Part shown: positions 1 through 64,000 of the stretch, piece by piece | How positions within the stretch are numbered: position 1 is the stretch's first letter | Layout of the letters: each line of letters opens with the position of its first letter | DNA from: a virus | DNA length: 64,000 nucleotides | Virus record (IMG/VR): IMGVR_UViG_3300010354_012181 | Coordinates: 1 to 64,000 of that record | Reading direction: 5' to 3' (one strand) | The notes under the pieces: generated by a model | The model's input: the letters and a program-made list of their open reading frames with translations, nothing else | Database searches by the model: none | Told to the model about the DNA's origin: nothing | Translations under genes and position numbers: made by a program

Positions 1-1671
1 AATATGTGGGGAGGCGGTGAAGACCTTAATGGAGGAACGCTCAGCGGCACATCAGGAGGTTACAGTGGAACACTGACCAGCGATAACGCCACACAGGCCG
101 CAGCCGGGACGATTACTCCATCCAGTGGCGGTACAACTACTCCGCCAACAGTGGTCAGTACCACAGTGACCTACACCACGAGAACATCGACCACAGGCAA
201 TACTACCTATGTTTACCGTACTCCTGTGACTACTACTGCTTACAGCGATAACACCACTACCGTAACCAATGGTACAGAAGCACTGTATCAGACCAAGGTA
301 TTGAGTAATGTGGTCACTAACAAGATAGAAAACGGTGTGTTAACCACATATACCAAACCTGTTTACAAGGTCACTCCAGCCGACGGCAGCGCCACTACTT
401 TAGAATCAGCAGGCGCACAGACTACTTCAACCCAGAATGTTCAGCCTGGCCTACAGTTTGAAGTTTGGCGCTATGACTATCACAATTACAGTTGCGGATG
501 GCTAGGATGCGTACAGATACCTTTCAGTTATCGTACACCTTCGACCAACAGATCCGACTACGGCAATCCCGTGAACTCTGGAATCACCACCGGAGGACAG
601 TATCTACAGACCAATGCTAGATTGCCCAACAACGACGGTGGTTGGATAAGCTACAACGACGGCACAGTGATCAGATACAGAGGAACCATCACAGTTCCTA
701 CCACCGATACCAGACCTGCTGGTACTGTGTACAGACTGTATTTTTACAACAACACCGACGATGGCTTCAAGATGATAGTCAATGGAACCACGGTGATCAA
801 TCAAAACTCTACCAACACCTGGCAATCACTGACGGGTTATACCAACAGTGGTTGGATCGATCTAGTAGCAGGCCAGACCTATAGCCTAGAATCCTGGTAT
901 TGGAACGTGGTGGGAGGAGTGGGGCACCGACTCTATTGGGATTACGGCAACGGCATACAGCAGATCCCTAACAGTGCTTTTACCACCGGCACACTCGGCA
1001 CTATAGATGTAGATGTTACAGGACTGAGTTACAGCGACTCAAACATAGTCAATGTCAGTGGCAGCAGCATACAAGGATTAGATCTTTGCTGCGGTGGTAG
1101 TTCTGCGGCCTTTAGCGCGAATACTCAGTTTGAAAATAGAGTTATAAATTTCCAAGCAAGACCATTCAGCGACACCGTTGTCAGCATCACACAGATCGGC
1201 AATAACAATTCTGCCACTGTGACACAAAGCGGAACACCTAATAACTACAGTGAAATCCACGTCACTGGTAGTAACAATATCACCAACACCACTCAAACCA
1301 GCACAGATCCGTCTGCCACTAATTATATTGAACTCACAGTAGTAGGCAGCACCAACACAATCAATCTCACGCAACAAAGTGAAGGGGGTCTAAAAGGAAT
1401 ATTGGCCACGGTAAATGACAGTAATAATTCTCTAACTGTGAACCAATCTGGTTCTGGAAGTCACTACGCAGAAATAACTCTTTCTGGAGGTAATAAAACA
1501 GTAAATCTCACACAGAGCGGATCTGCCATGCATATGTCTAACATCACGCTCAGTGGCGGGGCTACATCTTTGACAGCAACACAGAGCGGGTCAACACAAC
1601 AATTTTATTCTATCACACACAACTGCGCACAGATCAGTTGTGCGGCTATCACAGTCACACAGGGTCAATAA
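1..1671 (+). CDS. PA14-like and curlin-repeat surface protein (5' partial)
   Basis: The frame is already open at base 1, and the first residues (N, M, W, GGGED) do not look like an N-terminus, so the gene probably begins upstream. A Thr/Ser-rich stretch is followed by a PA14-like carbohydrate-binding fold at about residues 148-330, with the motif NNTDDGFKMIVNG and a closing RLYWDYGNG. Residues 390-550 carry degenerate curlin-type repeats such as ITQIGNNNSATVTQSG and LTVNQSGSGSHYAEITLSGG. Curli-related clusters have been reported in pelagimyophages (from memory). The protein may be a secreted or virion adhesin; which of these cannot be told. The next gene, which has a signal peptide, follows after 23 nt. 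Confidence 0.7.
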   Translation, partial: NMWGGGEDLNGGTLSGTSGGYSGTLTSDNATQAAAGTITPSSGGTTTPPTVVSTTVTYTTRTSTTGNTTYVYRTPVTTTAYSDNTTTVTNGTEALYQTKVLSNVVTNKIENGVLTTYTKPVYKVTPADGSATTLESAGAQTTSTQNVQPGLQFEVWRYDYHNYSCGWLGCVQIPFSYRTPSTNRSDYGNPVNSGITTGGQYLQTNARLPNNDGGWISYNDGTVIRYRGTITVPTTDTRPAGTVYRLYFYNNTDDGFKMIVNGTTVINQNSTNTWQSLTGYTNSGWIDLVAGQTYSLESWYWNVVGGVGHRLYWDYGNGIQQIPNSAFTTGTLGTIDVDVTGLSYSDSNIVNVSGSSIQGLDLCCGGSSAAFSANTQFENRVINFQARPFSDTVVSITQIGNNNSATVTQSGTPNNYSEIHVTGSNNITNTTQTSTDPSATNYIELTVVGSTNTINLTQQSEGGLKGILATVNDSNNSLTVNQSGSGSHYAEITLSGGNKTVNLTQSGSAMHMSNITLSGGATSLTATQSGSTQQFYSITHNCAQISCAAITVTQGQ

Positions 1672-1694
1672 ATACAATACAAGGAGTAGGCCAT

Positions 1695-1994
1695 ATGGCA
1701 AAATACATAGTGGCGTTCCTATTATGCTTAACCAGCACCGTAGCCAACGCCCAAGCATTTCAAACCAATAAACCTGTGATCTGTGATGACAGTAAAAAGA
1801 TCATAGAAGCCTTGGGAGAAAGATGGGGAGAACGTTTAGTGTGGCTATCAAACGATGCCCAAGATCTTAGTAAATTCGGACTGTTCGTGAATCAAAAAAC
1901 CAACACCTGGACTATACTACAATTTACAGCAGAAGTCGCTTGTATAGTAGGCGTAGGCAAGGATTCTCAGTTCATTTTAGGGACCAGTATCTAG
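1695..1994 (+). CDS. small exported protein
   Basis: This is a 99-residue protein with a clear Sec signal peptide (hydrophobic residues 4-14, cleavage probably after ANA-QA near residue 19). The mature part has two Cys (CDD and AEVACIVGVG) and ends with a hydrophobic C-terminus. The start at 1695 has an AAGGAG ribosome site 9 nt upstream; the longer frame from 1638 would overlap the preceding gene. Its position behind a curlin-repeat gene suggests an envelope partner or assembly factor. I do not recognise CsgE, CsgF or CsgG motifs in it, so that role is a guess from context. Confidence 0.7.
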   Translation: MAKYIVAFLLCLTSTVANAQAFQTNKPVICDDSKKIIEALGERWGERLVWLSNDAQDLSKFGLFVNQKTNTWTILQFTAEVACIVGVGKDSQFILGTSI

Positions 1995-2005
1995 TTAAAT
2001 ACTAG

Positions 2006-4060
2006 ATGCTTAATAAAACTCTAAAACGTATACTAGTCAGTCCGTGGACTGCTCTAATCACATTGGCACTTATTACAAGTATAAGAATAGCCGATCCTGT
2101 CTTCATAGAAAGTGTAAGGTTAAGATATTTTGACACACTGATCACGAACCGAGCACCTACAGAAAATAATATCGTCACTGTAAACATAGACGAAAGTGCT
2201 CTAGACAAATATGGCCAATGGCCGTTTAACAGAGAAATCTACGCAAAGTTGATAGAAGATCTATACCAAAGAGGTGCTGGTCTAGTTGTATTCAATGTAT
2301 TAATGCCTGAACCAGATCGCCAGGGTGGAGATGGCGCACTGGCAGCGACACTAAATGAGTTTGCTGTGGTATTGCCTAATATGCCCGCAGACCGTATGAA
2401 GAATACTCCTAGACAGCCCGGTACTGCTGTGATGGGGCCTGACTTCCAGAATATGATCGTACAATATCCTGGCATCATCGCTAATATTCCAGACCTAGAA
2501 AAACGTGCCAAGGGAGTTGGCATAGTCAGCACTTTAGAAGAAGTCGACGGTGTGGTCCGTAGAATACCTTTGCTGATATCAGTAGATGGCAAAGTATATC
2601 CAAGCCTAGCCATGGAAGCATTGAGGGTAGCAGCAGGAGATAGCACTACACAGATAAAACTATTTGAGGGCGGTGTTGAGAAGATGCGCATACCCAAGTT
2701 TGGACCTATCACCACAGATCAATTAGGCCGTGTATGGATCGATTGGAGCCAGAAAAATAAATCTGTATCTATGACAGATCTGCCCAAAGACTTTGGTGGT
2801 GCTGTGGTCATAGTGGGAGTAGCAGCCGCAGGCCTAGGAAATCCCGTACCTACTGCTATGGGATCAGTATGGCCACAGGATGTGCAGGCAGCAGTGTTAG
2901 GTACGATGTTTAACAATGTGGTCATAGAGAGACCTGACTGGGCAGATGGTGCTGAAATTATATCTTTAATAGCGGCCGGCATCATATTATTATTTTTAAC
3001 GAGGTGGACCTATGTTGGAATTATCAGCGGTATTGTTATTATTGGCAGCATCATTCCTGTTTCTCAATACTTGTATTCATCTAATCTTTGGCTCTTTGAC
3101 GGCACTGCGTTGGTTGCTGGGCTTGTTATTGTCATGCTTCACGCTTATGGCATTAAGTTCATAAGCGAGTTCTTACAGAAGCAGGCCATAAAGAAACAGT
3201 TTGCTGGCTATTGTTCTAAAGAAGTTGTAGAGATGTTACAGAAAGATCCAGAACTTATCAAGCGTGGTGTGCGTAAAGATGTATCAGTTATGTTCAGTGA
3301 TCTGCGTGGCTTTACTCCTATCGGTGAACACTACGGCGATGACGTAGCAGGACTAGCCAAGTATATGAATGGTTATATGGATGCTATCTCTAAGCCAATC
3401 TTAGACAACAAAGGTATGGTTATCAAGTATGTAGGTGATGCTAGTATGCACATACACGGTGCTCCAATCGATGACCCGGATCATGCAAAGACCATGATCC
3501 GTGTTGGCCTTGAAATGTTAGATGCTGTAGACGCATATACCAAAGAAATGGAAGCACAGGGATTGCCGCCCGCGGCCATGGGTTGGGGTGTTAACAGTGG
3601 TATTGGATTCATCGGTGAGATGGGTTCAACTGACAGACACAGCTACGATATCCTGGGCGATATGGTTTCCACTGCGGCTCGTCTAGAAGCCCGTTGTAAG
3701 GCCTATGGTGTTCTTAACATCGTAGGAGCAGAAACATATAATAGAACAAAAGATGATTTCTTCTACCTAATGCTAGACAATCTACAGCCTAAAGGAAAGT
3801 CAGTCGCTGATTTGATCTATACCGCATTGCGTCCAAAAGGATCAGATTGGACTAAAGATAAAGCACAACATGAAAAAATGCATGCCTTATACAAAGCCAA
3901 AAAGTTCGATGAAGCAGCGGCAATGTGTAAAACTATGAAAGGACTTTTTGGAGGACAGATGGACAAGTACTATAAGATTTGGATAGAACGTTGTGATTTT
4001 ATGAAACAGCAGGACCTTCCAGATAATTGGAATGGCGAATTCATAGCCCACGAAAAATAA
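2006..4060 (+). CDS. CHASE2-domain class III adenylate cyclase
   Basis: This 684-residue protein has an N-terminal membrane segment (about residues 13-27), a CHASE2-type periplasmic sensor (about 30-300), two or three membrane helices (about 313-385) and a class III nucleotide cyclase domain (about 425-600). Metal-binding Asp432 (MFSDLRGFT) and Asp478 (KYVGDAS) are present. Lys474 and Asp548 (YDILGD) are the adenine-specifying pair, which favours cAMP over cGMP. Arg559 is kept, but the usual transition-state Asn is Ser555 (VSTAAR). The architecture is common in bacteria and unexpected in a phage. It probably changes host cAMP in response to an envelope signal. A small gene starts inside its stop codon (TAATG). 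Confidence 0.88.
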   Translation: MLNKTLKRILVSPWTALITLALITSIRIADPVFIESVRLRYFDTLITNRAPTENNIVTVNIDESALDKYGQWPFNREIYAKLIEDLYQRGAGLVVFNVLMPEPDRQGGDGALAATLNEFAVVLPNMPADRMKNTPRQPGTAVMGPDFQNMIVQYPGIIANIPDLEKRAKGVGIVSTLEEVDGVVRRIPLLISVDGKVYPSLAMEALRVAAGDSTTQIKLFEGGVEKMRIPKFGPITTDQLGRVWIDWSQKNKSVSMTDLPKDFGGAVVIVGVAAAGLGNPVPTAMGSVWPQDVQAAVLGTMFNNVVIERPDWADGAEIISLIAAGIILLFLTRWTYVGIISGIVIIGSIIPVSQYLYSSNLWLFDGTALVAGLVIVMLHAYGIKFISEFLQKQAIKKQFAGYCSKEVVEMLQKDPELIKRGVRKDVSVMFSDLRGFTPIGEHYGDDVAGLAKYMNGYMDAISKPILDNKGMVIKYVGDASMHIHGAPIDDPDHAKTMIRVGLEMLDAVDAYTKEMEAQGLPPAAMGWGVNSGIGFIGEMGSTDRHSYDILGDMVSTAARLEARCKAYGVLNIVGAETYNRTKDDFFYLMLDNLQPKGKSVADLIYTALRPKGSDWTKDKAQHEKMHALYKAKKFDEAAAMCKTMKGLFGGQMDKYYKIWIERCDFMKQQDLPDNWNGEFIAHEK

Positions 4061-4221
4061 TGTATACTCCTATAGATTGGTGGATTGACTATTCAGTGTG
4101 GATGATGCTACAATACAAATTTATGAGTCCTGCTAAATTTATCAGCATCAACGACGAAATGGAAAATTTCCTTAAGCAGTTTAGTCTTAATGGAATAAAA
4201 TCTTTTAAAATCTGCAGATGA
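4060..4221 (+). CDS. small hypothetical protein
   Basis: A 53-residue ORF whose ATG overlaps the cyclase stop (TAATG) and whose stop overlaps the next start (ATGA), so it is translationally coupled on both sides. It is aromatic near the N-terminus (IDWWIDYSVWMM), with a basic C-terminus (KSFKICR). There is no signal peptide and no recognised domain. Position and couplings support it as a real gene; its function is unknown. Confidence 0.55.
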   Translation: MYTPIDWWIDYSVWMMLQYKFMSPAKFISINDEMENFLKQFSLNGIKSFKICR

Positions 4222-4937
4222 TCAACAAGTTATTTTTTATCATCGTTCTAACGATGCTGAGCCCATTTGTATCCGCAAATACTATTACCGCTCAATCATG
4301 GTTAGTTGCCGATGCAGAAGGCAAAATTATCGCGGCAGAGAATGTAAAAGAAATCCGCAGTATAGCAAGTATCACCAAGATTGTTTCAGCAATGGTGGTG
4401 CTAGATGCCCAGCAAGAATTAGATCAATTTTTAAAACCCTACACTCGTAGAGAACTGATACAATTGTCTATGGTAAGATCAGACAATACTGCCGCAGATA
4501 ATCTGTGCAGACATTATCCGGGAGGTTATGCTAACTGTGTTTATGCTATGAATGTTAAGGCGCAGGCTTTAGGATTGACCAACACTAAATTCGTAGACGC
4601 CACTGGATTAGGAGCAGGTAATGTCAGCACTGCTGAGGAACTGATTAAAATTGTACAGGCTGCGGCACATTATCCGGAACTAGTAACTGCCAGTAAAATG
4701 TCTGAGGTAAAAATACAACTAAAGAAACGATGGTTGATATTTAAAAACACAAATCCTATTATAGGTAGACGTCATGAATTCGTTATCAGTAAAACAGGCT
4801 GGATACGTGCTTCCGGTGGATGTATTGTTATGATGCTAGATACAGATATCGGACGGAGAATCGTAGTCGTTTTAGGTTCAAAGAATACTCATACACGAAT
4901 TCCAGAAGCAGAATTCATAGCACAAATTAAAAATTAA
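4218..4937 (+). CDS. D-alanyl-D-alanine carboxypeptidase/endopeptidase (peptidase S11, PBP7-like)
   Basis: A 239-residue exported protein with a signal peptide (about residues 1-20, SANT cleavage region). All three active-site motifs of low-molecular-weight penicillin-binding proteins are present in order: Ser51-x-x-Lys54 (SITK), Ser88-Asp89-Asn90, and Lys192-Thr193-Gly194. Such enzymes trim or cut peptide crosslinks of peptidoglycan in the periplasm. It lacks the C-terminal domain of larger S11 members, as PBP7-type endopeptidases do. The start overlaps the upstream stop by 4 nt. It converges with the minus-strand small membrane gene set, so a role in lysis or wall remodelling is plausible. 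Confidence 0.87.
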   Translation: MINKLFFIIVLTMLSPFVSANTITAQSWLVADAEGKIIAAENVKEIRSIASITKIVSAMVVLDAQQELDQFLKPYTRRELIQLSMVRSDNTAADNLCRHYPGGYANCVYAMNVKAQALGLTNTKFVDATGLGAGNVSTAEELIKIVQAAAHYPELVTASKMSEVKIQLKKRWLIFKNTNPIIGRRHEFVISKTGWIRASGGCIVMMLDTDIGRRIVVVLGSKNTHTRIPEAEFIAQIKN

Positions 4938-5335
4938 CCTTCTCCCGAAGCGGCTGTTTTTTTATCTTCTTTTTGTTGGTCGTCTATATCGTCTTTACGG
5001 GCAAAAGGTTTAATATCTTTATCGTCCATACGGGCCGCTTTGTCAAACTTTTCATTGGCTTCCCTCTCTACTTTTACCTGTTCCATGACCCGATCGCTTT
5101 CAATGATCTTTCCACGAAGATGTAAAACAGTATTAACTTTCTGATTTAAGCGGATAAGATCGTTGTCTAACATACGAATACGATCAATAAGCGCAACAAG
5201 AGTGGTGTTGGCTTCTCCTATCACTGGTTTGACTTCTTTGGTACACCACTCCCAGACATATTTGATGATCCATCCCATTCCCACAGCCATGACTATAGGA
5301 AAACCATATTTGTTAATGAGTTCTACTACATCCAT
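4934..5335 (-). CDS. holin-like membrane/coiled-coil protein
   Basis: A 133-residue protein with one N-terminal transmembrane segment (about residues 10-28, YGFPIVMAVGMGWII) followed by a long charged helix that is probably a coiled coil and an acidic/basic tail. This resembles BhlA/UviB-type holin-like proteins. The upstream minus-strand gene at 6032-6313 has the same plan (short start, GFPI motif, membrane helix, coiled helix), so the two look like paralogues. An AAGGAG site precedes the start at normal distance. It is the last gene of a six-gene minus-strand run and overlaps the end of the convergent D,D-peptidase gene by 4 nt. Confidence 0.65.
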   Translation of the reverse strand: MDVVELINKYGFPIVMAVGMGWIIKYVWEWCTKEVKPVIGEANTTLVALIDRIRMLDNDLIRLNQKVNTVLHLRGKIIESDRVMEQVKVEREANEKFDKAARMDDKDIKPFARKDDIDDQQKEDKKTAASGEG

Positions 5336-5345
5336 TGTCGTCTCC

Positions 5346-5513
5346 TTATCGTTTTCGTTGCTCTAATGTTTCTATTCTTTCATGCAATTCTTTGGTTAAC
5401 TGCATCCATTTTTTGCCATGTTCTCTGGCCTCATGCAGTTCTATCCAAGCAAAAAGAGCTACCGCCATGGATAATATAGAAATAAAATACGCTGCTAATT
5501 CTGGTTCTATCAT
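5346..5513 (-). CDS. small single-pass membrane protein
   Basis: A 55-residue ORF with a hydrophobic segment near residues 6-22 (AAYFISILSMAVALFAWIEL) followed by a charged helical tail rich in Glu, Lys and Arg. The start codon follows directly on the stop of the upstream 44-residue gene, and the stop overlaps the ribosome site of the downstream holin-like gene. No family recognised. Its plan and place fit a lysis-cassette accessory protein such as a spanin or antiholin part, but no lipobox is visible. Confidence 0.55.
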   Translation of the reverse strand: MIEPELAAYFISILSMAVALFAWIELHEAREHGKKWMQLTKELHERIETLEQRKR

Positions 5514-5648
5514 TTAATTTTTCCACATTCCCCAAGGATCCCAGATTTTCTTTTCTGGTTTCTTTGGTTCGTAATAATACCAAATTGCTACAGATACTAA
5601 AACTAGAATTTCTAACAAATAAAAAACTAAAAATGATTCAAATAACAT
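5514..5648 (-). CDS. tiny membrane protein
   Basis: A 44-residue ORF with a start codon that overlaps the preceding stop (TAATG). Residues 3-24 form one hydrophobic helix (FLVFYLLEILVLVSVAIW), followed by a Lys/Pro-rich and Trp-containing tail (KKPEKKIWDPWGMW). Unknown function; the couplings on both sides argue that it is translated. Confidence 0.5.
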   Translation of the reverse strand: MLFESFLVFYLLEILVLVSVAIWYYYEPKKPEKKIWDPWGMWKN

Positions 5649-5848
5649 TAACCTATTAAAGGTCTAAATGTCGTTATCAACGGTTTCCATGCTGCTTGGT
5701 AACCTAGAATGAAACCAACGACAAATCCAACGACCGCTCCTATCGCTAATGATTTGTACAAATCTTTTTCTTTGTATAAAGGTTGATTTTTTAGGTATGT
5801 CTTTGTTTGCTCAGGCAGACTGTCATACCACTCACTTAACTTGCTCAT
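5648..5848 (-). CDS. small membrane protein
   Basis: A 66-residue protein: soluble N-terminal helix (SEWYDSLPEQTKTYLKNQPL), then a Gly-rich membrane helix (about residues 36-56, AIGAVVGFVVGFILGYQAAW). The start was chosen at 5848 because AAGGAG lies just upstream on the minus strand; a longer frame exists but lacks a good ribosome site. The end overlaps the next start by TAATG. It looks like a phage inner-membrane protein of unknown role in the putative lysis cassette. Confidence 0.6.
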   Translation of the reverse strand: MSKLSEWYDSLPEQTKTYLKNQPLYKEKDLYKSLAIGAVVGFVVGFILGYQAAWKPLITTFRPLIG

Positions 5849-6032
5849 TTTCTGTCGCTCCTTTGATAATAAATTTTTCAATATCACTGACCTTTACTAG
5901 CATCTGTCGTCCATTAACATTTATAAATTTGAAATAATCACCGCCTTTCCAGCCTAATTTATCTGTGTTTAATTCGTTATCTAGAATTATTCTATCAGGA
6001 TAAAGATCCCAGTCATAGTCAAAATGTTTCAT
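5832..6032 (-). CDS. small hypothetical protein
   Basis: A 66-residue soluble protein (MKHFDYDWDLYPDRIILD start). Its ATG overlaps the stop of the gene before it (TAATG) and its 3' end overlaps the next gene by 17 nt, carrying that gene's ribosome site. It is rich in Asp, Lys and aromatic residues with no membrane segment, unlike its neighbours. No family recognised. Confidence 0.6.
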   Translation of the reverse strand: MKHFDYDWDLYPDRIILDNELNTDKLGWKGGDYFKFINVNGRQMLVKVSDIEKFIIKGATENEQVK

Positions 6033-6313
6033 TAATCTCTTCTCGCATCATTTTTTCCATCAGCACGGGCTATTCTGTCTACATCTGGCTTGAGTCCTAG
6101 AGCATTTGAAACTATAGTGTCAATCCTAACTACATCATGATTCATAGTTTTAACTCGATTATCCAAAGCTATGATAATACCTTTCATGCCATTAATACTT
6201 CCCAAGACTCCTTGCAAAAGCAGTCTAATAGTTAAGTATACAAAATATCCGCCAGCCAGTGCGACCGCGATTGGAAAGCCCAAATCGCCGATCAATTTGA
6301 AGATTTCATTCAT
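6032..6313 (-). CDS. holin-like membrane/coiled-coil protein, first gene of minus-strand cassette
   Basis: A 93-residue protein with an N-terminal membrane helix (about residues 8-30, LGFPIAVALAGGYFVYL) and a predicted coiled helix after it. The start at 6313 follows a GGAG site; the frame extends further upstream but into the promoter of the divergent phosphoesterase gene. It resembles the gene at 4934-5335 in plan and in the GFPI element, which suggests duplication. It heads a run of six overlapping small genes, most of them membrane proteins. Confidence 0.62.
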   Translation of the reverse strand: MNEIFKLIGDLGFPIAVALAGGYFVYLTIRLLLQGVLGSINGMKGIIIALDNRVKTMNHDVVRIDTIVSNALGLKPDVDRIARADGKNDARRD

Positions 6314-6352
6314 GATTTCGCTCCAAGATTTACATTTGTATTTAAGTTCTTC

Positions 6353-6381
6353 TTGACAAAATACGAACTTGGTGTTATAAT
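6353..6381 (+). promoter_or_regulatory. sigma70-type promoter
   Basis: TTGACA (6353-6358), 17 bp spacer, TATAAT (6376-6381), with an extended -10 TG. It points at the phosphoesterase gene starting at 6408. Confidence 0.85.
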
Positions 6382-6407
6382 ATGCGTATATTTCAGAAAG
6401 TTTTATT

Positions 6408-7202
6408 ATGAAAATCCAAATTGTATCCGATCTACATCTAGAGTTTGAAGACATTGTCATTAAAAATGAAAATGATGCCGATCTGTTGATACTCAGCGGA
6501 GATATCATGGTCGCTAGTAAAGTTAATAAACCCGAAAGTGCATATGGTATCCGTTTTCGAGATTTTTTGAAGCGTTGTTCTTTCCAGTTCCCGCACGTGA
6601 TCTATGTAGCAGGCAATCACGAGTTCTACGATAGTGGAAAATTCTTTGGGGGAATTGATGAACTACGATCAGCCTGTTCGGTACACGAAAATATCTACTT
6701 CTTAGAGCGTGATACTAAAGTCATCGACGATATAGTATTTGTTGGAGGAACTCTATGGACCGATATGAATAAGTATGATCCGTTAACTCTCCATGCTGTC
6801 CGAGATAGAATGAATGACTATCGCGCTACTGTAAACGATTATGCCGGATTTCGGAAACTAAAACCTGCAGATACTTGTGAGCGCCATAAGTTAACTGTTG
6901 AGTATATAAAATTAATGGCCAAAGAATATCACGATAAAAAAATGGTAGTGGTTGGACATCATAGTCCTAGTTTTGCCAGTGTACACTCTTCTTATGCAAA
7001 TGAGTATATCATGAATGGCGCTTATCATAGCGATCTATCAGACATAATGTTAGATAATCCACAGATAAAATTATGGACACATGGTCATACACATTTTCCA
7101 TTTGATTACATGATTGGTAGTTGTCGTGTCGTGTGTAACCCGCGGGGTTATGATGGGTACGAAGACACAGGTTGGGATCCAAATAAGATTGTTGAAATAT
7201 GA
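6408..7202 (+). CDS. calcineurin-like metallophosphoesterase
   Basis: A 264-residue protein with the complete metallophosphoesterase motif set: Asp8-x-His10, SGD near residue 32, GNHE near residue 70, a GHH motif and a final GHTH. These bind two metal ions for hydrolysis of phosphomono- or diesters; the substrate is unknown. Phage homologues are common. It starts about 20 nt after a predicted transcription start and overlaps the next gene by ATGA. A second, shorter phosphoesterase lies at 21930-22535. Confidence 0.88.
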   Translation: MKIQIVSDLHLEFEDIVIKNENDADLLILSGDIMVASKVNKPESAYGIRFRDFLKRCSFQFPHVIYVAGNHEFYDSGKFFGGIDELRSACSVHENIYFLERDTKVIDDIVFVGGTLWTDMNKYDPLTLHAVRDRMNDYRATVNDYAGFRKLKPADTCERHKLTVEYIKLMAKEYHDKKMVVVGHHSPSFASVHSSYANEYIMNGAYHSDLSDIMLDNPQIKLWTHGHTHFPFDYMIGSCRVVCNPRGYDGYEDTGWDPNKIVEI

Positions 7203-7678
7203 AAAAAATTTACTTCGAAAAGAAAGGACGCAGGTATGTACCTGTGTGCGAGTATGATAACGAATTGTTAGATAGTTTTCCAAAAGGTACGCATCTTGTC
7301 ATGTGTTACCCGGGCGGTAGCAGCCGTAGATTCAATATTGATCCTGCTTATGCTTCTATGATCGCTGCAGGGCGTGTTGCCGAAGAGGCTATCAGCAAAC
7401 GTATTATGGAAGCCACAGAACTTAGACGTAATTCAAAAATGCGTCAAACTCCTTTAACCGTTGAACAGAAAGCCGCTTGGGATCGTCTGGTAGAAGTATT
7501 CGGTGATGATGCCAAACAACTAGAGTGGCCTAGTGCCAGAGAAGCCGCAGAAGAAGCAGTCAAAGCAATGATGTCCGAAGCAGAGAAACTTATGAGTCAC
7601 GAAAGTGTTCGTAAAGCCTACGATCATTTTATTTTGATGTGCGAACTGGTAAAAGAAAATGGAGAGAAAATAAAATGA
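7199..7678 (+). CDS. hypothetical T4-like phage protein
   Basis: A 159-residue protein beginning with a basic segment (KKIYFEKKGRRYVPV), followed by Ala/Glu-rich helices (about 55-150). I recognise the general type from aquatic T4-like phages but no function. It is coupled to the phosphoesterase upstream by an ATGA overlap and to the small gene downstream by another. Confidence 0.7.
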   Translation: MKKIYFEKKGRRYVPVCEYDNELLDSFPKGTHLVMCYPGGSSRRFNIDPAYASMIAAGRVAEEAISKRIMEATELRRNSKMRQTPLTVEQKAAWDRLVEVFGDDAKQLEWPSAREAAEEAVKAMMSEAEKLMSHESVRKAYDHFILMCELVKENGEKIK

Positions 7679-7836
7679 GTTGGGCATTTGTAATGTTTAT
7701 GAACGGATATATCACAATCGTAGACTCTTTTCCAAATCAATCTACCTGTTTGGAAAAAGTCAGACAATATAATGCCGCATTCAAACAAAGCGAAACCCCG
7801 GCATTGGTTTGGTGCGAATTTCGACCAAAGGCCTGA
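7675..7836 (+). CDS. small hypothetical protein
   Basis: A 53-residue protein coupled by ATGA to the gene before it. The pattern (hydrophobic strand AFVMFMNGYITIVDSF, then a Cys-containing helix and a second Cys near the end) resembles the N-terminal part of the 76-residue protein at 10311-10541, which suggests the two are distant relatives. The stop lies just upstream of the next promoter. Confidence 0.6.
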   Translation: MSWAFVMFMNGYITIVDSFPNQSTCLEKVRQYNAAFKQSETPALVWCEFRPKA

Positions 7837-7865
7837 TTGACAAAATTTTCAAAATATGTTATAAT
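7837..7865 (+). promoter_or_regulatory. sigma70-type promoter
   Basis: TTGACA (7837-7842), 17 bp, TATAAT (7860-7865), extended by TG at -14. It begins directly after the preceding stop codon and reads into the 7889 gene, which has an AAGGA ribosome site. Confidence 0.85.
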
Positions 7866-7888
7866 GCATAAACTTACAAGGAATTAAA

Positions 7889-8506
7889 ATGATCACACTG
7901 AAAGAATTTATGGAAGTAGTTGAGTATCGTATCACTGAGGGCAGTGATTACACTTGGGACTGTTTTGGTCCAAAACCCTACAGTCTAAGTGCGTGGAACG
8001 GCGATCAGAGCGGTTGGAGTTTCAACATTACTTTTGATACTGAGACACAAGATGTCTACTCGGTCGAAGCCTGTGACTATAAAAATAATCGAGCGTATCG
8101 TCTTATTAATCCAGACTGGATCGACAATTACAATGATTATGCAGATCGTTTTAATCCAGAATACAAAAATCAAGCCTGGGACGATACAGACTTTGTAGAT
8201 TTAGAAACTAAGGAAGATTGGTTAGAAAAGGCACGGGCTATTATATCGGGTGAAGATTACGATACTCGTGTTAGCGTTCCTGTAGATTTTACAGACGAAG
8301 AACTACTGACTTATATGAAGATGGCACACGACCGTGATATGACTTTTAACGAATTTGTAGAGATGGCCTTGCGCGAAGTCATTGAAAAAAATCTTAGAGA
8401 TGAATTAGATGAAATTCGATTAGAGTACGACTTTGCCGATGCCGAAAGTGGAAATATATTAGATTCAATAGAAAAAATTAAAAAGAAAAAGAAAGGTAAA
8501 AAATGA
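7889..8506 (+). CDS. hypothetical protein with RHH-like C-terminal segment
   Basis: A 205-residue protein. The first 130 residues are acidic and aromatic, with no recognised fold. Residues about 130-170 (VSVPVDFTDEELLTYMKMA...NEFVEMALREVIE) look like a ribbon-helix-helix-type segment, and the protein ends in a Lys-rich tail. It could therefore bind nucleic acid, but this is inference from pattern. It is first in a promoter-led run and overlaps the next gene by ATGA. Confidence 0.65.
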   Translation: MITLKEFMEVVEYRITEGSDYTWDCFGPKPYSLSAWNGDQSGWSFNITFDTETQDVYSVEACDYKNNRAYRLINPDWIDNYNDYADRFNPEYKNQAWDDTDFVDLETKEDWLEKARAIISGEDYDTRVSVPVDFTDEELLTYMKMAHDRDMTFNEFVEMALREVIEKNLRDELDEIRLEYDFADAESGNILDSIEKIKKKKKGKK

Positions 8507-8829
8507 CCGAATCACAAAAGTTTTTAGAAGATCTAAAAACTGGTGTTCGATTCATAGTGATCAATGATTGCTATGGCGGCTTTGGTTTGAGTGAAAGGGC
8601 TCAAACCGAATACAAGCGACTAGTAGGTATCACTGATCCGGATTGGTATGATAGAGATGTCTCCCGCGATGATCCTTATCTAGTTAAAGTCGTCAAAGAA
8701 CTGGGGATGGCGGCTAATGGTCCTCATTCTAATCTCAAGATCGTAGAAATTCCCGGTGATATAGAATGGCTAATCCAAGAATATGATGGTGCAGAATGGG
8801 TGGCGGAGAAACACAGAACATGGAGTTAA
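8503..8829 (+). CDS. conserved phage hypothetical protein
   Basis: A 108-residue protein of a type I recognise from many large phages: a central DDPYLVKVVKELG segment, then LKIVEIP, and a C-terminal DIEWLIQEYDG...AEKHRTW. Function unknown. It is coupled to the upstream gene (ATGA), and the following tandem array begins within its last codons. Confidence 0.72.
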   Translation: MTESQKFLEDLKTGVRFIVINDCYGGFGLSERAQTEYKRLVGITDPDWYDRDVSRDDPYLVKVVKELGMAANGPHSNLKIVEIPGDIEWLIQEYDGAEWVAEKHRTWS

Positions 8830-9035
8830 TTCGAAGAATCAGTTTCGGTAAAGATAGATTTCACGAACAAGATGATATGATCGAATGGTGCAAACAGCAC
8901 TGTGGAGAGGGTGGTTATCATGCCTTTACTAAAAGCGACGATGCTCGTTGGAGTGTAGATCGTATGTTTGGCAATGCTCATTTTTTCTTTAAAGAAGAAA
9001 AAGATATCGTGCTGTTTTCTATGAGGTGGATGTGA
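8820..9035 (+). CDS. tandem small protein, copy 1 (FxF...FSLRW family)
   Basis: A 71-residue protein, first of six tandem related ORFs. It shows the shared plan: a helix with a WC motif (MIEWCKQHC), then an aromatic strand (AHFFF) and the C-terminal signature KDIVLFSMRW. I chose ATG 8820, inside the preceding gene's end; an in-frame start at 8796 is possible. The TGG of the terminal RW lies inside the ribosome-site region of the next gene. Confidence 0.65.
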   Translation: MELIRRISFGKDRFHEQDDMIEWCKQHCGEGGYHAFTKSDDARWSVDRMFGNAHFFFKEEKDIVLFSMRWM

Positions 9036-9292
9036 ATCTGGAAAAAGAAATCTATAATGAACTAGCCACAGGGATGCAGAGTGAGATGGATTTCCATATC
9101 CTATCCGATATGCTGGTTCAAAGTTGCGGTTGGACTAGAGTAAATATCCTTGAACAACAAGATAATTATCACGCTATTGATATTAGAGATTGGTGTAGAG
9201 AAAACACGAAGAACCCTTATGAATACAGAGGCACTAGTTTTGTCTTTCAAGATCAAGGAGATGCTATAAATTTTTCACTGAGATGGTTGTGA
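9032..9292 (+). CDS. tandem small protein, copy 2
   Basis: An 86-residue protein starting at a GTG that overlaps the previous stop (GTGA); GTG 9026 is an alternative. It has DIRDWCREN, then a TSFVFQDQGDAINFSLRW end. This is the clearest match to copies 1 and 4 (same WC helix and FSLRW tail). Confidence 0.65.
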   Translation: MNLEKEIYNELATGMQSEMDFHILSDMLVQSCGWTRVNILEQQDNYHAIDIRDWCRENTKNPYEYRGTSFVFQDQGDAINFSLRWL

Positions 9293-9570
9293 ATAATTAC
9301 AATATAGTAGGAGACAGAATAGAAGAATGTAGAGAAGTTATAGTGCATTCTTTTTCTATGGGAGATGTTGAGGATCCAGATCTCTATGCTGCCCAACCGT
9401 TATGCGAATGGGAACACAGTGAACTGGGACAGTGGGTGATGCAAAATGCAGTTGAGACTCCTACTTGGCACAGAATGGTGGATCAAACATCCTTCGGATA
9501 TAAGTATCAGATTCGAGCCAAACTAATGGGCCCTGCACTGACAGAATGGTTTTTAAGATACGGTAAATGA
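9289..9570 (+). CDS. tandem small protein, copy 3 (divergent)
   Basis: A 93-residue protein starting at GTG 9289 (GTGA overlap) or ATG 9283. It is the most divergent copy: the middle carries WEHSELGQWVMQN and the tail reads ALTEWFLRYG in place of FSLRW. It keeps size, position and overlapping ends. It may be a different family that adopted the same spot; confidence in homology is modest. Confidence 0.6.
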   Translation: MNNYNIVGDRIEECREVIVHSFSMGDVEDPDLYAAQPLCEWEHSELGQWVMQNAVETPTWHRMVDQTSFGYKYQIRAKLMGPALTEWFLRYGK

Positions 9571-9821
9571 TTATTCCTCCTTATACCTTAGTAAAATCTC
9601 AAAAATCAGAAGAACATCTTAAAGTAGATGATCGTTTGATGTTGCTACTTTCTACCTATCACGTTATAGTTTTGTCTGATGATGATTTTGCAGAAAAACT
9701 TACTTGGTGTTTGGAACATTGTCAAAATAAATTTAGAGATTTAAGTGATGCCAACGGTCGCGCTTGGTATTTTCAAAATGAACAAGATGCTATGATGTTT
9801 TCAATGCGATGGGCAGCATAG
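9567..9821 (+). CDS. tandem small protein, copy 4
   Basis: An 84-residue protein, ATGA-coupled to copy 3. It has a LTWCLEHCQNK helix (compare IEWCKQHC in copy 1) and ends RAWYFQNEQDAMMFSMRWAA. The matching WC-x-x-HC helix and FSMRW tail make it a clear paralogue of copy 1. Confidence 0.68.
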   Translation: MIIPPYTLVKSQKSEEHLKVDDRLMLLLSTYHVIVLSDDDFAEKLTWCLEHCQNKFRDLSDANGRAWYFQNEQDAMMFSMRWAA

Positions 9822-10039
9822 ATAAAAAAATATTTTGGGTAGAAGGTGCGAGAAGATTAAGTCTTGCTGCCCGAGCAGAAATACAGCCTAGGGGTTGGGA
9901 AGTGGGATTAACCGAAACCGAAATGGATGCTGTTCACGAATGGGTAAAAGAACATAATTGCGGACGCAGGATAAGTTTTGATACATTTCAATTTAAAAAC
10001 AAAAAAGAAATGACCATGTTCTTATTGAGGTGGGGATGA
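9809..10039 (+). CDS. tandem small protein, copy 5
   Basis: A 76-residue protein starting 13 nt inside the end of copy 4. It has VHEWVKEHNCG, then TFQFKNKKEMTMFLLRWG at the end. Same plan as the other copies, with a more basic N-terminal half. Confidence 0.65.
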   Translation: MGSIDKKIFWVEGARRLSLAARAEIQPRGWEVGLTETEMDAVHEWVKEHNCGRRISFDTFQFKNKKEMTMFLLRWG

Positions 10040-10257
10040 TCGTAGTCTACCTCAACGACAGCAATATGGATTACGATATGGCCGTTGATTACTTCGACGA
10101 AGCAGGAGCATGGGCTACGAGACAATGTCAAACCTTTGTAGATTTCACTGTTCAGGATGTTTCTGATGTTTCAATGATGTTCGATCAAGTAGCAGAATAC
10201 AGGTTTGGAGATCCAAAAGACGCACTACTATTCGAATTGAAATGGAAAAATGCTTGA
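10036..10257 (+). CDS. tandem small protein, copy 6
   Basis: A 73-residue protein, ATGA-coupled at 10036 (GTG 10030 is an alternative start). The helix is degenerate (AGAWATRQC), but the end, AEYRFGDPKDALLFELKW, fits the family signature. Its last codons overlap the -35 box of the next promoter. Confidence 0.65.
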   Translation: MIVVYLNDSNMDYDMAVDYFDEAGAWATRQCQTFVDFTVQDVSDVSMMFDQVAEYRFGDPKDALLFELKWKNA

Positions 10258-10282
10258 CAGATCGCTAGTCTTATGTTATAAT
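10254..10282 (+). promoter_or_regulatory. sigma70-type promoter
   Basis: TTGACA (10254-10259), 17 bp, TATAAT (10277-10282), extended TG. It overlaps the stop codon of the last tandem small gene and serves the 10311 gene. Confidence 0.85.
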
Positions 10283-10310
10283 GTAATATCATAAACACAT
10301 AGGAGCAAAA

Positions 10311-10541
10311 ATGATCTACCAATTAGTGCTGATTACTAATCTAGGTATTATGACACCTTTGGTAAATTTTCCAACCTGGGAAGAATGTCTTAGAGAACGG
10401 GCAAAGATCAGCAAGACCCAACAATACTCTGCTGAATGTTTACCCGCACAAAGTCCCGAACAGATGCAGAAACAGATAGAATCTAGTATGAAAATGATGT
10501 TGGACACTTTGAACAAATTAAGTCAATCTCAAAAGCAGTAA
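10311..10541 (+). CDS. small hypothetical protein
   Basis: A 76-residue protein with a ribosome site (AGGAG) upstream. The N-terminal half (YQLVLITNLGIMTPL, then PTWEECLRERAKI and a second Cys) resembles the 53-residue protein at 7675-7836. The C-terminal half is a Met/Gln-rich helix. No function recognised. Confidence 0.65.
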   Translation: MIYQLVLITNLGIMTPLVNFPTWEECLRERAKISKTQQYSAECLPAQSPEQMQKQIESSMKMMLDTLNKLSQSQKQ

Positions 10542-10556
10542 AATGGAGAGCAGTAA

Positions 10557-10961
10557 ATGAAAATTGGATTCAGTTTAGGGCGTTGCGTCCGCGATATTGT
10601 TAGTGGCGATGTTAGTATTGATGATGTAGCATTTGTAATCACTGCTACCAGTATCCATTCTCGTGATCAGATAGCTAATGTGATTGTTGCCTATCAGTCC
10701 GAGCCACAATATCTTTACGGACTGGATTACGATCGTTGCATGGAAGTGGCCTATGCTCTTTGGGATACTAATAGACTGCTACAGCCTCGCAGGCAAGGTG
10801 TACATCGTCATCAGCAACCAGAAAATTCTGTATGGGTAGATATGTTTCCTACAGTATTAAGTAAAAACGAAAGTGTCAAGAAAGCCTGGGATGCCTACAG
10901 ATTTATGATACATATGGTAGAGAACGTAGAGACGGAGGCTACGGAAGTTTTTAAAACATAG
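10557..10961 (+). CDS. conserved T4-like phage hypothetical protein
   Basis: A 134-residue protein with the N-terminal signature IGFSLGRCVRDIVSG...DDVAFVITAT, which I recognise from T4-like phage proteins of unknown role. A GGAG site lies 6-10 nt upstream of the start. It sits in a promoter-led run with the neighbouring small genes. Confidence 0.72.
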   Translation: MKIGFSLGRCVRDIVSGDVSIDDVAFVITATSIHSRDQIANVIVAYQSEPQYLYGLDYDRCMEVAYALWDTNRLLQPRRQGVHRHQQPENSVWVDMFPTVLSKNESVKKAWDAYRFMIHMVENVETEATEVFKT

Positions 10962-10970
10962 GAGAGCGCG

Positions 10971-11144
10971 ATGATCAAAGAAGGATCTAAATGGACCACA
11001 ACAGATGGTAAAGTATTTCATGTATTACACTGTATAGAGTTAGATGGACACTTGTGGGTCCATTACATCTCTGAAACTAATGCAAAGGAATATAGTTGTT
11101 ATGAAGAGAGTTTTCTCGAAAGGTTTCATCCTTTAGCAGAATAA
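10971..11144 (+). CDS. small hypothetical protein
   Basis: A 57-residue ORF with a GGAGAG ribosome site immediately upstream and only a 9-nt gap from the preceding stop. It reads MIKEGSKWTTTDGKVFHVL and is followed by predicted beta strands; the plan resembles a small SH3- or Tudor-like barrel, but that is a loose impression. The next gene starts 2 nt after its stop. Confidence 0.6.
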   Translation: MIKEGSKWTTTDGKVFHVLHCIELDGHLWVHYISETNAKEYSCYEESFLERFHPLAE

Positions 11145-11146
11145 AA

Positions 11147-11536
11147 ATGATATATAACCTAGACGGTGTTCAGATCATGATGCTGATCTTGCTGATGTTG
11201 CAGATCAAGCATTTTCTTGCAGATTTTTGGTTGCAAACTGATCAAATGATCAGGGATAAAGGAATCTATGGAGCCCGTAACGGGATATATCACAGTCTCA
11301 TCCATGCTATTGGAACGTTTATTGCTTTTTTAATTTTAGATCCTTACATCGCATTTACGATGTCAGTTTTGGATTTTTTAATACATTATCATATAGACTG
11401 GACCAAAAGTTTTATCAATAATAGATATGAACTTAATAGCGAAAATCCAAAATTTTGGTTTTGTTTTGGAGCGGACCAAATGGCACATCAATTAACCTAC
11501 CTTTTTTTAGTCGGGTGGGTTTTTTTCGTTTTTTAA
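11147..11536 (+). CDS. DUF3307-like membrane protein
   Basis: A 129-residue integral membrane protein with three or four helices. HFLADFWLQTDQMIRDKG near residues 25-42, the HSLIHAIG segment, a LIHYHIDWTK segment and a C-terminal DQMAHQLTYLF match the DUF3307 family pattern (conserved His/Asp in membrane helices). Biochemical role unknown in the family. A T-rich stretch follows the stop. Confidence 0.65.
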   Translation: MIYNLDGVQIMMLILLMLQIKHFLADFWLQTDQMIRDKGIYGARNGIYHSLIHAIGTFIAFLILDPYIAFTMSVLDFLIHYHIDWTKSFINNRYELNSENPKFWFCFGADQMAHQLTYLFLVGWVFFVF

Positions 11537-11580
11537 ATAAACAGATGCTATAATAAACAAAAGGATAAGTAAAGCAAACG

Positions 11581-12156
11581 ATGGAGCATCGGGTGAAAAA
11601 ATTAGAAGATTTCATAGCCGAAGATCGGATTGATCTCAAACTGCTTGAAAATAGCACACATTTTCTTAACGGAGAAATCGATGAAGATTCTGTAGGGGCA
11701 GCAGTAAAATGGTTGATCTACGAAAATCTCGATACTAGCAAAGAAAAGATCTTGACTCTGTACATTAACTCTACAGGAGGCGATTTGTATCAGGCATTTG
11801 GATTGATCGATATTATGCAGGCCAGTCCTCATGTGATTAGAACTATAGGTATAGGTGCAGTAATGAGTGCTGCCTTTTTAATTTTTGCATCGGGTGATCA
11901 CGGACAGAGATTAGCGGCTAAAAATACCAGTTTTATGTGTCATCAATTCAGCGAAGGTATAGATGCCAAATATCATGATATCAAGGCTACAATGAAAGAA
12001 AACGATCTGTGTAATGAAAGAATGATATTGCTGTTAAAAGAAGCCACTGGTCTTGCACCTAGTGTAATTAAAAAGAAATTACTACCAGCGTCAGATGTTT
12101 ATTTGACTGCAGAAGAGGTTGTCGATCTGGGAATAGCTGACAGCATCTTGGAGTGA
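11581..12156 (+). CDS. clpP: ClpP-like ATP-dependent protease subunit
   Basis: A 191-residue serine peptidase of the ClpP/crotonase fold. The catalytic triad is visible: Ser96 (GAVMSAAF, with Ser four residues after Gly as in ClpP), His121 (MCHQF) and Asp172 (ASDVYLTAEE). The STGGDLYQAFGLID segment matches the ClpP substrate-strand region. Aquatic T4-like phages carry such genes; it could process phage proteins or replace host ClpP. A TATAAT box at 11549-11554 lies upstream without a good -35. The next gene begins 7 nt after the stop. Confidence 0.88.
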   Translation: MEHRVKKLEDFIAEDRIDLKLLENSTHFLNGEIDEDSVGAAVKWLIYENLDTSKEKILTLYINSTGGDLYQAFGLIDIMQASPHVIRTIGIGAVMSAAFLIFASGDHGQRLAAKNTSFMCHQFSEGIDAKYHDIKATMKENDLCNERMILLLKEATGLAPSVIKKKLLPASDVYLTAEEVVDLGIADSILE

Positions 12157-12163
12157 GAACTTT

Positions 12164-12403
12164 ATGAATATAGTACCTATAGAATCGAAAGCTAAAAAAG
12201 AAGAAGAACGCAAAATAGCGATGTTAGATGTTTTAACTGTGATAAAAAAACAAATAGAAGATGGAAAAATTAAAGAATTCGTAGCCTGTTCGCTGAACGA
12301 TGAGGGAGATGCACAAATCCATGTCAGTTGTCTTGATCTTGTTGGCGGCGTAGGACTTTTCGAAGTTGGTAAACACTTACTTATTGAATTGGATCAATCG
12401 TAG
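12164..12403 (+). CDS. small hypothetical phage protein
   Basis: A 79-residue protein: charged N-terminal helix (SKAKKEEERKIAMLDVL), then strands around FVACSLNDEGDAQIHVSC. Similar small acidic proteins occur in other phages, of unknown role. It follows the ClpP gene by 7 nt and is probably cotranscribed. Confidence 0.6.
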   Translation: MNIVPIESKAKKEEERKIAMLDVLTVIKKQIEDGKIKEFVACSLNDEGDAQIHVSCLDLVGGVGLFEVGKHLLIELDQS

Positions 12404-12435
12404 CAAAAAAGCCACATTTATTGGCGAAAAAATTC

Positions 12436-12464
12436 TTGACAGATAAATAAACTGACAATATAAT
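12436..12464 (+). promoter_or_regulatory. sigma70-type promoter with leaderless or very short leader
   Basis: TTGACA (12436-12441), 17 bp, TATAAT (12459-12464). The predicted transcription start (about 12471) falls on the first ATG of a 35-codon leader ORF. Confidence 0.82.
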
Positions 12465-12470
12465 AATACT

Positions 12471-12578
12471 ATGATGAACAAACTTCATTCAATTATATCT
12501 AGCATTAAACAGATGGCCTATACATGGTCAGTACCCTGCTTTGGTCTAGAGAATGATCGTATGAGGGGTTCCGCATAG
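12471..12578 (+). CDS. possible leader peptide
   Basis: A 35-codon ORF (MMNKLHSIISSIKQMAYTWS...) starting at the predicted transcription start, so it would be translated leaderless or from ATG 12474. Its last codons (RGSA, stop) form the 5' arm of an RNA stem that competes with a terminator just downstream. That position is typical of leader peptides in attenuators. The ORF is short and could be chance. Confidence 0.4.
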   Translation: MMNKLHSIISSIKQMAYTWSVPCFGLENDRMRGSA

Positions 12579-12635
12579 TCTAATAAGAAACTAGATTTAT
12601 ACGGGACCCCAGGATTAAAAACCCTGGGGTTTTTG
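12565..12635 (+). terminator. attenuator: antiterminator stem and intrinsic terminator
   Basis: GGGGTTCCG (12565-12573) can pair with CGGGACCCC (12602-12610). ACCCCAGG (12606-12613) can instead pair with CCTGGGGT (12623-12630), followed by a T-run. The two stems share bases 12606-12610, so they exclude each other, as in an attenuator. The controlled gene would be the 59-residue ORF at 12654. Confidence 0.7.
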
Positions 12636-12653
12636 TTTTTATAAAGGAAAAAA

Positions 12654-12833
12654 ATGCAAACAAAAGAAATAGATTACACAAAACTGAATGAACGCATCGT
12701 TGAACAGGCTTACGATTCTGCTTTCCGTATGACAGAAGAACAGACTCGCAAACTTATTCAAGATAAGTTTGAAAGAGCCAAAGCGATGAGTGACGCCATA
12801 AAGGCCAGTCCTGTGTGGCACACTGATCGATAA
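12654..12833 (+). CDS. small hypothetical protein downstream of attenuator
   Basis: A 59-residue charged helical protein (QTKEIDYTKLNERIVEQAYD..., then TEEQTRKLIQDKFERAKAM). An AAGGA ribosome site lies 8 nt upstream, just past the T-run of the terminator. No known family. The regulatory arrangement in front of it is its most notable feature. Confidence 0.6.
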   Translation: MQTKEIDYTKLNERIVEQAYDSAFRMTEEQTRKLIQDKFERAKAMSDAIKASPVWHTDR

Positions 12834-12859
12834 TATTCAGTTATAAAGTGTGAATGGGA

Positions 12860-13067
12860 AACGAGGTCCCGGAGCGCACTCAAAACATGCTCCAAACGGG
12901 CGGACCTGAGGATGGAGTTCTTCTTGTAGAACAAAAAATTCAGGAGTAGTAAAGCATATTGGAGATAAGCTCGGTACTGTCTGCAGACGGAACGCCTCGC
13001 CCAGTATGCTTTACTACACACTCTCCACCTCCGCCTGCACAGCGGTTGACAGCATAGCGGGAGAGTG
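12860..13067 (+). ncRNA. structured RNA region (three stems)
   Basis: This stretch has no convincing ORF but has strong complementarity. AGGTCC (12864-12869) pairs with GGACCT (12902-12907), enclosing GGAGC/GCTCC. A 15-bp stem pairs 12946-12960 with 13003-13017, with one G-T wobble. CACTCTCC (13019-13026) pairs with GGAGAGTG (13060-13067). It lies between a small gene and the tRNA-Tyr promoter. I recognise no RNA family. The last stem overlaps the promoter spacer and may be fortuitous. Confidence 0.5.
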
Positions 13068-13074
13068 ATAAAAT
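13046..13074 (+). promoter_or_regulatory. sigma70-type promoter for tRNA-Tyr
   Basis: TTGACA (13046-13051), 17 bp, TAAAAT (13069-13074). Transcription would start within a few bases of the 5' end of tRNA-Tyr at 13079. Confidence 0.7.
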
Positions 13075-13078
13075 TTTT

Positions 13079-13167
13079 GGATAGGTGCGCTGAATTGGTT
13101 GAAGGCAACGGACTGTAAATCCGCCACATAAGAAACATTGTAGGTTCGAATCCTACCCTATCCACCA
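13079..13167 (+). tRNA. tRNA-Tyr (GTA)
   Basis: Acceptor GGATAGG pairs with CCTATCC; anticodon loop CTGTAAA; long variable arm as expected for bacterial tRNA-Tyr; T arm GTAGG-TTCGAAT-CCTAC; CCA encoded. Confidence 0.92.
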
Positions 13168-13174
13168 ATATTAT

Positions 13175-13203
13175 TTGACTTTTTTCTTTTTTGATGTTAT
13201 AAT
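13175..13203 (+). promoter_or_regulatory. sigma70-type promoter, leaderless mRNA likely
   Basis: TTGACT (13175-13180), 17 bp, TATAAT (13198-13203) with extended TG. The expected start of transcription coincides with the ATG at 13210, leaving no room for a ribosome site. Confidence 0.8.
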
Positions 13204-13209
13204 AACAAT

Positions 13210-13977
13210 ATGAAAATAAAAATTGCTCTTAGTTCGTTTTTGCTAACAGTATGTTTATCCGGATGCGGAGCCACTCTAACAGCCAAAGATGGCACAAAAA
13301 TGCCTGTGAGTGTTTCTGAGTATAGAGCATATAGAGATAAACCGGCACCAACAGTTTTAATTTCACATGGCAGCGACGGTGTTCAAAAACATCACGTAGA
13401 ATGGGCTAAAGAAATACAATCTTGGGGCTTCAATGCTGTGGTGATCGATCATTATTCCTTACGCGGAATATCAATGCACATAGGCATTGTGTTACCTAAT
13501 ATGAGAGGTGAACATAGGGCACGTGATATAGTGGAGGCAGGGAGATGGGCGAAATCTCAAACTTGGCATAAAGGCAAGATTTCTGTAATTGGCTTTAGTC
13601 AGGGAGGTAGCGGTGTAATGGCATTAGTAAATGGAAAAGACAGAGAGTACAATAAAATACTGTTAAAAGGTGAGGAGATGCCAATCGATTCGGCCGTAGC
13701 ATTTTATCCCGGTTGCAGTATAAGCTTTCCTCCGTTAACTCCTAGTATGCCAGTGCAGATGCATCTTGCAGGAGAAGATACTCTGGCTTTGACTAGTTAT
13801 TGCGAACCATTAACAGATAAAAATTATACGGTACATAGATACAATAATGCTACTCATGCCTTTGATGTATATTTAGGATCATTTAAACCTAAATTTTATC
13901 ATAGATATGATCCTAACATTACTGCCGTTGCCAAAAAAAATACCAGAGATTTTTTAGTAAAAAACTTAAAAGAATGA
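13210..13977 (+). CDS. lipoprotein alpha/beta hydrolase (dienelactone hydrolase-like)
   Basis: A 255-residue predicted lipoprotein: hydrophobic signal with a lipobox ending at Cys19 (CLSGC). The rest is an alpha/beta hydrolase of dienelactone-hydrolase type, with SHGSDG near residue 52 (oxyanion region), nucleophile Ser130 (GFSQGG), Asp190 (AGEDTL) and His216 (ATHAFD). It would sit at the inner leaflet of the host outer membrane or in the periplasm and hydrolyse an ester or lactone; the substrate is unknown. The mRNA appears leaderless. It is AT-rich and stands alone between tRNA genes, as a moron would. Confidence 0.82.
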   Translation: MKIKIALSSFLLTVCLSGCGATLTAKDGTKMPVSVSEYRAYRDKPAPTVLISHGSDGVQKHHVEWAKEIQSWGFNAVVIDHYSLRGISMHIGIVLPNMRGEHRARDIVEAGRWAKSQTWHKGKISVIGFSQGGSGVMALVNGKDREYNKILLKGEEMPIDSAVAFYPGCSISFPPLTPSMPVQMHLAGEDTLALTSYCEPLTDKNYTVHRYNNATHAFDVYLGSFKPKFYHRYDPNITAVAKKNTRDFLVKNLKE

Positions 13978-13979
13978 TC

Positions 13980-14120
13980 ATTTAGAAGTAGCACAGCTCG
14001 TGAGGCACCGATCAAGCCTAACCTTGTCCAAAGCGGAAAGCCTGTGATACTAGTAATGTCAGCCTATAAGGTTTGACACATCAGGTAGCAAGAGGATAGT
14101 AAACTGTGTTACTCCTAAAT
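13980..14120 (+). ncRNA. structured RNA abutting tRNA-Asp
   Basis: The ends of this 141-nt stretch pair over 17 positions: 13980-13996 with 14104-14120, 15 Watson-Crick pairs, one G-T and one mismatch. An inner AACCTT (14020-14025) pairs with AAGGTT (14068-14073). The element starts 3 nt after a stop codon and ends at the base before tRNA-Asp, so RNase P cleavage of the tRNA would free its exact 3' end. No RNA family recognised. Confidence 0.6.
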
Positions 14121-14195
14121 GGTCCCATAATATATCGGTTAGTATACTGGCCTGTCACGCCGGAAGGATGGGTTCGACTCCCATTGGGACCGCCA
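14121..14195 (+). tRNA. tRNA-Asp (GTC)
   Basis: Acceptor GGTCCCA/TGGGACC; anticodon stem CTGGC/GCCGG around loop CTGTCAC; CCA encoded. Confidence 0.92.
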
Positions 14196-14236
14196 AATTT
14201 TTTACATGACAAGTTTTTTCTGATAAGTAGATTTAC

Positions 14237-14312
14237 GCCGGTTTAGCACAGTGGTAGTTGCAATCGCCTTGTAAGCGATAGGTCGTCAGTTCGAATCCGA
14301 CAACCGGCACCA
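14237..14312 (+). tRNA. tRNA-Thr (TGT)
   Basis: Acceptor GCCGGTT/AACCGGC; anticodon arm ATCGC-CTTGTAA-GCGAT; CCA encoded. Confidence 0.93.
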
Positions 14313-14318
14313 TTTTAA

Positions 14319-14394
14319 TGTCCTGTAGATCAGTCGGTAGATCAGCGGACTGTTAATCCGTGTGTCGGTGGTTCGAGCCCACCCAGGACAGCCA
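14319..14394 (+). tRNA. tRNA-Asn (GTT)
   Basis: Acceptor TGTCCTG/CAGGACA; anticodon arm GCGGA-CTGTTAA-TCCGT; discriminator G; CCA encoded. Confidence 0.93.
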
Positions 14395-14410
14395 ATTTAT
14401 GGAGTGTTGT

Positions 14411-14563
14411 ATGCCGATGTATGAAACAACTGTAAGAACACCGCAAGGTGAAGAAAAGAAACGTGTTTACGCGAAAGACGTAAAAGAAGCAAAACAACTT
14501 TTCGAACAACTTTACGGTGGTCCTAGAGCAGTTCCTTATATACCGCACATAGTACCAAGTTAA
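14411..14563 (+). CDS. small basic protein between tRNA genes
   Basis: A 50-residue ORF starting at 14411, 6 nt after GGAG; upstream in-frame ATGs lie inside or next to tRNA-Asn. It reads MPMYETTVRTPQGEEKKRVY, then a short helix and a Pro-rich end (AVPYIPHIVPS). It fills the gap between tRNA-Asn and tRNA-Ala. Unknown function. Confidence 0.55.
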   Translation: MPMYETTVRTPQGEEKKRVYAKDVKEAKQLFEQLYGGPRAVPYIPHIVPS

Positions 14564-14565
14564 TT

Positions 14566-14639
14566 GGGGGATTAGTTAAATGGGATAACATCGGCTTTGC
14601 AAGCCGAGATTAACAGTTCGATTCTGTTATCCTCCACCA
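14566..14639 (+). tRNA. tRNA-Ala (TGC)
   Basis: Acceptor GGGGGAT/ATCCTCC with one G-T; anticodon arm TCGGC-TTTGCAA-GCCGA; CCA encoded. It begins 2 nt after the stop of the small ORF before it. Confidence 0.92.
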
Positions 14640-14654
14640 AGTTGTAAATTTTTT

Positions 14655-14733
14655 CCGGGTGTAGCTTAGTCTGGCTTAAAGCGCCTGCTTTGGGAGCAGG
14701 AGATCGTGAGTTCGAATCCCACTTCCCGGACCA
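14655..14733 (+). tRNA. tRNA-Pro (TGG)
   Basis: Anticodon arm CCTGC-TTTGGGA-GCAGG; T arm GTGAG-TTCGAAT-CCCAC; CCA encoded. The acceptor pairs well for five bases (CCGGG/CCCGG) but has weak T-T and G-T positions at its base. Confidence 0.88.
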
Positions 14734-14738
14734 ATTTT

Positions 14739-14813
14739 GCATCGTTAGTTCAGCGGTAGAACGTCGCCCTTACAAGGCGAATGTCAGTGGTTCGACTCCA
14801 TTACGATGCACCA
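14739..14813 (+). tRNA. tRNA-Val (TAC)
   Basis: Acceptor GCATCGT/ACGATGC; anticodon arm TCGCC-CTTACAA-GGCGA; CCA encoded. Confidence 0.93.
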
Positions 14814-14820
14814 TATAAAT

Positions 14821-14896
14821 ATCTCGCTAGTGTTTAACGGCAGCACGTCGGTCTCCAAAACCGAAAGACGGGGTTCAAATCCCTGGCGAGGTGCCA
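14821..14896 (+). tRNA. tRNA-Trp (CCA)
   Basis: Acceptor ATCTCGC/GCGAGGT; anticodon arm TCGGT-CTCCAAA-ACCGA; discriminator G; CCA encoded. Confidence 0.92.
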
Positions 14897-14902
14897 AAAT
14901 TT

Positions 14903-14977
14903 GCTCGGTTCGTCTATCGGTTAGGACACCGCCCTTTCACGGCGGGAAGAGGGGTTCGATTCCCCTACCGAGTACCA
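14903..14977 (+). tRNA. tRNA-Glu (TTC)
   Basis: Acceptor GCTCGGT/ACCGAGT; anticodon arm CCGCC-CTTTCAC-GGCGG; CCA encoded. Confidence 0.93.
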
Positions 14978-14982
14978 AATAT

Positions 14983-15056
14983 GCGGGATTAGTTTATTGG
15001 TAAAACAGAACCTTGCCAAGGTCCAGTGACCAGTTCGATTCTGGTATCCCGCTCCA
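14983..15056 (+). tRNA. tRNA-Gly (GCC)
   Basis: Acceptor GCGGGAT/ATCCCGC; anticodon loop TTGCCAA, stem GAACC/GGTCC with one A-C mismatch; CCA encoded. Confidence 0.9.
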
Positions 15057-15063
15057 AGTTTTT

Positions 15064-15163
15064 GCCTCTGTAGCTTAATCGGTAAAGAAGCGAGCTTATA
15101 CCTCGCCAAAGCACCGGCCAGATAAGCCGGCGTGTGCAGGTTCGAGTCCTGCCAGAGGCACCA
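15064..15163 (+). tRNA. unusual class II tRNA, anticodon TAT (Ile-type) with long variable arm
   Basis: Acceptor GCCTCTG/CAGAGGC; first hairpin GCGAG-CTTATAC-CTCGC gives anticodon TAT. Between it and the T arm (GCAGG-TTCGAGT-CCTGC) lie 29 nt containing a second 5-bp hairpin, CCGGC-CAGATAA-GCCGG. That second loop looks like the anticodon loop of tRNA-Ile (GAT). Length is 100 nt, CCA encoded. Which loop is read, and whether the tRNA is charged with Ile, cannot be decided from sequence. Confidence 0.72.
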
Positions 15164-15217
15164 ATATCATTATAAATTTAGTACAATTTATTTTAGGGTA
15201 AGTATTAGATATAAAAT

Positions 15218-15295
15218 GTGTCGGTGGCAGAGAGGCCCAATGCAAGAGTCTGCAAAACTCTAAAACCGTGAGTTCGAATCTCACCCGGCACTCCA
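15218..15295 (+). tRNA. tRNA-Cys (GCA)
   Basis: Acceptor GTGTCGG/CCGGCAC; anticodon loop CTGCAAA with stem AGAGT/ACTCT; T arm GTGAG/CTCAC; CCA encoded. Confidence 0.9.
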
Positions 15296-15300
15296 ATATT

Positions 15301-15846
15301 ATGAAACAATTTAATTATAATCATCTTAATAATTTTATAGCAGGTTGGTATATTGACAATAATATTTGTGATGCTATAGTTTCTAAAGGAGAAGATAATT
15401 TATTATTATTTTCTGCAGGAATAAAAGAATATACAAACTGCGATTTAAAAAATTTTGACGTTATATTAAATGATTTATATTCTAACCAACTCACTAAAGT
15501 GTTGGAAGAATACAAAAAAATATATCCTTACTGCTTTAAAAATTTGAATACTTGGAAATTTACTCCGCCTCGAATTCAGAGATACGATCCAGGAAAATCA
15601 TACAGTGAAATTCATTGTGAAAATAACGGACAGACCTTGTATCAAACCAGGCACTTAGTTTACATGACGTATCTTAATGATATTACAAATGGTGGAGGTA
15701 CTGAATTCCCCTATCAAAATTTAACTACTCCTCCAGAAAAAGGTTTAACCTTAGTTTGGCCGGCGGGTTGGACACATCAACATCGTGGTATAGTTAGCAA
15801 TAAAGAAACAAAGTATATAATTACTGGTTGGTGCTGTTTTGATTAA
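15301..15846 (+). CDS. 2-oxoglutarate/Fe(II) oxygenase, prolyl 4-hydroxylase type
   Basis: A 181-residue protein starting at ATG 15301, right after tRNA-Cys. The prolyl-4-hydroxylase-like core shows an iron-binding H-x-E (IHCENNG), the GGGTEFPYQN segment, and a distal HQHRGIVSNKETKYIITGW with His and a 2-oxoglutarate-binding Lys. These enzymes hydroxylate proteins or small molecules. It is AT-rich and lies alone between tRNA genes, so it is probably a moron. Related folds recur across the window, but this one is of the P4H subtype. Confidence 0.78.
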   Translation: MKQFNYNHLNNFIAGWYIDNNICDAIVSKGEDNLLLFSAGIKEYTNCDLKNFDVILNDLYSNQLTKVLEEYKKIYPYCFKNLNTWKFTPPRIQRYDPGKSYSEIHCENNGQTLYQTRHLVYMTYLNDITNGGGTEFPYQNLTTPPEKGLTLVWPAGWTHQHRGIVSNKETKYIITGWCCFD

Positions 15847-15859
15847 ATCAATAATTTAG

Positions 15860-15941
15860 GCCCCTGTGGCGCAAAATACCGGGAAGACGCGACTGTTCAA
15901 GAGACAGTAATGTGCGGGTTCGAATCCCGTCAGGGGCACCA
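15860..15941 (+). tRNA. tRNA-Leu-like (atypical anticodon loop, AAG or CAA)
   Basis: Acceptor GCCCCTG/CAGGGGC and a Leu-like D arm (TGGCGCAAAAT...AGACGCG). The perfect stem ACTGT/ACAGT encloses TCAAGAG, giving AAG by position but with C at base 33. A one-base shift reads CAA after TT. Either reading is a Leu anticodon. The variable region is short for a tRNA-Leu. CCA encoded. Confidence 0.75.
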
Positions 15942-15947
15942 GTTTAC

Positions 15948-16035
15948 GGAAGTGTGGTCGAGTGGTCTATGGCACTGGTCTTGAAAACCAGCGATCTGAA
16001 AGGGTCCGTGAGTTCGAATCTCACCGCTTCCGCCA
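15948..16035 (+). tRNA. tRNA-Ser (TGA)
   Basis: Acceptor GGAAGTG/CGCTTCC; anticodon arm CTGGT-CTTGAAA-ACCAG; long variable arm; discriminator G; CCA encoded. Confidence 0.93.
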
Positions 16036-16050
16036 TTTTAGGAGATGAAT

Positions 16051-16248
16051 ATGGAAGTTAACTCAGTGACTTATTACGGTTGGAGAGATAATCTACAAAC
16101 CGTAGAAAAACGCATCACCTATGATTATTCTAATGGTAATGATGTAACTGTAGTCGAACGTAGATCTTATCTTATAACTCTTTATGACGGAAGAGGTAAT
16201 GTAGATGTGTCTCAGAGCAAAGGTAACAATATTGATCAAATGGCCTGA
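16051..16248 (+). CDS. small protein whose stop lies inside tRNA-Ile
   Basis: A 65-residue protein starting at ATG 16051, 6 nt after GGAG; ATG 16045 touches the ribosome site and is less likely. It is a strand-rich sequence (NSVTYYGWRDNLQTVEKRIT, later RRSYLITLYDGRGNVDVSQ). The stop TGA (16246-16248) falls in the acceptor stem of the next tRNA, so gene and tRNA overlap by 6 nt. Unknown function. Confidence 0.6.
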   Translation: MEVNSVTYYGWRDNLQTVEKRITYDYSNGNDVTVVERRSYLITLYDGRGNVDVSQSKGNNIDQMA

Positions 16249-16317
16249 TTAGCTCAGTGGTAGAGCATCGTCTTGATAAGGCGAGGGTCCGTGGATCGTT
16301 CCCACGATCAGGCACCA
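16243..16317 (+). tRNA. tRNA-Ile (GAT)
   Basis: Acceptor GCCTGAT/ATCAGGC; anticodon loop TTGATAA with stem TCGTC/GGCGA; CCA encoded. Overlaps the preceding CDS end. Confidence 0.92.
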
Positions 16318-16319
16318 AT

Positions 16320-16395
16320 GGGACGTTAGCTCAGTTGGTAGAGCAGCGGACTTTTAATCCGTTGGTCACTGGTTCGAATCCAGTACGTCCTACCA
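16320..16395 (+). tRNA. tRNA-Lys (TTT)
   Basis: Acceptor GGGACGT/ACGTCCT; anticodon arm GCGGA-CTTTTAA-TCCGT; CCA encoded. Confidence 0.93.
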
Positions 16396-16400
16396 TATTT

Positions 16401-16476
16401 GGTAACGTAGCATAGCGGCTAATGCGGCACCTTCATACGGTGTTTATCGTGAGTTCGAGTCTCACCGTTACTACCA
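16401..16476 (+). tRNA. tRNA with CAT anticodon (elongator Met or Ile2)
   Basis: Acceptor GGTAACG/CGTTACT; anticodon arm GCACC-TTCATAC-GGTGT; CCA encoded. It has no C1-A72 mismatch, so it is not an initiator. Met and lysidine-modified Ile cannot be told apart here. Confidence 0.88.
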
Positions 16477-16482
16477 AACAAT

Positions 16483-16558
16483 TGGGGATTCGCCAAGTTG
16501 GTAAGGCATCGGATTTTGATTCCGACATTCGGTGGTTCGAGTCCATCATCCCCAGCCA
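16483..16558 (+). tRNA. tRNA-Gln (TTG)
   Basis: Acceptor TGGGGAT/ATCCCCA; anticodon arm TCGGA-TTTTGAT-TCCGA; discriminator G; CCA encoded. Confidence 0.92.
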
Positions 16559-16559
16559 A

Positions 16560-16636
16560 CGGTCCTTAACTCAATGGATTAGAGTGCCAGTCTTCGAAAC
16601 TGGAGGTTGGGGGTTCGAGTCCCTCAGGGCCGGCCA
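16560..16636 (+). tRNA. tRNA-Arg (TCG)
   Basis: Acceptor CGGTCCT/AGGGCCG; anticodon arm CCAGT-CTTCGAA-ACTGG; discriminator G; CCA encoded. It begins one base after the CCA of tRNA-Gln. Confidence 0.9.
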
Positions 16637-16642
16637 TACAAT

Positions 16643-16716
16643 GGTGTTGTTAGTGTAGTGGTAACACGACTGTCTGTGAAACAGTAAACCAGGGTTCGAT
16701 TCCCGACTTCACCCCA
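16643..16716 (+). tRNA. tRNA-His (GTG)
   Basis: Anticodon arm ACTGT-CTGTGAA-ACAGT; extra 5' G opposite C73 as in tRNA-His; ends CCCCA. The acceptor carries two T-T mismatches and the T stem is weak, so it may be partly degenerate or need modification. Confidence 0.82.
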
Positions 16717-16720
16717 GTTA

Positions 16721-16793
16721 CCCGCTTTAGCTGATGTGGTCATAGCAACGGTTTGAAGAACCGTGGAACGTGGTTCGATCCCACGAGGCGGGA
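16721..16793 (+). tRNA. tRNA-Phe (GAA), CCA not encoded
   Basis: Acceptor CCCGCTT/AGGCGGG; anticodon arm ACGGT-TTGAAGA-ACCGT; T arm CGTGG/CCACG. After discriminator A the sequence is CAT, so the CCA end must be added. It is the only tRNA here lacking encoded CCA. Confidence 0.88.
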
Positions 16794-16795
16794 CA

Positions 16796-17707
16796 TTAAT
16801 TTATAAATTCTAGTCCTTTGAAATAATGTTGTCGATTAACCAATAATTCTAAAGGCTGCGTGTATTTTTTAACATAACCTATTACTATTTCTAAAGGCAT
16901 ATTTTTTGGGGAAAGATTAAAATTTTTACACCATGTTTCAAACTTCATTGAGGAATATAACTTTTTTCTATTCTCATTAGTGTCAAACACAAAACCACCA
17001 TGAGAACCAAATCTACCAGTGCAATCTATTTCCGTAGGATCATCGTTTTCATAAAATGATTGTAATGGTGGTTTACCAAGAATAGATCTATTTAAGAGAA
17101 CAAGATTTTTTTGATTATAATTAAAAAATTTATAATTAGAAAGCAAGTCTTCTGAATTAAAGGTTAACCAATTATCCCAAGTTATGGGCCTGATCTCAAA
17201 TGATGTTATAGGATAAAACGTATTGGTGAATATTTTATTTTCCGTTAAATTTGCCACGTGTTCAAGACTGTGAACATTATTATTTAGATTTTCTATTGAT
17301 TTTATGAAATCTTGTTTATCATAATCATTAATAATGTTAAAATTGCAATCAAACGGATTTGGTAAATTATGATAGGGATCTGAATCGATCCAAATCATGT
17401 TTTTTGTAAAAAATCTATGAATAAAATTAAGAGTCGATTGTTGAAAATCAAATGTAGGCGATAACTGAAATGGGATTTTAAATCCTTTATTTTCAAGGTT
17501 AATTAAACTCTTTAGAATTTCATTCCAGCAGGATTCAACATCTATATGATCTCGATAAGAGTGCGGGTGATAGCACCAATACTCATTTCTCATTGTGTAT
17601 GTTTCTTTTTTAGAAGAAAAAAAATCAAACCATTTTTGAATTAAAGATTCATCGAATAATTCAATAAGAACATAATTAGATTTTTGAAAAGTTAATAAAA
17701 GACGCAT
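16796..17707 (-). CDS. hypothetical protein, AT-rich moron
   Basis: A 303-residue protein on the minus strand, inserted between tRNA-Phe and a plus-strand small gene. It is very AT-rich and Asn/Phe-rich. Visible elements are YWCYHPHSYRDHID near residue 45, IWIDSDPYHNLPNPFDCN near residue 110 and GRFGSHGGFVFDTNENRK near residue 235. No family recognised; the several His/Asp pairs might bind metal. A TATAAATA motif on the minus strand (17712-17719) lies directly upstream, so it may be late-expressed. Confidence 0.65.
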   Translation of the reverse strand: MRLLLTFQKSNYVLIELFDESLIQKWFDFFSSKKETYTMRNEYWCYHPHSYRDHIDVESCWNEILKSLINLENKGFKIPFQLSPTFDFQQSTLNFIHRFFTKNMIWIDSDPYHNLPNPFDCNFNIINDYDKQDFIKSIENLNNNVHSLEHVANLTENKIFTNTFYPITSFEIRPITWDNWLTFNSEDLLSNYKFFNYNQKNLVLLNRSILGKPPLQSFYENDDPTEIDCTGRFGSHGGFVFDTNENRKKLYSSMKFETWCKNFNLSPKNMPLEIVIGYVKKYTQPLELLVNRQHYFKGLEFIN

Positions 17708-17711
17708 AAAA

Positions 17712-17719
17712 TATTTATA
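17712..17719 (-). promoter_or_regulatory. T4-late-type TATAAATA motif
   Basis: Minus-strand TATAAATA ends 4 nt before the start codon of the 17707 gene. This matches the T4 late promoter core but would leave almost no leader. Confidence 0.4.
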
Positions 17720-17728
17720 GGAGTAATT

Positions 17729-17923
17729 ATGAGACCAATCACTTTAAAAAATCGATTGAACAACGATCGTTTTATCTGCGACGATATAAAAATCACTGAA
17801 ATTATAGATGGTGTAGAATATCTTTTGGTTAAACGATTAGGTGAAAATAGAAAATTTTTGATGCGTAAAGAGGCATTAGAAAAGGTTGACACAGCGGAAA
17901 AAAAATCTTATAATAAGAAATGA
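17729..17923 (+). CDS. small hypothetical protein
   Basis: A 64-residue protein with an AGGAG ribosome site 6 nt upstream. Strand-rich basic sequence (RPITLKNRLNNDRFICDDIK, later YLLVKRLGENRKFLMRKEAL). The last part of the gene contains a sigma70 promoter that reads into the tRNA-Leu pair. Unknown function. Confidence 0.6.
   Translation: MRPITLKNRLNNDRFICDDIKITEIIDGVEYLLVKRLGENRKFLMRKEALEKVDTAEKKSYNKK
17886..17914 (+). promoter_or_regulatory. sigma70-type promoter for tRNA-Leu pair
   Basis: TTGACA (17886-17891), 17 bp, TATAAT (17909-17914), located inside the end of the preceding gene; it reads into tRNA-Leu at 17930. Confidence 0.85.
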
Positions 17924-17929
17924 TAGCAA

Positions 17930-18012
17930 GCCCCGATGGTGGAATGGTAGACACGCTGGTCTTAGAAGCCAGTGCCTAGTGCGTGAGAGTTCGAGTCTCT
18001 CTTGGGGCACCA
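17930..18012 (+). tRNA. tRNA-Leu (TAG)
   Basis: Acceptor GCCCCGA/TTGGGGC; anticodon loop CTTAGAA with stem CTGGT/GCCAG; long variable arm; CCA encoded. Confidence 0.92.
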
Positions 18013-18017
18013 AATAT

Positions 18018-18102
18018 GCGACTGTGGTGAAATCGGTAGACACAAGAGACTTAAAATCTCTCGCTTTCGGGCGTGCCAGTTCGATTCTGGCCAGTCGCAC
18101 CA
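18018..18102 (+). tRNA. tRNA-Leu (TAA)
   Basis: Acceptor GCGACTG/CAGTCGC; anticodon arm AGAGA-CTTAAAA-TCTCT; long variable arm; CCA encoded. Confidence 0.92.
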
Positions 18103-18120
18103 TTATTGTAAATATTTGTT

Positions 18121-18603
18121 ATGAACAATTATTTAAATTATATTGATACACCCTCCCTGCCTGAATCGATAATCCAGGAGGTTTATAAAAGTACACAAAA
18201 TCCAAATATTTTTTACGTTCAAAAAAGTCAGAATGAATATGGATTATATGAAGCTACAGACTTATTAAAAGAGTATACTCATAAAATTTTCTCATTTCAA
18301 CATAAAACAAGAGTACAAAAAATATATAAAGACCTTTTCATTCATAAGGACTTTGAAAGGGGTTTAGCCTACAACTATCTGATAGATCTAGGTGGAGATA
18401 ATGTAGAAACTTGTTTTTTTGATAATGATTTTAAATTAGTTGAAACCCATGTGATTAAAAAACACGCATGGCATACTCTAGACGTAACAGTTTTTCATAG
18501 TGTAAAAAATGTTACTCACCCAAGATTGGCCATAACTCTTTTTCCTATCGACAGTAAAGTAAATTATTTTAAATTAGCAGATCAAAATTGGTGTAAAGAA
18601 TAG
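18121..18603 (+). CDS. 2-oxoglutarate/Fe(II) oxygenase-like (Asp/Asn hydroxylase type)
   Basis: A 160-residue AT-rich protein. The iron site is H-x-D in LFIHKDFERGLAYNYLID, with the distal His in TVFHSVKNVTHPRLAITLF, where Arg would bind 2-oxoglutarate. This spacing fits the aspartyl/asparaginyl beta-hydroxylase-like group that recurs in the island further right. Substrate unknown. It lies just after the tRNA-Leu pair and before a methyltransferase gene of similar base composition. Confidence 0.72.
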   Translation: MNNYLNYIDTPSLPESIIQEVYKSTQNPNIFYVQKSQNEYGLYEATDLLKEYTHKIFSFQHKTRVQKIYKDLFIHKDFERGLAYNYLIDLGGDNVETCFFDNDFKLVETHVIKKHAWHTLDVTVFHSVKNVTHPRLAITLFPIDSKVNYFKLADQNWCKE

Positions 18604-18647
18604 ATGTGTGTTCTATAAATTATTTGTATTAGGTTATAACTAAAAAT

Positions 18648-19271
18648 ATGTTGACTAACTTAGATAAGATTAAGTTCATTGGTGACCTTAGCCTCCAAGA
18701 TGCTGACATATTGGCTAAGTTTGGACGTCAATCAAAATCTATTATCGAATTTGGTTCAGGTGGTAGCACACAGATTTTTTCTCAGTGCGGATGTAATTCT
18801 GTAACTAGCATTGAAACTGATCCTAATTGGATAAATCTAACAAAAAAAAGACTAAGTCAATTGAATGAAGCGTCTGTTGTAGAATTTTTTTCCTATACCC
18901 ACTTAGACAAAATTATTTTTGGAAAACAATATGATCTTATTTTTGTAGATGGTGTAGATCATCTCCGCAGAGAATTTGCAATTACCACGTGGAAGTATCT
19001 ACAGGTAGGAGGGGTGATGATATTTCACGACACGAGACGTTTTAATGATTTTCAAAATGTTGCTTGGATAGCACAATTATACTTTAACGAAATAAATCGA
19101 ATAGATATAAATCTTGCAGCCAGCGATGGGATCAGTAGTAATATGACCGTCATCCACAAAAAAAGTTACGAGCCTTACCAAAACTGGAACCATACTGAAA
19201 ACAAACCTCTTTGGGCTTATGGTTCACAGCCCAATACTGAGGATATTCCATTATGGAGTCAGAACAGTTAA
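18648..19271 (+). CDS. class I SAM-dependent methyltransferase-like protein
   Basis: A 207-residue protein with a Rossmann methyltransferase pattern: motif I IIEFGSGGSTQIFS (about residues 31-44), acidic strand end SIETDPNW, and LIFVDGVDHLRREFA, which resembles the metal-binding loop of O-methyltransferases. HDTRRF follows. The target could be a sugar or small molecule. AT-rich, in the tRNA region, paired with the oxygenase-like gene before it. Confidence 0.72.
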   Translation: MLTNLDKIKFIGDLSLQDADILAKFGRQSKSIIEFGSGGSTQIFSQCGCNSVTSIETDPNWINLTKKRLSQLNEASVVEFFSYTHLDKIIFGKQYDLIFVDGVDHLRREFAITTWKYLQVGGVMIFHDTRRFNDFQNVAWIAQLYFNEINRIDINLAASDGISSNMTVIHKKSYEPYQNWNHTENKPLWAYGSQPNTEDIPLWSQNS

Positions 19272-19277
19272 GTTTAT

Positions 19278-19367
19278 GGAGAGTTGGCCGAGTGGCTGAA
19301 GGCAGCGGCTTGCTAAGCCGTCCACGGGTTAAACCGTGCATAGGTTCGAATCCTATACTCTCCGCCA
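19278..19367 (+). tRNA. tRNA-Ser (GCT)
   Basis: Acceptor GGAGAGT/ACTCTCC; anticodon arm GCGGC-TTGCTAA-GCCGT; long variable arm; discriminator G; CCA encoded. Confidence 0.93.
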
Positions 19368-19389
19368 AATTTTTAAAAAGGAAACATAT

Positions 19390-19566
19390 ATGTTGAAATC
19401 CGGATCGAATTATAAAATGACGAAACAATCAAAGCGTCTTTTAGCCACTAAGAAAATGATAGATGCTCATTATAGGGGAGAAATCAAAAGAACTGTAATT
19501 CAGGCGGAACTGGCCGCGGCAATCCAACCAAAAAGAGAAAAAGGTAAAAGAGAATCTTTGGAATAA
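19390..19566 (+). CDS. small basic protein
   Basis: A 58-residue, Lys/Arg-rich helical protein (KMTKQSKRLLATKKMIDAHY...). Start at 19390 has AAGGAAA upstream and lies after tRNA-Ser; the longer frame would run through the tRNA. It could bind nucleic acid because of its charge, but nothing specific is seen. Confidence 0.6.
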   Translation: MLKSGSNYKMTKQSKRLLATKKMIDAHYRGEIKRTVIQAELAAAIQPKREKGKRESLE

Positions 19567-19581
19567 CATAACCAAAATGTC

Positions 19582-19609
19582 TTGACACTGACATAAAATA
19601 GTGTATAAT
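19582..19609 (+). promoter_or_regulatory. sigma70-type promoter
   Basis: TTGACA (19582-19587), 16 bp, TATAAT (19604-19609). It reads into a stretch with strong hairpins and no ORF. Confidence 0.82.
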
Positions 19610-19615
19610 AGTTTT

Positions 19616-19855
19616 TGTTCGGTAGCAATACTGAACCGGTGAAGTGAAAGGTAGATGAGGGTAGACGCTTGTATGGCTGAATGCCGTACATCCAATTCTG
19701 GCAAAGACTCTTGAAAAGTCTCCGTGCTTGGGTGAACCGATTCTTATATACCTGTCAATTGCTGATCGGAAATATTCAGGCCCCTGTAGCCTGTCTATTG
19801 CACGTTGTCAAGGATTAACTTTTAGTAAATCCGTTTGTCAATTGTCCGGTCTATT
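19616..19855 (+). ncRNA. candidate structured RNA behind its own promoter
   Basis: No convincing ORF lies in the 340 nt between 19566 and 19906. From the start point of a consensus promoter the RNA would form an 8-bp hairpin with a GCAA tetraloop (19617-19636), a second 8-bp hairpin TGTATGGC/GCCGTACA (19670-19690) and a third around AGACT/AGTCT (19705-19721). A second promoter at 19858 serves the next gene, so this RNA has a separate start. Its 3' end is unclear because no intrinsic terminator is visible. Confidence 0.5.
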
Positions 19856-19857
19856 AC

Positions 19858-19886
19858 TTGACCTTTCGCCGACCCGTTAGTATAAT
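19858..19886 (+). promoter_or_regulatory. sigma70-type promoter
   Basis: TTGACC (19858-19863), 17 bp, TATAAT (19881-19886), reading into the 19906 gene. Confidence 0.82.
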
Positions 19887-19905
19887 ATAAAAAAGAGAGA
19901 CACAA

Positions 19906-20478
19906 ATGAATATCACACTTCGCAAAGCAAACGCCATCCAGAACAGTATCAACGATGCAGTAAAGAATATCAAAGTTGAGTTAAATGTAGAACTCAACGA
20001 GTTCCAAAATGTTGAAGAAACAATCAGTCAGGCCAACAATGCGTTGATTGAGGCAGACGGCCGTCGTCAGAAGTTAACCATGGCTCTGTACAATATTCGA
20101 GCCCTTGTCGGAACTGCTAATTCTTCTAGCGGTATAGATACTGCTTTGGCTAAAGCAGCATTCGTAGACAAACGTATCGGTCAATTAGAAGAATTATCTC
20201 ACGCCAAGGAAATGACCGGCCTAGATGTAATTAAAGGAAAACTAGAAAAAATAAAAAGTCTTAAGGACGAGGCTAGGAGTAGAGTATTTGGTTATGGTGA
20301 TACCGTCACAACTTCTGTTCTTAGCAAAGAACAGATTTCACAGGCTAAAACAGAAGTTCTTAACCTTAAAAAACAAAAACAAAAACTTAACGATGAGATT
20401 CTGGAGTTGAATATTAAAACTGAAATTCCCCTCAGCGATGATGTAGTTAAAACATTACAGTCTGAAGGGTTATTGTAA
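19906..20478 (+). CDS. coiled-coil hypothetical phage protein
   Basis: A 190-residue, largely helical protein with probable coiled coils at about residues 20-60 and 145-170 (KKQKQKLNDEILELNIKTE). It is more GC-rich than the morons on either side and has its own promoter. Long helical proteins of this sort are common near tRNA clusters in T4-like phages; role unknown. Confidence 0.7.
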   Translation: MNITLRKANAIQNSINDAVKNIKVELNVELNEFQNVEETISQANNALIEADGRRQKLTMALYNIRALVGTANSSSGIDTALAKAAFVDKRIGQLEELSHAKEMTGLDVIKGKLEKIKSLKDEARSRVFGYGDTVTTSVLSKEQISQAKTEVLNLKKQKQKLNDEILELNIKTEIPLSDDVVKTLQSEGLL

Positions 20479-20485
20479 AATCTAT

Positions 20486-20559
20486 CGCGGGATAGAGAAA
20501 TGGTATCTCGAGAGTCTCATAAGCTCTAGTTCCTGGTTCAATTCCGGGTCCCGCAACCA
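20486..20559 (+). tRNA. initiator-type tRNA-fMet (CAT)
   Basis: Acceptor CGCGGGA/TCCCGCA leaves C1 opposite A72, the hallmark of bacterial initiator tRNA. A11-U24 in the D stem also fits. Anticodon arm AGAGT-CTCATAA-GCTCT lacks the usual three G-C pairs. Discriminator A; CCA encoded. Confidence 0.82.
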
Positions 20560-20820
20560 TTTATTGATAGTAGTATAAGATCCGATTCGGAAACCGAAAG
20601 GTAAAACTTAGCGGGTGGAACTGCGAGGTAGATGTATCGTAGATACATTTCGATTCTCATATATGATCCAGGGCGTTTTACAGCGTGACCAGATTGAGGG
20701 ATACGGATTCCATGTTAGGCTGGACTATAGAAGCAGGTGCTGTAATGCCTGGGCGGCCCCGGGTTTCGTCCCAAACCAAAACTTCAATATTACTATCAAT
20801 ATTCTTATAAGTAGAATTAT
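20560..20820 (+). other. noncoding stretch with tRNA-like fragments
   Basis: No supported gene. It contains a 6-bp hairpin ATGTAT/ATACAT (about 20631-20648) followed by TTCGATT, and a segment near 20735-20785 with a T-loop-like GGGTTTCGTCCC and an AACCA end. These could be decayed tRNA genes or a small structured RNA; I could not fold a complete tRNA. Confidence 0.35.
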
Positions 20821-20894
20821 GCGGGGTTCGTATAGTGGTAATACCTCAGCCTTCCAAGCTGATGCGGAGAGTTCGATTCTCTTACCCCGCTCCA
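20821..20894 (+). tRNA. tRNA-Gly (TCC)
   Basis: Acceptor GCGGGGT/ACCCCGC; anticodon arm TCAGC-CTTCCAA-GCTGA; CCA encoded. Confidence 0.93.
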
Positions 20895-20900
20895 AATAAA

Positions 20901-21476
20901 ATGCAAGTAATTGATCAAAACAAAACCTTTCGTAAGTTTGATTTTAGTTCTGTAATTACCGCAGATGATAATAGATCAGCAATAGGTATAATCAAAGACA
21001 TCATCGCAGACGGAAATTATTTTACTAACAGTCCTAAGTTTCAAACTAAAGAAAACATATTTTCTCGACCTGAACCTGTCTGGCTCAAGTATCGAATGAG
21101 TTTTTTATTTTCTGTGTTCTTATACCTGGGTCGCGAAGTCAAGGTCAGTAATATGATGGCCTGGTCATTTATGACTAATCTCGAAGGTGCCGAGGACCGT
21201 GAAAAATTATGGCATCATCATTGGCATCCTAGTCGTCCAGAATCTAAACTTCTCAGCGGTATATGGTATCTGCATATACCCGAAGATGTAAAAGATCGAG
21301 ATTACTGTGGTACTGAAATGGCTCCAAATGGTATAGATGCTGATGGAAAATTTTTTGTTCGTCCCTCAGATAACAATTGGTTAATTTATCCTAGCGATCA
21401 ATGGCATAGGCCCGGAATCGTTCAAAGTGATCAGTATCGATTTATATTGGCCGCAGATGTAGAATATTACGATTGA
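20901..21476 (+). CDS. putative 2-oxoglutarate/Fe(II) oxygenase
   Basis: A 191-residue protein starting at ATG 20901, just after tRNA-Gly; the longer frame would run through the tRNA. HWHPSRPESKLLSGIWYLHIP and the C-terminal WLIYPSDQWHRPGIVQSDQYRF match the phage oxygenase pattern of an iron site followed by a distal His and a 2-oxoglutarate-binding Arg. The first site reads HHHWH in place of H-x-D, so activity is uncertain. Confidence 0.6.
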   Translation: MQVIDQNKTFRKFDFSSVITADDNRSAIGIIKDIIADGNYFTNSPKFQTKENIFSRPEPVWLKYRMSFLFSVFLYLGREVKVSNMMAWSFMTNLEGAEDREKLWHHHWHPSRPESKLLSGIWYLHIPEDVKDRDYCGTEMAPNGIDADGKFFVRPSDNNWLIYPSDQWHRPGIVQSDQYRFILAADVEYYD

Positions 21477-21514
21477 AAATAATAATTTAAATCCGCAGGC
21501 CTGGAGATTTAGTA

Positions 21515-21916
21515 ATGCAATTTGCTGTTCAAACTCGTAGCAAACAAAACAAAGAATTTATCGAACGGATCCTTCCATCAATGATAACGCAGTTAGGTTT
21601 GCAACACAGTAAAAAATTATTGTTTGTTAGAATAGTCAAAGACATTGATGACAATGACGGTTGCACTAGTCATATCGTCAATCTCGGTACTATTGTAATT
21701 TTACTTAAACCTCAGAGCCTAGAAAGATTGGGAGTTACTCTCGCTCATGAAATGGTTCATGTTAAACAACTAGCCAAAGGTAAACTTAAAACTATTAAAG
21801 GTATAAGTTATTGGAACGGTAAAAGATACAGCAAACGAACAAAGTATCTCGATCAACCCTGGGAAATAGAAGCATTTAGTAAACAAGAATTAATTTTTAG
21901 ACGCTCTATAGAGTAG
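21515..21916 (+). CDS. HExxH zinc metallopeptidase-like protein
   Basis: A 133-residue protein with a zinc-binding motif His78-Glu79-x-x-His82 (TLAHEMVHVKQ) and a possible third ligand Glu near residue 121 (PWEIEAF). The layout resembles small SprT- or WSS1-like phage peptidases. The substrate could be protein or none if the enzyme acts as an adaptor. The next gene follows after 13 nt with a GGAGG site. Confidence 0.7.
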   Translation: MQFAVQTRSKQNKEFIERILPSMITQLGLQHSKKLLFVRIVKDIDDNDGCTSHIVNLGTIVILLKPQSLERLGVTLAHEMVHVKQLAKGKLKTIKGISYWNGKRYSKRTKYLDQPWEIEAFSKQELIFRRSIE

Positions 21917-21929
21917 AAAGGAGGGCAAG

Positions 21930-22535
21930 ATGCCTAGTGTATTTTTAGTTAGCGACACGCACTTTGGTCACGCAGGTGTCTGCCGCTTCACACGCAACGA
22001 TGGTGTGACAAAACTGCGTCCGTGGGATGATCCTGCGGAGATGGACGAAGATATGATCAAGGCCTGGAACGAACGTGTCCGACCCACTGATAAGGTATAC
22101 CATTTAGGTGATGTTGTTATTAATCGGAAAGCCATGTCTACATTATCACGTTTGAATGGGGACAAGGTCTTGATACGTGGTAATCACGACATCTTCCGTG
22201 ATGACGAGTATAGGCAGTTCTTTAGAGAATTGCGAGCATACCACGTTATGAACGGAATGATCTTAAGCCATATTCCTGTACACAGTGACAGCTTAGGTCG
22301 TTTTGGTACAAACATTCACGGCCACTTACACGCAAACCGTGTTAAGAAGCCTCGCGGTGTTGATGCTCGTACAGGAGAAATCTTGTACAGCGATGAAAAC
22401 GATGTTCGCTACCATTGCGTTTGCGTAGAACAAACACCAGACTTTGCTCCAATATTATTTGAAGACGTTATCAAACGCATCGAAGAAGAAGGCGGAAGTA
22501 TTGGATTTAGAAACGGAAACGGCGCAATCATGTAG
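21930..22535 (+). CDS. calcineurin-like phosphoesterase
   Basis: A 201-residue protein with metal motifs Asp9-x-His11 (SDTHFGH), HLGDV, RGNHD, SHIPVH and HGHLH. It belongs to the short phage phosphoesterase group and differs from the 264-residue enzyme at 6408. Function probably hydrolysis of a nucleotide or nucleic-acid phosphate. A strong terminator follows directly. Confidence 0.85.
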   Translation: MPSVFLVSDTHFGHAGVCRFTRNDGVTKLRPWDDPAEMDEDMIKAWNERVRPTDKVYHLGDVVINRKAMSTLSRLNGDKVLIRGNHDIFRDDEYRQFFRELRAYHVMNGMILSHIPVHSDSLGRFGTNIHGHLHANRVKKPRGVDARTGEILYSDENDVRYHCVCVEQTPDFAPILFEDVIKRIEEEGGSIGFRNGNGAIM

Positions 22536-22539
22536 TTTA

Positions 22540-22568
22540 AATAGGGCACTCTGGTGCCCTATTTTTTT
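22540..22568 (+). terminator. intrinsic terminator
   Basis: AATAGGGCAC/GTGCCCTATT hairpin followed by seven T. It ends the phosphoesterase transcript and isolates the desaturase gene. A similar hairpin closes the desaturase gene itself. Confidence 0.85.
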
Positions 22569-22586
22569 GAGTAAAAAAATATAATG

Positions 22587-22594
22587 CATAAATA
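22587..22594 (+). promoter_or_regulatory. T4-late-type CATAAATA motif
   Basis: CATAAATA, 18 nt before the ATG of the desaturase gene; the same octamer stands before the fibre gene at 23599. Confidence 0.5.
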
Positions 22595-22612
22595 TATTTT
22601 TTAACATATATT

Positions 22613-23500
22613 ATGAATAACAAATTATTTAGATATTCAAATAAAGATAGCTTTCTAATTTGCTACACTCTAATAATGATAGCGATTCCTATCATTTTAG
22701 CTCTGTACACACCCAGCCTTCCGTGGTTATTTTTAATAACTTTTTTCCATATTTGGTTTATTGTTAATGGACAAAATTCAGCAGAGCACCATCACACACA
22801 CTGGCCTACTTTTTGGAGTCAATCTCTTAATCAAAAATATGAATTATTACTGTCAATGGCATTTGGTATACCAGTAAGCACTTGGAAAGACTCTCATTTT
22901 TTACATCACAAACATGTAAATGATAAGCCAGTAAATGGCGTGACACAAGATCCTATTAGTGTGTATACACTTAATCCAGAAAAGGAAGAACTTAATAATT
23001 TTTGGGTATATTGTTTCAAAGGCGCTTGGATTTTTAATATAAAAGGCGTTTTTACTTGGCATAAATTAAAATTATACTATATGCCTCAGGTACAAGATCA
23101 ATGTCGTCGTGAAATATGGGCCTTCCGCATATTTTTAATTTTTATTCTTTATCTAAATTTGTTTTATGGATTTTGGCTGATTGCTGTATATATAATGTCG
23201 TATGTTGTAAATAATGCTAACAGTTATGGCGAGCATTGGGGAGCCTTAAATAGACGAGGTGATACCACACAGGATTCTATAGGAATATACAGTAAATGGT
23301 ATAACATTTTTGGATTCAATGCCGGCCTTCATCAAGAACATCATCACAGACCGGGAATACATTGGACTAAATTACCACTTATTACTCCATTGTTACATCC
23401 CGATAGAGTCAAAGTAAAACATGGAGTTCATATTACAAATAACCCTTTTTGGGAGCATTTTGTGTTGTTATTAAAAAGGCAAAAAGCAGTGCCAAAATAA
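22613..23500 (+). CDS. membrane fatty-acid desaturase/hydroxylase family protein
   Basis: A 295-residue integral membrane protein with three histidine boxes that bind the di-iron centre: HHHTH (about 59-63), HFLHHKH (95-101) and HQEHHHRPG (about 240-248). Four hydrophobic helices flank them. Such enzymes desaturate or hydroxylate lipid acyl chains or related substrates. It is AT-rich, flanked by two near-identical terminators and preceded by a late-type promoter motif, so it looks like a self-contained inserted gene. A second desaturase lies at 34435. Confidence 0.82.
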   Translation: MNNKLFRYSNKDSFLICYTLIMIAIPIILALYTPSLPWLFLITFFHIWFIVNGQNSAEHHHTHWPTFWSQSLNQKYELLLSMAFGIPVSTWKDSHFLHHKHVNDKPVNGVTQDPISVYTLNPEKEELNNFWVYCFKGAWIFNIKGVFTWHKLKLYYMPQVQDQCRREIWAFRIFLIFILYLNLFYGFWLIAVYIMSYVVNNANSYGEHWGALNRRGDTTQDSIGIYSKWYNIFGFNAGLHQEHHHRPGIHWTKLPLITPLLHPDRVKVKHGVHITNNPFWEHFVLLLKRQKAVPK

Positions 23501-23504
23501 GAAA

Positions 23505-23531
23505 AATAGGGCGTGATAGCCCTATTTTTTT
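23505..23531 (+). terminator. intrinsic terminator
   Basis: AATAGGGC/GCCCTATT hairpin and T-run, sharing the AATAGGGC arm with the terminator at 22540. Confidence 0.85.
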
Positions 23532-23555
23532 GAACTCATTTTCTTATTAGCGAGG

Positions 23556-23563
23556 CATAAATA
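23556..23563 (+). promoter_or_regulatory. T4-late-type CATAAATA motif
   Basis: CATAAATA upstream of the fibre gene at 23599, identical to the motif before the desaturase. Confidence 0.55.
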
Positions 23564-23598
23564 TATGATAATAATTAAGTTATCCCAGGAGTTATGCT

Positions 23599-25185
23599 AT
23601 GCCATTACAGCTTCGCAGAGGCAATACCGCTGAAGTAAACAGTATCACACCGTTAATAGGTGAAATAGTCTATGATACCCAACTAAAACGCATTCTTGTT
23701 GGCGACGGATCTACTGCCGGCGGCGTGGCAGTGGCCGGAGTCACTATAAATGAATCAAAAGATGCTACGTTCGCAGCATTATCGGCAGGAACGCATCAAA
23801 ACATAAGTTTTTCATATAACGCAACAACCAAAGCTATAAGTGCAACAGTTGATATCTTAACTCACGATACTATCGAAGCAGATGCAATAATAACAGACAA
23901 AATTTATAATTCTTCATCGTCGGTAGTCATTGATGTTTCTTCTGGTATTTTTACAGGAACCTTAACTGGTAACGTTACAGGTAATGTTACCGGCGATACT
24001 TCCGGTACACACAACGGTCCAGTCAACGGTAATATTACAGGCAATGTTACTGGTAATCTTACTGGTAATGTAACTGGTAATGTAACTGGTAATGTAACTG
24101 GTAATACGACCGGATTTCATACTGGAGATATCAAAGGTGATGTGTTTGCAGCAGACGATTCTTCATTGCTAATAGACAGCGCCAGTGGAACATTCTATGG
24201 TAATTTTATTGGTAATACTACTGGACTTCACACAGGTAATATCGATACAAATCTTATAAGTTCTTCTGATTCAAGTGCTATCGTTTTTGACACTCCTACT
24301 ATTTTTCAAACAAATGTAGAAATACAGAATGAGTTATTGATTAAGGATGCTCTTACAATAATTAACAGAACCTCAACTGATAGATTAGTAACATTTACCA
24401 CATCAACTAATGACGATTTGTCACCTCCTATACTAATTAGGAAATCAAGAGGAAGTCCTGGATCCCCATCCTCAGTAGCAGTAGATGACATTTTAGGTTC
24501 TATAACATTTTCGGGTCACAATGGAAGCGTTTTTACTCCACAAAATGAAATTTACTCACAGGTTAATGGCATTACTCTCGGAAATGTTACATCTACATTA
24601 TATGTAAGAACAGCCTATCCCAGCGGATTATTATTAGATAAAGTAGCCATCAGTCAAGTAGGTGTGCAAATTTTTAGTACCAGTGCCACAGAAGATACTT
24701 TAGCACTTTTAAACAACCACGACACAGCGGGAAATGCGTCTAACTTAGTCTTATCTAGATCAAGAGGAACATATGACTCACCAACTACGGTTGTAAACGG
24801 TGACATAATCCATGACATCAGTATAAGAGGTCACGACGGCACCACGTATAGATTGTCAGGACAGATACGTGCATCAGTAGATGGAGCAGTATCTGCAGGA
24901 GTTGTTCCAGGAAGATTAGATTTTACTTTAAATGATGCCAGTGGTACTTCTAGAAATATTTTAAGATTGACCAACGACAAAGTTGTTCATGCTGATAAGA
25001 TTGGTGGTTTAGATAACTCATACATTCAATTTATGCAGATTCCCTACTTGCCTAGTTTCGCAGGAGAAGGTGCTGCAGACACTGCTATTGGTGGCGCTGG
25101 GTCTAGAATAAACGGAATGATGTTCTATGACAGCACTGCAAATGCAGTAAAAGCAGTTGTGTCGGGCGCCTGGGTCTCACTGTAA
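23599..25185 (+). CDS. tail fibre/virion protein with GNVTGN repeats
   Basis: A 528-residue structural protein. The N-terminus (LQLRRGNTAEVNSITPLIGE then VYDT and LVGDG) is a common phage fibre start. Residues about 120-215 hold a repeat of GN(V/I/L/T)TG units, typical of a triple-stranded beta fibre. The C-terminal half ends in MMFYDSTANAVKAVVSGAWV, also typical of fibres. It marks the left border of the accessory island, in keeping with host-recognition genes being next to variable regions. Confidence 0.8.
   Translation: MPLQLRRGNTAEVNSITPLIGEIVYDTQLKRILVGDGSTAGGVAVAGVTINESKDATFAALSAGTHQNISFSYNATTKAISATVDILTHDTIEADAIITDKIYNSSSSVVIDVSSGIFTGTLTGNVTGNVTGDTSGTHNGPVNGNITGNVTGNLTGNVTGNVTGNVTGNTTGFHTGDIKGDVFAADDSSLLIDSASGTFYGNFIGNTTGLHTGNIDTNLISSSDSSAIVFDTPTIFQTNVEIQNELLIKDALTIINRTSTDRLVTFTTSTNDDLSPPILIRKSRGSPGSPSSVAVDDILGSITFSGHNGSVFTPQNEIYSQVNGITLGNVTSTLYVRTAYPSGLLLDKVAISQVGVQIFSTSATEDTLALLNNHDTAGNASNLVLSRSRGTYDSPTTVVNGDIIHDISIRGHDGTTYRLSGQIRASVDGAVSAGVVPGRLDFTLNDASGTSRNILRLTNDKVVHADKIGGLDNSYIQFMQIPYLPSFAGEGAADTAIGGAGSRINGMMFYDSTANAVKAVVSGAWVSL
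23960..24110 (+). repeat. 12-bp coding tandem repeat in fibre gene
   Basis: Units of the type GGTAATGTAACT repeat with period 12, three times almost identically at 24065-24100 and with drift on both sides. They encode GNVT. Confidence 0.8.
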
Positions 25186-25232
25186 TTTAATCAAATCGTA
25201 ATATTAGTTTTTAAATTTATCATATATATGAT

Positions 25233-26123
25233 ATGTTTAAAAATGATTGGGCTCATTATTCTTACGATGGAATAAAAAACTCTTATAGAATTTCCAATAG
25301 AAGTCTTTTTGATTTTTCTTGCTCGATTAAAAATACTTCTATAAGTCACAAATCTGTACTCAATGATCTGGCTACAGAGATTTATGAAAAAAATAACAGG
25401 TTAGATATATTGTTATCTGGTGGGCTCAATTCTCAAATAATCGTTAAAACTTATAAAGAATTAGGTATTCCTGTTAATGTAAAAATATTTTCCTACGAAA
25501 ACGACATTAATTTACATTGGGATGTGGCTGCAGCTTTAAAATTTTGCCAAGATCAAAAAATCAAATATACTAAAATTGATTTTAACTTAAAAAAATTTTT
25601 TGAATTAGAAGCCGAACATTATTTTAAAAAATCTCTTAATACAGATGTTAGTAAACTGCCTTTGTTAAAAATGATAGAATATTGCGACAATATGCCTGTA
25701 CTGGGAACTGCTTATCCTTTAATTACCAGATCAAATTTTTTCTATGATACACCTGCTACTTGGGATTTAAGGATTTTAGAATCTGAAATTAATATTTTGG
25801 GTTATTCTCAAAAAATTAATAGGCCAGTAATATCTAATTGGTTTTTGTATGATTCTAATTTTTTATCTAGCTTGATCAATCATAGCGCAATGCAGGATTT
25901 AATTAAAGATAAAAATACAGGTTGTACCTCAAATTTTGAAATTCGATCCAAAATTTATGATTTAAAAATAAATCGAGTAAGCCAATCCGGATTAGAGTGG
26001 GAATCGAATAATTGGCTTTTTCCAGATTTTGTTAATGATTTTTATCACAAAGTCATCTCTAGTTCGATTCAATCAAAGATGAAAGTTGTAAAAATTAAAA
26101 ATTTTACAGATCAAGTATCTTGA
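25233..26123 (+). CDS. PP-loop ATPase-like protein (asparagine-synthetase type), variant loop
   Basis: A 296-residue protein with a PP-loop at residues 62-67 reading SGGLNS, where Asp of SGGxDS is Asn. The pattern LDILLSGGLNSQIIV followed by a Rossmann strand is that of asparagine synthetase B/ExsB-type adenylating domains; the glutaminase domain is absent. It resembles the 316-residue protein at 32935 in length and motif spacing. It would activate a carboxylate or similar group as an adenylate, but the Asn may weaken this. First gene of the AT-rich island; converges on the next gene with 20 nt overlap. Confidence 0.7.
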   Translation: MFKNDWAHYSYDGIKNSYRISNRSLFDFSCSIKNTSISHKSVLNDLATEIYEKNNRLDILLSGGLNSQIIVKTYKELGIPVNVKIFSYENDINLHWDVAAALKFCQDQKIKYTKIDFNLKKFFELEAEHYFKKSLNTDVSKLPLLKMIEYCDNMPVLGTAYPLITRSNFFYDTPATWDLRILESEINILGYSQKINRPVISNWFLYDSNFLSSLINHSAMQDLIKDKNTGCTSNFEIRSKIYDLKINRVSQSGLEWESNNWLFPDFVNDFYHKVISSSIQSKMKVVKIKNFTDQVS

Positions 26124-27261
26124 ATCCTTTAGTGTAGGTTTCACTTAATATAGATCCTTTAGGATTAGATAATAGATATCTGTCGTCTATCTGTGAAAAT
26201 ATATTTTTAACAGCAATATTAAAGTTATTTTTTAATAAATCAAATTCATTATTTTCAAACATCCAAAAATAAACATCATCTAGTAAAGGTTTAGGTTTTC
26301 CCGCTTGGAAAATATTATTATTCCAAGTATCCTGATAAAGGATTTTTTTCTGTATTAGTCTCAAAGACTCTTTTTTGTTCTTCAGCGTATCTGATTGAGG
26401 ATTTATACTGTCTAAATTTATACAGTCAAATAATTTATTTTCCTTAATAAATTTCGCTGTTTGATAAGCCTGTTCCATTGGTAATAAAGGAAAGTCAGGA
26501 GTCCAATAAAAAAATTCTGTATTAAAATTGTCAATGCCCGAAGGAAATAAAGTATTTTCTATGAGAATATCTACAAATACAAGGTCTATGCTTTTCAATC
26601 CTAAATTTAAAATTGGTTTATCAGTTCCAAAAATATGACCTTCTTTTTTTCTAGTATTAAGATTCGTATACAAATCTCGATTCAAACGCTGAACAAACGA
26701 AGCGAATGACCCTTTGTACATTTTTAAATTATAGAATTCTTGTTCTAAGGTTTCTACTTTTATTTTTTGTCTATCTATATTTTCAGTATATTCGATAAAT
26801 GAGATTTTTATTTCAGGATGATCAGAATATAGTTTATCTAATTGAGGTTTGATAGCAAAATCCCATTCACTTACTGTATTTTTTGCCGATGAATCTTTGT
26901 TATTCGGAATATATAATTTTCCATCCTTTAACGGTTTAGGCCATTTTACTCTTAACTCATCTAGTTTAATTTTATTATCTATAAATGTTCTTAGAATATT
27001 ATGACTATCTGCTCCGCCTGAGTAATAAAGAATAAGATAGTCATAAGTATCTCTTAACTGTTCCGCCCTTTGTCTGTACAGTTCGTTTAATGAATATTTT
27101 CCTAATAAATTTCTGTCAAATGATTCCCACATATGATCGTGAAAATAAAATCTAAGATATGAATTGGTTTTAGATGCATAAATCATTGCATCTACTTTGT
27201 TATCAAAGGCCAGCCCACCTACTAGCCAACAACCATTTTTTTTATTTAGAATATTCAACAT
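26104..27261 (-). CDS. PP-loop ATPase-like protein, long subtype
   Basis: A 385-residue protein with SGGADS at residues 81-86. An N-terminal 75-residue region (WLVGGLAFDNKVDAMIYASK) and the C-terminal elements EFFYWTPDF and YQDTWNNNIFQ are shared with the 389-residue protein at 30045, so the two are paralogues with PP-loops at the same residue number. Asparagine-synthetase-like fold without the glutaminase domain; substrate unknown. Divergent from the Bug gene at 27292. Confidence 0.72.
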   Translation of the reverse strand: MLNILNKKNGCWLVGGLAFDNKVDAMIYASKTNSYLRFYFHDHMWESFDRNLLGKYSLNELYRQRAEQLRDTYDYLILYYSGGADSHNILRTFIDNKIKLDELRVKWPKPLKDGKLYIPNNKDSSAKNTVSEWDFAIKPQLDKLYSDHPEIKISFIEYTENIDRQKIKVETLEQEFYNLKMYKGSFASFVQRLNRDLYTNLNTRKKEGHIFGTDKPILNLGLKSIDLVFVDILIENTLFPSGIDNFNTEFFYWTPDFPLLPMEQAYQTAKFIKENKLFDCINLDSINPQSDTLKNKKESLRLIQKKILYQDTWNNNIFQAGKPKPLLDDVYFWMFENNEFDLLKNNFNIAVKNIFSQIDDRYLLSNPKGSILSETYTKGFKILDL

Positions 27262-27291
27262 AGATATATACAGAAGTAAGATATTTATTTT

Positions 27292-28191
27292 ATGAAATTA
27301 ATCCTAATTATTATTTTCTTTTTTGTATCTATTAATTTGGCAATAGGTAGTGAAATAGAATTTACTGTCCATCACGGTCCAGGCGGACCTAGTGATAAAT
27401 TAACTAGACTTTTAGTTGCTCAAATGCCAAAAAAATACCTACCTGTTAATCGTCCGGGGGCACAGGGAAGAATTGCTGTTAGACATCTATTGAACAATAA
27501 TGCTATTATGATAGCCACAACTGCACAGATTTTTGTCACTAATTTTATAGATAATGATATGTCTGTTTATAAACAAGATGATTTAGAAATAATATATGTA
27601 GTCGGTATAATGCCTAGTGTTTTGGTGTGCAATAATAAATTAGGATTTAAAACTTATAAGGAATTTATAGCAAATAATCGGTCACTTTCTTTTGGAGTGG
27701 CTGGATACGGAAGTTCGGAACATCTAGCAACTGAAATTTTATTTAAAGAATTTAAAAATAATCATGTAATTATTCCTTACCCGCAAGGAGGCGCACACAG
27801 TTTAAATGATTTACTTAGTGGACACATAGATTGTATGTTTGCAAACTATCCATTAGTTAAAGAACATATTAAGGATGGCACAAAGATTACCACGTTAATG
27901 TCTAGTCATGATCTTAAATTACCAATACCAACGTGGCAACAAATAAACAAAACATCGTTTCCTTATCAAAGTTACCTTGCTATAGTTGCTAATAAAAAAA
28001 TGCTATCAGAATTACAAAAAGATATTATAAATGATCTGAACAATTCATATTCAGATAAATTAAAAGAAGATTTGATACAGGTTGGTATTTTTCCAATTAT
28101 GTCAAAAGACAAAAATTCAATTTTAGAAGTATATCGAGATAACGATAAATTAAAATCTTTTTTACTAAAAAATAATATTAAGATAAATTGA
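27292..28191 (+). CDS. Bug/TctC-family periplasmic binding protein
   Basis: A 299-residue exported protein: signal peptide (about residues 1-19), then VHHGPGGPSDKLTRLL and VNRPGAQGRIAVRHLL, both typical of tripartite tricarboxylate transporter receptors (Bug family), which bind carboxylates, aromatic acids or amino-acid amides in the periplasm. No membrane permease gene is in the window, so it would have to serve a host transporter or act as a ligand sink. Its stop overlaps the TTG start of the next gene. A second Bug protein is at 41493. Confidence 0.82.
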   Translation: MKLILIIIFFFVSINLAIGSEIEFTVHHGPGGPSDKLTRLLVAQMPKKYLPVNRPGAQGRIAVRHLLNNNAIMIATTAQIFVTNFIDNDMSVYKQDDLEIIYVVGIMPSVLVCNNKLGFKTYKEFIANNRSLSFGVAGYGSSEHLATEILFKEFKNNHVIIPYPQGGAHSLNDLLSGHIDCMFANYPLVKEHIKDGTKITTLMSSHDLKLPIPTWQQINKTSFPYQSYLAIVANKKMLSELQKDIINDLNNSYSDKLKEDLIQVGIFPIMSKDKNSILEVYRDNDKLKSFLLKNNIKIN

Positions 28192-29099
28192 TAAAACATC
28201 AAGATTTTTTTCATACTAGATATCCTATCGTATGTGCCTCTATGAATAGAGTTAGCGATGTCAAATTAGCTGTGGCTTGTTATCATGCAGATATACTGCC
28301 AAGTTTTACAGTTTATAATTGGATTCAAAAAGACTTTCAATTTTCTTTTGATTTTGTTCAAGCAGACAAAGATTTAAAAGAGTTTCAAGATAAAACTGGA
28401 TCAAATAATTTAATGCTTTCAATAGGAACTGCCGAAATAGGAATTCCGCAAATGGTCGATTTAATATTAAAGAATAAAATAAAATTCCTTGAAATTTTTG
28501 GTAGAGAGGACGAAGGTTTAAAAAGTATTTCCGCTCACGATTATGAGATCTATGACATTTATAAAAAAAATGATATAAAAATTATTCCAAAACAGTTGTC
28601 AGGAAAACACGCTAATAACATAGGAATGGATGCTATATTATTAAAGGGTAGAGATGGCGCAGGAAGAAGTTTAAGTTATATTGATATTGATACTGAAATT
28701 ATAAACATACTTGGAAAATACCCAACGTTGCCTATAATAATATCTGGTGGTATAGGCAATGCCGGGGACATAAAAAAATATATGAGTATGGGCTGTATGT
28801 CTGTAGCGATAGGAACACTTTTTGCTGCCAGCGAAGAGAGTTGTTTAAGTTTGGAAACTAAAAAGAAAATGGTCGAGGCAAGCAGTACTGATATTTCTAG
28901 ACTCTCCACTGGTGCTCAACAGAATGCTTTAGTTTTTCGCAAAATGGATTGGCAGGATGATTTTAATAATACTAGGTCTTTAATGCAAGGAATAATAAAT
29001 CCAGAGGCAGGCCATGTTTTTGCAGGGAAAGGAATAAACGATGTAAAATCTATTATGCCGGTAAAGGATATAGTTCAACAATTAGTAGAAGGTTTGTGA
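28188..29099 (+). CDS. nitronate monooxygenase-like FMN TIM-barrel protein
   Basis: A 303-residue protein. The N-terminal YPIVCASMNRVSD aligns with the FMN-binding start of the nitronate monooxygenase/2-nitropropane dioxygenase family, so I use the TTG start at 28188 that overlaps the preceding stop (TTGA); the next ATG would remove this motif. IISGGIGNAGDIKKYMSMG and VAIGTLFAAS form the phosphate-binding end of the barrel. These enzymes oxidise nitronates or act as FMN oxidoreductases. Coupled to a Bug receptor, it may act on the imported compound. Confidence 0.75.
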   Translation: MIKHQDFFHTRYPIVCASMNRVSDVKLAVACYHADILPSFTVYNWIQKDFQFSFDFVQADKDLKEFQDKTGSNNLMLSIGTAEIGIPQMVDLILKNKIKFLEIFGREDEGLKSISAHDYEIYDIYKKNDIKIIPKQLSGKHANNIGMDAILLKGRDGAGRSLSYIDIDTEIINILGKYPTLPIIISGGIGNAGDIKKYMSMGCMSVAIGTLFAASEESCLSLETKKKMVEASSTDISRLSTGAQQNALVFRKMDWQDDFNNTRSLMQGIINPEAGHVFAGKGINDVKSIMPVKDIVQQLVEGL

Positions 29100-29998
29100 A
29101 TAGTCTGGTAGAATCTTTTAGTTTCATTAGTAGTTGTAAGTAAAAAATTTAAAAAAGGTTTCAACGGAATCATAAGAGCGTGTTCTTTGATTTTTAATTC
29201 TGTAAGCATAAAAGGTATATTTTCAAATCCAGCCCACTTTGGAAAATATAAAAGTTCATCTTTCCAATATTTTCCGTATATTAAAGGTTTAATATAATAA
29301 TCCCATCTATCTGTGGTGTCTAAGTATACGTGAGGAAATTCCGGACCCTTTGTTAACCCATTACCTTTAAAATATGGCCACGAATAGATACAGGACCACA
29401 GAACCTCTTCACTTAATATACTGGATAAGAATTCGCTAGTGTCACCAAAAAATATAAATTTGCCTTTTCTATTTAATAATTCAAAAGCTCTATGTCTAAC
29501 CATTTCAAAAGAATTGTATCCTTGAAACCAATAAGGTTCATTTTGCGGGGTTATATGTACATATGGATCATGAACCATCTGTACAAAGTCATAATCGTCT
29601 GGTAATAAACTTAAAAACTTTTTTTGTAAAATTGAGTTTATTTGTATGTCGTATAATTCTGCTTCTTCTTCCAACTCGTCTTTGATCTTTAAAACATTAA
29701 TATCTATGATGTGCGCCTTTATGTTATATTTGTCTTCAACTAATTTTAAATTTTTGTATTCGTGATCGTTGAATCCCGGAAGGTACAAAAATGCACATTC
29801 AACAGGTATATCTTGTTGTTGAAAACTCAACAACATACTTTGGCTATCAATACCGCCACTAAGACTTAGCATAATTTTTTTACTAGTTTGTCCAATTTCT
29901 AATGCTCGTTTATCTGACTCTTCCCTCATGTTTCCAGGCGACCATCTACAGGATTGATATTCTATCCACCATTTTCCATTATCGAAACCATAAATCAT
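29075..29998 (-). CDS. PP-loop ATPase-like protein (asparagine-synthetase type)
   Basis: A 307-residue protein with a canonical PP-loop SGGIDS at residues 47-52 (KIMLSLSGGIDSQSM). An asparagine-synthetase-like domain without glutaminase; the middle contains FVQMVHDPYVHITPQ and KFIFFGDTSEFLSS, which could shape the acceptor pocket. It ends convergently on the nitronate-monooxygenase-like gene (25 nt overlap) and starts divergently from 30045 across a shared palindromic promoter-like motif. Confidence 0.72.
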   Translation of the reverse strand: MIYGFDNGKWWIEYQSCRWSPGNMREESDKRALEIGQTSKKIMLSLSGGIDSQSMLLSFQQQDIPVECAFLYLPGFNDHEYKNLKLVEDKYNIKAHIIDINVLKIKDELEEEAELYDIQINSILQKKFLSLLPDDYDFVQMVHDPYVHITPQNEPYWFQGYNSFEMVRHRAFELLNRKGKFIFFGDTSEFLSSILSEEVLWSCIYSWPYFKGNGLTKGPEFPHVYLDTTDRWDYYIKPLIYGKYWKDELLYFPKWAGFENIPFMLTELKIKEHALMIPLKPFLNFLLTTTNETKRFYQTIHKPSTNC

Positions 29999-30019
29999 AA
30001 AGTGCCCTTATTTTTGTGT

Positions 30020-30029
30020 TAAATATTTA
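30020..30029. promoter_or_regulatory. palindromic TAAATATTTA between divergent PP-loop genes
   Basis: TAAATATTTA reads as a late-type AAATA motif on both strands (TTAAATA on plus, GTAAATA on minus). It lies 22 nt from the minus start (29998) and 16 nt from the plus start (30045). Confidence 0.45.
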
Positions 30030-30044
30030 CTCAAAGGTGTACTG

Positions 30045-31214
30045 ATGATTAATGTAATTGATGAAAAACTAGGGTACTATCATGCAGGCGGACAAAAATT
30101 TAGTTCAAAAATTGCCGCAGCCTTACATTCTATAAAAACAAATACAAAATTACATTGGAATTTCAATGATGAAATTTTTAGCAAACATGATTGGTCAAAA
30201 GAACCTTTGTCAACATTAGACGAATTGTATGACGCTAGGTCTAGAGAACTACGAGAAAAATACGATTATCTGATTTTAAGTTATAGCGGAGGATCAGATA
30301 GTCATAACATACTAATGAGCTTTATTAGACAAGGACTTCATTTAGATGAAATAATAATAAATCATATGAATAAGGCCAATGACCAATTCACTGATTTGAA
30401 TCCTACTAATAAAAATAGCACAAACGCAGCAGCCGAATTTCATCTTCAAACATTGCCAAGATTAAAAGAAGTTGAAAATTTAATACCTCAAACAAAAATA
30501 ACTATTTTAGATTTAACTGATTATCTTTTTCAATCATTAGAAAAAATAGGTGATGCTAGTTGGGTGCTAGATAAAAAAGAGCAGGTTAACATAGCAGGTA
30601 TGACACGGTTTAATTATATTTTCTTCGATGACATAAGAAAGAATTTTGATAAGGGACGAAAATTAGGTTTAATTACAGGTTTAGAAAAACCCAGATCGTT
30701 TATAGAAAACGGAGAGTATCATTTGCTTTTTACAGATAGACCTGCTAACATCATAACAGTTAAAGAACATATGCATGAATATACAAACTGTTCTGTAGAA
30801 ATGTTCTACTGGAGTCCTAGTCCTATAGCAATACAAATTATGACTAAACAGGCTCATACAATTAAAAAATATTTAGAAATGTTTCCACAAAAACAAGAAC
30901 TGTGGAAAATAGAAAGACTTCATAGTGGTACAATGATTAGGATCATACACGAAAGGATTTTGCGTACATTGTTGTATACTACTTGGGACAATAATTGGTA
31001 CCAGGCCGATAAAGCTATTAAAGACTGGCATAGTGAATTTGACCAATGGTTTTTTGATCATTATACTGATACAAAAACTTTTCATATTTGGAAAGAAGGC
31101 ATAGATTACTTAAAAAATAATCTTTCCTCTTTAATAAAATACGATGACAATACAGCAGATGGATTAGTTCCATTTCATAAAAAATACAAAGTAGGACCTA
31201 TTAAAAGATATTAA
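30045..31214 (+). CDS. PP-loop ATPase-like protein, long subtype
   Basis: A 389-residue protein with SGGSDS at residues 81-86, paralogous to the protein at 26104-27261. Shared features are the YHAGGQKFSSKIAAALHSIK-like N-terminus, the REKYDYLILSYSGG lead-in, the EMFYWSPSP segment and the TWDNNWYQ segment. It probably adenylates a substrate for amide or C-N bond formation. The Rieske gene begins 2 nt after its stop, so the two are likely cotranscribed. Confidence 0.73.
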   Translation: MINVIDEKLGYYHAGGQKFSSKIAAALHSIKTNTKLHWNFNDEIFSKHDWSKEPLSTLDELYDARSRELREKYDYLILSYSGGSDSHNILMSFIRQGLHLDEIIINHMNKANDQFTDLNPTNKNSTNAAAEFHLQTLPRLKEVENLIPQTKITILDLTDYLFQSLEKIGDASWVLDKKEQVNIAGMTRFNYIFFDDIRKNFDKGRKLGLITGLEKPRSFIENGEYHLLFTDRPANIITVKEHMHEYTNCSVEMFYWSPSPIAIQIMTKQAHTIKKYLEMFPQKQELWKIERLHSGTMIRIIHERILRTLLYTTWDNNWYQADKAIKDWHSEFDQWFFDHYTDTKTFHIWKEGIDYLKNNLSSLIKYDDNTADGLVPFHKKYKVGPIKRY

Positions 31215-31216
31215 AA

Positions 31217-32047
31217 ATGAATAATATTAATAGTAAATATCCTAAAGTTTTTACGCACAAAGGTGTATTCAAAAATAATAACTTTTATGGCAGCAGTCAA
31301 TTTGTCATAAACAAAGACCTACAACTGTTTTCTAATAGATGTCCGCATAGGGGTAATAAGATCATATCTCCGGGAACTGTTAAGCAAGAATTTAAGTGCG
31401 GACTTCACGGTTGGCAATGGAACGAAAATGGATCACCTATTAATAATTCTGTAAATTTAAGATCAACTTATGCTACTTTGGGGGGAAGCGGGTTAATATA
31501 TTTAGATTGGAATGAGCCGTCATCGGCGAAATGGGTTCATGATCTTTCTTCCGATGATTTACAATTTGATCACTGCATCAAAAAACATGGGCATGGAGAT
31601 TGGCGATGGCAGATGGAAATGCATGTAGATTTATTACACGTTCAATTTATACATCCATTGTTAAACAATTACGTTGATTGTAATAAATTAATTTCAGAAA
31701 AGGGGTACGACTGGATAGCACAATATCATGATCACGGATGGTGGTTGTTTATCTATCCCTTTACTCATATCGAATGGGAACCTGGATGCTTGTACTTTAG
31801 TGAAATGGTGCCGAGAGAAAATAATCTAGGTTATGACGTTTTTATACATTATCTTTTTTCTCCTAAAATTTCTGAAGAAAAAAAACGAGATTTTTCTATG
31901 ATGGCCGAAATCACCTTCGATGAAGATATTAACGCTGTAAACGAGATTTCAAGCACATCAAAATATAGAATGCCTAGTAATGCGAAACATCCGTTAGAGC
32001 AAGATATAATTCATTTCTATAAATGGTTGGAGGACAATACCGAATGA
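31217..32047 (+). CDS. Rieske-type non-heme iron oxygenase
   Basis: A 276-residue protein with a Rieske [2Fe-2S] site Cys42-x-His44 (RCPHRG) and Cys61-x2-His64 (CGLHGW), and a mononuclear iron site Asp138, His141, His146 (VDLLHVQFIH), with a further acidic residue near 237 (DEDINA). This is the catalytic plan of ring-hydroxylating and related oxygenases, though shorter than usual (alpha subunits are often 400 or more). A reductase is not in the window and would come from the host. It sits between PP-loop and GNAT-like genes. Confidence 0.85.
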   Translation: MNNINSKYPKVFTHKGVFKNNNFYGSSQFVINKDLQLFSNRCPHRGNKIISPGTVKQEFKCGLHGWQWNENGSPINNSVNLRSTYATLGGSGLIYLDWNEPSSAKWVHDLSSDDLQFDHCIKKHGHGDWRWQMEMHVDLLHVQFIHPLLNNYVDCNKLISEKGYDWIAQYHDHGWWLFIYPFTHIEWEPGCLYFSEMVPRENNLGYDVFIHYLFSPKISEEKKRDFSMMAEITFDEDINAVNEISSTSKYRMPSNAKHPLEQDIIHFYKWLEDNTE

Positions 32048-32514
32048 GAATAGAAATTGTTGGAAATGAAAGAGATAGAGCAGATAATGAATTAATTATA
32101 AAACACAGTGATCTTCTTTCCTATACACCGGCCTATAGTTTTTTTCTTAAGGAAATGGCTAATTTAATCGATTCCGGCAATCATATTGGATATACTTATT
32201 GGGATGATAAAAATTGCGGAATTATTTGGGCAGAAAACGTTGATAATAAAGTTGTAGGAATTTTAGTATATGATCGATCATTTACTAAAAGTAGAATACC
32301 TTGTCTTTATATAGTTCTTACTGCGGTTGATATTAATTATAGACAGTTAGGTATACATATAATTATGAACAAATATTTTGAGAGACAGGTACAGAAACTA
32401 AATTGCCAAGGAATAAAATCTGAAATAAGTTTAAAAAATAAAATACGATTACTTACAGCAGAGAGAGATCAATTAGTTCCATATGCATTTGTTGTTTCTA
32501 AAAAAATATCATGA
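32044..32514 (+). CDS. GNAT-like acetyltransferase
   Basis: A 156-residue protein, ATGA-coupled to the Rieske gene at 32044. Segments IIWAENVDNKVVGILVYDRS and LYIVLTAVDINYRQLGIHII resemble GNAT strands 2-4 and the acetyl-CoA-binding helix start, though the R/Q-x-x-G-x-G/A loop is weak (RQLGIH). Function could be N-acylation of a pathway intermediate. Its stop overlaps the next gene. Confidence 0.55.
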   Translation: MRIEIVGNERDRADNELIIKHSDLLSYTPAYSFFLKEMANLIDSGNHIGYTYWDDKNCGIIWAENVDNKVVGILVYDRSFTKSRIPCLYIVLTAVDINYRQLGIHIIMNKYFERQVQKLNCQGIKSEISLKNKIRLLTAERDQLVPYAFVVSKKIS

Positions 32515-32948
32515 CAATTAAAGAAAATATAAAATTAGTTGAAAGCGATATCTATTCGATCTTGAAAAATAAAGTAAAAGAGCGTATAGAATACCTAATA
32601 AATTTAGGATACAGCGAAAATCTTGCTAGATTTTTTACTGATATAGATGAGGATAATACTGCCGTAATTTGGAATGATGATAAAAATTCTATTACTGCTA
32701 TACTTTGTTATACGATTAATGATATAGATAAAGGCGGGGTATTAATTAATTTTAGTTACGCCAAAGATGCTGTTAGTTTAGAACAAGTTTATAATTATTT
32801 TGAAAAAAAAGTAAAGGCATTAAGATGCGTTTATATAAACGAACACGTTCCTATTAAAGATCATAGACGGCTTACTGAATTGGAAAATTTAAGTTTCGAA
32901 AAAAAATATTATCTATTGTTCAAAAGAGTGCAAAATGTTACGCTATAA
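32511..32948 (+). CDS. GNAT-like protein, possibly inactive
   Basis: A 145-residue protein coupled (ATGA) to the previous GNAT-like gene and similar in plan: helix, AVIWNDDKNSITAILCY, then GVLINFSYAKDAV. The acetyl-CoA loop cannot be seen. It may be a degenerate duplicate or a partner subunit. The next PP-loop gene starts inside its end. Confidence 0.5.
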   Translation: MTIKENIKLVESDIYSILKNKVKERIEYLINLGYSENLARFFTDIDEDNTAVIWNDDKNSITAILCYTINDIDKGGVLINFSYAKDAVSLEQVYNYFEKKVKALRCVYINEHVPIKDHRRLTELENLSFEKKYYLLFKRVQNVTL

Positions 32949-33885
32949 AAATTGGATGTCCTATAAGTTTGACGATGGTATTTTGTTAGGACCCAAAAAA
33001 ACGAAACAATCGATATTCAAGTTAGAATTTTCTAAAAATATCGACTGCAAAGAAATGGATTACTTTTCTGCCTTAGAATATAATGCACGAATGGTTGCCG
33101 ATAATTATCCACAACCCTTTGATGTTTTATTATCGGGCGGAATAGATAGCGAAGTAATAGTTAGAATGAATCACAAATTAGGAATAAAACAAAATGTTTA
33201 TACCTTTAGATTAGAAAATGATTATAATATAAAAGATGTGCTGTCTTCTCAGATAATATGTAATGATTTAAATATTGATCTTAAAATTATAGATTGGAAC
33301 CTACAAAAATGGATAGAAAATGATGCCGAATCAGTTTATAAAAAAACCTACTCTCCATTGATAGAAAGAATGGTGCGGTTTGATTGGTTAAAATACTTTG
33401 ATAATATAATAGTAATGGGAGAAGGAGAACCTTATTGGAGAAGAGATTTTTCTGATGATTATAATAAGAAATCACACTGGCATCTGCACTGGACCGAAGA
33501 TTATTTTATGACCTCTATATATGCCAATTTGATAGGTCAGACTGTAATGGGAGAATGGTACAATTATACCCCAGAAGTAGTAAAGTCCTTTCATAAAATG
33601 CCTATAGTTAAAAAATTATTGAACGATGAATTTAAAGGTAAACAGAGTTCTTGGAGTATTAGAACAGAAATTCACCAAAAAATTTTTCCGGAAATTAGAC
33701 CAAAATTTAAATTAGTAGGATACGAAGGATTCAATTATCCATTTACGAAACCGGAATTTATGACTACGTTTCAGAAAGAAATAATAGGCGATACTACAAA
33801 CTATGGATATAAATTCCACGAAAGCGATATAGATAATATGTGTGGTGGTCTTGCAGTAGGCGAAGGATGTTGGGTAAAATATTAA
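32935..33885 (+). CDS. PP-loop ATPase-like protein (asparagine-synthetase type)
   Basis: A 316-residue protein with a canonical SGGIDS at residues 67-72 (FDVLLSGGIDSEVIV). A Trp/His-rich middle (WHLHWTEDYFM) and C-terminal GGLAVGEGCW are distinctive. It is similar in layout to the 296-residue protein at 25233, but with intact Asp. It overlaps the GNAT-like gene by 14 nt and is followed directly by the 183-residue gene. Confidence 0.72.
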   Translation: MLRYKNWMSYKFDDGILLGPKKTKQSIFKLEFSKNIDCKEMDYFSALEYNARMVADNYPQPFDVLLSGGIDSEVIVRMNHKLGIKQNVYTFRLENDYNIKDVLSSQIICNDLNIDLKIIDWNLQKWIENDAESVYKKTYSPLIERMVRFDWLKYFDNIIVMGEGEPYWRRDFSDDYNKKSHWHLHWTEDYFMTSIYANLIGQTVMGEWYNYTPEVVKSFHKMPIVKKLLNDEFKGKQSSWSIRTEIHQKIFPEIRPKFKLVGYEGFNYPFTKPEFMTTFQKEIIGDTTNYGYKFHESDIDNMCGGLAVGEGCWVKY

Positions 33886-33886
33886 A

Positions 33887-34438
33887 ATGAAATCTGTAAC
33901 ATGGAAACCCGGAGAAAACAAAGAATTAGATAATTTGTTTGATAAGTTACGAGAACAGCAATATCAAAATCGAAACCATAGACTATGGAAAAATTACAGT
34001 AAAGATGAAATAGAAAAATGGTCTGGTTTGATAGCCTATACTATTTCTTTTGACTATAATGATCAACCGGAATTATGTTCAACTATTTCTAAGAGAAATT
34101 GTTGGCCGGACAATGCCTGCAGAATATTAAACAGGACTTGGAAAGTATCAAATAAAAAACAAATTATGCCCGAAATTAGCCAGGCTATGGGTAAGGCAAC
34201 ATTAAGTCAGATATCTTGGTTAAAAGAAAACACAGATTATCAATTTTATTTTATAAGCAGACAAACTAATAACTGGATGGAATGGGTAACTAAAAATTTT
34301 AAAAGGCAGTTTGACTTAAATTTCAAAATTGCCAAAAATAAATATCTTACATGTTCAAATGAACACGATGATTCTTGTTGGCAAAGTATCATTTACATAG
34401 GGGATGATTCTGTGCTAAAAATCTGGAAAAAGAGATGA
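33887..34438 (+). CDS. hypothetical protein in island operon
   Basis: A 183-residue basic, Trp-rich protein (WKPGENKELDNLFDKLREQQ start, later KATLSQISWLKENTDYQFYF and NNWMEWVTKNFKRQFD). The second half has a strand-helix order reminiscent of acyltransferase folds, but I cannot assign it. It starts 1 nt after the PP-loop gene and overlaps the desaturase start by 4 nt, so it belongs to the same transcript. Confidence 0.6.
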   Translation: MKSVTWKPGENKELDNLFDKLREQQYQNRNHRLWKNYSKDEIEKWSGLIAYTISFDYNDQPELCSTISKRNCWPDNACRILNRTWKVSNKKQIMPEISQAMGKATLSQISWLKENTDYQFYFISRQTNNWMEWVTKNFKRQFDLNFKIAKNKYLTCSNEHDDSCWQSIIYIGDDSVLKIWKKR

Positions 34439-35232
34439 AACAAATAATAAAAAATATATTATCTTTAAAACACCTTTGGGGAGGCATAATCCCTTTACAT
34501 ATTTTTGGAATATATTCCATCTATGTTTTATCCGTAGGATCCGCACCCGACTGGTGGTGGATAGCCACGCTGATTGGATGGTTTTTTATGAAATTCGTAG
34601 GAATAGGGGCTGGATTTCATAGACTTTTCAGTCACAAAGGTTTTGAAGTTAGTAAATTTATGAAAAGATTTATTTTGTTTTGGGGAACTATAGCAGTGCA
34701 AGGAAGTGCTATTTTATGGGTTGGGATACACAGAGGGGCGCACCATAGGCATAGCGACACTGATTTAGACCCACACAGCCCCAAACATGGATTTTGGCAT
34801 AGTTATATTTTGTGGATGTTTACTTTAAAAGAAGGCGAAGTAAGCGTAAGGCAAGTTCCCGATTTGCTGAGAGATACGGATATGGTTTTTACGCACAAGT
34901 ATTATTCAGAAATTTTATGGATAATTTATGGCATAGTTGCTTTAATAAGTTTTGATTTATTTTTATATCTTTTAATATTGCCTGCTCTTATAACTCTACA
35001 TGTATTTTGCCTACAAACAAGTGTAGTTCATTACGAAAAACTTGGATACAGAAATTATGAAACCAAAGATTCAAGCGCCAATATACCTTGGTTATTTCTA
35101 TTGACACAGGGAGAATGTTGGCATAATAATCATCACGGCGATCCAAAAAATCCTAATTATGGAGGAAGGCGTTGGTGGGAATTAGATCCAACTTACTTTG
35201 TTATACGATTAATAAGAACAGATGTTAATTGA
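34435..35232 (+). CDS. acyl-lipid/acyl-CoA delta-9-type desaturase
   Basis: A 265-residue membrane protein with the three histidine boxes of stearoyl-CoA-type desaturases: HRLFSH (62-67), HRGAHHRHSD (99-108) and HNNHHGD (230-236), plus four membrane helices. GAGFHRLFSHKGF is characteristic of the family. It would introduce a double bond in a fatty acyl chain. ATGA-coupled to the gene before, and overlapping the QueC-like gene after it. Confidence 0.87.
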   Translation: MKQIIKNILSLKHLWGGIIPLHIFGIYSIYVLSVGSAPDWWWIATLIGWFFMKFVGIGAGFHRLFSHKGFEVSKFMKRFILFWGTIAVQGSAILWVGIHRGAHHRHSDTDLDPHSPKHGFWHSYILWMFTLKEGEVSVRQVPDLLRDTDMVFTHKYYSEILWIIYGIVALISFDLFLYLLILPALITLHVFCLQTSVVHYEKLGYRNYETKDSSANIPWLFLLTQGECWHNNHHGDPKNPNYGGRRWWELDPTYFVIRLIRTDVN

Positions 35233-35854
35233 ATCAAAACTCGACGATAAAAAAATAGTAATAGAATTATTTAAAAATAATAGATATGGTATTATGCTGT
35301 CTGGGGGTTTAGATAGTGCAATTTTACTATCGTTGATTCTCATAGAAAGCCAAAAATCAAAAAGTGCAATAAATTTACAACCGTTTAGTATGATTAAAAA
35401 TGATCATTCATACAAATATGTTAATAATATCATAGACAGAATTAATGATCAATTTAAGTCTACAATCGCACAAACTATATTAATAGGCGATCCATCCATT
35501 AATCATAAAGAACAAAGTTTATATGCAACTAAACAAGTTTTCCGAGAACATAGATATATAGATTTTCTTTTTAATGCTGTAAATCAAAATCCACCTGCTC
35601 CTTGGGGTGAACCCCATTATCTATTTCCAGATAGAGTAAAAGAATCTCCTCACCCTAAAATCATTATGCCATTTGTGCATTTAACAAAAAAACACATAGT
35701 CGATATAATGTTTCAATATAATTTAGAATTTTTATGCGACATTACACACTCCTGCACTGAGTATAAAATTGGCAGATGTAATCTTTGTTTTCAATGCAAT
35801 GAAAGAAAATGGGCTTTTGAAGAGTTAGAAAAAGTAGATTCAGGTACTTTATGA
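35222..35854 (+). CDS. QueC-like PP-loop protein
   Basis: A 210-residue protein with SGGLDS at residues 27-32 and a C-terminal zinc-type cluster Cys178, Cys186, Cys189, Cys192 (THSC...GRCNLCFQCNERKWAFE), the signature of QueC (7-cyano-7-deazaguanine synthase). QueC turns the carboxylate of CDG into a nitrile via an amide. It differs from the other PP-loop proteins of the island. A QueD-like gene exists at 51909, but no FolE or QueE is in the window, so a preQ0 route is only possible, not shown. Confidence 0.7.
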   Translation: MLIESKLDDKKIVIELFKNNRYGIMLSGGLDSAILLSLILIESQKSKSAINLQPFSMIKNDHSYKYVNNIIDRINDQFKSTIAQTILIGDPSINHKEQSLYATKQVFREHRYIDFLFNAVNQNPPAPWGEPHYLFPDRVKESPHPKIIMPFVHLTKKHIVDIMFQYNLEFLCDITHSCTEYKIGRCNLCFQCNERKWAFEELEKVDSGTL

Positions 35855-35867
35855 GACTATATACGAT

Positions 35868-36563
35868 ATGAAAATACCATTGGGAATTAGCGGACAGCCG
35901 GCACATTATGATTCGGAAAATGTCAGTGCAGAGGACGTCAAAAACGAATTAGCTTTATTAAGTATTGGAGATTTCGAACCCCTTAATATAAGAATTGATT
36001 GTAACAATTTACTAGAACAACTATCGGAATATGATAATGATTGGCAGGAATATTTGCCAAGAACCGACAGACCTAACAACAGATATGGTTTGACACTAAC
36101 AACTATACCAGGAAAAACACACAAAGATGCTCCTAGTTTGGCAGAAGCAAGTTATGCTGCAGGTCGCAGATTAAGTGAATTAGAATTTAATAATAAAACT
36201 GATGTTTATGAATCCTGTTCGGCGTTGCAGCCTTTATTCGAGAAATTTCCGCAGATTGGAAGAACCTTTTTCGTTAAGTCTAATATAGGAGGCTATTTTG
36301 TTCCTCATAGAGATCATCCTGCTATTCCGAGAGATGTTTTTAGACTTATTGTATTTGTAAAAAATTGTGGACCATTGGATTATGATTGGTTAATGGACGA
36401 TAGAAAATTACAGATCGAACATGGTAGAGTATATTATGTTAACACTAGAAAAACTCATAGAACAATAAGTTGGGTCAACGATAGTATACATCTAATATTG
36501 AACGTGGCTTGTAATGGTGATAATATTAGTAAAGTTATTGCTAATTTACAACATACTCACTAA
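35868..36563 (+). CDS. Asp/Asn beta-hydroxylase-like 2-oxoglutarate oxygenase
   Basis: A 231-residue protein with an iron site His-Arg-Asp in GGYFVPHRDHPAIPRD and a distal His in RKTHRTISWVNDSIHLILNV. This is the layout of the aspartyl/asparaginyl beta-hydroxylase family. Substrates of phage members are unknown. Last plus-strand gene of its operon; its end overlaps the convergent run of five further oxygenase-like genes by 23 nt. Confidence 0.72.
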   Translation: MKIPLGISGQPAHYDSENVSAEDVKNELALLSIGDFEPLNIRIDCNNLLEQLSEYDNDWQEYLPRTDRPNNRYGLTLTTIPGKTHKDAPSLAEASYAAGRRLSELEFNNKTDVYESCSALQPLFEKFPQIGRTFFVKSNIGGYFVPHRDHPAIPRDVFRLIVFVKNCGPLDYDWLMDDRKLQIEHGRVYYVNTRKTHRTISWVNDSIHLILNVACNGDNISKVIANLQHTH

Positions 36564-37110
36564 AAATTTCTATAGCATCTTTAAATAAAATACGGCGATT
36601 GTTCTTTGTAATTATTAACGACAAACACCACCTACCAGTTGAATCAAAGTTTACAATTTTATGAGGACGACCTGCATTAATAATTACAGGTTGGTTAATT
36701 TTGACTGCTGTTACATTAAGTACTTCATTGTCATCTAAACTTATATATTGTGTATTGACTGCGGTTTTTGAAGTTACAAAAATCTTGTTTGTATCCTTTG
36801 TTTCCCCATAACACATGATATGATTTTCTGATCCCCAAACATAATTTATCTTTACAAAATCTTCAGGGGGATTCATATCAATATGCCAAGGTAGTCTTCC
36901 AAAAGGCGGAGTGTAGAATAATTCAGAGTTTATTAAAGTACAATCTAGCGATGAAAAAAATGAAAATATCTTATCATTAAAAATGTAATTAAGTTGATTC
37001 CAATGATTATTTTTATTTTGATCTATACTTTTAGATAGATCAAATGATATCTGATCTTTATCAAAAAAAATTTCAGGTAGAGTTAAAAATCTATAATAAG
37101 GTGATAGCAT
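36541..37110 (-). CDS. 2-oxoglutarate/Fe(II) oxygenase-like protein
   Basis: A 189-residue protein with H-x-D in RLPWHIDMNPPEDFVKINY and a distal His/Arg element AGRPHKIVNFDSTGRWCLSL. Both fit a cupin-fold 2-oxoglutarate oxygenase. Last gene of a five-gene minus-strand run (39596 to 36541) of such proteins with overlapping or touching ends. Confidence 0.7.
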   Translation of the reverse strand: MLSPYYRFLTLPEIFFDKDQISFDLSKSIDQNKNNHWNQLNYIFNDKIFSFFSSLDCTLINSELFYTPPFGRLPWHIDMNPPEDFVKINYVWGSENHIMCYGETKDTNKIFVTSKTAVNTQYISLDDNEVLNVTAVKINQPVIINAGRPHKIVNFDSTGRWCLSLIITKNNRRILFKDAIEIFSEYVVN

Positions 37111-37636
37111 AGTCTTTGTATTTTTCGTAACTACGTTTTATCAATTCTTTATGCTTTTGTGGATTTACAAACCCCCTAACATATATAGTTTCTCTGTTTT
37201 TATCTTCTTTTACACGGTGATATCCTACCGTTGAATTTAAAAGATAGCAACATGGAATGTTAGGTACCGCGGCATCTATCCATTCGTTCCCGTTAAACAC
37301 TTCTAAACTATCATTATTACCTTTCAGTATAAATCTGTAACCGCAAGGTTCGTTTTCTTTGATGTGATCTAGTTCGCCTTGTTCAAAGGTCATCGAAGGA
37401 TAGACATCAACATGACTTTCTACTTTTCTTTGTTGTATTTTATGTGTTAAAGTAGTAATCTTTTCAAAAGGTAATTGTTTTAATATTTCTTCAAATCTAG
37501 TATTTGTCAGACTCTGTTGATCTATAGGTGTCGAAGACCAATACGGATTGTATTCTTTTAATTCTATGGATCTATCTTCTTGATGGAATTCTAGTAAAGA
37601 TAAATCTATATCAATGGGAAGAAATAAAAAATTCAT
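37091..37636 (-). CDS. 2-oxoglutarate/Fe(II) oxygenase-like protein
   Basis: A 181-residue protein (start chosen at 37636; a frame extension of 18 codons would run into the upstream gene). H-x-D appears in KVESHVDVYPSMTF and the distal site in VGYHRVKEDKNRETIYVRGF, with Arg placed to bind 2-oxoglutarate. It overlaps the next gene by 20 nt. Confidence 0.68.
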   Translation of the reverse strand: MNFLFLPIDIDLSLLEFHQEDRSIELKEYNPYWSSTPIDQQSLTNTRFEEILKQLPFEKITTLTHKIQQRKVESHVDVYPSMTFEQGELDHIKENEPCGYRFILKGNNDSLEVFNGNEWIDAAVPNIPCCYLLNSTVGYHRVKEDKNRETIYVRGFVNPQKHKELIKRSYEKYKDYAITLL

Positions 37637-37637
37637 T

Positions 37638-38378
37638 TTATATAATTTTATTTGTTTCCGAAATAAAACAATTTGTTCGATACTTCTCAATGCTACGATC
37701 GATCAATATTTGATATTTGTCTATATCAAGTTCGTATCGATCTAGGATGATTATTATTTTTCTAAACCCCGGAATGAATTCACTGCCGTGTTTCGTTCGA
37801 AGATTATTCCATACATAAGAATTAGTGTCTTGTAATCTCGGTATAGGAAATTTTTTAGAAAGATTGTCTGGTGTATCAGGTAAAGACTGTATAAGACTTA
37901 ATGTTTGTTTAGGATTTTCGTCATACAACATTATTCTAAATGCTCCAGGAAAATCAACAAATTTAGTATGATCCCTATGAAAGGGTATAGAAGTTGTGCT
38001 GCTCCACATTCTAATCCTTGAGATTTCATGAAAAGGTAAATGGCTAATCAAACTATCATAAACATATTGAAAATCTGTCATGAATTCTTGTTTCACATTT
38101 AATGTCCATATATCTTGTTGAGCCATTTCATTTGTAGGCATGACGTCAACAGCATTGAAAGATGTCATCCCATACAGATTATTTGCCACATCTGGTTGTA
38201 TTTTATAAGTTGGTTTGGAATTTTTAAAAAACCAATCCACCAAATCCGGAAATTCAAATTTTGGTATATCTAAAGGAATTAAACAATAGTTGCCATACTT
38301 TTCTAATTCTGTTAATCTAGGATAGGCTGACAAATTTTCTAATCGTCTACTGGTAAAAAATTCTTTTTCTTTTAACAT
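37638..38378 (-). CDS. 2-oxoglutarate/Fe(II) oxygenase-like protein
   Basis: A 246-residue protein. Iron site H-x-D in SIPFHRDHTKFVDFPGAFR and distal part TKHGSEFIPGFRKIIIIL. The N-terminal 120 residues are specific to this member (LTELEKYGNYCLIPLDIPKF). It overlaps the 3' end of the gene before it by 7 nt. Confidence 0.7.
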   Translation of the reverse strand: MLKEKEFFTSRRLENLSAYPRLTELEKYGNYCLIPLDIPKFEFPDLVDWFFKNSKPTYKIQPDVANNLYGMTSFNAVDVMPTNEMAQQDIWTLNVKQEFMTDFQYVYDSLISHLPFHEISRIRMWSSTTSIPFHRDHTKFVDFPGAFRIMLYDENPKQTLSLIQSLPDTPDNLSKKFPIPRLQDTNSYVWNNLRTKHGSEFIPGFRKIIIILDRYELDIDKYQILIDRSIEKYRTNCFISETNKII

Positions 38379-39100
38379 TTTTTTGTGAATATGCTTATAC
38401 CTAATTTAGAATTAATTCCTAATTTTCTAAAATCGCTCGCACAATGGAGTCTTACGCTATCAAATATAATAGCGTTTCCTGGTATCCAACTTACTATAGA
38501 ATTCAAGCTTAATCCGGTTAACCAAGAAGGTTTCATATGACTAAAATAATCTTTTACGAGTTGATCGTCAATTTTATCTAGTGATAAATTTTCAACTTCT
38601 GTATAATCATATAATTGTTTGTTATAATATGTCGGAATATTTTTATCTCCATAAAAAAATTTAGAGGGCCCATGGAAATAGCATTGATCAAAAAAACATA
38701 GTTTCGGAAACTTTTTTATTTCTTGAGGATAAATCTTTAGAGGTAGAGTTATACCCTTATAAACATTAGACGGTAATTCATGTGTATCATCATTATGGAT
38801 TATATGGGGATAATTCGTTTTAAAAAAGAAAGCGGCTGTTATTTCAAAATTTCCTATGTGGTCTTTTAATTTTTTTAGAATCTTTGATATTATAATATCT
38901 TCAGAATAATATTTGAGATCAAGTGTGATGGGTCCGGTATTTTTGTAGATCTTTCCTTGGTAAAAATTATTTGTATTATCTGCTTGATCAAAGATTTTTT
39001 CTAAATAATCTATCTCTTCTGTATTTAGAAAATTATCAACTGAAAAGGGAGAAGAAAATGTTTCTTTTATGGATTGAATTTGTTCTAATGTTCTTTTCAT
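38372..39100 (-). CDS. 2-oxoglutarate/Fe(II) oxygenase-like protein
   Basis: A 242-residue protein with H-x-D in PHIIHNDDTHELPSNVYKGI and a distal His in IIFDSVRLHCASDFRK, a spacing (about 100 residues) seen in phage-type 2-oxoglutarate oxygenases with a WxPGNAIIFDS strand. Second gene of the minus-strand run; one base separates it from the gene upstream. Confidence 0.7.
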   Translation of the reverse strand: MKRTLEQIQSIKETFSSPFSVDNFLNTEEIDYLEKIFDQADNTNNFYQGKIYKNTGPITLDLKYYSEDIIISKILKKLKDHIGNFEITAAFFFKTNYPHIIHNDDTHELPSNVYKGITLPLKIYPQEIKKFPKLCFFDQCYFHGPSKFFYGDKNIPTYYNKQLYDYTEVENLSLDKIDDQLVKDYFSHMKPSWLTGLSLNSIVSWIPGNAIIFDSVRLHCASDFRKLGINSKLGISIFTKKC

Positions 39101-39101
39101 A

Positions 39102-39596
39102 TTAATCTACTGACATAACTAGATGAATCCTGGTAAGATTAATATGGCCGTTTATAAATGTATGAGACTTAGTAGTATCTGTAATATAAGATTTTCCGGT
39201 TTGTAACTGGTGACATTCATTTTCATAGGGCCATATCATCCAACATTGTTCATTGGTTATTATCGGAATATGCACACGTTTGAAAATATCTCTATGGATA
39301 GAATATGATTTTCTAGGTTCCATAATCATGATTCTTGCCCTAAATCCGTTATGTTCAAGAATAACTTTTTCTATTTCTGAATTTTTTAGAGAATCGGGAA
39401 TATACCGATAAGATTTTTCTAATTTATTTTCGAGATTGGCCAAAGAACCTATGCTTTCTTGCCAGTTTTCATTACGTTCTGTACTCATTTGGCAACTAAT
39501 CTGGCTAGTCCCTGGCTGTAATTTATTCAATAATTTGTTAACTTCCGCACATAATTCGCCGAAATTTGGTATTTGTTTTAATGGTTCTACTAACAT
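39102..39596 (-). CDS. Asp/Asn hydroxylase-like 2-oxoglutarate oxygenase
   Basis: A 164-residue protein: iron site RKSYSIHRDIFKRVHIPI, then WPYENECHQLQTGKSYITD and distal KSHTFINGHINLTRIHLVMS. Compact version of the aspartyl/asparaginyl beta-hydroxylase fold, here complete. It heads the minus-strand run of five. Confidence 0.72.
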   Translation of the reverse strand: MLVEPLKQIPNFGELCAEVNKLLNKLQPGTSQISCQMSTERNENWQESIGSLANLENKLEKSYRYIPDSLKNSEIEKVILEHNGFRARIMIMEPRKSYSIHRDIFKRVHIPIITNEQCWMIWPYENECHQLQTGKSYITDTTKSHTFINGHINLTRIHLVMSVD

Positions 39597-39672
39597 AAAT
39601 AAATTATATATCTTGTGATATTTATCGGTATTATATGCTCACAGATTATGATAGAAAATTGGAGATTGATTC

Positions 39673-39999
39673 ATGCCCTGGATAGTACAAAGTGTATATA
39701 AAAGGCCAAATAAAGATGTAATTTGGCACACCCAGGCTTTTGATAAAAATTCAGTAAGCCTAAGTTTCGCATCTTGGTCAATGAAGGTGTGTTTATTTGG
39801 CCGTAGAAGGACTGAAAACGAAATCGACGAACTTACATTACAAATACAGACTGTTTGGCAAACGAAAGAAGAATACGATGAATTTATGTCTATTCCTTCA
39901 GTAAAAGAGCATTTTAATAACGTGGCTTTATATAACGCTAATATGGGCATTAAGACTGAACCAAAGTTAGAGTTTTATAATGATCCAATAAATCCTTAA
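39673..39999 (+). CDS. hypothetical protein
   Basis: A 108-residue protein (PWIVQSVYKRPNKDVIWHTQ start). The alternation of strands and a central helix (ENEIDELTLQIQTVWQTKEE) could fit a small ferredoxin-like (ABM-type) fold, but there is no diagnostic residue. Isolated between the oxygenase run and the beta-barrel gene; a two-way terminator follows. Confidence 0.6.
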   Translation: MPWIVQSVYKRPNKDVIWHTQAFDKNSVSLSFASWSMKVCLFGRRRTENEIDELTLQIQTVWQTKEEYDEFMSIPSVKEHFNNVALYNANMGIKTEPKLEFYNDPINP

Positions 40000-40029
40000 A
40001 AAAAGGACTCATAAAGAGTCCTTTTTTTG
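40000..40029. terminator. bidirectional intrinsic terminator
   Basis: Hairpin AAAAGGACTC/GAGTCCTTTT with A-run on one side and T-run on the other, placed between convergent genes ending at 39999 and 40045. Confidence 0.85.
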
Positions 40030-40044
40030 ACAAGTTATAGATTA

Positions 40045-40602
40045 TTAATGAAATCTTCTAGTGAAACTTAAACCATATATTCTTTGCTCAATAGTTCCAT
40101 CAACTATGTAATAAGCAAGACCTATTTGATTTTTCTTATCTAAATTATAATTTAAGCCTGCTCTCCATGTTCTGGTTTGATCGTTTTTACCTTCCTGAAA
40201 AGAAGATCTAAATCTCCAACCAAGGGTAGAAACAAATCCACTGTTTCCTAAAGGCAAAGCAAAACTAGGATTAATTGAATAATAGGCATAGTTTCCAGTC
40301 GTGGCATTACCTGAATATCTTTCTCCTATGGCTGCACGAACAGAAAAACCAGAATCAAATGTACGCATAACTCCTGCCTCTAATCTATTAGAAACTGCCT
40401 GCGTACTATCTACTTTGAGTCCAGTGACTGCTATATCGCCAAACCAATTTTTTGTAATGCTATCGCGCACAGTAACCACTACTGCTTTCATGTCTGATAC
40501 TCCATTTTTGCTGTCTAGGTCTTGAAGTTCAACATTAATAGACTGTGCCTGTGCAGCTGCAGAAAAAATAGCAATCACAATCGCTGCGGTAAATTTAAAC
40601 AT
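40045..40602 (-). CDS. outer-membrane beta-barrel protein
   Basis: A 185-residue protein with a signal peptide (MFKFTAAIVIAIFSAAAQA) and alternating strands typical of an 8- to 10-stranded outer-membrane barrel (WRAGLNYNLDKKNQIGLAYY). The end GLSFTRRFH has the aromatic pattern recognised by the BAM complex, with a terminal His after Phe. A phage gene of this kind could alter receptors or block superinfection; this is inference. A GGAG site lies upstream (minus strand). Confidence 0.75.
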   Translation of the reverse strand: MFKFTAAIVIAIFSAAAQAQSINVELQDLDSKNGVSDMKAVVVTVRDSITKNWFGDIAVTGLKVDSTQAVSNRLEAGVMRTFDSGFSVRAAIGERYSGNATTGNYAYYSINPSFALPLGNSGFVSTLGWRFRSSFQEGKNDQTRTWRAGLNYNLDKKNQIGLAYYIVDGTIEQRIYGLSFTRRFH

Positions 40603-40645
40603 AACTTCTCCTTGTGTTTGTGTCTATTATATATCGATAAATTAC

Positions 40646-41503
40646 TTACTTACGATTAATTATGAAATCCTCATCGTTTATGATTTCTTTATTATATTCA
40701 TAATTTTGAGGAATCCAATCTTGATTTAAAATATCTGAATCTGCAGAATATTCTATCATAAAATTAGATGGAGTATTGAAGTACCAATATGTGGCTGATG
40801 AAATATTATGCCTCCCAGGACCTTTAGCAGTTCTCCAGCCAGACCTCTGCATGTGTTGTCCGCCTGCAAATAGTTCATATATATCTCCCACGGAAAATGC
40901 TATATGATGTAGACCTTTATCTTCCGACTGTATTAGAAAAAGTCTATGATGATAATCCAATGCAGCGGCACGTAAAAATATTCCTCTGTTTAATAACCTG
41001 TCGCTGACAACAAAGCCCAGGTCAGTATAAAATTTTTCTGCTGTTTCTATATCATCTGAGAATAAAACAACATGAGCGATCTCATATGGATATGCTCTTT
41101 CATATTTTTTCACAGGAGAATTAATTCTAACATTGTTACCTAATGAATTAGTGGCTGTTCCCCGATTTTCCGAGATTGTTTTAGAAAACTGCTCTAAAAT
41201 AATCGTATAATCATGACAATCCTTTAGAGATATTTTATTCTCTATTGGTCTAAAATCTTTATAGTTTATTCTGTTTGAAATTAAAACTGCACAGACAAGA
41301 TCTATATCATCTACGTACCAAGTAATAGAATTAAATTCATCTTTGCAATCACTATTTAAGGTAATAGAAGATCCATCTAAAGTTTTAAAAATATAATTGT
41401 CTATAGTCTGTAATCCGAAATCCGATAAGAAGGACACAGTTTTGTCAACATCATTAACTGATATCGATATATCTTTTATTCCCTTGATATTATTATTCAA
41501 CAT
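40646..41503 (-). CDS. extradiol dioxygenase-like VOC-family protein
   Basis: A 285-residue two-domain vicinal-oxygen-chelate protein of catechol 2,3-dioxygenase type. The second domain keeps the metal triad: His144 (EIAHVVLF), His200 (GLHHIAFSVG) and Glu251 (NFMIEYSAD), as well as FYTDLGF. Such enzymes cleave catechol-type rings using Fe(II). Its neighbours upstream encode a Bug receptor, an FAD monooxygenase and a 2-oxoglutarate oxygenase, all in one tight minus-strand operon. Confidence 0.82.
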   Translation of the reverse strand: MLNNNIKGIKDISISVNDVDKTVSFLSDFGLQTIDNYIFKTLDGSSITLNSDCKDEFNSITWYVDDIDLVCAVLISNRINYKDFRPIENKISLKDCHDYTIILEQFSKTISENRGTATNSLGNNVRINSPVKKYERAYPYEIAHVVLFSDDIETAEKFYTDLGFVVSDRLLNRGIFLRAAALDYHHRLFLIQSEDKGLHHIAFSVGDIYELFAGGQHMQRSGWRTAKGPGRHNISSATYWYFNTPSNFMIEYSADSDILNQDWIPQNYEYNKEIINDEDFIINRK

Positions 41504-42470
41504 TTACAATGATTTTAAATTTTTTAATATTATTATCAAACTTATTATACAAATTTCTAAATGCTGTTTCCATGTCTTTAGGAGAACCTCCAGCAGTTGA
41601 ATAGGCAAGTCCGCTAAATTTTGTCCTAACTTCTTGATCTTTTAATATTTCATTTATATGATAATTCAATGAATTAACAATATTGCTATTCATACCAGCA
41701 GGACCCATTAGAGCGAACCATCCTGAAAAATCTGCAGGAGTTAATCCTGTCTCGGAAAGTGTGGGAATTTCCGGTGCAAATTGACTTCTTTTGTCTGAAG
41801 CAACAGCTATTACATTGACCTTTTTACTTTCTATCGCAGAGATAACCGGAAATAATCCAGTTATCATCATTGAAACTTCATTAGATAATAGAGCAGTAAC
41901 CGCAGGAAAATTTCCTCTATAGGGTACCTGAACAATATCTAAACCTAATTCTTTCTTATAGTATTCTCCAACCATGTTCATCGGACTGCCACTACCGGGC
42001 GTAGCGTATGATCTTATTCTTCCTTGTTTTATCGCATCAATTAACTCTTTATTTGTTCTAACATTTGTTGAACTGTTTACTACTATAAAAAGATTTGTTT
42101 CTCTGATGACTTTTACTATTGGCGTGAAATCTTTGAAAATATCATATGAAATTCTATCACCTAGAACAAATTTAGAAGTTATAATCGTGCTAGGTGTTAA
42201 CAACAGAGTGTATCCGTCAGGTTTAGATTCTGCTACGAATCTATTACCTATAGTTCCGCTGGCTCCTGATTTATTAAGGACTAACACATTTTGATTTATT
42301 CTTTTAGATAATTTTTCTGCTAATACTCTTGCGATCACATCTGTATCTCCTCCCGTAGGAAACGAAACTACAATAGTTATGGGTCTATCAAATGTAACAT
42401 TAGCAAATACAGCAGGAGATATTAACAATAATAAAACAAATGCTGCTAATCTATTTCTAAAAATTTTCAT
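41493..42470 (-). CDS. Bug/TctC-family periplasmic binding protein
   Basis: A 325-residue exported receptor: signal peptide to about residue 23 (AVFANVTF), then the family motifs PITIVVSFPTGGDTDVIAR, NKSGASGTIGNRFVA, ATPGSGSPMNM and GWFALMGPAG. It is full length and closer to the Bug consensus than the 27292 copy. The family binds carboxylates and aromatic acids. It overlaps the dioxygenase gene by 11 nt and touches the monooxygenase gene. Confidence 0.88.
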   Translation of the reverse strand: MKIFRNRLAAFVLLLLISPAVFANVTFDRPITIVVSFPTGGDTDVIARVLAEKLSKRINQNVLVLNKSGASGTIGNRFVAESKPDGYTLLLTPSTIITSKFVLGDRISYDIFKDFTPIVKVIRETNLFIVVNSSTNVRTNKELIDAIKQGRIRSYATPGSGSPMNMVGEYYKKELGLDIVQVPYRGNFPAVTALLSNEVSMMITGLFPVISAIESKKVNVIAVASDKRSQFAPEIPTLSETGLTPADFSGWFALMGPAGMNSNIVNSLNYHINEILKDQEVRTKFSGLAYSTAGGSPKDMETAFRNLYNKFDNNIKKFKIIVNVE

Positions 42471-42471
42471 A

Positions 42472-43620
42472 TCAATTCTTTCCTAATAAATCGTTCGGTA
42501 AAATAAAATTTTTTTCATTCAAATAAAAATCATCTACTTTGCTTTGACTAATTTTTAAGTCAAAATTATCTTTAGATTTAAACCCTAAACCAATTTGGCG
42601 ACACTGGGTTTGAACATATCTTGCTATATCATAACGGTAGTCAACATACATTTTCAGCACATTGTCGAGATTGCTATCTAAATTCAAAAGTTGTGTTAAT
42701 GTAGCAGCGTCCTGCAAAGCCTGAGCACCCCCCTGTGCCATGAAAGGCAACGATGCATGAGCCGAGTCACCTATAAACACTATGTTTCCTTTGTTCCATG
42801 GTTTAGGAAGATTAACTTCTTCCACACAGGTAAAATTTACATGAGTCAAAGAATCTATTTCATCTATTATTTCTTTAACCAGTCCATTACAATGAGATGA
42901 AAATTTTTCTTTCATTGCCGCAGGCTGCTGTTCTATTGGTATTTTATACTTAGATTCTTCCGGCATCGCTGCCCAAGTATACATGTATTCATTATCTAAA
43001 GGCACAAAACCTAATCTGAAACCATCACCTATTACAATTATTTTTTCATTTATTTCAGGACGCCTTAAATGTAAACTATGCCAGAGTCCGAAGTTAGTAA
43101 AAACTGACTGCTGATTTTTAAAAAGATGCTGTCTAATAGAAGAGTTGGTACCGTCTGCTGCTATTATCAAATCATAGTTATCCGAAATTCCATTATTCAA
43201 ACTTACTTTAGAATTTAAATATCCGTTCAAAGTTTCATTTAATATAAAACAATTAAAATGAAATTTAACTTTATAGCGGCTTGCTGTTTTATATAATATT
43301 TTTAAAAACTCATATCGATTAATCCCGACATAAGAAGGATATTTCTTTTCTATAGAAGGAAAATAAACTTTTCCTAATAATTTAGAATCATAACTCCAAA
43401 ATTCTGTATCTCCAGATAAAGTACAGCCTTTCAACAATATTTTGTCTAAGACTCCGATATAATCTAAACATTTAAGAGCATTACTGTATAATACTATACC
43501 AGCACCCCTAGTAAAAATATTAGATTTTTTTTCTACAACCGTAACATTATGTCCTTGCTGTGATAAGGCAGCGGCAACATAACAACCTGCGATACCTGCT
43601 CCTTGAATTAAAATTTTCAT
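42472..43620 (-). CDS. FAD-dependent aromatic-type monooxygenase (salicylate-hydroxylase-like)
   Basis: A 382-residue flavoprotein of the group A hydroxylase type: N-terminal GAGIAG dinucleotide motif (7-12) followed by VVEKK, a DG motif (IIAADGTNSSIR), and the flavin motif GDSAHASLPFMAQGG near residue 285. These enzymes hydroxylate aromatic acids using NAD(P)H and O2. It lies one base from its neighbours on both sides in a minus-strand operon with an extradiol-dioxygenase-like gene and a Bug receptor. Confidence 0.87.
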   Translation of the reverse strand: MKILIQGAGIAGCYVAAALSQQGHNVTVVEKKSNIFTRGAGIVLYSNALKCLDYIGVLDKILLKGCTLSGDTEFWSYDSKLLGKVYFPSIEKKYPSYVGINRYEFLKILYKTASRYKVKFHFNCFILNETLNGYLNSKVSLNNGISDNYDLIIAADGTNSSIRQHLFKNQQSVFTNFGLWHSLHLRRPEINEKIIVIGDGFRLGFVPLDNEYMYTWAAMPEESKYKIPIEQQPAAMKEKFSSHCNGLVKEIIDEIDSLTHVNFTCVEEVNLPKPWNKGNIVFIGDSAHASLPFMAQGGAQALQDAATLTQLLNLDSNLDNVLKMYVDYRYDIARYVQTQCRQIGLGFKSKDNFDLKISQSKVDDFYLNEKNFILPNDLLGKN

Positions 43621-43621
43621 T

Positions 43622-44401
43622 TTAAATTTTATGTAAAGAATCGTAAGTAGATTCTATGAGAATTTTATCTGTTTCATCAGTTCTTACACCAGTAATTACG
43701 AAAATTATTCTAGGAGATCTGCTCATGTTCACAGTGCTATGCGGAACATTAAGAGTATCGAATATATGTACGTCGCCCGCTCTCCAATTGGTGTATACAT
43801 AATTTCCGTAAACCATCACTTGACCTGGTTCATAATCCTGTAATGTTACAACCATTCTAGTGACTTTATGGGGTGCTGCTGGATATCTATGCCATAATTT
43901 GTCTATATGCATAGGAAAAGTCTGACCAGGAAATTGTGTATGAATTCTAGTTCTACAACGTTTCAACTGCCAATAGTCAGCCATTTTTTTCAAAACAGGA
44001 TGATCTGCTATGAGAGGTTCTGGAACAACCTGGGTAAATTCTATGCCACCAAATTCTTTTCTATCATAATGTTCTTGTTCTAAGAGAGGACTCTTTCCTC
44101 CAGGGAATCCGGGATGAGCTTGTTTGTCTGTTAATTCATTCCAGCCTATTTTTTTTGATTCCTCAATCAAAAAAGGATAAAGATCCAGCAAAGATTTTTT
44201 ATCTTCATCGTTCCAATCATATCTACCTAATCTAGAAAAATATTCCCCTTCTTGATCTTGTTTCCATTTATCAAAATGATAATTAGAAAATTTATCCTTG
44301 ATATATTCAAAATTACTCTTATAACCAGTAGAGTCTTGGTATTGAAAATCTAAAGGTAAAGAATGGAATTTAGCTCTGTTTTCAAAAATTTTTGGATTCA
44401 T
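43622..44401 (-). CDS. 2-oxoglutarate/Fe(II) oxygenase-like protein
   Basis: A 259-residue protein with iron site FPMHIDKLWHRYP and distal VPHSTVNMSRSPRIIFVITG, where Arg binds 2-oxoglutarate; the GYVYTNWRAGDVHIFDT-like strand between them fits the fold. It belongs to the Asp/Asn hydroxylase-like group. Second gene of the aromatic-type operon. Its start overlaps the end of the small gene before it. Confidence 0.75.
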   Translation of the reverse strand: MNPKIFENRAKFHSLPLDFQYQDSTGYKSNFEYIKDKFSNYHFDKWKQDQEGEYFSRLGRYDWNDEDKKSLLDLYPFLIEESKKIGWNELTDKQAHPGFPGGKSPLLEQEHYDRKEFGGIEFTQVVPEPLIADHPVLKKMADYWQLKRCRTRIHTQFPGQTFPMHIDKLWHRYPAAPHKVTRMVVTLQDYEPGQVMVYGNYVYTNWRAGDVHIFDTLNVPHSTVNMSRSPRIIFVITGVRTDETDKILIESTYDSLHKI

Positions 44402-44586
44402 AAATTCTCTTTAGTTTGATATGAAATGACTATTAACCAATCTATAAGATCAGTTTCATCTTCGTCCGGCACGCCCTTAATTCCGTCATAAGAAATAAGA
44501 ACTTTACACCTAGGTCGAGCGGCATCATCCGGTGCTACTGGACCAGTTTTCCAAATTCTTGGTTTCATTTTTACTGTTTCTGACAT
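44398..44586 (-). CDS. small protein heading the minus-strand oxidation operon
   Basis: A 62-residue protein (KMKPRIWKTGPVAPDDAARP..., then LISYDGIKGVPDEDETDLID). No family recognised. It overlaps the oxygenase gene start by 4 nt, so it is coupled. It could be a small regulator or subunit; nothing in the sequence tells. Confidence 0.55.
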   Translation of the reverse strand: MSETVKMKPRIWKTGPVAPDDAARPRCKVLISYDGIKGVPDEDETDLIDWLIVISYQTKENL

Positions 44587-44638
44587 ATGTTTTACTTATT
44601 ATTTGACACTATAACTAGTAATTATTTTGGAAAAGATG

Positions 44639-44667
44639 TTGATTCTTTTAAAAAAATTGTATATAAT
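44639..44667 (+). promoter_or_regulatory. sigma70-type promoter for tRNA-like RNA
   Basis: TTGATT (44639-44644), 17 bp, TATAAT (44662-44667). The predicted start coincides with the first base of the tRNA-like RNA at 44674. Confidence 0.72.
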
Positions 44668-44673
44668 TAGAAT

Positions 44674-44783
44674 GTGGTCGTGAGTGGAACAGGCAGACCT
44701 CCGGTCCGTTGCGAAACGCACTTGGGAATGGGGCGCCGTCTTAGACACAGCCTTTGTAGGTTCGAATCCTACCGACCACACCA
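44674..44783 (+). tRNA. tRNA-like RNA of undetermined isotype (110 nt)
   Basis: Acceptor GTGGTCG/CGACCAC, T arm GTAGG-TTCGAAT-CCTAC, CCA encoded, and a Leu-like D arm (GAGTGGAACAGGCAGAC). Between D and T arms lie far more bases than in a normal tRNA, including a TGCG-AAA-CGCA hairpin. The only anticodon-like arm is GCCGT-CTTAGAC-ACAGC (TAG, one mismatch), but it sits too far from the D arm. It may be a tRNA with an insertion or a tRNA mimic. Confidence 0.55.
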
Positions 44784-44826
44784 GATTCTATTATAAGTAG
44801 AATACTACTAACTAAAAGGAAACATT

Positions 44827-45021
44827 ATGTCAAACACAGTAGAACAACTAAAAGCAGCATTTGAAGCTTTCTTGGCCGAAGATGCAAAATTTGCCGCTGG
44901 TAACAATGCCGCTGGTACTCGTGCCCGCAAAGCCCTACAAGAAGTAGGTAAGGCAGTCAAGGCTCGTAGAAACGAAATCACTGCTGAGAAAAACGCTCGC
45001 AAGGAAGCCAAGGCCAAGTGA
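44827..45021 (+). CDS. Hc1-like histone H1-type nucleoid protein
   Basis: A 64-residue basic helical protein. EAFLAEDAKFAAGNNAAGTR and ARKALQEVGKAVKARRNEIT follow the pattern of the Hc1/histone H1-like family (GNxAAGTRARKALQE). Such proteins bind and compact DNA in bacteria. In a phage it could package DNA or act on the host nucleoid. AAGGAAA lies upstream. The methyltransferase-like gene starts 1 nt after its stop. Confidence 0.7.
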   Translation: MSNTVEQLKAAFEAFLAEDAKFAAGNNAAGTRARKALQEVGKAVKARRNEITAEKNARKEAKAK

Positions 45022-45022
45022 G

Positions 45023-45571
45023 ATGGATCTTGATGCATTCTCCAGCGGTCAAATAGTCAGCAAACTTTGGCTGGCCAAGGAATTAGAACCTATCGCTGGA
45101 GAACATGCTAACCCCGCAAAGATAGTCTTAGTGGGCGGTTGGTACGGCATTCTTAATTTGTTATTAAGAACAAGATCCAATATGTCAATCGAATCTGTAA
45201 GAAGCGTAGATATCGATAAAGATGCCTGCTCCTTAGCAGATAAGATAAATGACACGTGGGTGTGGCAGAATTGGAAATTTAAAGCCATAGTCGCAGATGC
45301 TAATGAGTATGATTATGCTGATAGCAATCTCGTTATCAATACCAGCGTAGAACACATAGATACTCATCAGTGGTTCGATAATATACCCGTAGGTTGCTTG
45401 GTAGTACTGCAGAGCAATGATATGAACCATGAAGATCACTGCAACAATCATGAATCTCTTGAAAAATTCTTAGAGGATTTTCCTCTTACAAAAATTTTAT
45501 ATTCCGGATCTAAGCACTTTGAATATCCCAACTGGGGTTTCAATAGATTCATGATAATAGGTTTGAAATAA
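45023..45571 (+). CDS. SAM methyltransferase-like phage protein
   Basis: A 182-residue Rossmann-like protein: KIVLVGGWYGILNLLL is a motif I variant, SVRSVDIDKDACSLA gives the acidic ribose-binding end, and LVINTSVEHIDTHQWFDNIP is motif IV-like. I recognise this type from aquatic T4-like phages. Substrate unknown. Confidence 0.68.
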   Translation: MDLDAFSSGQIVSKLWLAKELEPIAGEHANPAKIVLVGGWYGILNLLLRTRSNMSIESVRSVDIDKDACSLADKINDTWVWQNWKFKAIVADANEYDYADSNLVINTSVEHIDTHQWFDNIPVGCLVVLQSNDMNHEDHCNNHESLEKFLEDFPLTKILYSGSKHFEYPNWGFNRFMIIGLK

Positions 45572-45581
45572 AGGATAGACT

Positions 45582-46061
45582 ATGAATAAAAAAGATATAG
45601 AAACATACGACGATGTTGTTATTGATCTAGGAGATTACGGTGCTGCTCAGCCAGCTATAGAAACTATCAGTATAAGCGGTTTAGATACTATTACTTTAAA
45701 TAGTTCAATGTATGATACAGGATCATTAACCAGTTCTTCAGTTATATCATTCCCAAGCACGTATACTACTAATTCGACCGGTATATCTTATACAAATACC
45801 CCTACCTATACTTTTAACTCTACATTTTCAGATCCAATAGTTAACATAGATTCGGATGGGGTGAATATAAAAGAAGGCGGAGATCTCAAGATTGGCAACA
45901 CTAGTCTTAAAGAATTTATAACAAAGATGGAGCAGAGATTGGCTATTCTAGTGCCGGATCCTGCTAAATTAGAAAAGTTTGAAGCATTGAAAAAAGCCTA
46001 CGAACACTATAAGACAATGGAAAAACTTTGCTTCGATGAACCGGATAAAGAGGAAAATTGA
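45582..46061 (+). CDS. conserved T4-like phage hypothetical protein
   Basis: A 159-residue protein: Ser/Thr-rich strands first, then the conserved C-terminal block VNIKEGGDLKIGNTSLKEFI, followed by KMEQRLAILVPDP and EALKKAYEHYKTMEKL. This block is widespread in large phages next to structural or thyX genes; role unknown, perhaps virion-associated. ATGA overlap with thyX. Confidence 0.75.
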   Translation: MNKKDIETYDDVVIDLGDYGAAQPAIETISISGLDTITLNSSMYDTGSLTSSSVISFPSTYTTNSTGISYTNTPTYTFNSTFSDPIVNIDSDGVNIKEGGDLKIGNTSLKEFITKMEQRLAILVPDPAKLEKFEALKKAYEHYKTMEKLCFDEPDKEEN

Positions 46062-46729
46062 TGAATGTACGTTTGGTATCCTATTCCCAACCCACAATGG
46101 AATTCGCTGATCTTGGCATCTCAGATGCGCAGGAACTCATCGCGTATTGCGCCCGTGTCAGCAATCCATCCAACCAATTTAATACAGAGACATCAGAGAA
46201 GCTTATTCGATATCTTGTTAAACACGCACATTGGAGCCCCCTTGAAATGGTTTCAGCCTGTGTTGAAATCACAACCACAAGAGACATCGCAAGACAGATC
46301 CTCAGACACAGAAGTTTTAGTTTCCAAGAGTTCAGTCAGCGATATGCTGACCCTACTAAAGATCTCTCGTTCGTATTGCGAGAAGCACGACTTCAAGACC
46401 CAAAGAACAGACAGAACAGCGTCGAAACGGATGATGAACGCCTACAGAGAGATTGGGAACGACAACAACAGCAGGTCATCGACTACGCTCGCAGTGCCTA
46501 CGAATGGGCTATCGCTAAAGGCATAGCCAAAGAACAAGCTCGTGCTGTGTTGCCCGAAGGGTTGATCGAAAGCAAACTTTACATGAACGGCACACTTCGT
46601 TCTTGGATACACTTTATCGAACTACGTTCGGGTAACGGTACACAAAAAGAACATCAATTAGTAGCACTGGCCTGTGCCCAAGCCATTGCCGCTATTTTTC
46701 CAATGGGTCAAACATTGACCCAAAATTAA
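46058..46729 (+). CDS. thyX: flavin-dependent thymidylate synthase
   Basis: A 223-residue protein with the ThyX signature RHRSFSFQEFSQRY at residues 83-96 and an ERI-like C-terminal helix LRSWIHFIELRSGNGTQKEHQ. It makes dTMP from dUMP using FAD and methylene-tetrahydrofolate, supplying phage DNA synthesis. Start overlaps the preceding stop (ATGA). A sigma70 promoter follows its stop. Confidence 0.93.
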   Translation: MMNVRLVSYSQPTMEFADLGISDAQELIAYCARVSNPSNQFNTETSEKLIRYLVKHAHWSPLEMVSACVEITTTRDIARQILRHRSFSFQEFSQRYADPTKDLSFVLREARLQDPKNRQNSVETDDERLQRDWERQQQQVIDYARSAYEWAIAKGIAKEQARAVLPEGLIESKLYMNGTLRSWIHFIELRSGNGTQKEHQLVALACAQAIAAIFPMGQTLTQN

Positions 46730-46735
46730 TGGATC

Positions 46736-46764
46736 TTGACAGGTTTTTAGAAATCTAGTATAAT
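46736..46764 (+). promoter_or_regulatory. sigma70-type promoter
   Basis: TTGACA (46736-46741), 17 bp, TATAAT (46759-46764), reading into the 46792 gene. Confidence 0.85.
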
Positions 46765-46791
46765 TAAAGTGTTCAACAGAAAGAATATTAT

Positions 46792-47616
46792 ATGAGAAAT
46801 TATTGGACCTGTTCAAAATTCGCCGATTGGATTCGCGGCACCACTAAGCTGAAGTGCGGCACTAGCGAAGAATGGGCGGAGTGGGAAACTCGTGCTAAAA
46901 AAGCATATCCTATTCGCTGGTGGCTGGCCGAAGAAGGATTAGATAAGTTACAAGACATCTGGTGTTTCATTCCGGAGAAAATAAATGATGTACGCTATTA
47001 TATCAACAATCGTTGGGTTACTCGTACTCATAGTCTTACTGCTCACAGTCGTGATATTAAACCTGGTGTATGGTGTGATGTGGGTAATCGCTTTCTGCCA
47101 TGTCTCTTTAATGAACTTGTGGATTTTGTTGAGGTCGAACAAGCATGGCACCATGTAATGTGGGACGACAAAGCACGTAAAAAGTATCGTACACCCTTCA
47201 GCAGAACATTTTTCCGTTTTCGCACCTGGCGCTGTCCTGAAGCCGGCATCGACTACCTCAAGTGGGCGATGACTTTGACCAACAAAGAATTCATCGAAGA
47301 AGGCGAACAGGAAGAACCCACATATCAAGCCAAAGCCGCTAAAGAAATATTAGAACTTTACACTTGGTGGAAGGAAGTCTATCCTAATCGTCCAGAGCCT
47401 ATGGATGCCAGCGGTTGGAGTGCGTATTGCGAGGCCTGCCGAGAAGAACACGGCGGCAGTCTTTGGGCTAGTTTGAGAGATCCTAAGAACAAAGAACTTA
47501 AAAAGCAAGGTGAGAAAGCACACAAACTTCTTCAAAAAATCGAAGCAGAGTATAACAAAGAAGACGAAACAATGATGATCCGTCTTATCAAAATACGTGA
47601 AAGCCTATGGACCTAG
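46792..47616 (+). CDS. hypothetical phage protein
   Basis: A 274-residue, Trp-rich protein (RNYWTCSKFADWIRGTTK start; later FRFRTWRCPEAGIDYLKWAM). I recognise this type as a conserved hypothetical of aquatic T4-like phages. The C-terminal third is helical and charged. It heads a promoter-led run of small genes. Confidence 0.7.
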   Translation: MRNYWTCSKFADWIRGTTKLKCGTSEEWAEWETRAKKAYPIRWWLAEEGLDKLQDIWCFIPEKINDVRYYINNRWVTRTHSLTAHSRDIKPGVWCDVGNRFLPCLFNELVDFVEVEQAWHHVMWDDKARKKYRTPFSRTFFRFRTWRCPEAGIDYLKWAMTLTNKEFIEEGEQEEPTYQAKAAKEILELYTWWKEVYPNRPEPMDASGWSAYCEACREEHGGSLWASLRDPKNKELKKQGEKAHKLLQKIEAEYNKEDETMMIRLIKIRESLWT

Positions 47617-47617
47617 C

Positions 47618-47806
47618 ATGAAAACATCTGCGTTTAGAACTTGGGTTAGAGAATTATGGTATGATAACTGTGAAGAGCACGTTGAAGCAAGATTACCTAA
47701 GTACACGCATGAAGAATATTTCCAAAAATTTAAATGGTGGTTAAAAAGGGAATACAAACATAAGAGAGAGCAAGATGCTAGAAAACAAAGAAGAAGAACT
47801 ATATAA
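47618..47806 (+). CDS. small basic protein
   Basis: A 62-residue, Arg/Lys- and Trp-rich protein (FRTWVRELWYDNCEEHVEAR; KWWLKREYKHKREQDARKQR). Start taken at 47618, 1 nt after the preceding stop. The basic C-terminus overlaps the next gene by 32 nt. Could contact nucleic acid. Confidence 0.6.
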   Translation: MKTSAFRTWVRELWYDNCEEHVEARLPKYTHEEYFQKFKWWLKREYKHKREQDARKQRRRTI

Positions 47807-47996
47807 CAAATATATGGCATTCAATCAAGTAATGCTAGAAGAGTATGACCCTATAGAAATAGCAGCCATAATGATCGTACAAGGTTTAACTTTTTACAGA
47901 ACTGTTATGACTGAAGAAGATTATCAAAAAATTGTTGATAGTATCTATAACAACAAAGACAATATAATGACCTTCACAGGACCAAATCTACAATGA
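47775..47996 (+). CDS. small helical protein
   Basis: A 73-residue acidic helical protein (EEELYNKYMAFNQVMLEEYD, then PIEIAAIMIVQGLTFYRTVM and TEEDYQKIVDSIYNNKDNI). The plan resembles small phage proteins of unknown function that are common in T4-like genomes. ATGA overlap with the next gene. Confidence 0.6.
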   Translation: MLENKEEELYNKYMAFNQVMLEEYDPIEIAAIMIVQGLTFYRTVMTEEDYQKIVDSIYNNKDNIMTFTGPNLQ

Positions 47997-48322
47997 AACC
48001 ACAGACACCAGCAGAAGGCATTATGAAAACCGGCGATTGGGGCACTGCTAAATCTTACAAAGTTGTCTGCGATTGTGGCGATCCCGATCACGAACACAAG
48101 GTTTGGGTTGAAGCCGAAGAAATAGGTATAAATGTTACCATCTACACAACTGTTAAATCTCCTTTTTGGTCTATTAATCGATTCAAACAAATTTGGCAAA
48201 TATTGACAAAAGGCCATTTACAGACAGAAACTGTAATTTTAATGAATGAACAAGAAGCATTGAACTACGCCGAGACTCTAAAATCCGCAATTCAAGATGT
48301 CAAAGATTTCAAAAAGCTCTGA
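47993..48322 (+). CDS. hypothetical phage protein with Cys/His motif
   Basis: A 109-residue protein with CDCGDPDHEH near residue 26, which could bind one zinc with few ligands, and WSINRFKQIWQILTKGHLQT. This small Cys-pair protein type is common in aquatic T4-like phages. Its end overlaps the next gene by 26 nt. Confidence 0.65.
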   Translation: MKPQTPAEGIMKTGDWGTAKSYKVVCDCGDPDHEHKVWVEAEEIGINVTIYTTVKSPFWSINRFKQIWQILTKGHLQTETVILMNEQEALNYAETLKSAIQDVKDFKKL

Positions 48323-48848
48323 ACGACATACCTTCCAAAAAGAAGGTTATGTCCGGCGCCAGGCAGAAAAGGGCGAATCAGTCAACGAAGATTATTTAGA
48401 TTGGTTTGAAAAAGTTCTAGAAGAACACAATCACAAGTTCGACGATCCACAAAGCCGTATTAACAATATGGAGTACGATCTCCTAACCACTGATTGGATT
48501 TTGGAGAAAGTTCGAGCCAGCGAATCCTATGCCCAAAATTTGTATGCGGCTATGTGCAATAATGGGTTTATTAAATTGGAAGTCATTCCTGTACTCAAGG
48601 GTGAGGAATGGGGTTGCTCTTGGAGATATGCTGGAGGCATAATCGCAGATATGCAGCAAGAAGGTGACTATATAGATTGGTATTGTTCTGGAATAGCAGG
48701 TGGCGATGAACCCGATGTATATAATGAAGCATACGATTTAAAACGGAAAAATTATGTGCCGGAAGGCCGCATAACCGACGAGATCCGGAATGATCTCCAG
48801 CGTCTTGGCTGGGCAGTGGCGCCCGGTGGAGATTGGGAAAAATTTTAA
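48297..48848 (+). CDS. hypothetical phage protein
   Basis: A 183-residue protein. The middle (TTDWILEKVRASESYAQNLY...ICNNGF-like CNNGFIKLEV, then WGCSWRYAGGIIADM) looks conserved; the end RITDEIRNDLQRLGW is typical of phage hypotheticals. No function recognised. The start region overlaps the preceding gene, so the exact start is uncertain. Confidence 0.65.
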   Translation: MSKISKSSERHTFQKEGYVRRQAEKGESVNEDYLDWFEKVLEEHNHKFDDPQSRINNMEYDLLTTDWILEKVRASESYAQNLYAAMCNNGFIKLEVIPVLKGEEWGCSWRYAGGIIADMQQEGDYIDWYCSGIAGGDEPDVYNEAYDLKRKNYVPEGRITDEIRNDLQRLGWAVAPGGDWEKF

Positions 48849-48871
48849 CTTAAAGGAGAATATTTTCTAAA

Positions 48872-49063
48872 ATGACCTGGGAACTATATGAGGTCTGGTC
48901 CGAATTTGACGGACACGAAGAATTGGTTGAAACTACCAAGAGTAAAAAAGAAGCATTGGCACTAGCCAAAAAAACTATTAATGAAGGTGCAGATCAAGTT
49001 TGGATCTGCAGAGAAACCGGGGACGGCGACTACGAAGAAATCGAACGGTTGACTGCTGACTAG
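48872..49063 (+). CDS. small acidic protein
   Basis: A 63-residue protein (TWELYEVWSEFDGHEELVET, then KKEALALAKKTINEG and QVWICRETGDGDYEEIERL). An AAGGAG site is upstream. Strand-helix-strand plan. Its final codons overlap the -35 box of the next promoter. Unknown role. Confidence 0.62.
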   Translation: MTWELYEVWSEFDGHEELVETTKSKKEALALAKKTINEGADQVWICRETGDGDYEEIERLTAD

Positions 49064-49077
49064 AATGATGTTATAAT
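49049..49077 (+). promoter_or_regulatory. sigma70-type promoter
   Basis: TTGACT (49049-49054), 17 bp, TATAAT (49072-49077) with extended TG, reading into the 49108 gene. Confidence 0.82.
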
Positions 49078-49107
49078 ATATATTAAACAACATTAGGAGT
49101 GATATCT

Positions 49108-50295
49108 ATGCCCAAATTGGCTACTAAAACTCGTATTACTAAAAAGCACGTAGCAGATCATCGCGCCAAATCTAATAGAGATATGAGTCCTCGGTGGGAC
49201 GGTTCAGAGGAATGGAGTGGAGAAAAATTCACAGCCCATTTTAGAACCGCTATGGAATATTATAGGCTAGAGTATTCTGCTAAAGATCTTAAGCCTAAGG
49301 TCATCGAATGGATGAAAACACAAGGATGGAATCCCGATTCTATTTTGGCTTTTAAAAAGACCAAAGATAATCGCTGTTCTGGAACTATGGGAGGATTGGC
49401 TGCTTGTATGCTTCGCGGTATGCCTGAAATACATCAAGGTTTTAATAACGGAAGAGATTCTGCAAAATGGTTAGAAGATGCTATTAATCAAGTTATCAGC
49501 GAAGGCATAGATGATTACGAATTAGAAGAAAAATCTGGTGAACAGCCATCGGTTCCTGTAATGTCAATTCAGGACAGAGTTAAAGAAGCCACCTTTACTA
49601 TGACTGAGGAGATTGAAGATGCTATTGAGTCGTTCAGTGCCGATCCTGAAGCATTTGATCCTAAGGCATTTAAAATGCTCAATCTCCTAAAAGGAAAACA
49701 AGCCAAGGCGGCTCACGCTCGTATTATTCGAGATTACTATCAACCGCAGTATGACGAATATATGGAATTACAACAGGGTAGTTGCGATCAACTTAAAGAA
49801 GCATACAGTCATCTTAGCAAGGCGCAGATTAAAAAGATCGTTACTTTTTACAGCGAGATCCTTTCAGCCTGCGATATGCTTATGCAGGAGGCCAAGGTCA
49901 ATCGTAAGCCACGTGCTAAAAAATCAAAACCAGTAGAAAAAATCGTAGAAAAGCTCAAATACCTTAAACAGGATGCAGGACTAAAACTGGTTTCTATTAA
50001 CCCTGTGGATATTGTTGGCTGCAAAGAACTTTGGATTTTTAACACCAAAACTCGTAAACTAGGAAAATACGTGGCAGGTGAGTTCTCAGATCTAGGAGTG
50101 AAAGGTACCAGTATCACTGGATTTGACGAGTTTAAATCAGTGCAAAAAACACTGAGAAAACCCGAAGATCAACTTAAAGAATTTAAAAATTCAGGAAAAG
50201 TGGCCCTAAGAAAATTCTTAGAAGATATCAAAGCCGTTGACATCAAACTTAACGGTCGTATCAACGAAGATACTATTCTGCTAAAAACGCTGTAA
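49108..50295 (+). CDS. hypothetical phage protein with helical core
   Basis: A 395-residue protein; start at ATG 49108 after AGGAG (a GTG 9 nt earlier is less likely). The N-terminal 100 residues contain WDGSEEWSGEKFTAHFRTAM, then a helical middle with a Lys-rich linker (RKPRAKKSKPVEKIVEKLKY) and a C-terminal strand domain (LWIFNTKTRKLGKYVAGEFS). This is a conserved aquatic T4-like phage type of unknown role. Confidence 0.72.
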   Translation: MPKLATKTRITKKHVADHRAKSNRDMSPRWDGSEEWSGEKFTAHFRTAMEYYRLEYSAKDLKPKVIEWMKTQGWNPDSILAFKKTKDNRCSGTMGGLAACMLRGMPEIHQGFNNGRDSAKWLEDAINQVISEGIDDYELEEKSGEQPSVPVMSIQDRVKEATFTMTEEIEDAIESFSADPEAFDPKAFKMLNLLKGKQAKAAHARIIRDYYQPQYDEYMELQQGSCDQLKEAYSHLSKAQIKKIVTFYSEILSACDMLMQEAKVNRKPRAKKSKPVEKIVEKLKYLKQDAGLKLVSINPVDIVGCKELWIFNTKTRKLGKYVAGEFSDLGVKGTSITGFDEFKSVQKTLRKPEDQLKEFKNSGKVALRKFLEDIKAVDIKLNGRINEDTILLKTL

Positions 50296-50312
50296 AGATT
50301 GTGCTAGAGTTT

Positions 50313-50320
50313 GATAAATA
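50313..50320 (+). promoter_or_regulatory. T4-late-type GATAAATA motif
   Basis: GATAAATA ends 5 nt before the ATG at 50326 of a virion-type gene. It has the NATAAATA form expected of T4-like late promoters, although the leader would be minimal. Confidence 0.5.
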
Positions 50321-50325
50321 CTGGT

Positions 50326-51201
50326 ATGAACAATACCAATCTCGATCAAACTCTAGCAGATCTTAATAAAATAATCAAAGATCTCGCCGAAGCAGCACAT
50401 CAGCCTGTAGCCCAAGAAGTTACACAATTCTTAGAATTTCGCGCCAAAAAAGGCGAAAATAATTGGGGTAAAGGTGTAATATGGACCGGGGAAGGTTATA
50501 CTAGACAATTGGTATTCAACGGTTCTCCCGATAGAATATTCTCGTCAGAATCATTAGATCTAGATAGAAATAAATCTTACAGTATAGGAGGCGTCAAAGT
50601 TCTAGATGAAAAAGAACTTGGGCCTAATATTGTTAAAAGTAATCTACAGCAGGTAGGTAGATTAAAAGGATTAATAGTTGACGGATCAGTAAGTATCAAT
50701 CAATACTTGATCTATAATGCTGCCACTGATAGATTAGGTATTGGTACAGAAGCGCCTAATGCAGCCTTTTCTGTAGCAGAAAATGCTATTGAAGTTATGT
50801 TAGGCACGAACGACGACTTCCACGGAATGGTGGGCACTTATGCTTCTACAGACTTTGATATTGTTACAGATAATACTGCAAGAATTAGTATTGCTGCCAA
50901 TGGCAATATACTTTTAGGTAATTTTAATAGGAATCCTATACAGGTTTCCATCAATGGAAAACTAAGCGTAGGTGTTAAAAATCCGGATCCCACAGTTGAT
51001 CTTCATGTTGCTGGTTCAGTGCGTTTTGCTAACCATTTGCAAACATATGGATCAGAACCTCCTAAAGAAGGCACTCATGCTGTCGGAGACATAGTTTGGA
51101 ATTCCGCTCCTAGAGTAGGCATCGGTATAGGTTGGGTATGCCTGAGAGCTGGTAGCCCGGGCGCTTGGTATCCATTCGGCGACATTAAAGAAAGAGGTTA
51201 A
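50326..51201 (+). CDS. virion structural/fibre-type protein
   Basis: A 291-residue protein. DRIFSSESLDLDRNKSYSIG, KVLDEKELGPNIVKSNLQQVG, then DRLGIGTEAPNAAFSVAEN and NPDPTVDLHVAGSVRFAN are phrases typical of fibre or virion proteins of cyanomyophage-type phages. The C-terminal GDIVWNSAPRVGIGIGWVCL and GAWYPFGDI resemble the ends of other fibre proteins. Probably part of the tail or fibre base. Confidence 0.78.
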   Translation: MNNTNLDQTLADLNKIIKDLAEAAHQPVAQEVTQFLEFRAKKGENNWGKGVIWTGEGYTRQLVFNGSPDRIFSSESLDLDRNKSYSIGGVKVLDEKELGPNIVKSNLQQVGRLKGLIVDGSVSINQYLIYNAATDRLGIGTEAPNAAFSVAENAIEVMLGTNDDFHGMVGTYASTDFDIVTDNTARISIAANGNILLGNFNRNPIQVSINGKLSVGVKNPDPTVDLHVAGSVRFANHLQTYGSEPPKEGTHAVGDIVWNSAPRVGIGIGWVCLRAGSPGAWYPFGDIKERG

Positions 51202-51202
51202 T

Positions 51203-51841
51203 ATGCAGGCCCTAGTGATAGGGAACGGCGAAAGCCGACGCAATATCGACATCGCCGATTTCAAAGATCATACTCTAATAGGCTGTAATGCCATACACAG
51301 AGATCTCATAGTTGATCATCTCATATGCTGTGATCAGCGTATGGCACGTGAGGCATTAGAAAATCCAAACATCAAACAAACTTCTGTCTACGTGAGAAAC
51401 GACTGGTATCATTACTTTCGTAAAGTACAAAAGCATAAAAATATCAATATAGTTCCAGAATTACCCTACAAAGGAGATAAAAGACATGATCAGCCAGTGC
51501 ATTGGGGCAGCGGTTGCTATGCACTACTTTTGGCCGCAGTTTTAGAACACAGACAGATTTCAATGATAGGATTTGATCTATATGCCAAAGAAAAATATGT
51601 TAATAATGTGTATAAAGACAGTCCCAACTATTCTAGATCTAATGCCAGTCCTGTAGATCCTTCTTATTGGATATATCAGATAGGTAAGGTTTTTGAATAT
51701 TTTCCAGATATTGATTTTTTAATTTACAATTTTCAAAGTTGGAATATGCCGGAAGATTGGAAAAAAAATAATGTTCATTTAGTACCTATTGGTGTTGATT
51801 CTAAGTTAAATATATCTTATAATACTTCAACAGTGGACTAA
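51203..51841 (+). CDS. DUF115/MptE-like or glycosyltransferase-like phage protein
   Basis: A 212-residue Rossmann-like protein: ALVIGNGESRRNIDIADFKD, IGCNAIHRDLIVDHLICCDQ and GSGCYALLLAAVLEH then ISMIGFDLY. The GNGES loop and the C-D-Q/GFD pattern resemble DUF115/sialyltransferase-like proteins common in T4-like phages next to structural genes. It may transfer or handle a sugar nucleotide. Start 1 nt after the structural gene stop. Confidence 0.65.
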   Translation: MQALVIGNGESRRNIDIADFKDHTLIGCNAIHRDLIVDHLICCDQRMAREALENPNIKQTSVYVRNDWYHYFRKVQKHKNINIVPELPYKGDKRHDQPVHWGSGCYALLLAAVLEHRQISMIGFDLYAKEKYVNNVYKDSPNYSRSNASPVDPSYWIYQIGKVFEYFPDIDFLIYNFQSWNMPEDWKKNNVHLVPIGVDSKLNISYNTSTVD

Positions 51842-51908
51842 GACGTTCATCCCACTTTAAATATTCTGCATGTCATCAAACTTGCTACTTTTATAAAGGA
51901 GAGAAGAG

Positions 51909-52412
51909 ATGGCAAATCAACCTATTACTTACAGATATGTAAGTACAAAAGAATATCATGATTCGTTCCCTTGTGCATATAGACAATGGCGAGCAGATAG
52001 TCATTGTAATCTGATACATGGATATTCATTTTCAATGAAATTTTACTTTGGAACTAACGACTTAGATGTTCGAAATTGGGCTGCTGACTATGGCGGTTTA
52101 AAAGAACTGAAAAAAATACTTGAAGATCAATTTGATCACACTCTGCTGGTAGCACAAGATGATCCTGAGATTAATACATTCAAGTTACTGCAAGAAAAAA
52201 AGATGGCTAAATTAACCATATTACCAAGACTAGGCTGCGAAGGATTGGCAGATATGTTATACAAGTATGTCAACGGTGTTTATATTCCCGATATGTGGGG
52301 TCCGGGTGAGGCTGCTAGACTCTGGTGCTACAGAGTGGAAGTCCGAGAAACGCAGAGTAATATGGCATTCCGCGAAGGACATCGCGAATGGAATGAGGAT
52401 CTGTTTAGTTAA
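51909..52412 (+). CDS. QueD/6-pyruvoyl-tetrahydropterin synthase-like protein
   Basis: A 167-residue protein of the phage QueD-like group: PCAYRQWRADSHCNLIHGYS, AADYGGLKELKKILEDQFDH and LGCEGLADMLYKYV. The catalytic-type Cys33 and His37 are kept, but His39 of HGH is Tyr and the first zinc His is Tyr24 (CAYRQ), so the zinc site is altered as in related phage proteins I recall. It may take part in a pterin or deazaguanine route with the QueC-like protein at 35222. Confidence 0.78.
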   Translation: MANQPITYRYVSTKEYHDSFPCAYRQWRADSHCNLIHGYSFSMKFYFGTNDLDVRNWAADYGGLKELKKILEDQFDHTLLVAQDDPEINTFKLLQEKKMAKLTILPRLGCEGLADMLYKYVNGVYIPDMWGPGEAARLWCYRVEVRETQSNMAFREGHREWNEDLFS

Positions 52413-52423
52413 TTTGATTCGTA

Positions 52424-53248
52424 ATGAATTTTGATAGACAAGTTCTTAGAGAATTATTGAGCAAATCCGAGTGGAAACATTTCAAAGCCACCGGAGAATT
52501 GCCACCTAATTTTGTTTATCCTGAATCAGAAACTGTTACAGTGAATGCGACAGATTTCGTCAATGTGCTGTGTGTTAGATTTGGCAACAAATATGGGGCT
52601 GATTATGTAGAAAAATTGCGTAATATGGTATCAAGGCACCTTACTGTACCGTATGAGTTTTACTGTCTAACGGATGATCAACATCCCATAGATGGAGTTA
52701 AATCTATAATTCGTCCCAACCAAGGATATGTTAGAGGCTGGTGGCACAAAGTGCATATGTTTGATCCAAGTCTAGGTCTTAAAGGTAGGATTTTGTATTT
52801 TGATCTAGATGTTATCATACATGATAATATTAACAAATTAGCCATCGGACACCAAAATAAATTCATGGGCATTAGGGATTTCAATAGAAAGTTCAATTCA
52901 GACTGGAACATGTTGAATAGTTCAGTGCTTAGTTGGCCGGCTGGATTACATACAGATATTTTTACAGTTTTCCAGACAGATCCAAAAAAGGCTCAGCGGA
53001 TGCATGGGGACCAAGATTGGATCTGGCAAACAGCTAAATCTAGAATAACATTTTGGCCGGAAAGATGGATAATGAGTTATAAATGGGAAATCCGGGACCG
53101 TAGCGAAATCGCATACAGCGGAGCACGTAGACATTTTAAAACTGTGAAAGAAGTTAATATTCCTAGAGACTGTTCGGTATGTGTATTCCATGGCGATCCA
53201 AATCCTCATGATGTACAGGATCCTTATGTGCTTGACAACTGGCGTTAA
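52424..53248 (+). CDS. GT-A type glycosyltransferase-like protein
   Basis: A 274-residue protein with a DxD motif in ILYFDLDVIIHDNINKL (about residues 123-139), preceded by GWWHKVHMF and followed by a GDQDWIWQTAK catalytic-type segment. Phage homologues glycosylate DNA bases or surface sugars; the target here is unknown. It belongs to the same block as the DUF115-like gene. A sigma70 promoter lies across its end. Confidence 0.75.
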   Translation: MNFDRQVLRELLSKSEWKHFKATGELPPNFVYPESETVTVNATDFVNVLCVRFGNKYGADYVEKLRNMVSRHLTVPYEFYCLTDDQHPIDGVKSIIRPNQGYVRGWWHKVHMFDPSLGLKGRILYFDLDVIIHDNINKLAIGHQNKFMGIRDFNRKFNSDWNMLNSSVLSWPAGLHTDIFTVFQTDPKKAQRMHGDQDWIWQTAKSRITFWPERWIMSYKWEIRDRSEIAYSGARRHFKTVKEVNIPRDCSVCVFHGDPNPHDVQDPYVLDNWR

Positions 53249-53260
53249 CTGTGCTATAAT
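53232..53260 (+). promoter_or_regulatory. sigma70-type promoter, leaderless mRNA likely
   Basis: TTGACA (53232-53237), 17 bp, TATAAT (53255-53260). The uvdE-type ATG at 53266 sits at the predicted transcription start. Confidence 0.83.
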
Positions 53261-53265
53261 AAAGT

Positions 53266-54288
53266 ATGACTAAACGAATTGGTTTTGCTTGTAAATGGAT
53301 AGACGAACCTCGTCAAATAGATGGTATCAAACCTAAGGACGACTGTAAAAAGTATAACACAGGTTCTACCACTGTGGCTTGGTTAAATAGACAGACTAAA
53401 GATGTGGCTGTAGAAAAACTATGGTCATTGATGGAACAGAACACAGAATCTACCAGACTACTAGTAGAGCGTGTTGGAGGATTAGATGAAGATCTTAGAA
53501 TGGTACGACTCAGCAGTGATATACTACCTGTATACACTGAGCCAACTTGGGGCTGGTTTTGGCGGCTTCCCGATGTGCGAGCAACTTGTGAAAGAAGATT
53601 TCAGCAAATCGGAGATGTGGCTCGCTCGCGTGGCGTTCGGTTGTCTTTCCATCCTGGCCAGTTTTGCGTGTTGGCATCTGATAACAATGATATTGTAGAT
53701 CGAAGCATAGAGGAATTTGAGTATCATGTGGACATGGCTCGCTGGATGGGATTTGGCAAGACATTCCAAGACTTTAAGATCAATGTTCATATCTCGGGCA
53801 GACAAGGACCGACAGGTATCGTTGCTGCATTAGCAAGGATGACTCCAGAAGCACGTAACACACTGACCATCGAGAACGATGAGATTACTTGGGGAATCGA
53901 TTCCAGTTTAGAACTAGTAGATCACTGTGCTTTGGTGTTAGACATACACCATCATTGGATACACACAGGAGAATATATTGAAGCGAATGACGACCGTGTT
54001 AAAAGGATTATTGATAGCTGGCGCGGTGTGCGGCCTGTTATACATTATAGTGTTTCACGGGAAGAGCATCTTATTGATCATCCCACCGACACCATTCCCT
54101 CCCTTAATGCGTTAATGGAGAACGGACACAAAAAAGCAAAACTCAGAGCACATTCAAATTTCTACTGGAACACAGCAGCAAATGAATGGGCACTGAGTTT
54201 TAGGGAACAGTTCGATATTATGTGCGAGAGCAAGGCTAAAAATCTAGCATCGTTCGCACTCTACGAACAGGCTAAGCAGATTACTTAG
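53266..54288 (+). CDS. uvsE: UV-damage endonuclease (UvdE/UvsE family)
   Basis: A 340-residue TIM-barrel enzyme. RIGFACKWIDEP at the start, VRLSFHPGQFCVLAS, HISGRQGP, RNTLTIENDEITW, LVLDIHHHWIH and SNFYWNT are the metal-binding and conserved segments of UvdE, which cuts 5' of UV photoproducts and some other lesions in DNA. The mRNA seems leaderless. It converges with the EF-hand protein gene. Confidence 0.93.
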   Translation: MTKRIGFACKWIDEPRQIDGIKPKDDCKKYNTGSTTVAWLNRQTKDVAVEKLWSLMEQNTESTRLLVERVGGLDEDLRMVRLSSDILPVYTEPTWGWFWRLPDVRATCERRFQQIGDVARSRGVRLSFHPGQFCVLASDNNDIVDRSIEEFEYHVDMARWMGFGKTFQDFKINVHISGRQGPTGIVAALARMTPEARNTLTIENDEITWGIDSSLELVDHCALVLDIHHHWIHTGEYIEANDDRVKRIIDSWRGVRPVIHYSVSREEHLIDHPTDTIPSLNALMENGHKKAKLRAHSNFYWNTAANEWALSFREQFDIMCESKAKNLASFALYEQAKQIT

Positions 54289-54583
54289 ATTTTGGTTTAC
54301 GACCAACGGCTTTCTTAGCAGTTTCTTTAGCTTTGACTGCGGCTTTTTTAGCACCAGTCTTGGCTTTTTCTTTAACTACCTTAACGTCAGCAGCATCAAC
54401 CTTGCCGTCCTTGTTAACGTCGGCAGTTGCTTTAACTCCCTCTACGACATTTTGGACAGCAGCCTTTGCATCGGCAGCATCTACTTTACCATCATTGTTT
54501 ACATCAAAGCTTTTAGAGCTGCGATTGTAATAAATGAAAGCGCCAATAACCACTGCGGCGATTGCTAAAAGTACGATTTCCAT
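54281..54583 (-). CDS. membrane-anchored EF-hand/dockerin-like protein with basic tail
   Basis: A 100-residue protein; start at 54583 after AAGGAG. One membrane helix (EIVLLAIAAVVIGAFIYY), then two dockerin-type calcium loops (DVNNDGKVDAADAKAAV and DVNKDGKVDAADVKVV) and an Ala/Lys-rich basic C-terminus. The calcium ligands D-x-N-x-D-x-x-x-x-x-x-D are in place in both loops. Function unknown; it may be a calcium-sensing membrane protein, or its basic tail may bind DNA or RNA. Confidence 0.72.
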   Translation of the reverse strand: MEIVLLAIAAVVIGAFIYYNRSSKSFDVNNDGKVDAADAKAAVQNVVEGVKATADVNKDGKVDAADVKVVKEKAKTGAKKAAVKAKETAKKAVGRKPKSK

Positions 54584-54613
54584 GGTTAAATCTCCTTGTG
54601 GTTTATTTAGCAG

Positions 54614-54621
54614 GGTAAATA
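54614..54621 (+). promoter_or_regulatory. T4-late-type GGTAAATA motif
   Basis: GGTAAATA lies 5 nt before the SOD ATG at 54627. It matches the AAATA core of other putative late promoters here. Confidence 0.35.
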
Positions 54622-54626
54622 TTGAT

Positions 54627-55184
54627 ATGCTACATTTTATTAAAAGTTTAACTGAAAACACAGATAAAAGAGAATTATATCAGGAAAAACTGAAATTCTC
54701 TAAAGATGAACTGGAACCTGTTATGAGCGAAGCCACCATAAAATATCACTATGACGGTCTGGCTTCTAAATATTCAGAACGCTATAACAAGGGCGAAGGT
54801 GATCCAGATTTCAATTACGGCGGTGCTGTATTACATAACCTATTCTTCGCAAATTTAACCCCGCCTAAGGCCGCTAATAAACCAGAGGGGATCAGTAAGA
54901 CTGTTATCAATGAAAAATGGGGCAATTTTGACAAGTTCAAATCAGAGATAGAAAAAACTGCTATGTCAATACAGGGCAGCGGTTGGCTATATATGGATAC
55001 TGCTGGAGAGATCCAGACTATACGCAATCACGAATATAAAAAGAATATGAAGATTGCACTGTTGATAGATTGGTGGGAACATGCTTGGGCCCTTGATTAT
55101 CAACAGGACAAAGCCAAATACCTTAACAATATTTGGCGTATCATCAACTGGGAAGTTGTTGATATTAGACTACAAGGAGCGTAA
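54627..55184 (+). CDS. sod: Fe/Mn superoxide dismutase
   Basis: A 185-residue superoxide dismutase with all four metal ligands: His41 (TIKYHYDG), His70 (VLHNLFF), Asp148 and His152 (IDWWEHAW). The C-terminal WRIINWEVV is also typical. Start at 54627 gives the usual N-terminal helix; the frame extends upstream without a better start. It removes superoxide in the infected cell. The next genes (a tiny membrane protein, then IscU/IscA) follow closely and may share its transcript. Confidence 0.9.
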   Translation: MLHFIKSLTENTDKRELYQEKLKFSKDELEPVMSEATIKYHYDGLASKYSERYNKGEGDPDFNYGGAVLHNLFFANLTPPKAANKPEGISKTVINEKWGNFDKFKSEIEKTAMSIQGSGWLYMDTAGEIQTIRNHEYKKNMKIALLIDWWEHAWALDYQQDKAKYLNNIWRIINWEVVDIRLQGA

Positions 55185-55185
55185 A

Positions 55186-55299
55186 ATGTTAGATACAATC
55201 GTACTATTATTAGTCGGTGCATTCATTGGTTGGCATTTCCCTGAGCCATCTTGGGCCAAGGTAATCAAAGCCAAAGTTCTAGGAATGATTAAAAAATAA
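55186..55299 (+). CDS. tiny membrane protein
   Basis: A 37-residue ORF with an AAGGAG site 5 nt upstream, 1 nt after the SOD stop. One hydrophobic helix (DTIVLLLVGAFIGWHF) and a basic end (KAKVLGMIKK). Unknown role; its ribosome site and spacing support expression. Confidence 0.55.
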   Translation: MLDTIVLLLVGAFIGWHFPEPSWAKVIKAKVLGMIKK

Positions 55300-55308
55300 G
55301 GAGACGGT

Positions 55309-55701
55309 ATGGCATACTCAGAGAAAGTGATCGATCACTACGAAAACCCTCGTAATGTAGGTAGTTTCTCTAAGGATGATCCCGAGGTAGGCACCGGCAT
55401 GGTCGGTGCGCCTGCCTGCGGGGATGTTATGAAACTACAGATAAAGGTAGATGATGCTACAGGTATTATTACAGACGCTAAATTTAAAACTTATGGCTGC
55501 GGTTCGGCGATCGCAAGCTCCAGTCTCGTCACAGAATGGGTTAAAGGTCGTACCCTTGACGAAGCCGCCACCATCCGGAACACAGAAATCGCAGAAGAAT
55601 TAGCACTTCCGCCAGTAAAGATTCACTGTTCAATTCTTGCAGAAGATGCTATAAAAGCAGCTATAACTGATTATAAAAATAAACATGATCTTTCTAACTG
55701 A
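55309..55701 (+). CDS. iscU: IscU-type iron-sulfur cluster scaffold
   Basis: A 130-residue scaffold protein with the three cluster-ligand cysteines Cys37 (GAPACGDV), Cys64 (KTYGCGSA) and Cys107 (KIHCSILA), and the LPPVK motif (100-104) recognised by the HscA chaperone. It is full length compared with bacterial IscU. It would assemble Fe-S clusters with host IscS. Overlaps the IscA-type gene by 17 nt. Confidence 0.93.
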   Translation: MAYSEKVIDHYENPRNVGSFSKDDPEVGTGMVGAPACGDVMKLQIKVDDATGIITDAKFKTYGCGSAIASSSLVTEWVKGRTLDEAATIRNTEIAEELALPPVKIHCSILAEDAIKAAITDYKNKHDLSN

Positions 55702-56014
55702 TCTAGCAACCTGCAAAGTAAAGGAAGCAATTAAGAAAAGAGGCAAAGGTTTAGGAATAAAGATAGGAGTTAAAACCACAGGTTGTTCGGGAATGGCCTA
55801 TACATTAGAATACGTAGACACAGAGCAGGGAGTCGAACACTGTATAGAACATCATGAAATAAACGGTTTACGAGTTTATATGGATCCTAAACACAGACCT
55901 TATCTTTACGGTATGACTATGGATTGGGTGAAAAAAGGACTAAACGAAGGTTTTGATTTCATTAATCCCAATGAACGAGATCGTTGCGGTTGCGGAGAGA
56001 GTTTCAGGATTTAG
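55685..56014 (+). CDS. A-type iron-sulfur carrier (IscA/ErpA-like)
   Basis: A 109-residue A-type carrier with Cys34 (TTGCSGMAY), Cys101 and Cys103 (RCGCGESF), the three conserved ligands. It passes clusters from the scaffold to apoproteins. Together with the IscU gene it forms a compact Fe-S module; the island's Rieske protein is a possible client (inference). Confidence 0.92.
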   Translation: MIFLTDLATCKVKEAIKKRGKGLGIKIGVKTTGCSGMAYTLEYVDTEQGVEHCIEHHEINGLRVYMDPKHRPYLYGMTMDWVKKGLNEGFDFINPNERDRCGCGESFRI

Positions 56015-56298
56015 TGTTTTCCTACAGGCCAATCTAAGCTGGCTGGCATATCCCATATTGTTTTACGTTCAGCACCTTTGCGTTGGGCGAATCTTTTGGC
56101 ATCACAGTTCGAACAACAATGAAAATAGTTGTTGCTTAGACGTCTGTGATCGATCTGTTTTAAATCTCTTTCAAAAATTTCATCACAGTTGTCGCATCGA
56201 AACATCGCCACGATTTTTTTCCTAAAGTAATCATGAACAGTGCCTAGTTTACTGATCCTAGTGTATTGATTCTTAACTGTTTTTTTCTTTAAGAACAT
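56011..56298 (-). CDS. zinc-ribbon/HNH-like phage protein
   Basis: A 95-residue basic protein with FRCDNCDEIFERDLKQIDHR and NYFHCCSNCDAKRFAQRKGA: two Cys pairs and a central His, the layout of a treble-clef/HNH-type fold. T4-like phages carry several such small proteins. No clear catalytic HNH triad, so a binding role is also possible. Convergent with the IscA-type gene. Confidence 0.65.
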   Translation of the reverse strand: MFLKKKTVKNQYTRISKLGTVHDYFRKKIVAMFRCDNCDEIFERDLKQIDHRRLSNNYFHCCSNCDAKRFAQRKGAERKTIWDMPASLDWPVGKH

Positions 56299-56330
56299 AA
56301 AGTATTTACATTCGGCTTATAAAATTTATT

Positions 56331-56338
56331 GGTAAATA
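56331..56338 (+). promoter_or_regulatory. T4-late-type GGTAAATA motif
   Basis: GGTAAATA is located 29 nt before the giant fibre gene ATG (56368). Confidence 0.45.
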
Positions 56339-56367
56339 CTAGTTGAAACTATTCACCAGGGTCTATT

Positions 56368-59300
56368 ATGGCAAGAAAAATCATAGATATAGGTGTTGTC
56401 GGTAACGATGGAACCGGCGACAGTATAAGAGATTCGTTCCGCAAAGTCAACGACAACTTCAGAGAACTTTACAGTTCTTTGGGTCTCGGCGAAAGGCTAA
56501 CATTTTTAGGTTTAGATGACACACCTAATTCCTTTGTAGGACAGAATGATCCTGTCTCGGGGAACACACCATTAATTACTATCAACAATACAGAATCGGG
56601 ATTGCAGTTCAAGAGATTAGTTGCAGGAACTGGTATTGCATTAGATTTTACTACAAATGCTAATGAAATATCTATTAGCTCTGAGTTTTCTCAGGTTGTG
56701 GGAGATCCAAGTCCTCAATTAGGCGGCCCTTTAAATGTGTTTAGCGGTAGTATAAGACACGCTATAGGTGGTTTGCCCGATCTAAGTATTCCAAACGAAC
56801 TGCAATTTGCAGTATCAGAATTAAATGCTGCCTATACAGAAGTAAATGATGCTGATAATCCGGACAGATTAGCATCTAACAAAGGCTATGTAGATACCAA
56901 ATTAAGCAAAAGAGGAACTAATGCAGTAGATCCAGCAACTGGCCTAAACGATCCAAGTTTTGGATATATGACTGGCCCTCTAATTCTTTCAAGAGATCCT
57001 GTGCCAGATGATGACGAGGTTTATGATGGTCTCATCGCTGCTACCAAAAGATATGTAGATAATTCTGCTTTTGGTAGCGTTGTTAATTTATATGTAGCCA
57101 CTAGCGGTATTGACGAAAGACCGGGAATATCAAAAGAATATCAAGGTCGTGCATTGGCCTATGCCTATAGGAGTTTAGAGGCAGCCTGTAAGAGAGCAGA
57201 AGAAATTATGCTCGAATCTAGATTAGAGATTGGACCTTATAAGAAAGTTTTGACTTACAATAACGGTCAAAACCAGTGTACTCTTGATGATATAACCGAT
57301 GCTCCTAGTTCCGGCGCCGGATTCAGTGGTCAGGTTTTAATGAGTGTAGATTCTATAACCATAGTTTCTCCTGGAGTAAACTATTATCCAGGAGAAATTC
57401 TTACAGTAGCCGGCGGTACATTTATTGAGCCTGCCAGATATGAAATTTTAACAACAACTACTACTCCGGGTGCAGTAGTAACAGTGAGACAATTAAGTTC
57501 GGGAGTTTATACTACTCTTCCGGGGTCTTCTAGTGTTGACACCACAAGTGATAGTGCTATTCCTCATTTGACCGAGGCAGAACGTGTGCAATTTGATGTC
57601 ACATATAAAGTAAACAATGTACAAGTACTTGCCGGAGGTAGCAATTATGGACTGGTATCTGTTCGTATTACAGGTGGCGGTGGTAGTGGTGCATTTGGCA
57701 CTGCAGATGTTGTTGGAGGTTCAGTAGTAAGTGTTACTATCACTGATCAAGGAACAGGATTTACATCTTTACCTGTGTGTCAGGTCAGTCTTCCAAGATT
57801 TTTGATAGAAACTGGGGGACAAAGAACAGACTTTACAGGCGACGTATTAACCTCAACGCCCGAAGCAATAAGAAGCCGCGATTTAAGAGAAGGTTTATAT
57901 TTACGAGGTGAAACGTCCGGGGCATTGGCACAAATACTAGCACATAGTGGGGAATTGGATAGTTCAGGTAGAGAAATATTTGATGTAGATATTAAATACG
58001 GATCTTTTCAAACTGGCGAAGTTATCTCGTACGGTGATGTATCTAAACAGACTCAGATCACCATATTAGTTGAAAGTGGTGTATACGAAGAGAACTTACC
58101 TCTAAGAGTTCCACAAAACACATCTATCGTCGGTGATGAATTTAGAAGATGTATCATCAGACCAAAACCAGGTATCAGTTCTAGTCCATGGGCCTTCCTA
58201 AATTTTAGACGAGATTTAACTATCGGTGAGGTGGACAACGATCAAATAACACTAACAGATAGGTTGTTTGGATGGCATTATCTAACAGACTCAGCCGATC
58301 CAGTCTATCCATTAGTTAATAACAAAGGTTTTTATAGATCTGCAGCGATCTTATTAGAACTGAACCGATCATTTATACAAAAAGAAGTTATTGGCTGGAT
58401 TGAATATCAGATAGACAATAATATTTCTCCGTTTGTAGGGGCCTTTGATTATGATAGAACCATTTGTGAAAGAGATGTAGGTCTTATAATTGATGCCATG
58501 GTATTTGATTTGAAATATGGAGGCTCTAATAGAACAGTTTCTGCTGCATTAAAATACTATGGACAGGCCACAGAATACGGAGATCCATCTGTGGCTATTG
58601 GCGTACAATTAGACGAAACCAAGGCTGCAATTAGAAGATTAGGTGTCCTTGCTCAAGCGGTAATTAGAAATGTTGAATTCACAGAGTTGTATCAAGAAAT
58701 ATTTCCACAGATTATCGACGGTGCTTATATAGCAGAAACGGGATCTGGTGGCACATCATTTAACATTTCTGCAGTAACTTTAACCGACCCTGTAGTAATA
58801 ACTACATCTACACCACATGGGTTGGTTAACGGTGACACTGTTATCATCGATGATATAACAGGAACTACAGAAATAAATGGTAACGATTATTATGTTTCAG
58901 TTGTATCCCCAACTGCATTCTCTTTGTTTAACGACTCTTTATTAACTGATCCAGTCGACGGCACTGATTTTACTGCCTATATCAGCGGAGGATCTGCATA
59001 TAATAATGGAGGTGTTGTTGGAGCATTAACCAACGTTATACTTGATATAATAGATGAATCTGGTCCTGGTCTAGGCAGCGTTAATACTCCTAAAAATAAT
59101 GACCAAATGGATGTGTTCTTGTGCAACGATGCTGTAAGATTCCAAGCTATCACTTGCCAAGGACATGGCGGATTCTTTATGGTGCTTGACCCCGAAGGTC
59201 AGATTCTTGCCAAATCACCATACGCACAAGAATGCGCATCATTTTCAAAGAGTACCGGCAGACAAACATTTGCTGGTGGACAATATGTAGATGGTTTTGC

Positions 59301-62300
59301 AGGAAATATTAAATTTGAATTATTAGGAAGAAGAGAATTAAATGTTTCTGCTATGATCAGTGGAAGAAGTTATACTATAAAAACCGTAGGTACAACAGTT
59401 TTTACAGCGTTAGGATCTAGTGATAATAACATAGGTACGGTCTTCACTTATAATGGAGTTGTGGCTGCGGGCACAGGAACTGTTGAAGATAACAGTTTTC
59501 TATATGTAGGCGGACTGAATAGATTTCCACAACTGCCTGCCTCATTTATCGTATCGGATACTGTTTATAGAATAAACTACGTTAGAGATTTTACATTTAA
59601 TACAGCAGGGTCTACCGCGTCATTTGTTCTAGATGAAGCTACTCCTTGGACTGATCCACGATTTGAATACAACGATGATATCTGTTACAGAGACGTTGGT
59701 TTGATCATAGACGGTCTAGGCTACGATATAGTTTTAGGTACAAACTATAACGCTAGAAAAGCCGGTCTTACTTATAGACAAGCCAATGCCAGTGTGGTTA
59801 TCGACACACAGTTAGATTTAACTGCTAGGGCTATTTCATATGCTCATGATCTGGCTATTCTTGCACTAGAATTATATCCATCTGCACAATCTGTAGCAGA
59901 AAGCAGTCAATTGACATTGGATAATATTGTAAGGAATGGTGTTACTTTCGCACCTAGTTTATCATTTACCAACCCTCCTGGATTGGCATCAAATAAGATA
60001 AATGCAAAAAATCTTTTACAGGCAAATATTAATTACATAGCCGACGAAACAGTGGGCTGGATAGCCGCGCAGATAGCAGGTAGTATAGCACCGTTTACTC
60101 CTGCATTTACCTACGACAGCAACAAATGTTCTAGAGATGTCAAGTATATCATGGAAGCATTGATTTATGATGTTATCTATGGTGGTAATAGCCAAACGAG
60201 AGATGCAGGTATTAGGTATTATAATGGTGTAGGCGATGCTATCACTTTGCAAATTCCTGCAGGGCAAGTAACCGAAACAGCAGCAGCATTAGATTATGCC
60301 AAATATCTAGCCAAACAGGTAATTTTAGATCTTCCTCCTGCAGTTTCTTATAGTGCCACTCTAAGAGTATCAGGCGCGGCCAGCGATGTCACGATTCAAA
60401 ATTTAATCGATACTTTGCTCACAGAAACAGTAGACATTGTAACCAACGGAGTATCTGCTGCCGATCCAGAAGTGTTACCCGACTTAAACGCTTACGCATA
60501 CACAACTATATTGAAGAATGCTAGAACAGGTTTATTGAATGAAAAAACAGATATTCAAGATTCTACTATAGTATTCATAGATGAAAACGCTAATATATAT
60601 GAAGTTTTAATGCCGGGCAATAGAAGTATGTTGGGCAACGACTTCACACAGATTAACGATTTAGGTTACGGAATAATTGCTACCAATGGCGGTTTGATCG
60701 AAGCAGTTTCTATGTTTACATATTACTGCCACATTTCGTATTATGCAGTAAACGGTGGACAAATCAGGTCAGTGGGAGGATCGAGTGCTCATGGTAATTA
60801 TGCTCTTGTCGCGGAAGGTGCAGATCCTTTAGAAGTACCTACGCCAGTATCGCTTTACTATGACCTAGCACAAGGGGCACAGGTTTATTTTCCCAGCCCA
60901 AGTTATGCTAATGCAGTGAATGGTTTGATTGTTTACATAGACAATTATACCTATGCTCCCTTAGACAGAGGTGAACTCGAAGTAGATCATGGACTAGGGT
61001 CTATCTACAGATATCCTATCGCCACTTCAGAAATTGGTGGAGACTTACCGCCGGGAGTAGCAAAACTAAGTTTGCAAAGTTCTGAAGGAGCAGGAGTTGA
61101 AGGTCTGGCCGCAATCATTCCTGATAATACCTTTGTCACTGTTAGACAAGCTTCTCAGACAGTTCTTACAGGAGATGTTGTTGATGTTGCTGTGAGACCT
61201 TCAACCGGTATGGTTTTGAGAGAATCACCAACTGTTTATCGTATTTTACAGTTTGAAGAATATTTGGATCCTGTTGGTTCAAAAACCTGTACCATAAGCA
61301 TTGCATCACCTTCTGTTATAACTAGAGTAGCACATGGTCTACAGCCAGACTATCAATTTAGTTTAAGCACCACTGGAACATTGCCGACTGGTGTAAATTC
61401 TACCACAGTCTATTATGTTTTAGCCGACGGATTTACTGCAGATAGCTTTAGTTTCTCAACAACCAAACGAGGAACAGCGGTGGCAACATCGGGTAGTCAG
61501 AGTGGCGTTCAAAGTTATTTTGTTGAAGGTTTAGCGAGAACTACTCTGAGAGAAAACTATAACTACGTTGATCTTTCTATTTGGCCTAGCCAGCCTTTCA
61601 AGACCGGTTCGTCAGTATGTACAATTAGCATTGCTTCGCCTGCTGTGATCACATTAGCTAGTCACGGTTTTACTGCTGATACCCCTATAAAATTTGAAAC
61701 CACAGGATCTTTACCGACAGGAATTACAGATGGTGGACATTATTTTGTTAAAACTGTATTGTCTCCCAACACATTTACTATAACTAGAGAAGCAATACCG
61801 GCTGGAGTGGCTGTAGATACCTCTGGTTCACAGAGCGGTGTACACACTGTGGGAATCATAACTGGTAGAGTTGGAGACAGCGATTTTGCCGTTGTTCCTT
61901 TGGGCGGTGATGAAAAAGAACGAGTACTAAATTCTTATATAATATGGAAAGGCCAACAATACACGATTTCTAATTATCAAGACGAATCGACCACAGGACA
62001 ACCATACGCACTTGTAACTTTAAACACACCGTTGCTAGACAATGTTGTTTATTTCACTGCCTTGCCATCTCTAAAGGCTGCTGTGCCCAAAGATGAACCG
62101 GGCACCCTAACAATACGTATCGGTCTTACTCGCGTAACATCTCATGATCTATTAGACATAGGCACAGGATCATATTCTGACACTAACTATCCAAATGAGA
62201 TTTATGGTCCTCCAGTAAACGCTTACAATCCTGGTCAAGAAGTGCAGGAACGTGGAGTAGGTCGTGTTTTCTATGTGACCACAGACCAATTCGGTAATTT

Positions 62301-64000
62301 CTCAGTCGGACCATATTTCAGAGTTGACCAAGGCACAGGTACTGTAACTTTTGCAGCATCGATAGCTCTGTCAAACTTAGATGGTATTGGATTCAAAAGA
62401 GGCGTACCTATTTCTGAATTCTCAACAGATTCTGGAATGTCAGACAATGCCACTGATACCGTGCCTACAGAGAATGCGGTAAGAACTTATCTAGATAGGA
62501 GACTAGGAATATCGCACACAGGTGCTGTGGTTGCAGACACTTCATTAATTCCTGCTATATCTGGAGGCTTTATGAGCCTCGATGGCCAGTTGTCTATGAA
62601 AGGCAATATGGATCTCGATGGTAATAGGATCACAAATGTTGGAGATCCAGTAAGTCCTCAAGATGCGATTAATCTACAAAGCTTAACATTTAATAACTTA
62701 CAAGATGCTGATCTTAACAATGTTAAAGCAGCCGATGTATTGACATTTACAGGTGCTGGAAATATTGTACAGAATTCCACTGTGATAGGAGATATCACTT
62801 TTAACATAGACAGCACTGCCAACACAGTAGATGCTCAGATAGTAGCAGGCTCTATCACTAACACAGATATAAATGCTGCTGCAGGAATCCTACAAAGTAA
62901 GTTAGCCATGGGTTCGGCAGGTACTCGAGTTAACGCAACAGGAATTACTCAGGCAGAAAAAGGATTGGCTAGTTTTGATTCTGCTCAATTCAATGCCACT
63001 GGTGGTTGGATCAGTATTAAAAATAATGGTATAACTTTTGGAAAATTAGAACAGATCGCTACTAAAACCGTAGTTGGTAATTCAAGTTTAGCCACAGCAG
63101 ATCCCGCAGCAGTTTCATTTACCACAGTGGTTAGTGACGGTGGTGCTATTAAAAAATCTCAATATAATAGCGGCACAGGATATCTTAGAAGAACTGGTTT
63201 TACCGCCACCCAGGACACTGATTACACTGTAGTAGACGAATCAAGTACAAATGCAGCCAGCACACTGGTCAAAAGAGATAGCAATGGAGACTTTGGTGCT
63301 AGAAACGTGAGTGTAGAAAGACTGTTAATAGATACTAAGATTGCTATAGACACCACTACAAGTGCCACTGGCGGTTATACACAATATCACGGATTTAATA
63401 GCCAGGTAGGTATATTGATAGGCGATGGATCATTAGCTGGTGATAAAAAATCTTTTTACGATAACGATACTCACACTTTCAGAACTCAAAATGGTTTGAG
63501 CAATGCCCCAGTAACCTGTTCATCAATTACTTTACAGTCGATAACCACAGGGGCAGCATCTACCGCAGGTACAGTCACAGGTACGTGGACTTTGACCACT
63601 GGCAGTAAATGGCAGGCCACTTACGCTGACCTAGCAGAATATTATCAAGGTGACCAAGAATACACAGTAGGCACTGTGCTGGTATTTGGTGGAGACAATG
63701 AGGTTACACAAAGCAATGTTCGAGGAGATCATAGAGTGGCTGGTGTGGTGTCAGAAAATGCTGCTTTCATAATGAACGAGGCTTGTCCAGGCACAAAAGT
63801 TTTGATAGCACTTCAGGGTCGTGTTCCTGTGCGTGTGGTAGGAAAAATAAACAAAGGCGATCTAATAATCACATCAGGAATTCCCGGAGTGGGTATTTCC
63901 TCAAGCGGTAATGCCCGGCCTGGAACTATCCTGGGTAAGGCATTAGCAGACTATGATTCAGATCATATCGGCACTATTGAAGTGGCCGTGGGAAGAGCAT
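56368..64000 (+). CDS. giant virion structural/tail-fibre protein (3' partial)
   Basis: The frame is open from ATG 56368 to the window end, over 2,540 codons. The N-terminus ARKIIDIGVVGNDGTGDSIR and FRKVNDNFRELY is a standard start of fibre-type proteins in cyanomyophage-like phages. Three copies of a module with C-x-RDVG-x-I-x-D...YGGN (58443, 59662 and 60106) and three SP-x-VIT-x-x-HG modules (58766, 61297, 61618) build the shaft. Near the end, YADLAEYYQGDQEYTVGTVL then RVAGVVSEN and IEVAVGRA form the conserved C-terminal domain, so the true end should be close to the window edge. Confidence 0.88.
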   Translation, partial: MARKIIDIGVVGNDGTGDSIRDSFRKVNDNFRELYSSLGLGERLTFLGLDDTPNSFVGQNDPVSGNTPLITINNTESGLQFKRLVAGTGIALDFTTNANEISISSEFSQVVGDPSPQLGGPLNVFSGSIRHAIGGLPDLSIPNELQFAVSELNAAYTEVNDADNPDRLASNKGYVDTKLSKRGTNAVDPATGLNDPSFGYMTGPLILSRDPVPDDDEVYDGLIAATKRYVDNSAFGSVVNLYVATSGIDERPGISKEYQGRALAYAYRSLEAACKRAEEIMLESRLEIGPYKKVLTYNNGQNQCTLDDITDAPSSGAGFSGQVLMSVDSITIVSPGVNYYPGEILTVAGGTFIEPARYEILTTTTTPGAVVTVRQLSSGVYTTLPGSSSVDTTSDSAIPHLTEAERVQFDVTYKVNNVQVLAGGSNYGLVSVRITGGGGSGAFGTADVVGGSVVSVTITDQGTGFTSLPVCQVSLPRFLIETGGQRTDFTGDVLTSTPEAIRSRDLREGLYLRGETSGALAQILAHSGELDSSGREIFDVDIKYGSFQTGEVISYGDVSKQTQITILVESGVYEENLPLRVPQNTSIVGDEFRRCIIRPKPGISSSPWAFLNFRRDLTIGEVDNDQITLTDRLFGWHYLTDSADPVYPLVNNKGFYRSAAILLELNRSFIQKEVIGWIEYQIDNNISPFVGAFDYDRTICERDVGLIIDAMVFDLKYGGSNRTVSAALKYYGQATEYGDPSVAIGVQLDETKAAIRRLGVLAQAVIRNVEFTELYQEIFPQIIDGAYIAETGSGGTSFNISAVTLTDPVVITTSTPHGLVNGDTVIIDDITGTTEINGNDYYVSVVSPTAFSLFNDSLLTDPVDGTDFTAYISGGSAYNNGGVVGALTNVILDIIDESGPGLGSVNTPKNNDQMDVFLCNDAVRFQAITCQGHGGFFMVLDPEGQILAKSPYAQECASFSKSTGRQTFAGGQYVDGFAGNIKFELLGRRELNVSAMISGRSYTIKTVGTTVFTALGSSDNNIGTVFTYNGVVAAGTGTVEDNSFLYVGGLNRFPQLPASFIVSDTVYRINYVRDFTFNTAGSTASFVLDEATPWTDPRFEYNDDICYRDVGLIIDGLGYDIVLGTNYNARKAGLTYRQANASVVIDTQLDLTARAISYAHDLAILALELYPSAQSVAESSQLTLDNIVRNGVTFAPSLSFTNPPGLASNKINAKNLLQANINYIADETVGWIAAQIAGSIAPFTPAFTYDSNKCSRDVKYIMEALIYDVIYGGNSQTRDAGIRYYNGVGDAITLQIPAGQVTETAAALDYAKYLAKQVILDLPPAVSYSATLRVSGAASDVTIQNLIDTLLTETVDIVTNGVSAADPEVLPDLNAYAYTTILKNARTGLLNEKTDIQDSTIVFIDENANIYEVLMPGNRSMLGNDFTQINDLGYGIIATNGGLIEAVSMFTYYCHISYYAVNGGQIRSVGGSSAHGNYALVAEGADPLEVPTPVSLYYDLAQGAQVYFPSPSYANAVNGLIVYIDNYTYAPLDRGELEVDHGLGSIYRYPIATSEIGGDLPPGVAKLSLQSSEGAGVEGLAAIIPDNTFVTVRQASQTVLTGDVVDVAVRPSTGMVLRESPTVYRILQFEEYLDPVGSKTCTISIASPSVITRVAHGLQPDYQFSLSTTGTLPTGVNSTTVYYVLADGFTADSFSFSTTKRGTAVATSGSQSGVQSYFVEGLARTTLRENYNYVDLSIWPSQPFKTGSSVCTISIASPAVITLASHGFTADTPIKFETTGSLPTGITDGGHYFVKTVLSPNTFTITREAIPAGVAVDTSGSQSGVHTVGIITGRVGDSDFAVVPLGGDEKERVLNSYIIWKGQQYTISNYQDESTTGQPYALVTLNTPLLDNVVYFTALPSLKAAVPKDEPGTLTIRIGLTRVTSHDLLDIGTGSYSDTNYPNEIYGPPVNAYNPGQEVQERGVGRVFYVTTDQFGNFSVGPYFRVDQGTGTVTFAASIALSNLDGIGFKRGVPISEFSTDSGMSDNATDTVPTENAVRTYLDRRLGISHTGAVVADTSLIPAISGGFMSLDGQLSMKGNMDLDGNRITNVGDPVSPQDAINLQSLTFNNLQDADLNNVKAADVLTFTGAGNIVQNSTVIGDITFNIDSTANTVDAQIVAGSITNTDINAAAGILQSKLAMGSAGTRVNATGITQAEKGLASFDSAQFNATGGWISIKNNGITFGKLEQIATKTVVGNSSLATADPAAVSFTTVVSDGGAIKKSQYNSGTGYLRRTGFTATQDTDYTVVDESSTNAASTLVKRDSNGDFGARNVSVERLLIDTKIAIDTTTSATGGYTQYHGFNSQVGILIGDGSLAGDKKSFYDNDTHTFRTQNGLSNAPVTCSSITLQSITTGAASTAGTVTGTWTLTTGSKWQATYADLAEYYQGDQEYTVGTVLVFGGDNEVTQSNVRGDHRVAGVVSENAAFIMNEACPGTKVLIALQGRVPVRVVGKINKGDLIITSGIPGVGISSSGNARPGTILGKALADYDSDHIGTIEVAVGRA

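What the first reader, a model, noticed from the sequence alone, without database searches (positions are those of the whole stretch)
2006..4060. Phage-encoded CHASE2 adenylate cyclase with a Ser in place of the transition-state Asn
Full sensor-membrane-cyclase architecture with both metal Asp, and the Lys474/Asp548 pair for ATP. The Asn normally two residues after GD-x is Ser555. A membrane sensor cyclase would let the phage set host cAMP from an outside signal, which could alter lysis timing, catabolite control or anti-phage signalling.
Basis: partly seen in the sequence, partly recalled or inferred. Interest (0 to 1): 0.7.

Follow-up and report, generated by a model that had tools for sequence, protein, structure and literature searches.

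The report
Phage curli-module membrane cyclase, Asn-to-Ser lineage
Large aquatic phages carry, at the end of a set of genes for making curli-like fibres, a membrane sensor that probably makes cyclic AMP inside the infected cell; its unusual active-site serine is a fixed trait of a whole phage lineage, not a defect.

Summary
ORF 2006-4060 (684 aa) is CHASE2 + TM helices + class III nucleotidyl cyclase, with both metal Asp, the Lys474/Asp548 pair, Arg559, and Ser555 in place of the usual Asn. The contig is viral. At least 344 viral contigs encode relatives, and the gene is the last of a phage curli (type VIII secretion) module, csgF-csgG-curlin-FecR-curlin-cyclase. That module, cyclase included, was published for pelagiphages in 2022; Melnitz and HTVC008M isolates carry it. 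What I found no description of: phage CHASE2 cyclases fall into two catalytic types, canonical Ser548/Asn555 (HTVC008M-like, 77/77 readable) and Asp548/Ser555 with His482/His484 (window, Melnitz; 79/79 in a set not chosen by residue). None of 69 sampled bacterial CHASE2 cyclases has Asp548 or Ser555. Both types sit on one phage sensor lineage in the same operon slot, so the catalytic domain has been exchanged. Catalytic-domain dN/dS is about 0.05, arguing against a dead enzyme; M. avium Ma1120 (Ala for Asn, yet active) shows Asn is dispensable. Most likely an active adenylate cyclase coupling an envelope/curli-FecR signal to host cAMP receptors; activity, ligand and target are untested.

The parts
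4..1671 (+). Curlin-repeat protein of the phage curli module; cut at its 5' end by the contig edge
   Evidence: Pfam Curlin_rpt PF07012 E 2.5e-4; homologues upstream of the cyclase in 47 of 80 viral loci
1695..1994 (+). Small protein with a signal-peptide-like N terminus, between curlin gene and cyclase; function unknown
   Evidence: found in 14 of 80 related loci, usually just upstream of the cyclase
2006..4060 (+). CHASE2 - transmembrane - class III nucleotidyl cyclase, 684 aa
2060..2983 (+). CHASE2 sensor domain (aa 19-326 in the Pfam match)
2942..3202 (+). Three transmembrane helices and signalling helix (aa 313-399)
   Evidence: AF2 helices H313-333, H335-360, H367-399
3275..3766 (+). Class III cyclase catalytic domain; D432 (3299-3301), K474 (3425-3427), D478 (3437-3439), D548 (3647-3649), R559 (3680-3682)
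3668..3670 (+). Codon of Ser555, at the position of the transition-state Asn
3836..4057 (+). Conserved helical C-terminal tail (aa 611-684), absent from the HTVC008M protein
4218..4937 (+). D-Ala-D-Ala carboxypeptidase/endopeptidase-like (S11) gene downstream, frequent neighbour (39 of 80 loci)
   Evidence: Pfam PF00768 E 1.6e-37
4934..5335 (-). Convergent small putative membrane protein (phrog_18771), neighbour in 70 of 80 loci

Best explanation
The gene is the signalling component of a phage-borne curli (type VIII secretion) module. SHOWN by sequence: a phage gene; CHASE2 sensor, TM helices, class III cyclase; a fixed place after csgF-csgG-curlin-FecR-curlin in related phages; a distinct catalytic lineage (D548, S555, H482, H484) that has been exchanged with a canonical Asn-type catalytic domain on the same phage sensor lineage; strong purifying selection. 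INFERRED: the infected cell makes a curli-like pore and fibre; FecR and CHASE2 read a state of the envelope or fibre (assembly, a bound ligand, or a surface); this relieves or triggers the cyclase; the cyclase makes cAMP (K474/D548 pair) with Ser555 and Arg559 taking the place of the usual Asn-Arg pair; cAMP acts through the host's own cAMP receptors, since no cNMP-binding (PF00027) domain was found in 34 such phage records. The infected cell would then adjust its physiology while bearing the phage-encoded fibres.
For: Curli module: among 61 viral loci with at least 7.9 kb upstream of the cyclase, 59 have csgG, 60 FecR, 53 the full set; Pfam confirms CsgF, CsgG, FecR and Curlin_rpt in L021/L071; annotated in cultured Melnitz and HTVC008M. 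Both catalytic types in the same slot: 22/23 Asn-type loci with at least 5 kb upstream have csgF, csgG and FecR. Catalytic residues other than Asn kept: D432, K474, D478, D548, R559 invariant. Selection: median dN/dS 0.05 in the cyclase domain, 0.13 in CHASE2, 93 pairs. Domain exchange: HTVC008M vs Melnitz 56% in CHASE2 but 36% in cyclase, HTVC008M vs three of four bacterial cyclases 44-46%; AU tests reject S-type sensors as one clade (p 0.009) and reject Melnitz-like + Asn-type cyclases as one clade (p 0.004). Asn is dispensable: Ma1120 has Ala there and is active, A164N drastically lowers its activity (PMC4215837). Precedents for the wiring: S. meliloti CHASE2 cyclases raise cAMP on a signal perceived through outer-membrane NsrA and act via Clr (PMC13001267), and CyaD1 without CHASE2 makes cAMP constitutively (PMC5498481); FecR next to a CHASE2 kinase in a Burkholderia biofilm operon (PMC5192318). 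No receptor in phage: PF00027 0 of 34 records.
Against: No activity has been measured for any phage member that I could find. The ligand is unknown. Melnitz infection showed no visible clumping (PMC9004378), so fibre formation itself is unproved. Upstream csgF/csgG/FecR are not on this contig, which ends inside the curlin gene (one search finds no CsgG); their presence here is inferred from relatives. L048 lacks recognisable module genes within its upstream flank. The host of the window's phage is unknown, so a cAMP receptor in the host is assumed. The cyclase loop 538-551, which carries D548, is predicted with pLDDT under 50.
Confidence: 0.58

Rival explanations
1. Pseudo-cyclase: with Asn lost, the catalytic domain is inactive and serves as a nucleotide-binding or dimerising scaffold for the sensor.
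For: Loss of one residue of the transition-state pair across the whole lineage; very long branch to the S-type catalytic clade (4.28); altered neighbouring residues H482/H484.
Against: Both metal Asp, Lys, Asp548, Arg559 and the K596-G597-K598 segment are invariant or nearly so; the strongest purifying selection lies in the catalytic domain; a canonical domain occupies the same slot in related phages; Ma1120 precedent.
Confidence: 0.17
2. Active cyclase with a different product: the D548/S555 site prefers another nucleotide (GTP, or CTP/UTP as in Pycsar cyclases), giving the phage a signal that the host's own pathways do not make.
For: Active-site combination not seen in 69 bacterial CHASE2 cyclases; PADLOC PycC models match the cyclase domain (E 1e-12).
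Against: K474 and D548 are the textbook ATP pair; PycC models match the canonical HTVC008M domain better (E 1e-24), so the hit reflects general class III homology; no cNMP-binding protein in these phages.
Confidence: 0.13
3. Lysis-timing device: the CsgGF pore with the cyclase and the adjacent S11 peptidase regulates release of progeny, as proposed for the Melnitz CsgGF pore.
For: Proposal in PMC9004378; S11 peptidase follows the cyclase in 39 of 80 loci and a small membrane protein in 70 of 80.
Against: Most modules also carry curlin-repeat proteins, some with F5/8-type carbohydrate-binding domains, which suggests fibres rather than a bare pore; no lysis assay exists; neighbours are not shown to be lysis genes.
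Confidence: 0.1
4. Bacterial sequence joined to a phage contig.
For: CHASE2 cyclases are common in bacteria (161 of 398 Pseudomonadota genomes have a match at E 1e-30).
Against: Nearest bacterial genes are only about 26-35% identical, while viral ones are 65-84%; cultured phages carry it; the diagnostic motif is absent from 397 of 398 Pseudomonadota genomes, and the one exception is a MAG whose two matching copies sit among phage relatives in the trees.
Confidence: 0.01

Closest known systems
T8SS-associated 'adenylate cyclase' of pelagiphages (PMC9599517); HTVC008M gp019
   Same: Same operon slot after csgF-csgG-curlin-FecR-curlin; homologous CHASE2 sensor
   Different: HTVC008M-type catalytic domain is canonical Ser548/Asn555, 36% identical to the window's, and the protein lacks the C-terminal tail; the passages found in the paper do not discuss CHASE2 or the active site
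Methylophilales phage Melnitz cyclase (MZ577095-MZ577098)
   Same: Same gene order and same S-type catalytic site (YDVLGDSVSTAARIE)
   Different: 45% identical overall; CHASE2 belongs to the other phage sensor branch; annotated only as 'adenylate/guanylate cyclase catalytic domain'
PHROG family phrog_35576 (unknown function)
   Same: Near full-length match E 2.2e-188
   Different: No function assigned in that library
Bacterial CHASE2 adenylate cyclases, e.g. S. meliloti CyaD1/CyaD2/CyaK
   Same: Same sensor-TM-cyclase architecture
   Different: Sampled bacterial members have Thr/Ser at 548 and Asn (rarely Thr) at 555, mostly Ala at 482, Trp/Phe at 484; 10 sampled upstream genes had no FecR match
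Mycobacterium avium Ma1120
   Same: Class III cyclase with a Lys/Asp base pair and no Asn at the transition-state position
   Different: Ala rather than Ser; different overall protein; experimentally active

Membership tests
Class III nucleotidyl cyclase | Class III catalytic fold | tested here: met
   PF00211 E 9.3e-16; Foldseek to Cya2, CyaB, CyaC, TMt 0.72-0.76
Class III nucleotidyl cyclase | Two metal-binding Asp | tested here: met
   D432 and D478 invariant
Class III nucleotidyl cyclase | Transition-state Arg | tested here: met
   R559 invariant
Class III nucleotidyl cyclase | Transition-state Asn (usual, not universal and so not defining: Ma1120 lacks it and is active) | tested here: not met
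   Ser555 in all S-type members; Ma1120
Class III nucleotidyl cyclase | Cyclic nucleotide formed from NTP | not testable with these tools
   needs an enzyme assay
CHASE2 membrane cyclase | N-terminal CHASE2 between TM helices, cytoplasmic cyclase | tested here: met
   PF05226 E 1.6e-40; AF2 helices
Phage curli (T8SS) module cyclase | Follows csgF-csgG-curlin-FecR genes | tested here: inconclusive
   Curlin-repeat gene upstream in the window, contig then ends; full module in 53 of 61 relatives with enough flank
Pycsar cyclase PycC | Cyclase paired with a cNMP-binding effector | tested here: not met
   No PF00027 domain in 34 phage records, including the window's own contig
Pycsar cyclase PycC | CTP/UTP specificity | not testable with these tools
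   needs an enzyme assay; K474/D548 speak for ATP

The most novel reading that the evidence does not exclude
The S-type catalytic domain is a phage-specific branch of class III cyclases with a rebuilt active site (D548/S555/H482/H484) whose product or kinetics differ from host cyclases, so that the phage drives or bypasses host second-messenger control from a fibre or envelope signal, with sensor and output domains shuffled between phage lineages.
Probability: 0.2. Interest if true: 0.72.

Novelty: new variant of a known kind. Interest (0 to 1): 0.5.

Why it matters
Phage-encoded second-messenger synthesis is hardly studied. Here a membrane cyclase is a stable part of a module carried by hundreds of viral contigs, from cultured marine phages to records of over 350 kb. 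The natural exchange of Asn-type and Ser-type catalytic domains under one sensor lineage gives a ready experiment on what the transition-state residue does, and the conserved FecR-CHASE2-curli set makes the puzzling phage curli genes testable by measuring a small molecule.

Tried and rejected
Bacterial contamination: rejected. Pycsar membership: rejected for lack of any cNMP-binding partner; the PADLOC hits are general class III homology. A phage-encoded cAMP receptor was sought and not found in 34 records. FecR next to bacterial CHASE2 cyclases: none in the 10 upstream fragments tested, all partial, so FecR-cyclase adjacency looks phage-typical in this sample, though a FecR-CHASE2 kinase operon exists in Burkholderia. 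One scan of GTDB genomes returned only three loci, two in one MAG and one in another; these group with phage relatives and are probably phage contigs in MAG bins. The idea that L076 is a second domain swap (CHASE2 69% to window, cyclase 79% to Melnitz) was not supported by the AU test (p 0.71), so it is left as a similarity only. Whether Asn-type and Ser-type phage cyclases share one phage ancestor is open (AU p 0.60). The metallophosphoesterase at 6408-7202 was considered as a cAMP phosphodiesterase; NCBIfam scores are far under the cut-offs.

Full report
CHECK OF THE OBSERVATION. ORF 2006-4060 on the + strand encodes 684 aa. Pfam finds CHASE2 (E 1.6e-40, aa 19-326) and Guanylate_cyc (E 9.3e-16, aa 424-585). 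AF2 with 29 homologous sequences gives mean pLDDT 84.5 and the expected order: TM helix, periplasmic domain, three TM helices, cyclase, helical tail. Foldseek's best matches are class III cyclases.

IS IT PHAGE? Yes. The record is an IMG/VR virus contig of 72,449 bp, the window being its first 64,000 bases. The window also holds a head-maturation-protease match, a giant tail-fibre gene with a baseplate-type N terminus and 24 tRNA genes. Relatives of the cyclase are encoded on 344 viral contigs found by one pattern scan (best 80 kept, 65-84% identical in the best segment). In annotated phages it occurs in four Melnitz isolates (45%) and HTVC008M (35%). The nearest bacterial proteins in 398 Pseudomonadota genomes are at most 35% identical apart from one MAG with phage-like copies.

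CONTEXT. In Melnitz and HTVC008M the gene ends an operon csgF-csgG-curlin-(FecR)-curlin-cyclase. I searched the 80 viral loci with those proteins: of 61 loci with at least 7.9 kb upstream, 59 have csgG, 60 have FecR and 53 the whole set. Pfam confirms CsgF, CsgG and FecR in two of them, Curlin_rpt in one, and F5/8-type carbohydrate-binding domains in the second curlin protein of both. In L079, L080 and L082 the module lies downstream on the other strand. In the window the gene upstream (4-1671) is a curlin-repeat protein cut by the contig end; CsgG is not elsewhere on the contig. So membership in the module is inferred for this contig and shown for its relatives. Downstream neighbours, an S11 peptidase and a convergent small putative membrane protein, recur in 39 and 70 of 80 loci.

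THE SERINE. In the 80 loci recruited without reference to that residue plus the window, S555 is present in all 79 sequences that could be read there, together with D432, K474, D478, D548 and R559 (two rows were unusable at most positions). Adding sequences found by a pattern that demands the serine, and HTVC008M-like ones, gives 159 Asp548/Ser555 and 77 Ser548/Asn555 and no mixed type among those with a readable motif (the 79 pattern-selected ones are Ser by construction). In 69 bacterial CHASE2 cyclases position 555 is Asn (66) or Thr (3), position 548 is Thr (39), Ser (29) or Arg (1), position 482 is mostly Ala, and position 484 is Trp or Phe, where the phage S-type has His and His. The motif YDxxGDxVST was found in 1 of 398 Pseudomonadota genomes, a MAG whose two copies group with phage sequences. 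The sample is not exhaustive.

TWO CATALYTIC TYPES ON ONE SENSOR LINEAGE. CHASE2 domains of all phage members form one group against bacteria (SH-aLRT 99), and within it the Asn-type (HTVC008M-like) and Melnitz-like sensors group together (99), apart from the window's branch. In the cyclase tree all S-type domains are one group (100) and all Asn-type domains another (100). AU tests reject S-type sensors as a clade (p 0.009) and Melnitz-like + Asn-type cyclases as a clade (p 0.004). Pairwise identities tell the same: HTVC008M vs Melnitz 56% in CHASE2 and 36% in the cyclase domain, HTVC008M vs three of four bacterial cyclases 44-46%. The catalytic half has therefore been exchanged while sensor and operon slot stayed: 22 of 23 Asn-type loci with enough flank also have csgF, csgG and FecR. 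Direction and donor are not resolved (an all-phage cyclase clade is not rejected, p 0.60). The groups in these tests were named after a first tree was seen, so the p values are somewhat optimistic.

IS IT ACTIVE? I found no test of any phage member. For activity: median dN/dS 0.05 in the cyclase domain against 0.13 in CHASE2 over 93 comparable pairs; all other catalytic residues kept; interchangeable in evolution with a canonical domain. A direct precedent: M. avium Ma1120 has Ala instead of Asn, is active, and its A164N mutant loses most AC activity and all GC activity (PMC4215837). The K474/D548 pair points to ATP; this rests on established knowledge of class III cyclases.

MECHANISM. In S. 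meliloti, CHASE2 cyclases make cAMP when an external protein is perceived through the outer-membrane barrel NsrA, and cAMP acts through the CRP-like Clr (PMC13001267); CyaD1 without CHASE2 is constitutively active (PMC5498481). FecR next to a CHASE2 kinase occurs in a Burkholderia biofilm operon (PMC5192318). By analogy, phage FecR and CHASE2 would read the state of the phage-made curli pore or fibre, or a bound surface, and set cAMP in the host. No cNMP-binding domain was found in 34 of these phage records, so host receptors are the likely targets. Every step after 'sensor-cyclase in a curli module' is inference.

WHAT IS KNOWN. Phage T8SS modules with FecR and an adenylate cyclase were described for pelagiphages (PMC9599517), the CsgGF genes earlier (PMC7029224) and in Melnitz (PMC9004378). 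PHROGs holds the family as unknown (phrog_35576). I found no paper joining the terms CHASE2, phage and cyclase on this subject, and none of the passages read mentions the serine or two catalytic types; most subscription literature was not searchable. Hence: new variant of a known kind.

Noticed in passing
window 13079-20894: 24 tRNA genes of nearly all specificities in the phage, typical of a large-genome phage; the 72 kb contig is probably a fragment.
   Followed up: no
window 6408-7202: Calcineurin-like phosphoesterase gene, conserved near the cyclase in 26 of 80 related loci; weak similarity to cAMP phosphodiesterase and to an antiphage phosphoesterase, far under NCBIfam cut-offs.
   Followed up: partly
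window 56368-63999: Very long ORF (over 2544 aa) with tail-fibre and baseplate-wedge-connector matches.
   Followed up: no
window 4934-5335 and 6032-6436, - strand: Two small putative membrane proteins of one family (phrog_18771) on the strand opposite the cyclase, present in 70 and 66 of 80 loci; one has a faint holin match.
   Followed up: partly
L021:6059-7693, L071:6291-7961: Second curlin-type protein of the phage module carries an F5/8-type (galactose-binding-like) domain, so the fibre may bear a carbohydrate-binding part.
   Followed up: partly
L021:2976-4130: Phage CsgG with an extra C-terminal SH3_3 domain.
   Followed up: no
L079, L080, L082: Curli module lies downstream of the cyclase on the opposite strand instead of upstream.
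   Followed up: no

What the first reader, a model, noticed from the sequence alone, without database searches (positions are those of the whole stretch)
25233..44586. AT-rich phage island with six PP-loop adenylating proteins and seven 2-oxoglutarate oxygenase-like proteins
Within 19.4 kb I count six SGGxDS-type PP-loop proteins (25233, 26104, 29075, 30045, 32935, 35222) and seven H-x-D cupin oxygenase-like proteins (35868, 36541, 37091, 37638, 38372, 39102, 43622), with Rieske, desaturase, GNAT-like, FAD and TIM-barrel redox genes. The genes form short operons with touching ends and differ strongly in base composition from both flanks. ATP-driven amide or C-N bond formation plus repeated C-H oxidation is the chemistry of natural-product, surface-glycan or nucleobase hypermodification pathways. 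I infer a dedicated phage biosynthetic pathway; the product is unknown.
Basis: partly seen in the sequence, partly recalled or inferred. Interest (0 to 1): 0.85.

Follow-up and report, generated by a model that had tools for sequence, protein, structure and literature searches.

The report
Phage island of unknown biosynthesis enzymes
An uncultured bacterial virus carries a 20-kb block of about 25 enzyme and uptake genes, including amide-bond-forming enzyme families found almost only in viruses; the block recurs as mix-and-match modules in many other uncultured viruses and probably makes an unknown small molecule during infection.

Summary
The 25233-44586 block is AT-rich (31.2% GC against 39.6/40.1% in the flanks) and 98% coding, with six PP-loop proteins (five exact SGGxDS; PP1 is SGGLNS) and seven HxD...H oxygenase-like proteins. 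AlphaFold models of PP4 and PP3 match asparagine-synthetase-like and other PP-loop ATP-pyrophosphatases. The PP2/PP4 family has 508 matches in viral contigs but 5 in 84,980 prokaryote genomes; PP3, PP4, PP5 and PP6 have none in 50,697 GenBank phages. The genes are linked: in large records PP3, NMO and TctC genes lie within 2.5 kb of a PP4/PP2 gene far above chance. A second unit (PP6-OX1-OX2-OX5) recurs even without PP4. The block fills a fixed slot between an Mtd_N tail fibre and thyX; a related phage has 14 of its gene families there. Relatives add carrier proteins coupled to PP1/PP5-type genes, an AMP-binding enzyme, P450, radical SAM proteins and TctA/TctB. Best reading: a modular, phage-dedicated biosynthetic island that takes up a carboxylate, joins it to an amine with PP-loop ligases and tailors it oxidatively. 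Product and role are unknown. Nucleobase modification is poorly supported (no TGT). The FMO/VOC block may be unrelated.

The parts
22613..23500 (+). DES0, fatty acid desaturase-like, just outside the island, left of the Mtd_N fibre
   Evidence: PF00487 1.4e-23; no match in G043
23599..25185 (+). Mtd_N-type tail fibre, left boundary of the slot
   Evidence: PF18454 4e-9; same place in G043
25233..26123 (+). PP1, PP-loop protein with SGGLNS
   Evidence: paralogue of PP5, 1.5e-27; motif
26104..27261 (-). PP2, PP-loop protein of the PP2/PP4 family
27292..28191 (+). TctC1, periplasmic carboxylate receptor with signal-peptide-like N-terminus
   Evidence: PF03401 1.4e-17
28188..29099 (+). NMO, FabK/nitronate monooxygenase-like TIM barrel; overlaps TctC1 by 4 bp
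   Evidence: PF03060 2.8e-15; family profile best PDB hit FabK 3e-19
29075..29998 (-). PP3, PP-loop protein
   Evidence: AlphaFold pLDDT 92, Foldseek MnmA/AsnB
30045..31214 (+). PP4, AsnB-like PP-loop protein
   Evidence: AlphaFold pLDDT 95, Foldseek AsnB/carbapenam/beta-lactam synthetase
31217..32047 (+). Rieske-type oxygenase alpha-subunit-like protein
   Evidence: PF00355 6.8e-9, PF00848 1.8e-4
32023..32514 (+). GNAT1, GNAT-like
   Evidence: PF00583 E 0.15 only; family in 17 of 72 loci
32511..32948 (+). GNAT2, remote paralogue of GNAT1
   Evidence: phmmer 2e-5
32935..33885 (+). PP5, PP-loop protein of the PP1/PP5 family
   Evidence: profile against PDB: NAD synthetase 4e-8, QueC 8e-5
33887..34438 (+). 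U1, GNAT-like family, conserved next to desaturase or PP1/PP5 in relatives
   Evidence: 1e-81 to 2e-56 relatives; fold by resemblance only
34435..35232 (+). DES, fatty acid desaturase-like membrane protein
   Evidence: PF00487 6.6e-17
35222..35854 (+). PP6, QueC-like PP-loop protein with four conserved Cys
   Evidence: PF06508 2.9e-8; alignment
35868..36563 (+). OX1, HxD...H oxygenase-like; adjacent to PP6 in relatives
36541..37110 (-). OX2, HxD...H oxygenase-like
37091..37690 (-). OX3, HxD...H oxygenase-like (an in-frame ATG would place the start at 37636)
37638..38378 (-). OX4, HxD...H oxygenase-like, same family as OX3
38372..39100 (-). OX5, HxD...H oxygenase-like, linked to OX1 and PP6 in relatives
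39102..39596 (-). OX6, aspartyl/asparaginyl beta-hydroxylase-like oxygenase
   Evidence: PF05118 1.5e-9
40045..40602 (-). Outer-membrane-barrel-like protein with signal-peptide-like N-terminus
   Evidence: PF13609 E 0.025; relatives in L002, L003
40646..41503 (-). VOC, extradiol dioxygenase-type protein
   Evidence: PF00903 2.9e-13; PDB homoprotocatechuate 2,3-dioxygenase 1e-9
41493..42470 (-). TctC2, periplasmic carboxylate receptor
   Evidence: PF03401 6.4e-45
42472..43620 (-). FMO, FAD aromatic monooxygenase-like
   Evidence: PF01494 3.1e-23; tropone, salicylate and 6-hydroxynicotinate monooxygenases in PDB
43622..44401 (-). OX7, HxD...H oxygenase-like, paired with S1
   Evidence: PF05118 0.0094
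44398..44586 (-). S1, conserved 62-aa protein next to OX7
   Evidence: 56-70% identical in L002, L003, L100
46058..46729 (+). ThyX-type thymidylate synthase, right boundary gene of the slot
   Evidence: phrog_85 9.6e-76; 79-84% in relatives

Best explanation
The block is a phage-dedicated, modular biosynthetic island at a tail-adjacent hotspot. Shown by sequence and structure prediction: several AsnB-like and QueC-like PP-loop ligase families, Fe- and flavin-dependent oxidoreductases, acyltransferase-like proteins and periplasmic carboxylate receptors, conserved together in uncultured phages. Inferred chemistry: TctC receptors (with TctA/TctB in some relatives) bring in a carboxylate; PP-loop enzymes activate carboxyl groups with ATP as acyl adenylates and join them to amines; the FabK/NMO-like flavoenzyme, desaturase, Rieske enzyme and 2-oxoglutarate-type oxygenases reduce, desaturate and hydroxylate the scaffold, in some relatives probably while it is tethered to a dedicated carrier protein coupled to the PP1/PP5-type ligase; GNAT-like enzymes acylate it. 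The product would be a small, oxidised, amide-containing molecule or lipid made during infection. Its role (changing the host envelope or metabolism, acting on competitors, or signalling) is not determined.
For: Folds; families: 6-8, 69. Linkage: within 18 dereplicated large records PP3 lies within 2.5 kb of a PP4/PP2 gene in 10 of 12 cases (0.9 expected), NMO 8 of 9 (0.7), TctC by an independent Pfam model 10 of 14 (0.9), each p <= 2e-4. OX1-seeded search, independent of PP4: PP6 in 11 of 14 and OX5 in 11 of 14 loci; 9 and 8 of 10 after dereplication. G043 holds 14 of the window's gene families, and TctC, in the same slot between Mtd_N fibre and thyX. Carrier proteins with a DSL motif overlap a PP1/PP5-family gene by 4 bp in L003 and L076. 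AMP-binding enzyme, P450, methyltransferase, enolase-type and TctA genes in relatives. dN/dS 0.02-0.18 for PP4, PP2, TctC and DUF2061 where computable.
Against: No substrate or product is known and no activity was shown. Gene content varies strongly between relatives, so one fixed pathway is not demonstrated. The window's record has no carrier protein and no adenylation domain was seen. Desaturases are not significantly closer to PP4 than chance (3 of 23, p 0.23). PP1 has a changed motif. Six of seven oxygenases are below Pfam cut-offs. PP3 and NMO profiles were partly built from PP4 neighbours, which could favour linked copies.
Confidence: 0.55

Rival explanations
1. Patchwork of independent auxiliary metabolic genes: uptake of aromatic or other carboxylates (TctC, outer-membrane protein), ring oxidation and cleavage (FMO, VOC, Rieske) and lipid desaturation, each useful by itself, gathered at an insertion hotspot, with no common product.
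For: FMO and VOC resemble aromatic monooxygenase and extradiol dioxygenase and have no relative in the collected loci; content of the slot varies; desaturases are not tightly linked to PP4; phages are known to carry single oxygenase or transporter genes (PMC4164917).
Against: Units PP4-PP3-NMO-TctC and PP6-OX1-OX2-OX5 stay together across divergent phages far above chance; amide-ligase-type enzymes are not catabolic; translational coupling of carrier proteins with PP1/PP5 genes.
Confidence: 0.22
2. Post-translational modification of tail-fibre or other proteins: the oxygenases, GNATs, radical SAM proteins and PP-loop enzymes decorate tail proteins encoded next to the island; S1 may be a small peptide substrate of OX7.
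For: Slot lies between tail-fibre genes; OX6 is of the Asp/Asn hydroxylase family; S1 and OX7 are conserved as a pair; SPASM radical SAM proteins in relatives.
Against: Does not explain TctC/TctA, desaturases, FabK-like enzyme or carrier proteins.
Confidence: 0.12
3. Nucleobase hypermodification of phage DNA or tRNA of the 7-deazaguanine or thiolation kind, with PP6 as QueC and the other PP-loop proteins as modifying enzymes.
For: PP6 has QueC-like motifs and four Cys; PP3 resembles MnmA in fold; a PTPS/QueD-like gene lies at 51909-52412; the phage has 24 tRNAs.
Against: No TGT/DpdA in the record or 12 relatives; PP6 is far below the QueC equivalog cut-off; the PTPS-like gene also occurs in records where no PP6 was seen and lies outside the island; membrane and periplasmic proteins do not fit; compare the complete set in phage Motura.
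Confidence: 0.07

Closest known systems
Asparagine synthetase B, beta-lactam synthetase, carbapenam synthetase (PP-loop synthetase domain)
   Same: Fold and SGGxDS PP-loop; acyl-adenylate amide-forming chemistry by analogy
   Different: No N-terminal glutaminase domain; 9-18% identity in structural alignments; separate, mostly viral families
7-deazaguanine gene clusters of phages such as Achromobacter phage Motura
   Same: QueC-like and AsnB-like genes in one neighbourhood
   Different: No TGT found; QueE and FolE not seen with the island; many oxygenases, desaturase and transporter receptors instead
Phage auxiliary metabolic genes: 2OG-Fe(II) oxygenase and tctA domain in SUP05 viruses (PMC4164917), fatty acid desaturase with tetrapyrrole genes in aquatic phages (PMC11480375)
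   Same: Single gene types of the island are reported from aquatic phages
   Different: Here they form large linked modules with AsnB-like ligases
Uncharacterised proteins of uncultured Caudovirales phages in BFVD (A0A6J5TD96, A0A6J7WGK7)
   Same: Same fold as PP4 over the full length, TM 0.81-0.88, 25-26% identity
   Different: Listed without function
Bacterial natural-product clusters with carrier protein, ligase, radical SAM and 2OG oxygenase, such as the Pbo cluster (PMC8473136)
   Same: Ligase, oxygenase, carrier protein and tailoring enzymes side by side
   Different: In phage genomes; no NRPS or PKS modules seen; ligases of PP-loop rather than ATP-grasp or A-domain type

Membership tests
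PP-loop ATP-pyrophosphatase superfamily | SGGxDS motif | tested here: met
   PP2-PP6 exact; PP1 SGGLNS
PP-loop ATP-pyrophosphatase superfamily | PP-loop (HUP-type) fold | tested here: met
   PP4 and PP3 models against PDB; PP5 by profile
Asparagine synthetase B proper | N-terminal Ntn glutaminase domain | tested here: not met
   motif lies 26-81 residues from the N-terminus; no glutaminase hit in Pfam
2OG-Fe(II) oxygenases | HxD...H facial triad | tested here: met
   all seven; only invariant columns in 82 proteins
2OG-Fe(II) oxygenases | double-stranded beta-helix fold or curated profile match | tested here: inconclusive
   only OX6 above a Pfam cut-off; OX7 0.0094; folds not modelled
FabK / nitronate monooxygenase | PF03060 above cut-off | tested here: met
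   57 bits against 28
FabK equivalog | TIGR03151 cut-off 453 bits | tested here: not met
   50 bits
7-deazaguanine DNA modification | TGT/DpdA transglycosylase | tested here: not met
   0 of 13 records; the record is a fragment
7-deazaguanine DNA modification | QueC and QueD homologues | tested here: inconclusive
   PP6 QueC-like but below equivalog cut-off; PTPS at 51909-52412
Assembly-line natural-product cluster | carrier protein | tested here: inconclusive
   none in the window's record; present in L003, L076 and G018 records
Assembly-line natural-product cluster | condensation or ketosynthase modules | not tested
   none seen among the Pfam-scanned proteins, no dedicated search run
Tripartite tricarboxylate transporter | TctC, TctB and TctA together | tested here: not met
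   window has two TctC only; TctA in 5 of 30 records, among them G043 with a TctB-like 66-aa ORF

The most novel reading that the evidence does not exclude
Uncultured tailed phages own a virus-evolved class of natural-product pathways, built from several AsnB-like ligase families that hardly occur in cells, assembled as exchangeable modules in a fixed genomic slot, and making small molecules not known from bacteria.
Probability: 0.4. Interest if true: 0.92.

Novelty: new variant of a known kind. Interest (0 to 1): 0.78.

Why it matters
If right, phages would not only borrow single host metabolic genes but run their own multi-step biosynthesis with enzyme families largely confined to viruses. 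That would open a reservoir of ligases and oxygenases with unknown substrates, give a testable link between phage-encoded carboxylate uptake and biosynthesis, and suggest a chemical route by which infected aquatic bacteria differ from uninfected ones. Most of the ligases and oxygenases have no Pfam or PHROGs match above threshold, so they pass unnoticed in current surveys.

Tried and rejected
Single-protein searches of PP4, PP5, PP3 and PP6 against 50,697 GenBank phages gave nothing; NMO only 20-22% hits in unannotated Listeria records and short Staphylococcus phage matches; OX7 and TctC2 one weak record each. PHROGs gave only QueC-like hits for PP3 and PP6. A PP1/PP5 alignment was too diverse for a collection scan. 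An OX7 scan gave only two loci. A PF04984 sheath search was uninformative. Considered and rejected: glycan amidation of the WbpG/HisF type (the WbuZ hit of the NMO protein covers only a generic TIM-barrel stretch, while the FabK match is full length); chance motif matches (folds and conservation exclude it for the ligases); bacterial contamination of the nearest relatives (window, G043, L002 and L003 share phage tail-region flanks; six other records carry T4-type Gp23 capsid genes). Literature searches found no report of this gene set; the library holds open-licence papers only.
Full report
The window is the first 64,000 bases of a 72,449-base virus record, a linear fragment. Its right part encodes tail-fibre and baseplate-connector proteins, and one conserved flank protein has its best GenBank matches in large myoviruses such as PA5oct and phiM12. 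Six large related records carry T4-type Gp23 capsid genes. The record is therefore a tailed phage, probably a large myovirus; the host is unknown. A porin in the relative G043 is closest to Omp32 in the PDB, which from general knowledge points to Burkholderiales.

All listed ORFs exist. The block has 31.2% GC against 39.6% and 40.1% in the flanks, with a clear shift of third codon positions. Genes overlap or touch, and convergent genes overlap by 20-25 bases. Five PP-loop proteins have SGGxDS and one, PP1, has SGGLNS. AlphaFold models with alignments of 77 and 36 sequences have mean pLDDT 95 (PP4) and 92 (PP3), and Foldseek finds asparagine synthetase, beta-lactam synthetase, carbapenam synthetase, GMP synthetase, NAD synthetase and MnmA. 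The oxygenase reading rests on the HxD...H triad: in an alignment of 82 proteins with 8% mean column identity, the only invariant columns are that H, D and H. The members were gathered by homology clusters, but the clusters were picked partly because they looked oxygenase-like, so this is support and not proof. Only OX6 passes a Pfam cut-off; the other six remain probable.

The PP-loop families are virus-centred. The PP2/PP4 profile scan found 508 confirmed relatives in viral contigs (the best 80 kept) and five in 84,980 prokaryote genomes, one on a 3.2-kb contig and four in Bacteriovoracaceae-type genomes. No phage in GenBank matched PP4, PP5, PP3 or PP6. These scans use short conserved patterns, so the counts are lower bounds and not a census. 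Similar folds exist in BFVD as uncharacterised proteins of uncultured phages.

The genes are linked. Among 72 dereplicated loci found with PP4 or PP3, 38 have PP3, 33 TctC, 29 PP1/PP5, 26 desaturase, 24 NMO, 22 PP2 and 21 a DUF2061 membrane protein. Because these loci were seeded with PP4 or PP3, positions over whole large records were used as a test: PP3, NMO and TctC lie within 2.5 kb of a PP4/PP2 gene in 10/12, 8/9 and 10/14 cases, with 0.7-0.9 expected, while desaturases do not (3/23, positions). The TctC test uses an independent Pfam model; the PP3 and NMO profiles were partly built from neighbours of PP4, which could favour such copies. A search seeded with OX1 gave 14 loci: PP6 in 11 and OX5 in 11, often with OX2- and OX3/4-type genes, also in loci without PP3 or PP4. 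So at least two portable units exist: A (PP4, PP3, NMO, TctC, often PP2, DUF2061, Rieske) and B (PP6, OX1, OX2, OX5, often OX3/4 and OX6). PP1/PP5 with desaturase and U1/GN26-type genes looks like a third.

The slot is fixed and its contents change. In the window, G043, L002 and L003 the right flank (thyX and following genes) is conserved at 43-84%; the left flank (phosphoesterase, then Mtd_N fibre) is conserved in G043. Between them G043 carries PP1/5-, PP2-, PP3-, PP4-, PP6-, NMO-, U1-, DES-, OX1-, OX2-, OX5-, OX6-, OX7- and S1-type genes at 26-67% identity, together with TctC, TctA, a TctB-like ORF, a porin, DUF2061 and radical SAM genes. In L002 and L003 part of the set lies to the left of the Mtd_N fibre. 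Other relatives hold other mixtures in front of thyX, and L155/L159 hold none of these ligases or oxygenases between the phosphoesterase and thyX. FMO and VOC of the window have no relative in the collected loci.

Relatives sharpen the chemistry. Carrier proteins with a DSL motif sit directly upstream of, and overlap by 4 bp, a PP1/PP5-family gene in L003 and L076, and a third lies among desaturases in G018. Relatives also carry an AMP-binding enzyme, P450, methyltransferases, SGNH-like proteins, enolase-type enzymes and radical SAM proteins. From established knowledge of these families, ATP-driven amide formation, carrier-bound intermediates and repeated oxidation are typical of natural-product assembly. 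That the window's own enzymes act in this way is inference.

Mechanism and its status. Shown: gene content, predicted folds of two ligases, motif conservation, linkage, fixed slot, and purifying selection where measurable (dN/dS 0.02-0.18 for PP4, PP2, TctC and DUF2061, about 0.4 for NMO in two pairs; synonymous sites saturated for many genes). Inferred: carboxylate uptake by TctC; acyl adenylation and amide formation by PP-loop enzymes; reduction, desaturation and hydroxylation by the flavin and iron enzymes; acylation by GNATs. Unknown: substrate, product and benefit. The 62-residue protein S1, paired with OX7 in the window, L002, L003 and G043, may be a substrate or partner and is unexplained.

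Rivals. A collection of independent auxiliary genes remains possible, above all for FMO, VOC, the outer-membrane-like protein and TctC2. Protein modification of tail fibres is suggested by position but does not explain receptors, desaturase or carrier proteins. The 7-deazaguanine route lacks a transglycosylase in 13 records, although a QueD-like gene is present nearby; phage Motura shows what a fuller set looks like.

Novelty. The superfamilies are known; single oxygenases, desaturases and a tctA domain have been reported in aquatic phages (PMC4164917, PMC11480375). I found no report of this linked set or of these ligase families, within a library limited to open-licence papers. I therefore rate it a new variant of phage metabolic islands, with a real chance that it is a kind of its own.

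Noticed in passing
window 13079-20894: 24 tRNA genes that together cover all 20 amino acids, interspersed with ORFs.
   Followed up: no
window 15268-15846, 18121-18603, 20835-21476: Three further ORFs outside the island look like HxD...H-type oxygenases by eye.
   Followed up: no
window 51909-52412: PTPS/QueD-like gene (PF01242 1.9e-15), present in 10 of 13 records searched.
   Followed up: partly
window 54534-55184: Fe/Mn superoxide dismutase-like gene in the tail region (PF02777 1.4e-22).
   Followed up: no
window 44398-44586: 62-aa protein S1, 56-70% identical in relatives, next to OX7; function unknown.
   Followed up: partly
L100 13523-15210 and 6346-7272: Phage contig with full-length TctA (PF01970 1.2e-134), a TctB-like ORF and TctC: possibly a complete phage-borne tripartite tricarboxylate transporter.
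   Followed up: partly
L104-L107: Bacteriovoracaceae-type genomes carry PP2-like genes, in three of them with a glycosyltransferase-like gene nearby.
   Followed up: no
L108 6499-9108: Protein with subtilase-like motifs among tail-fibre genes (judged by eye).
   Followed up: no
window 39597-40044: 448-bp stretch without a convincing gene in an otherwise 98% coding island; short ORFs on both strands.
   Followed up: no
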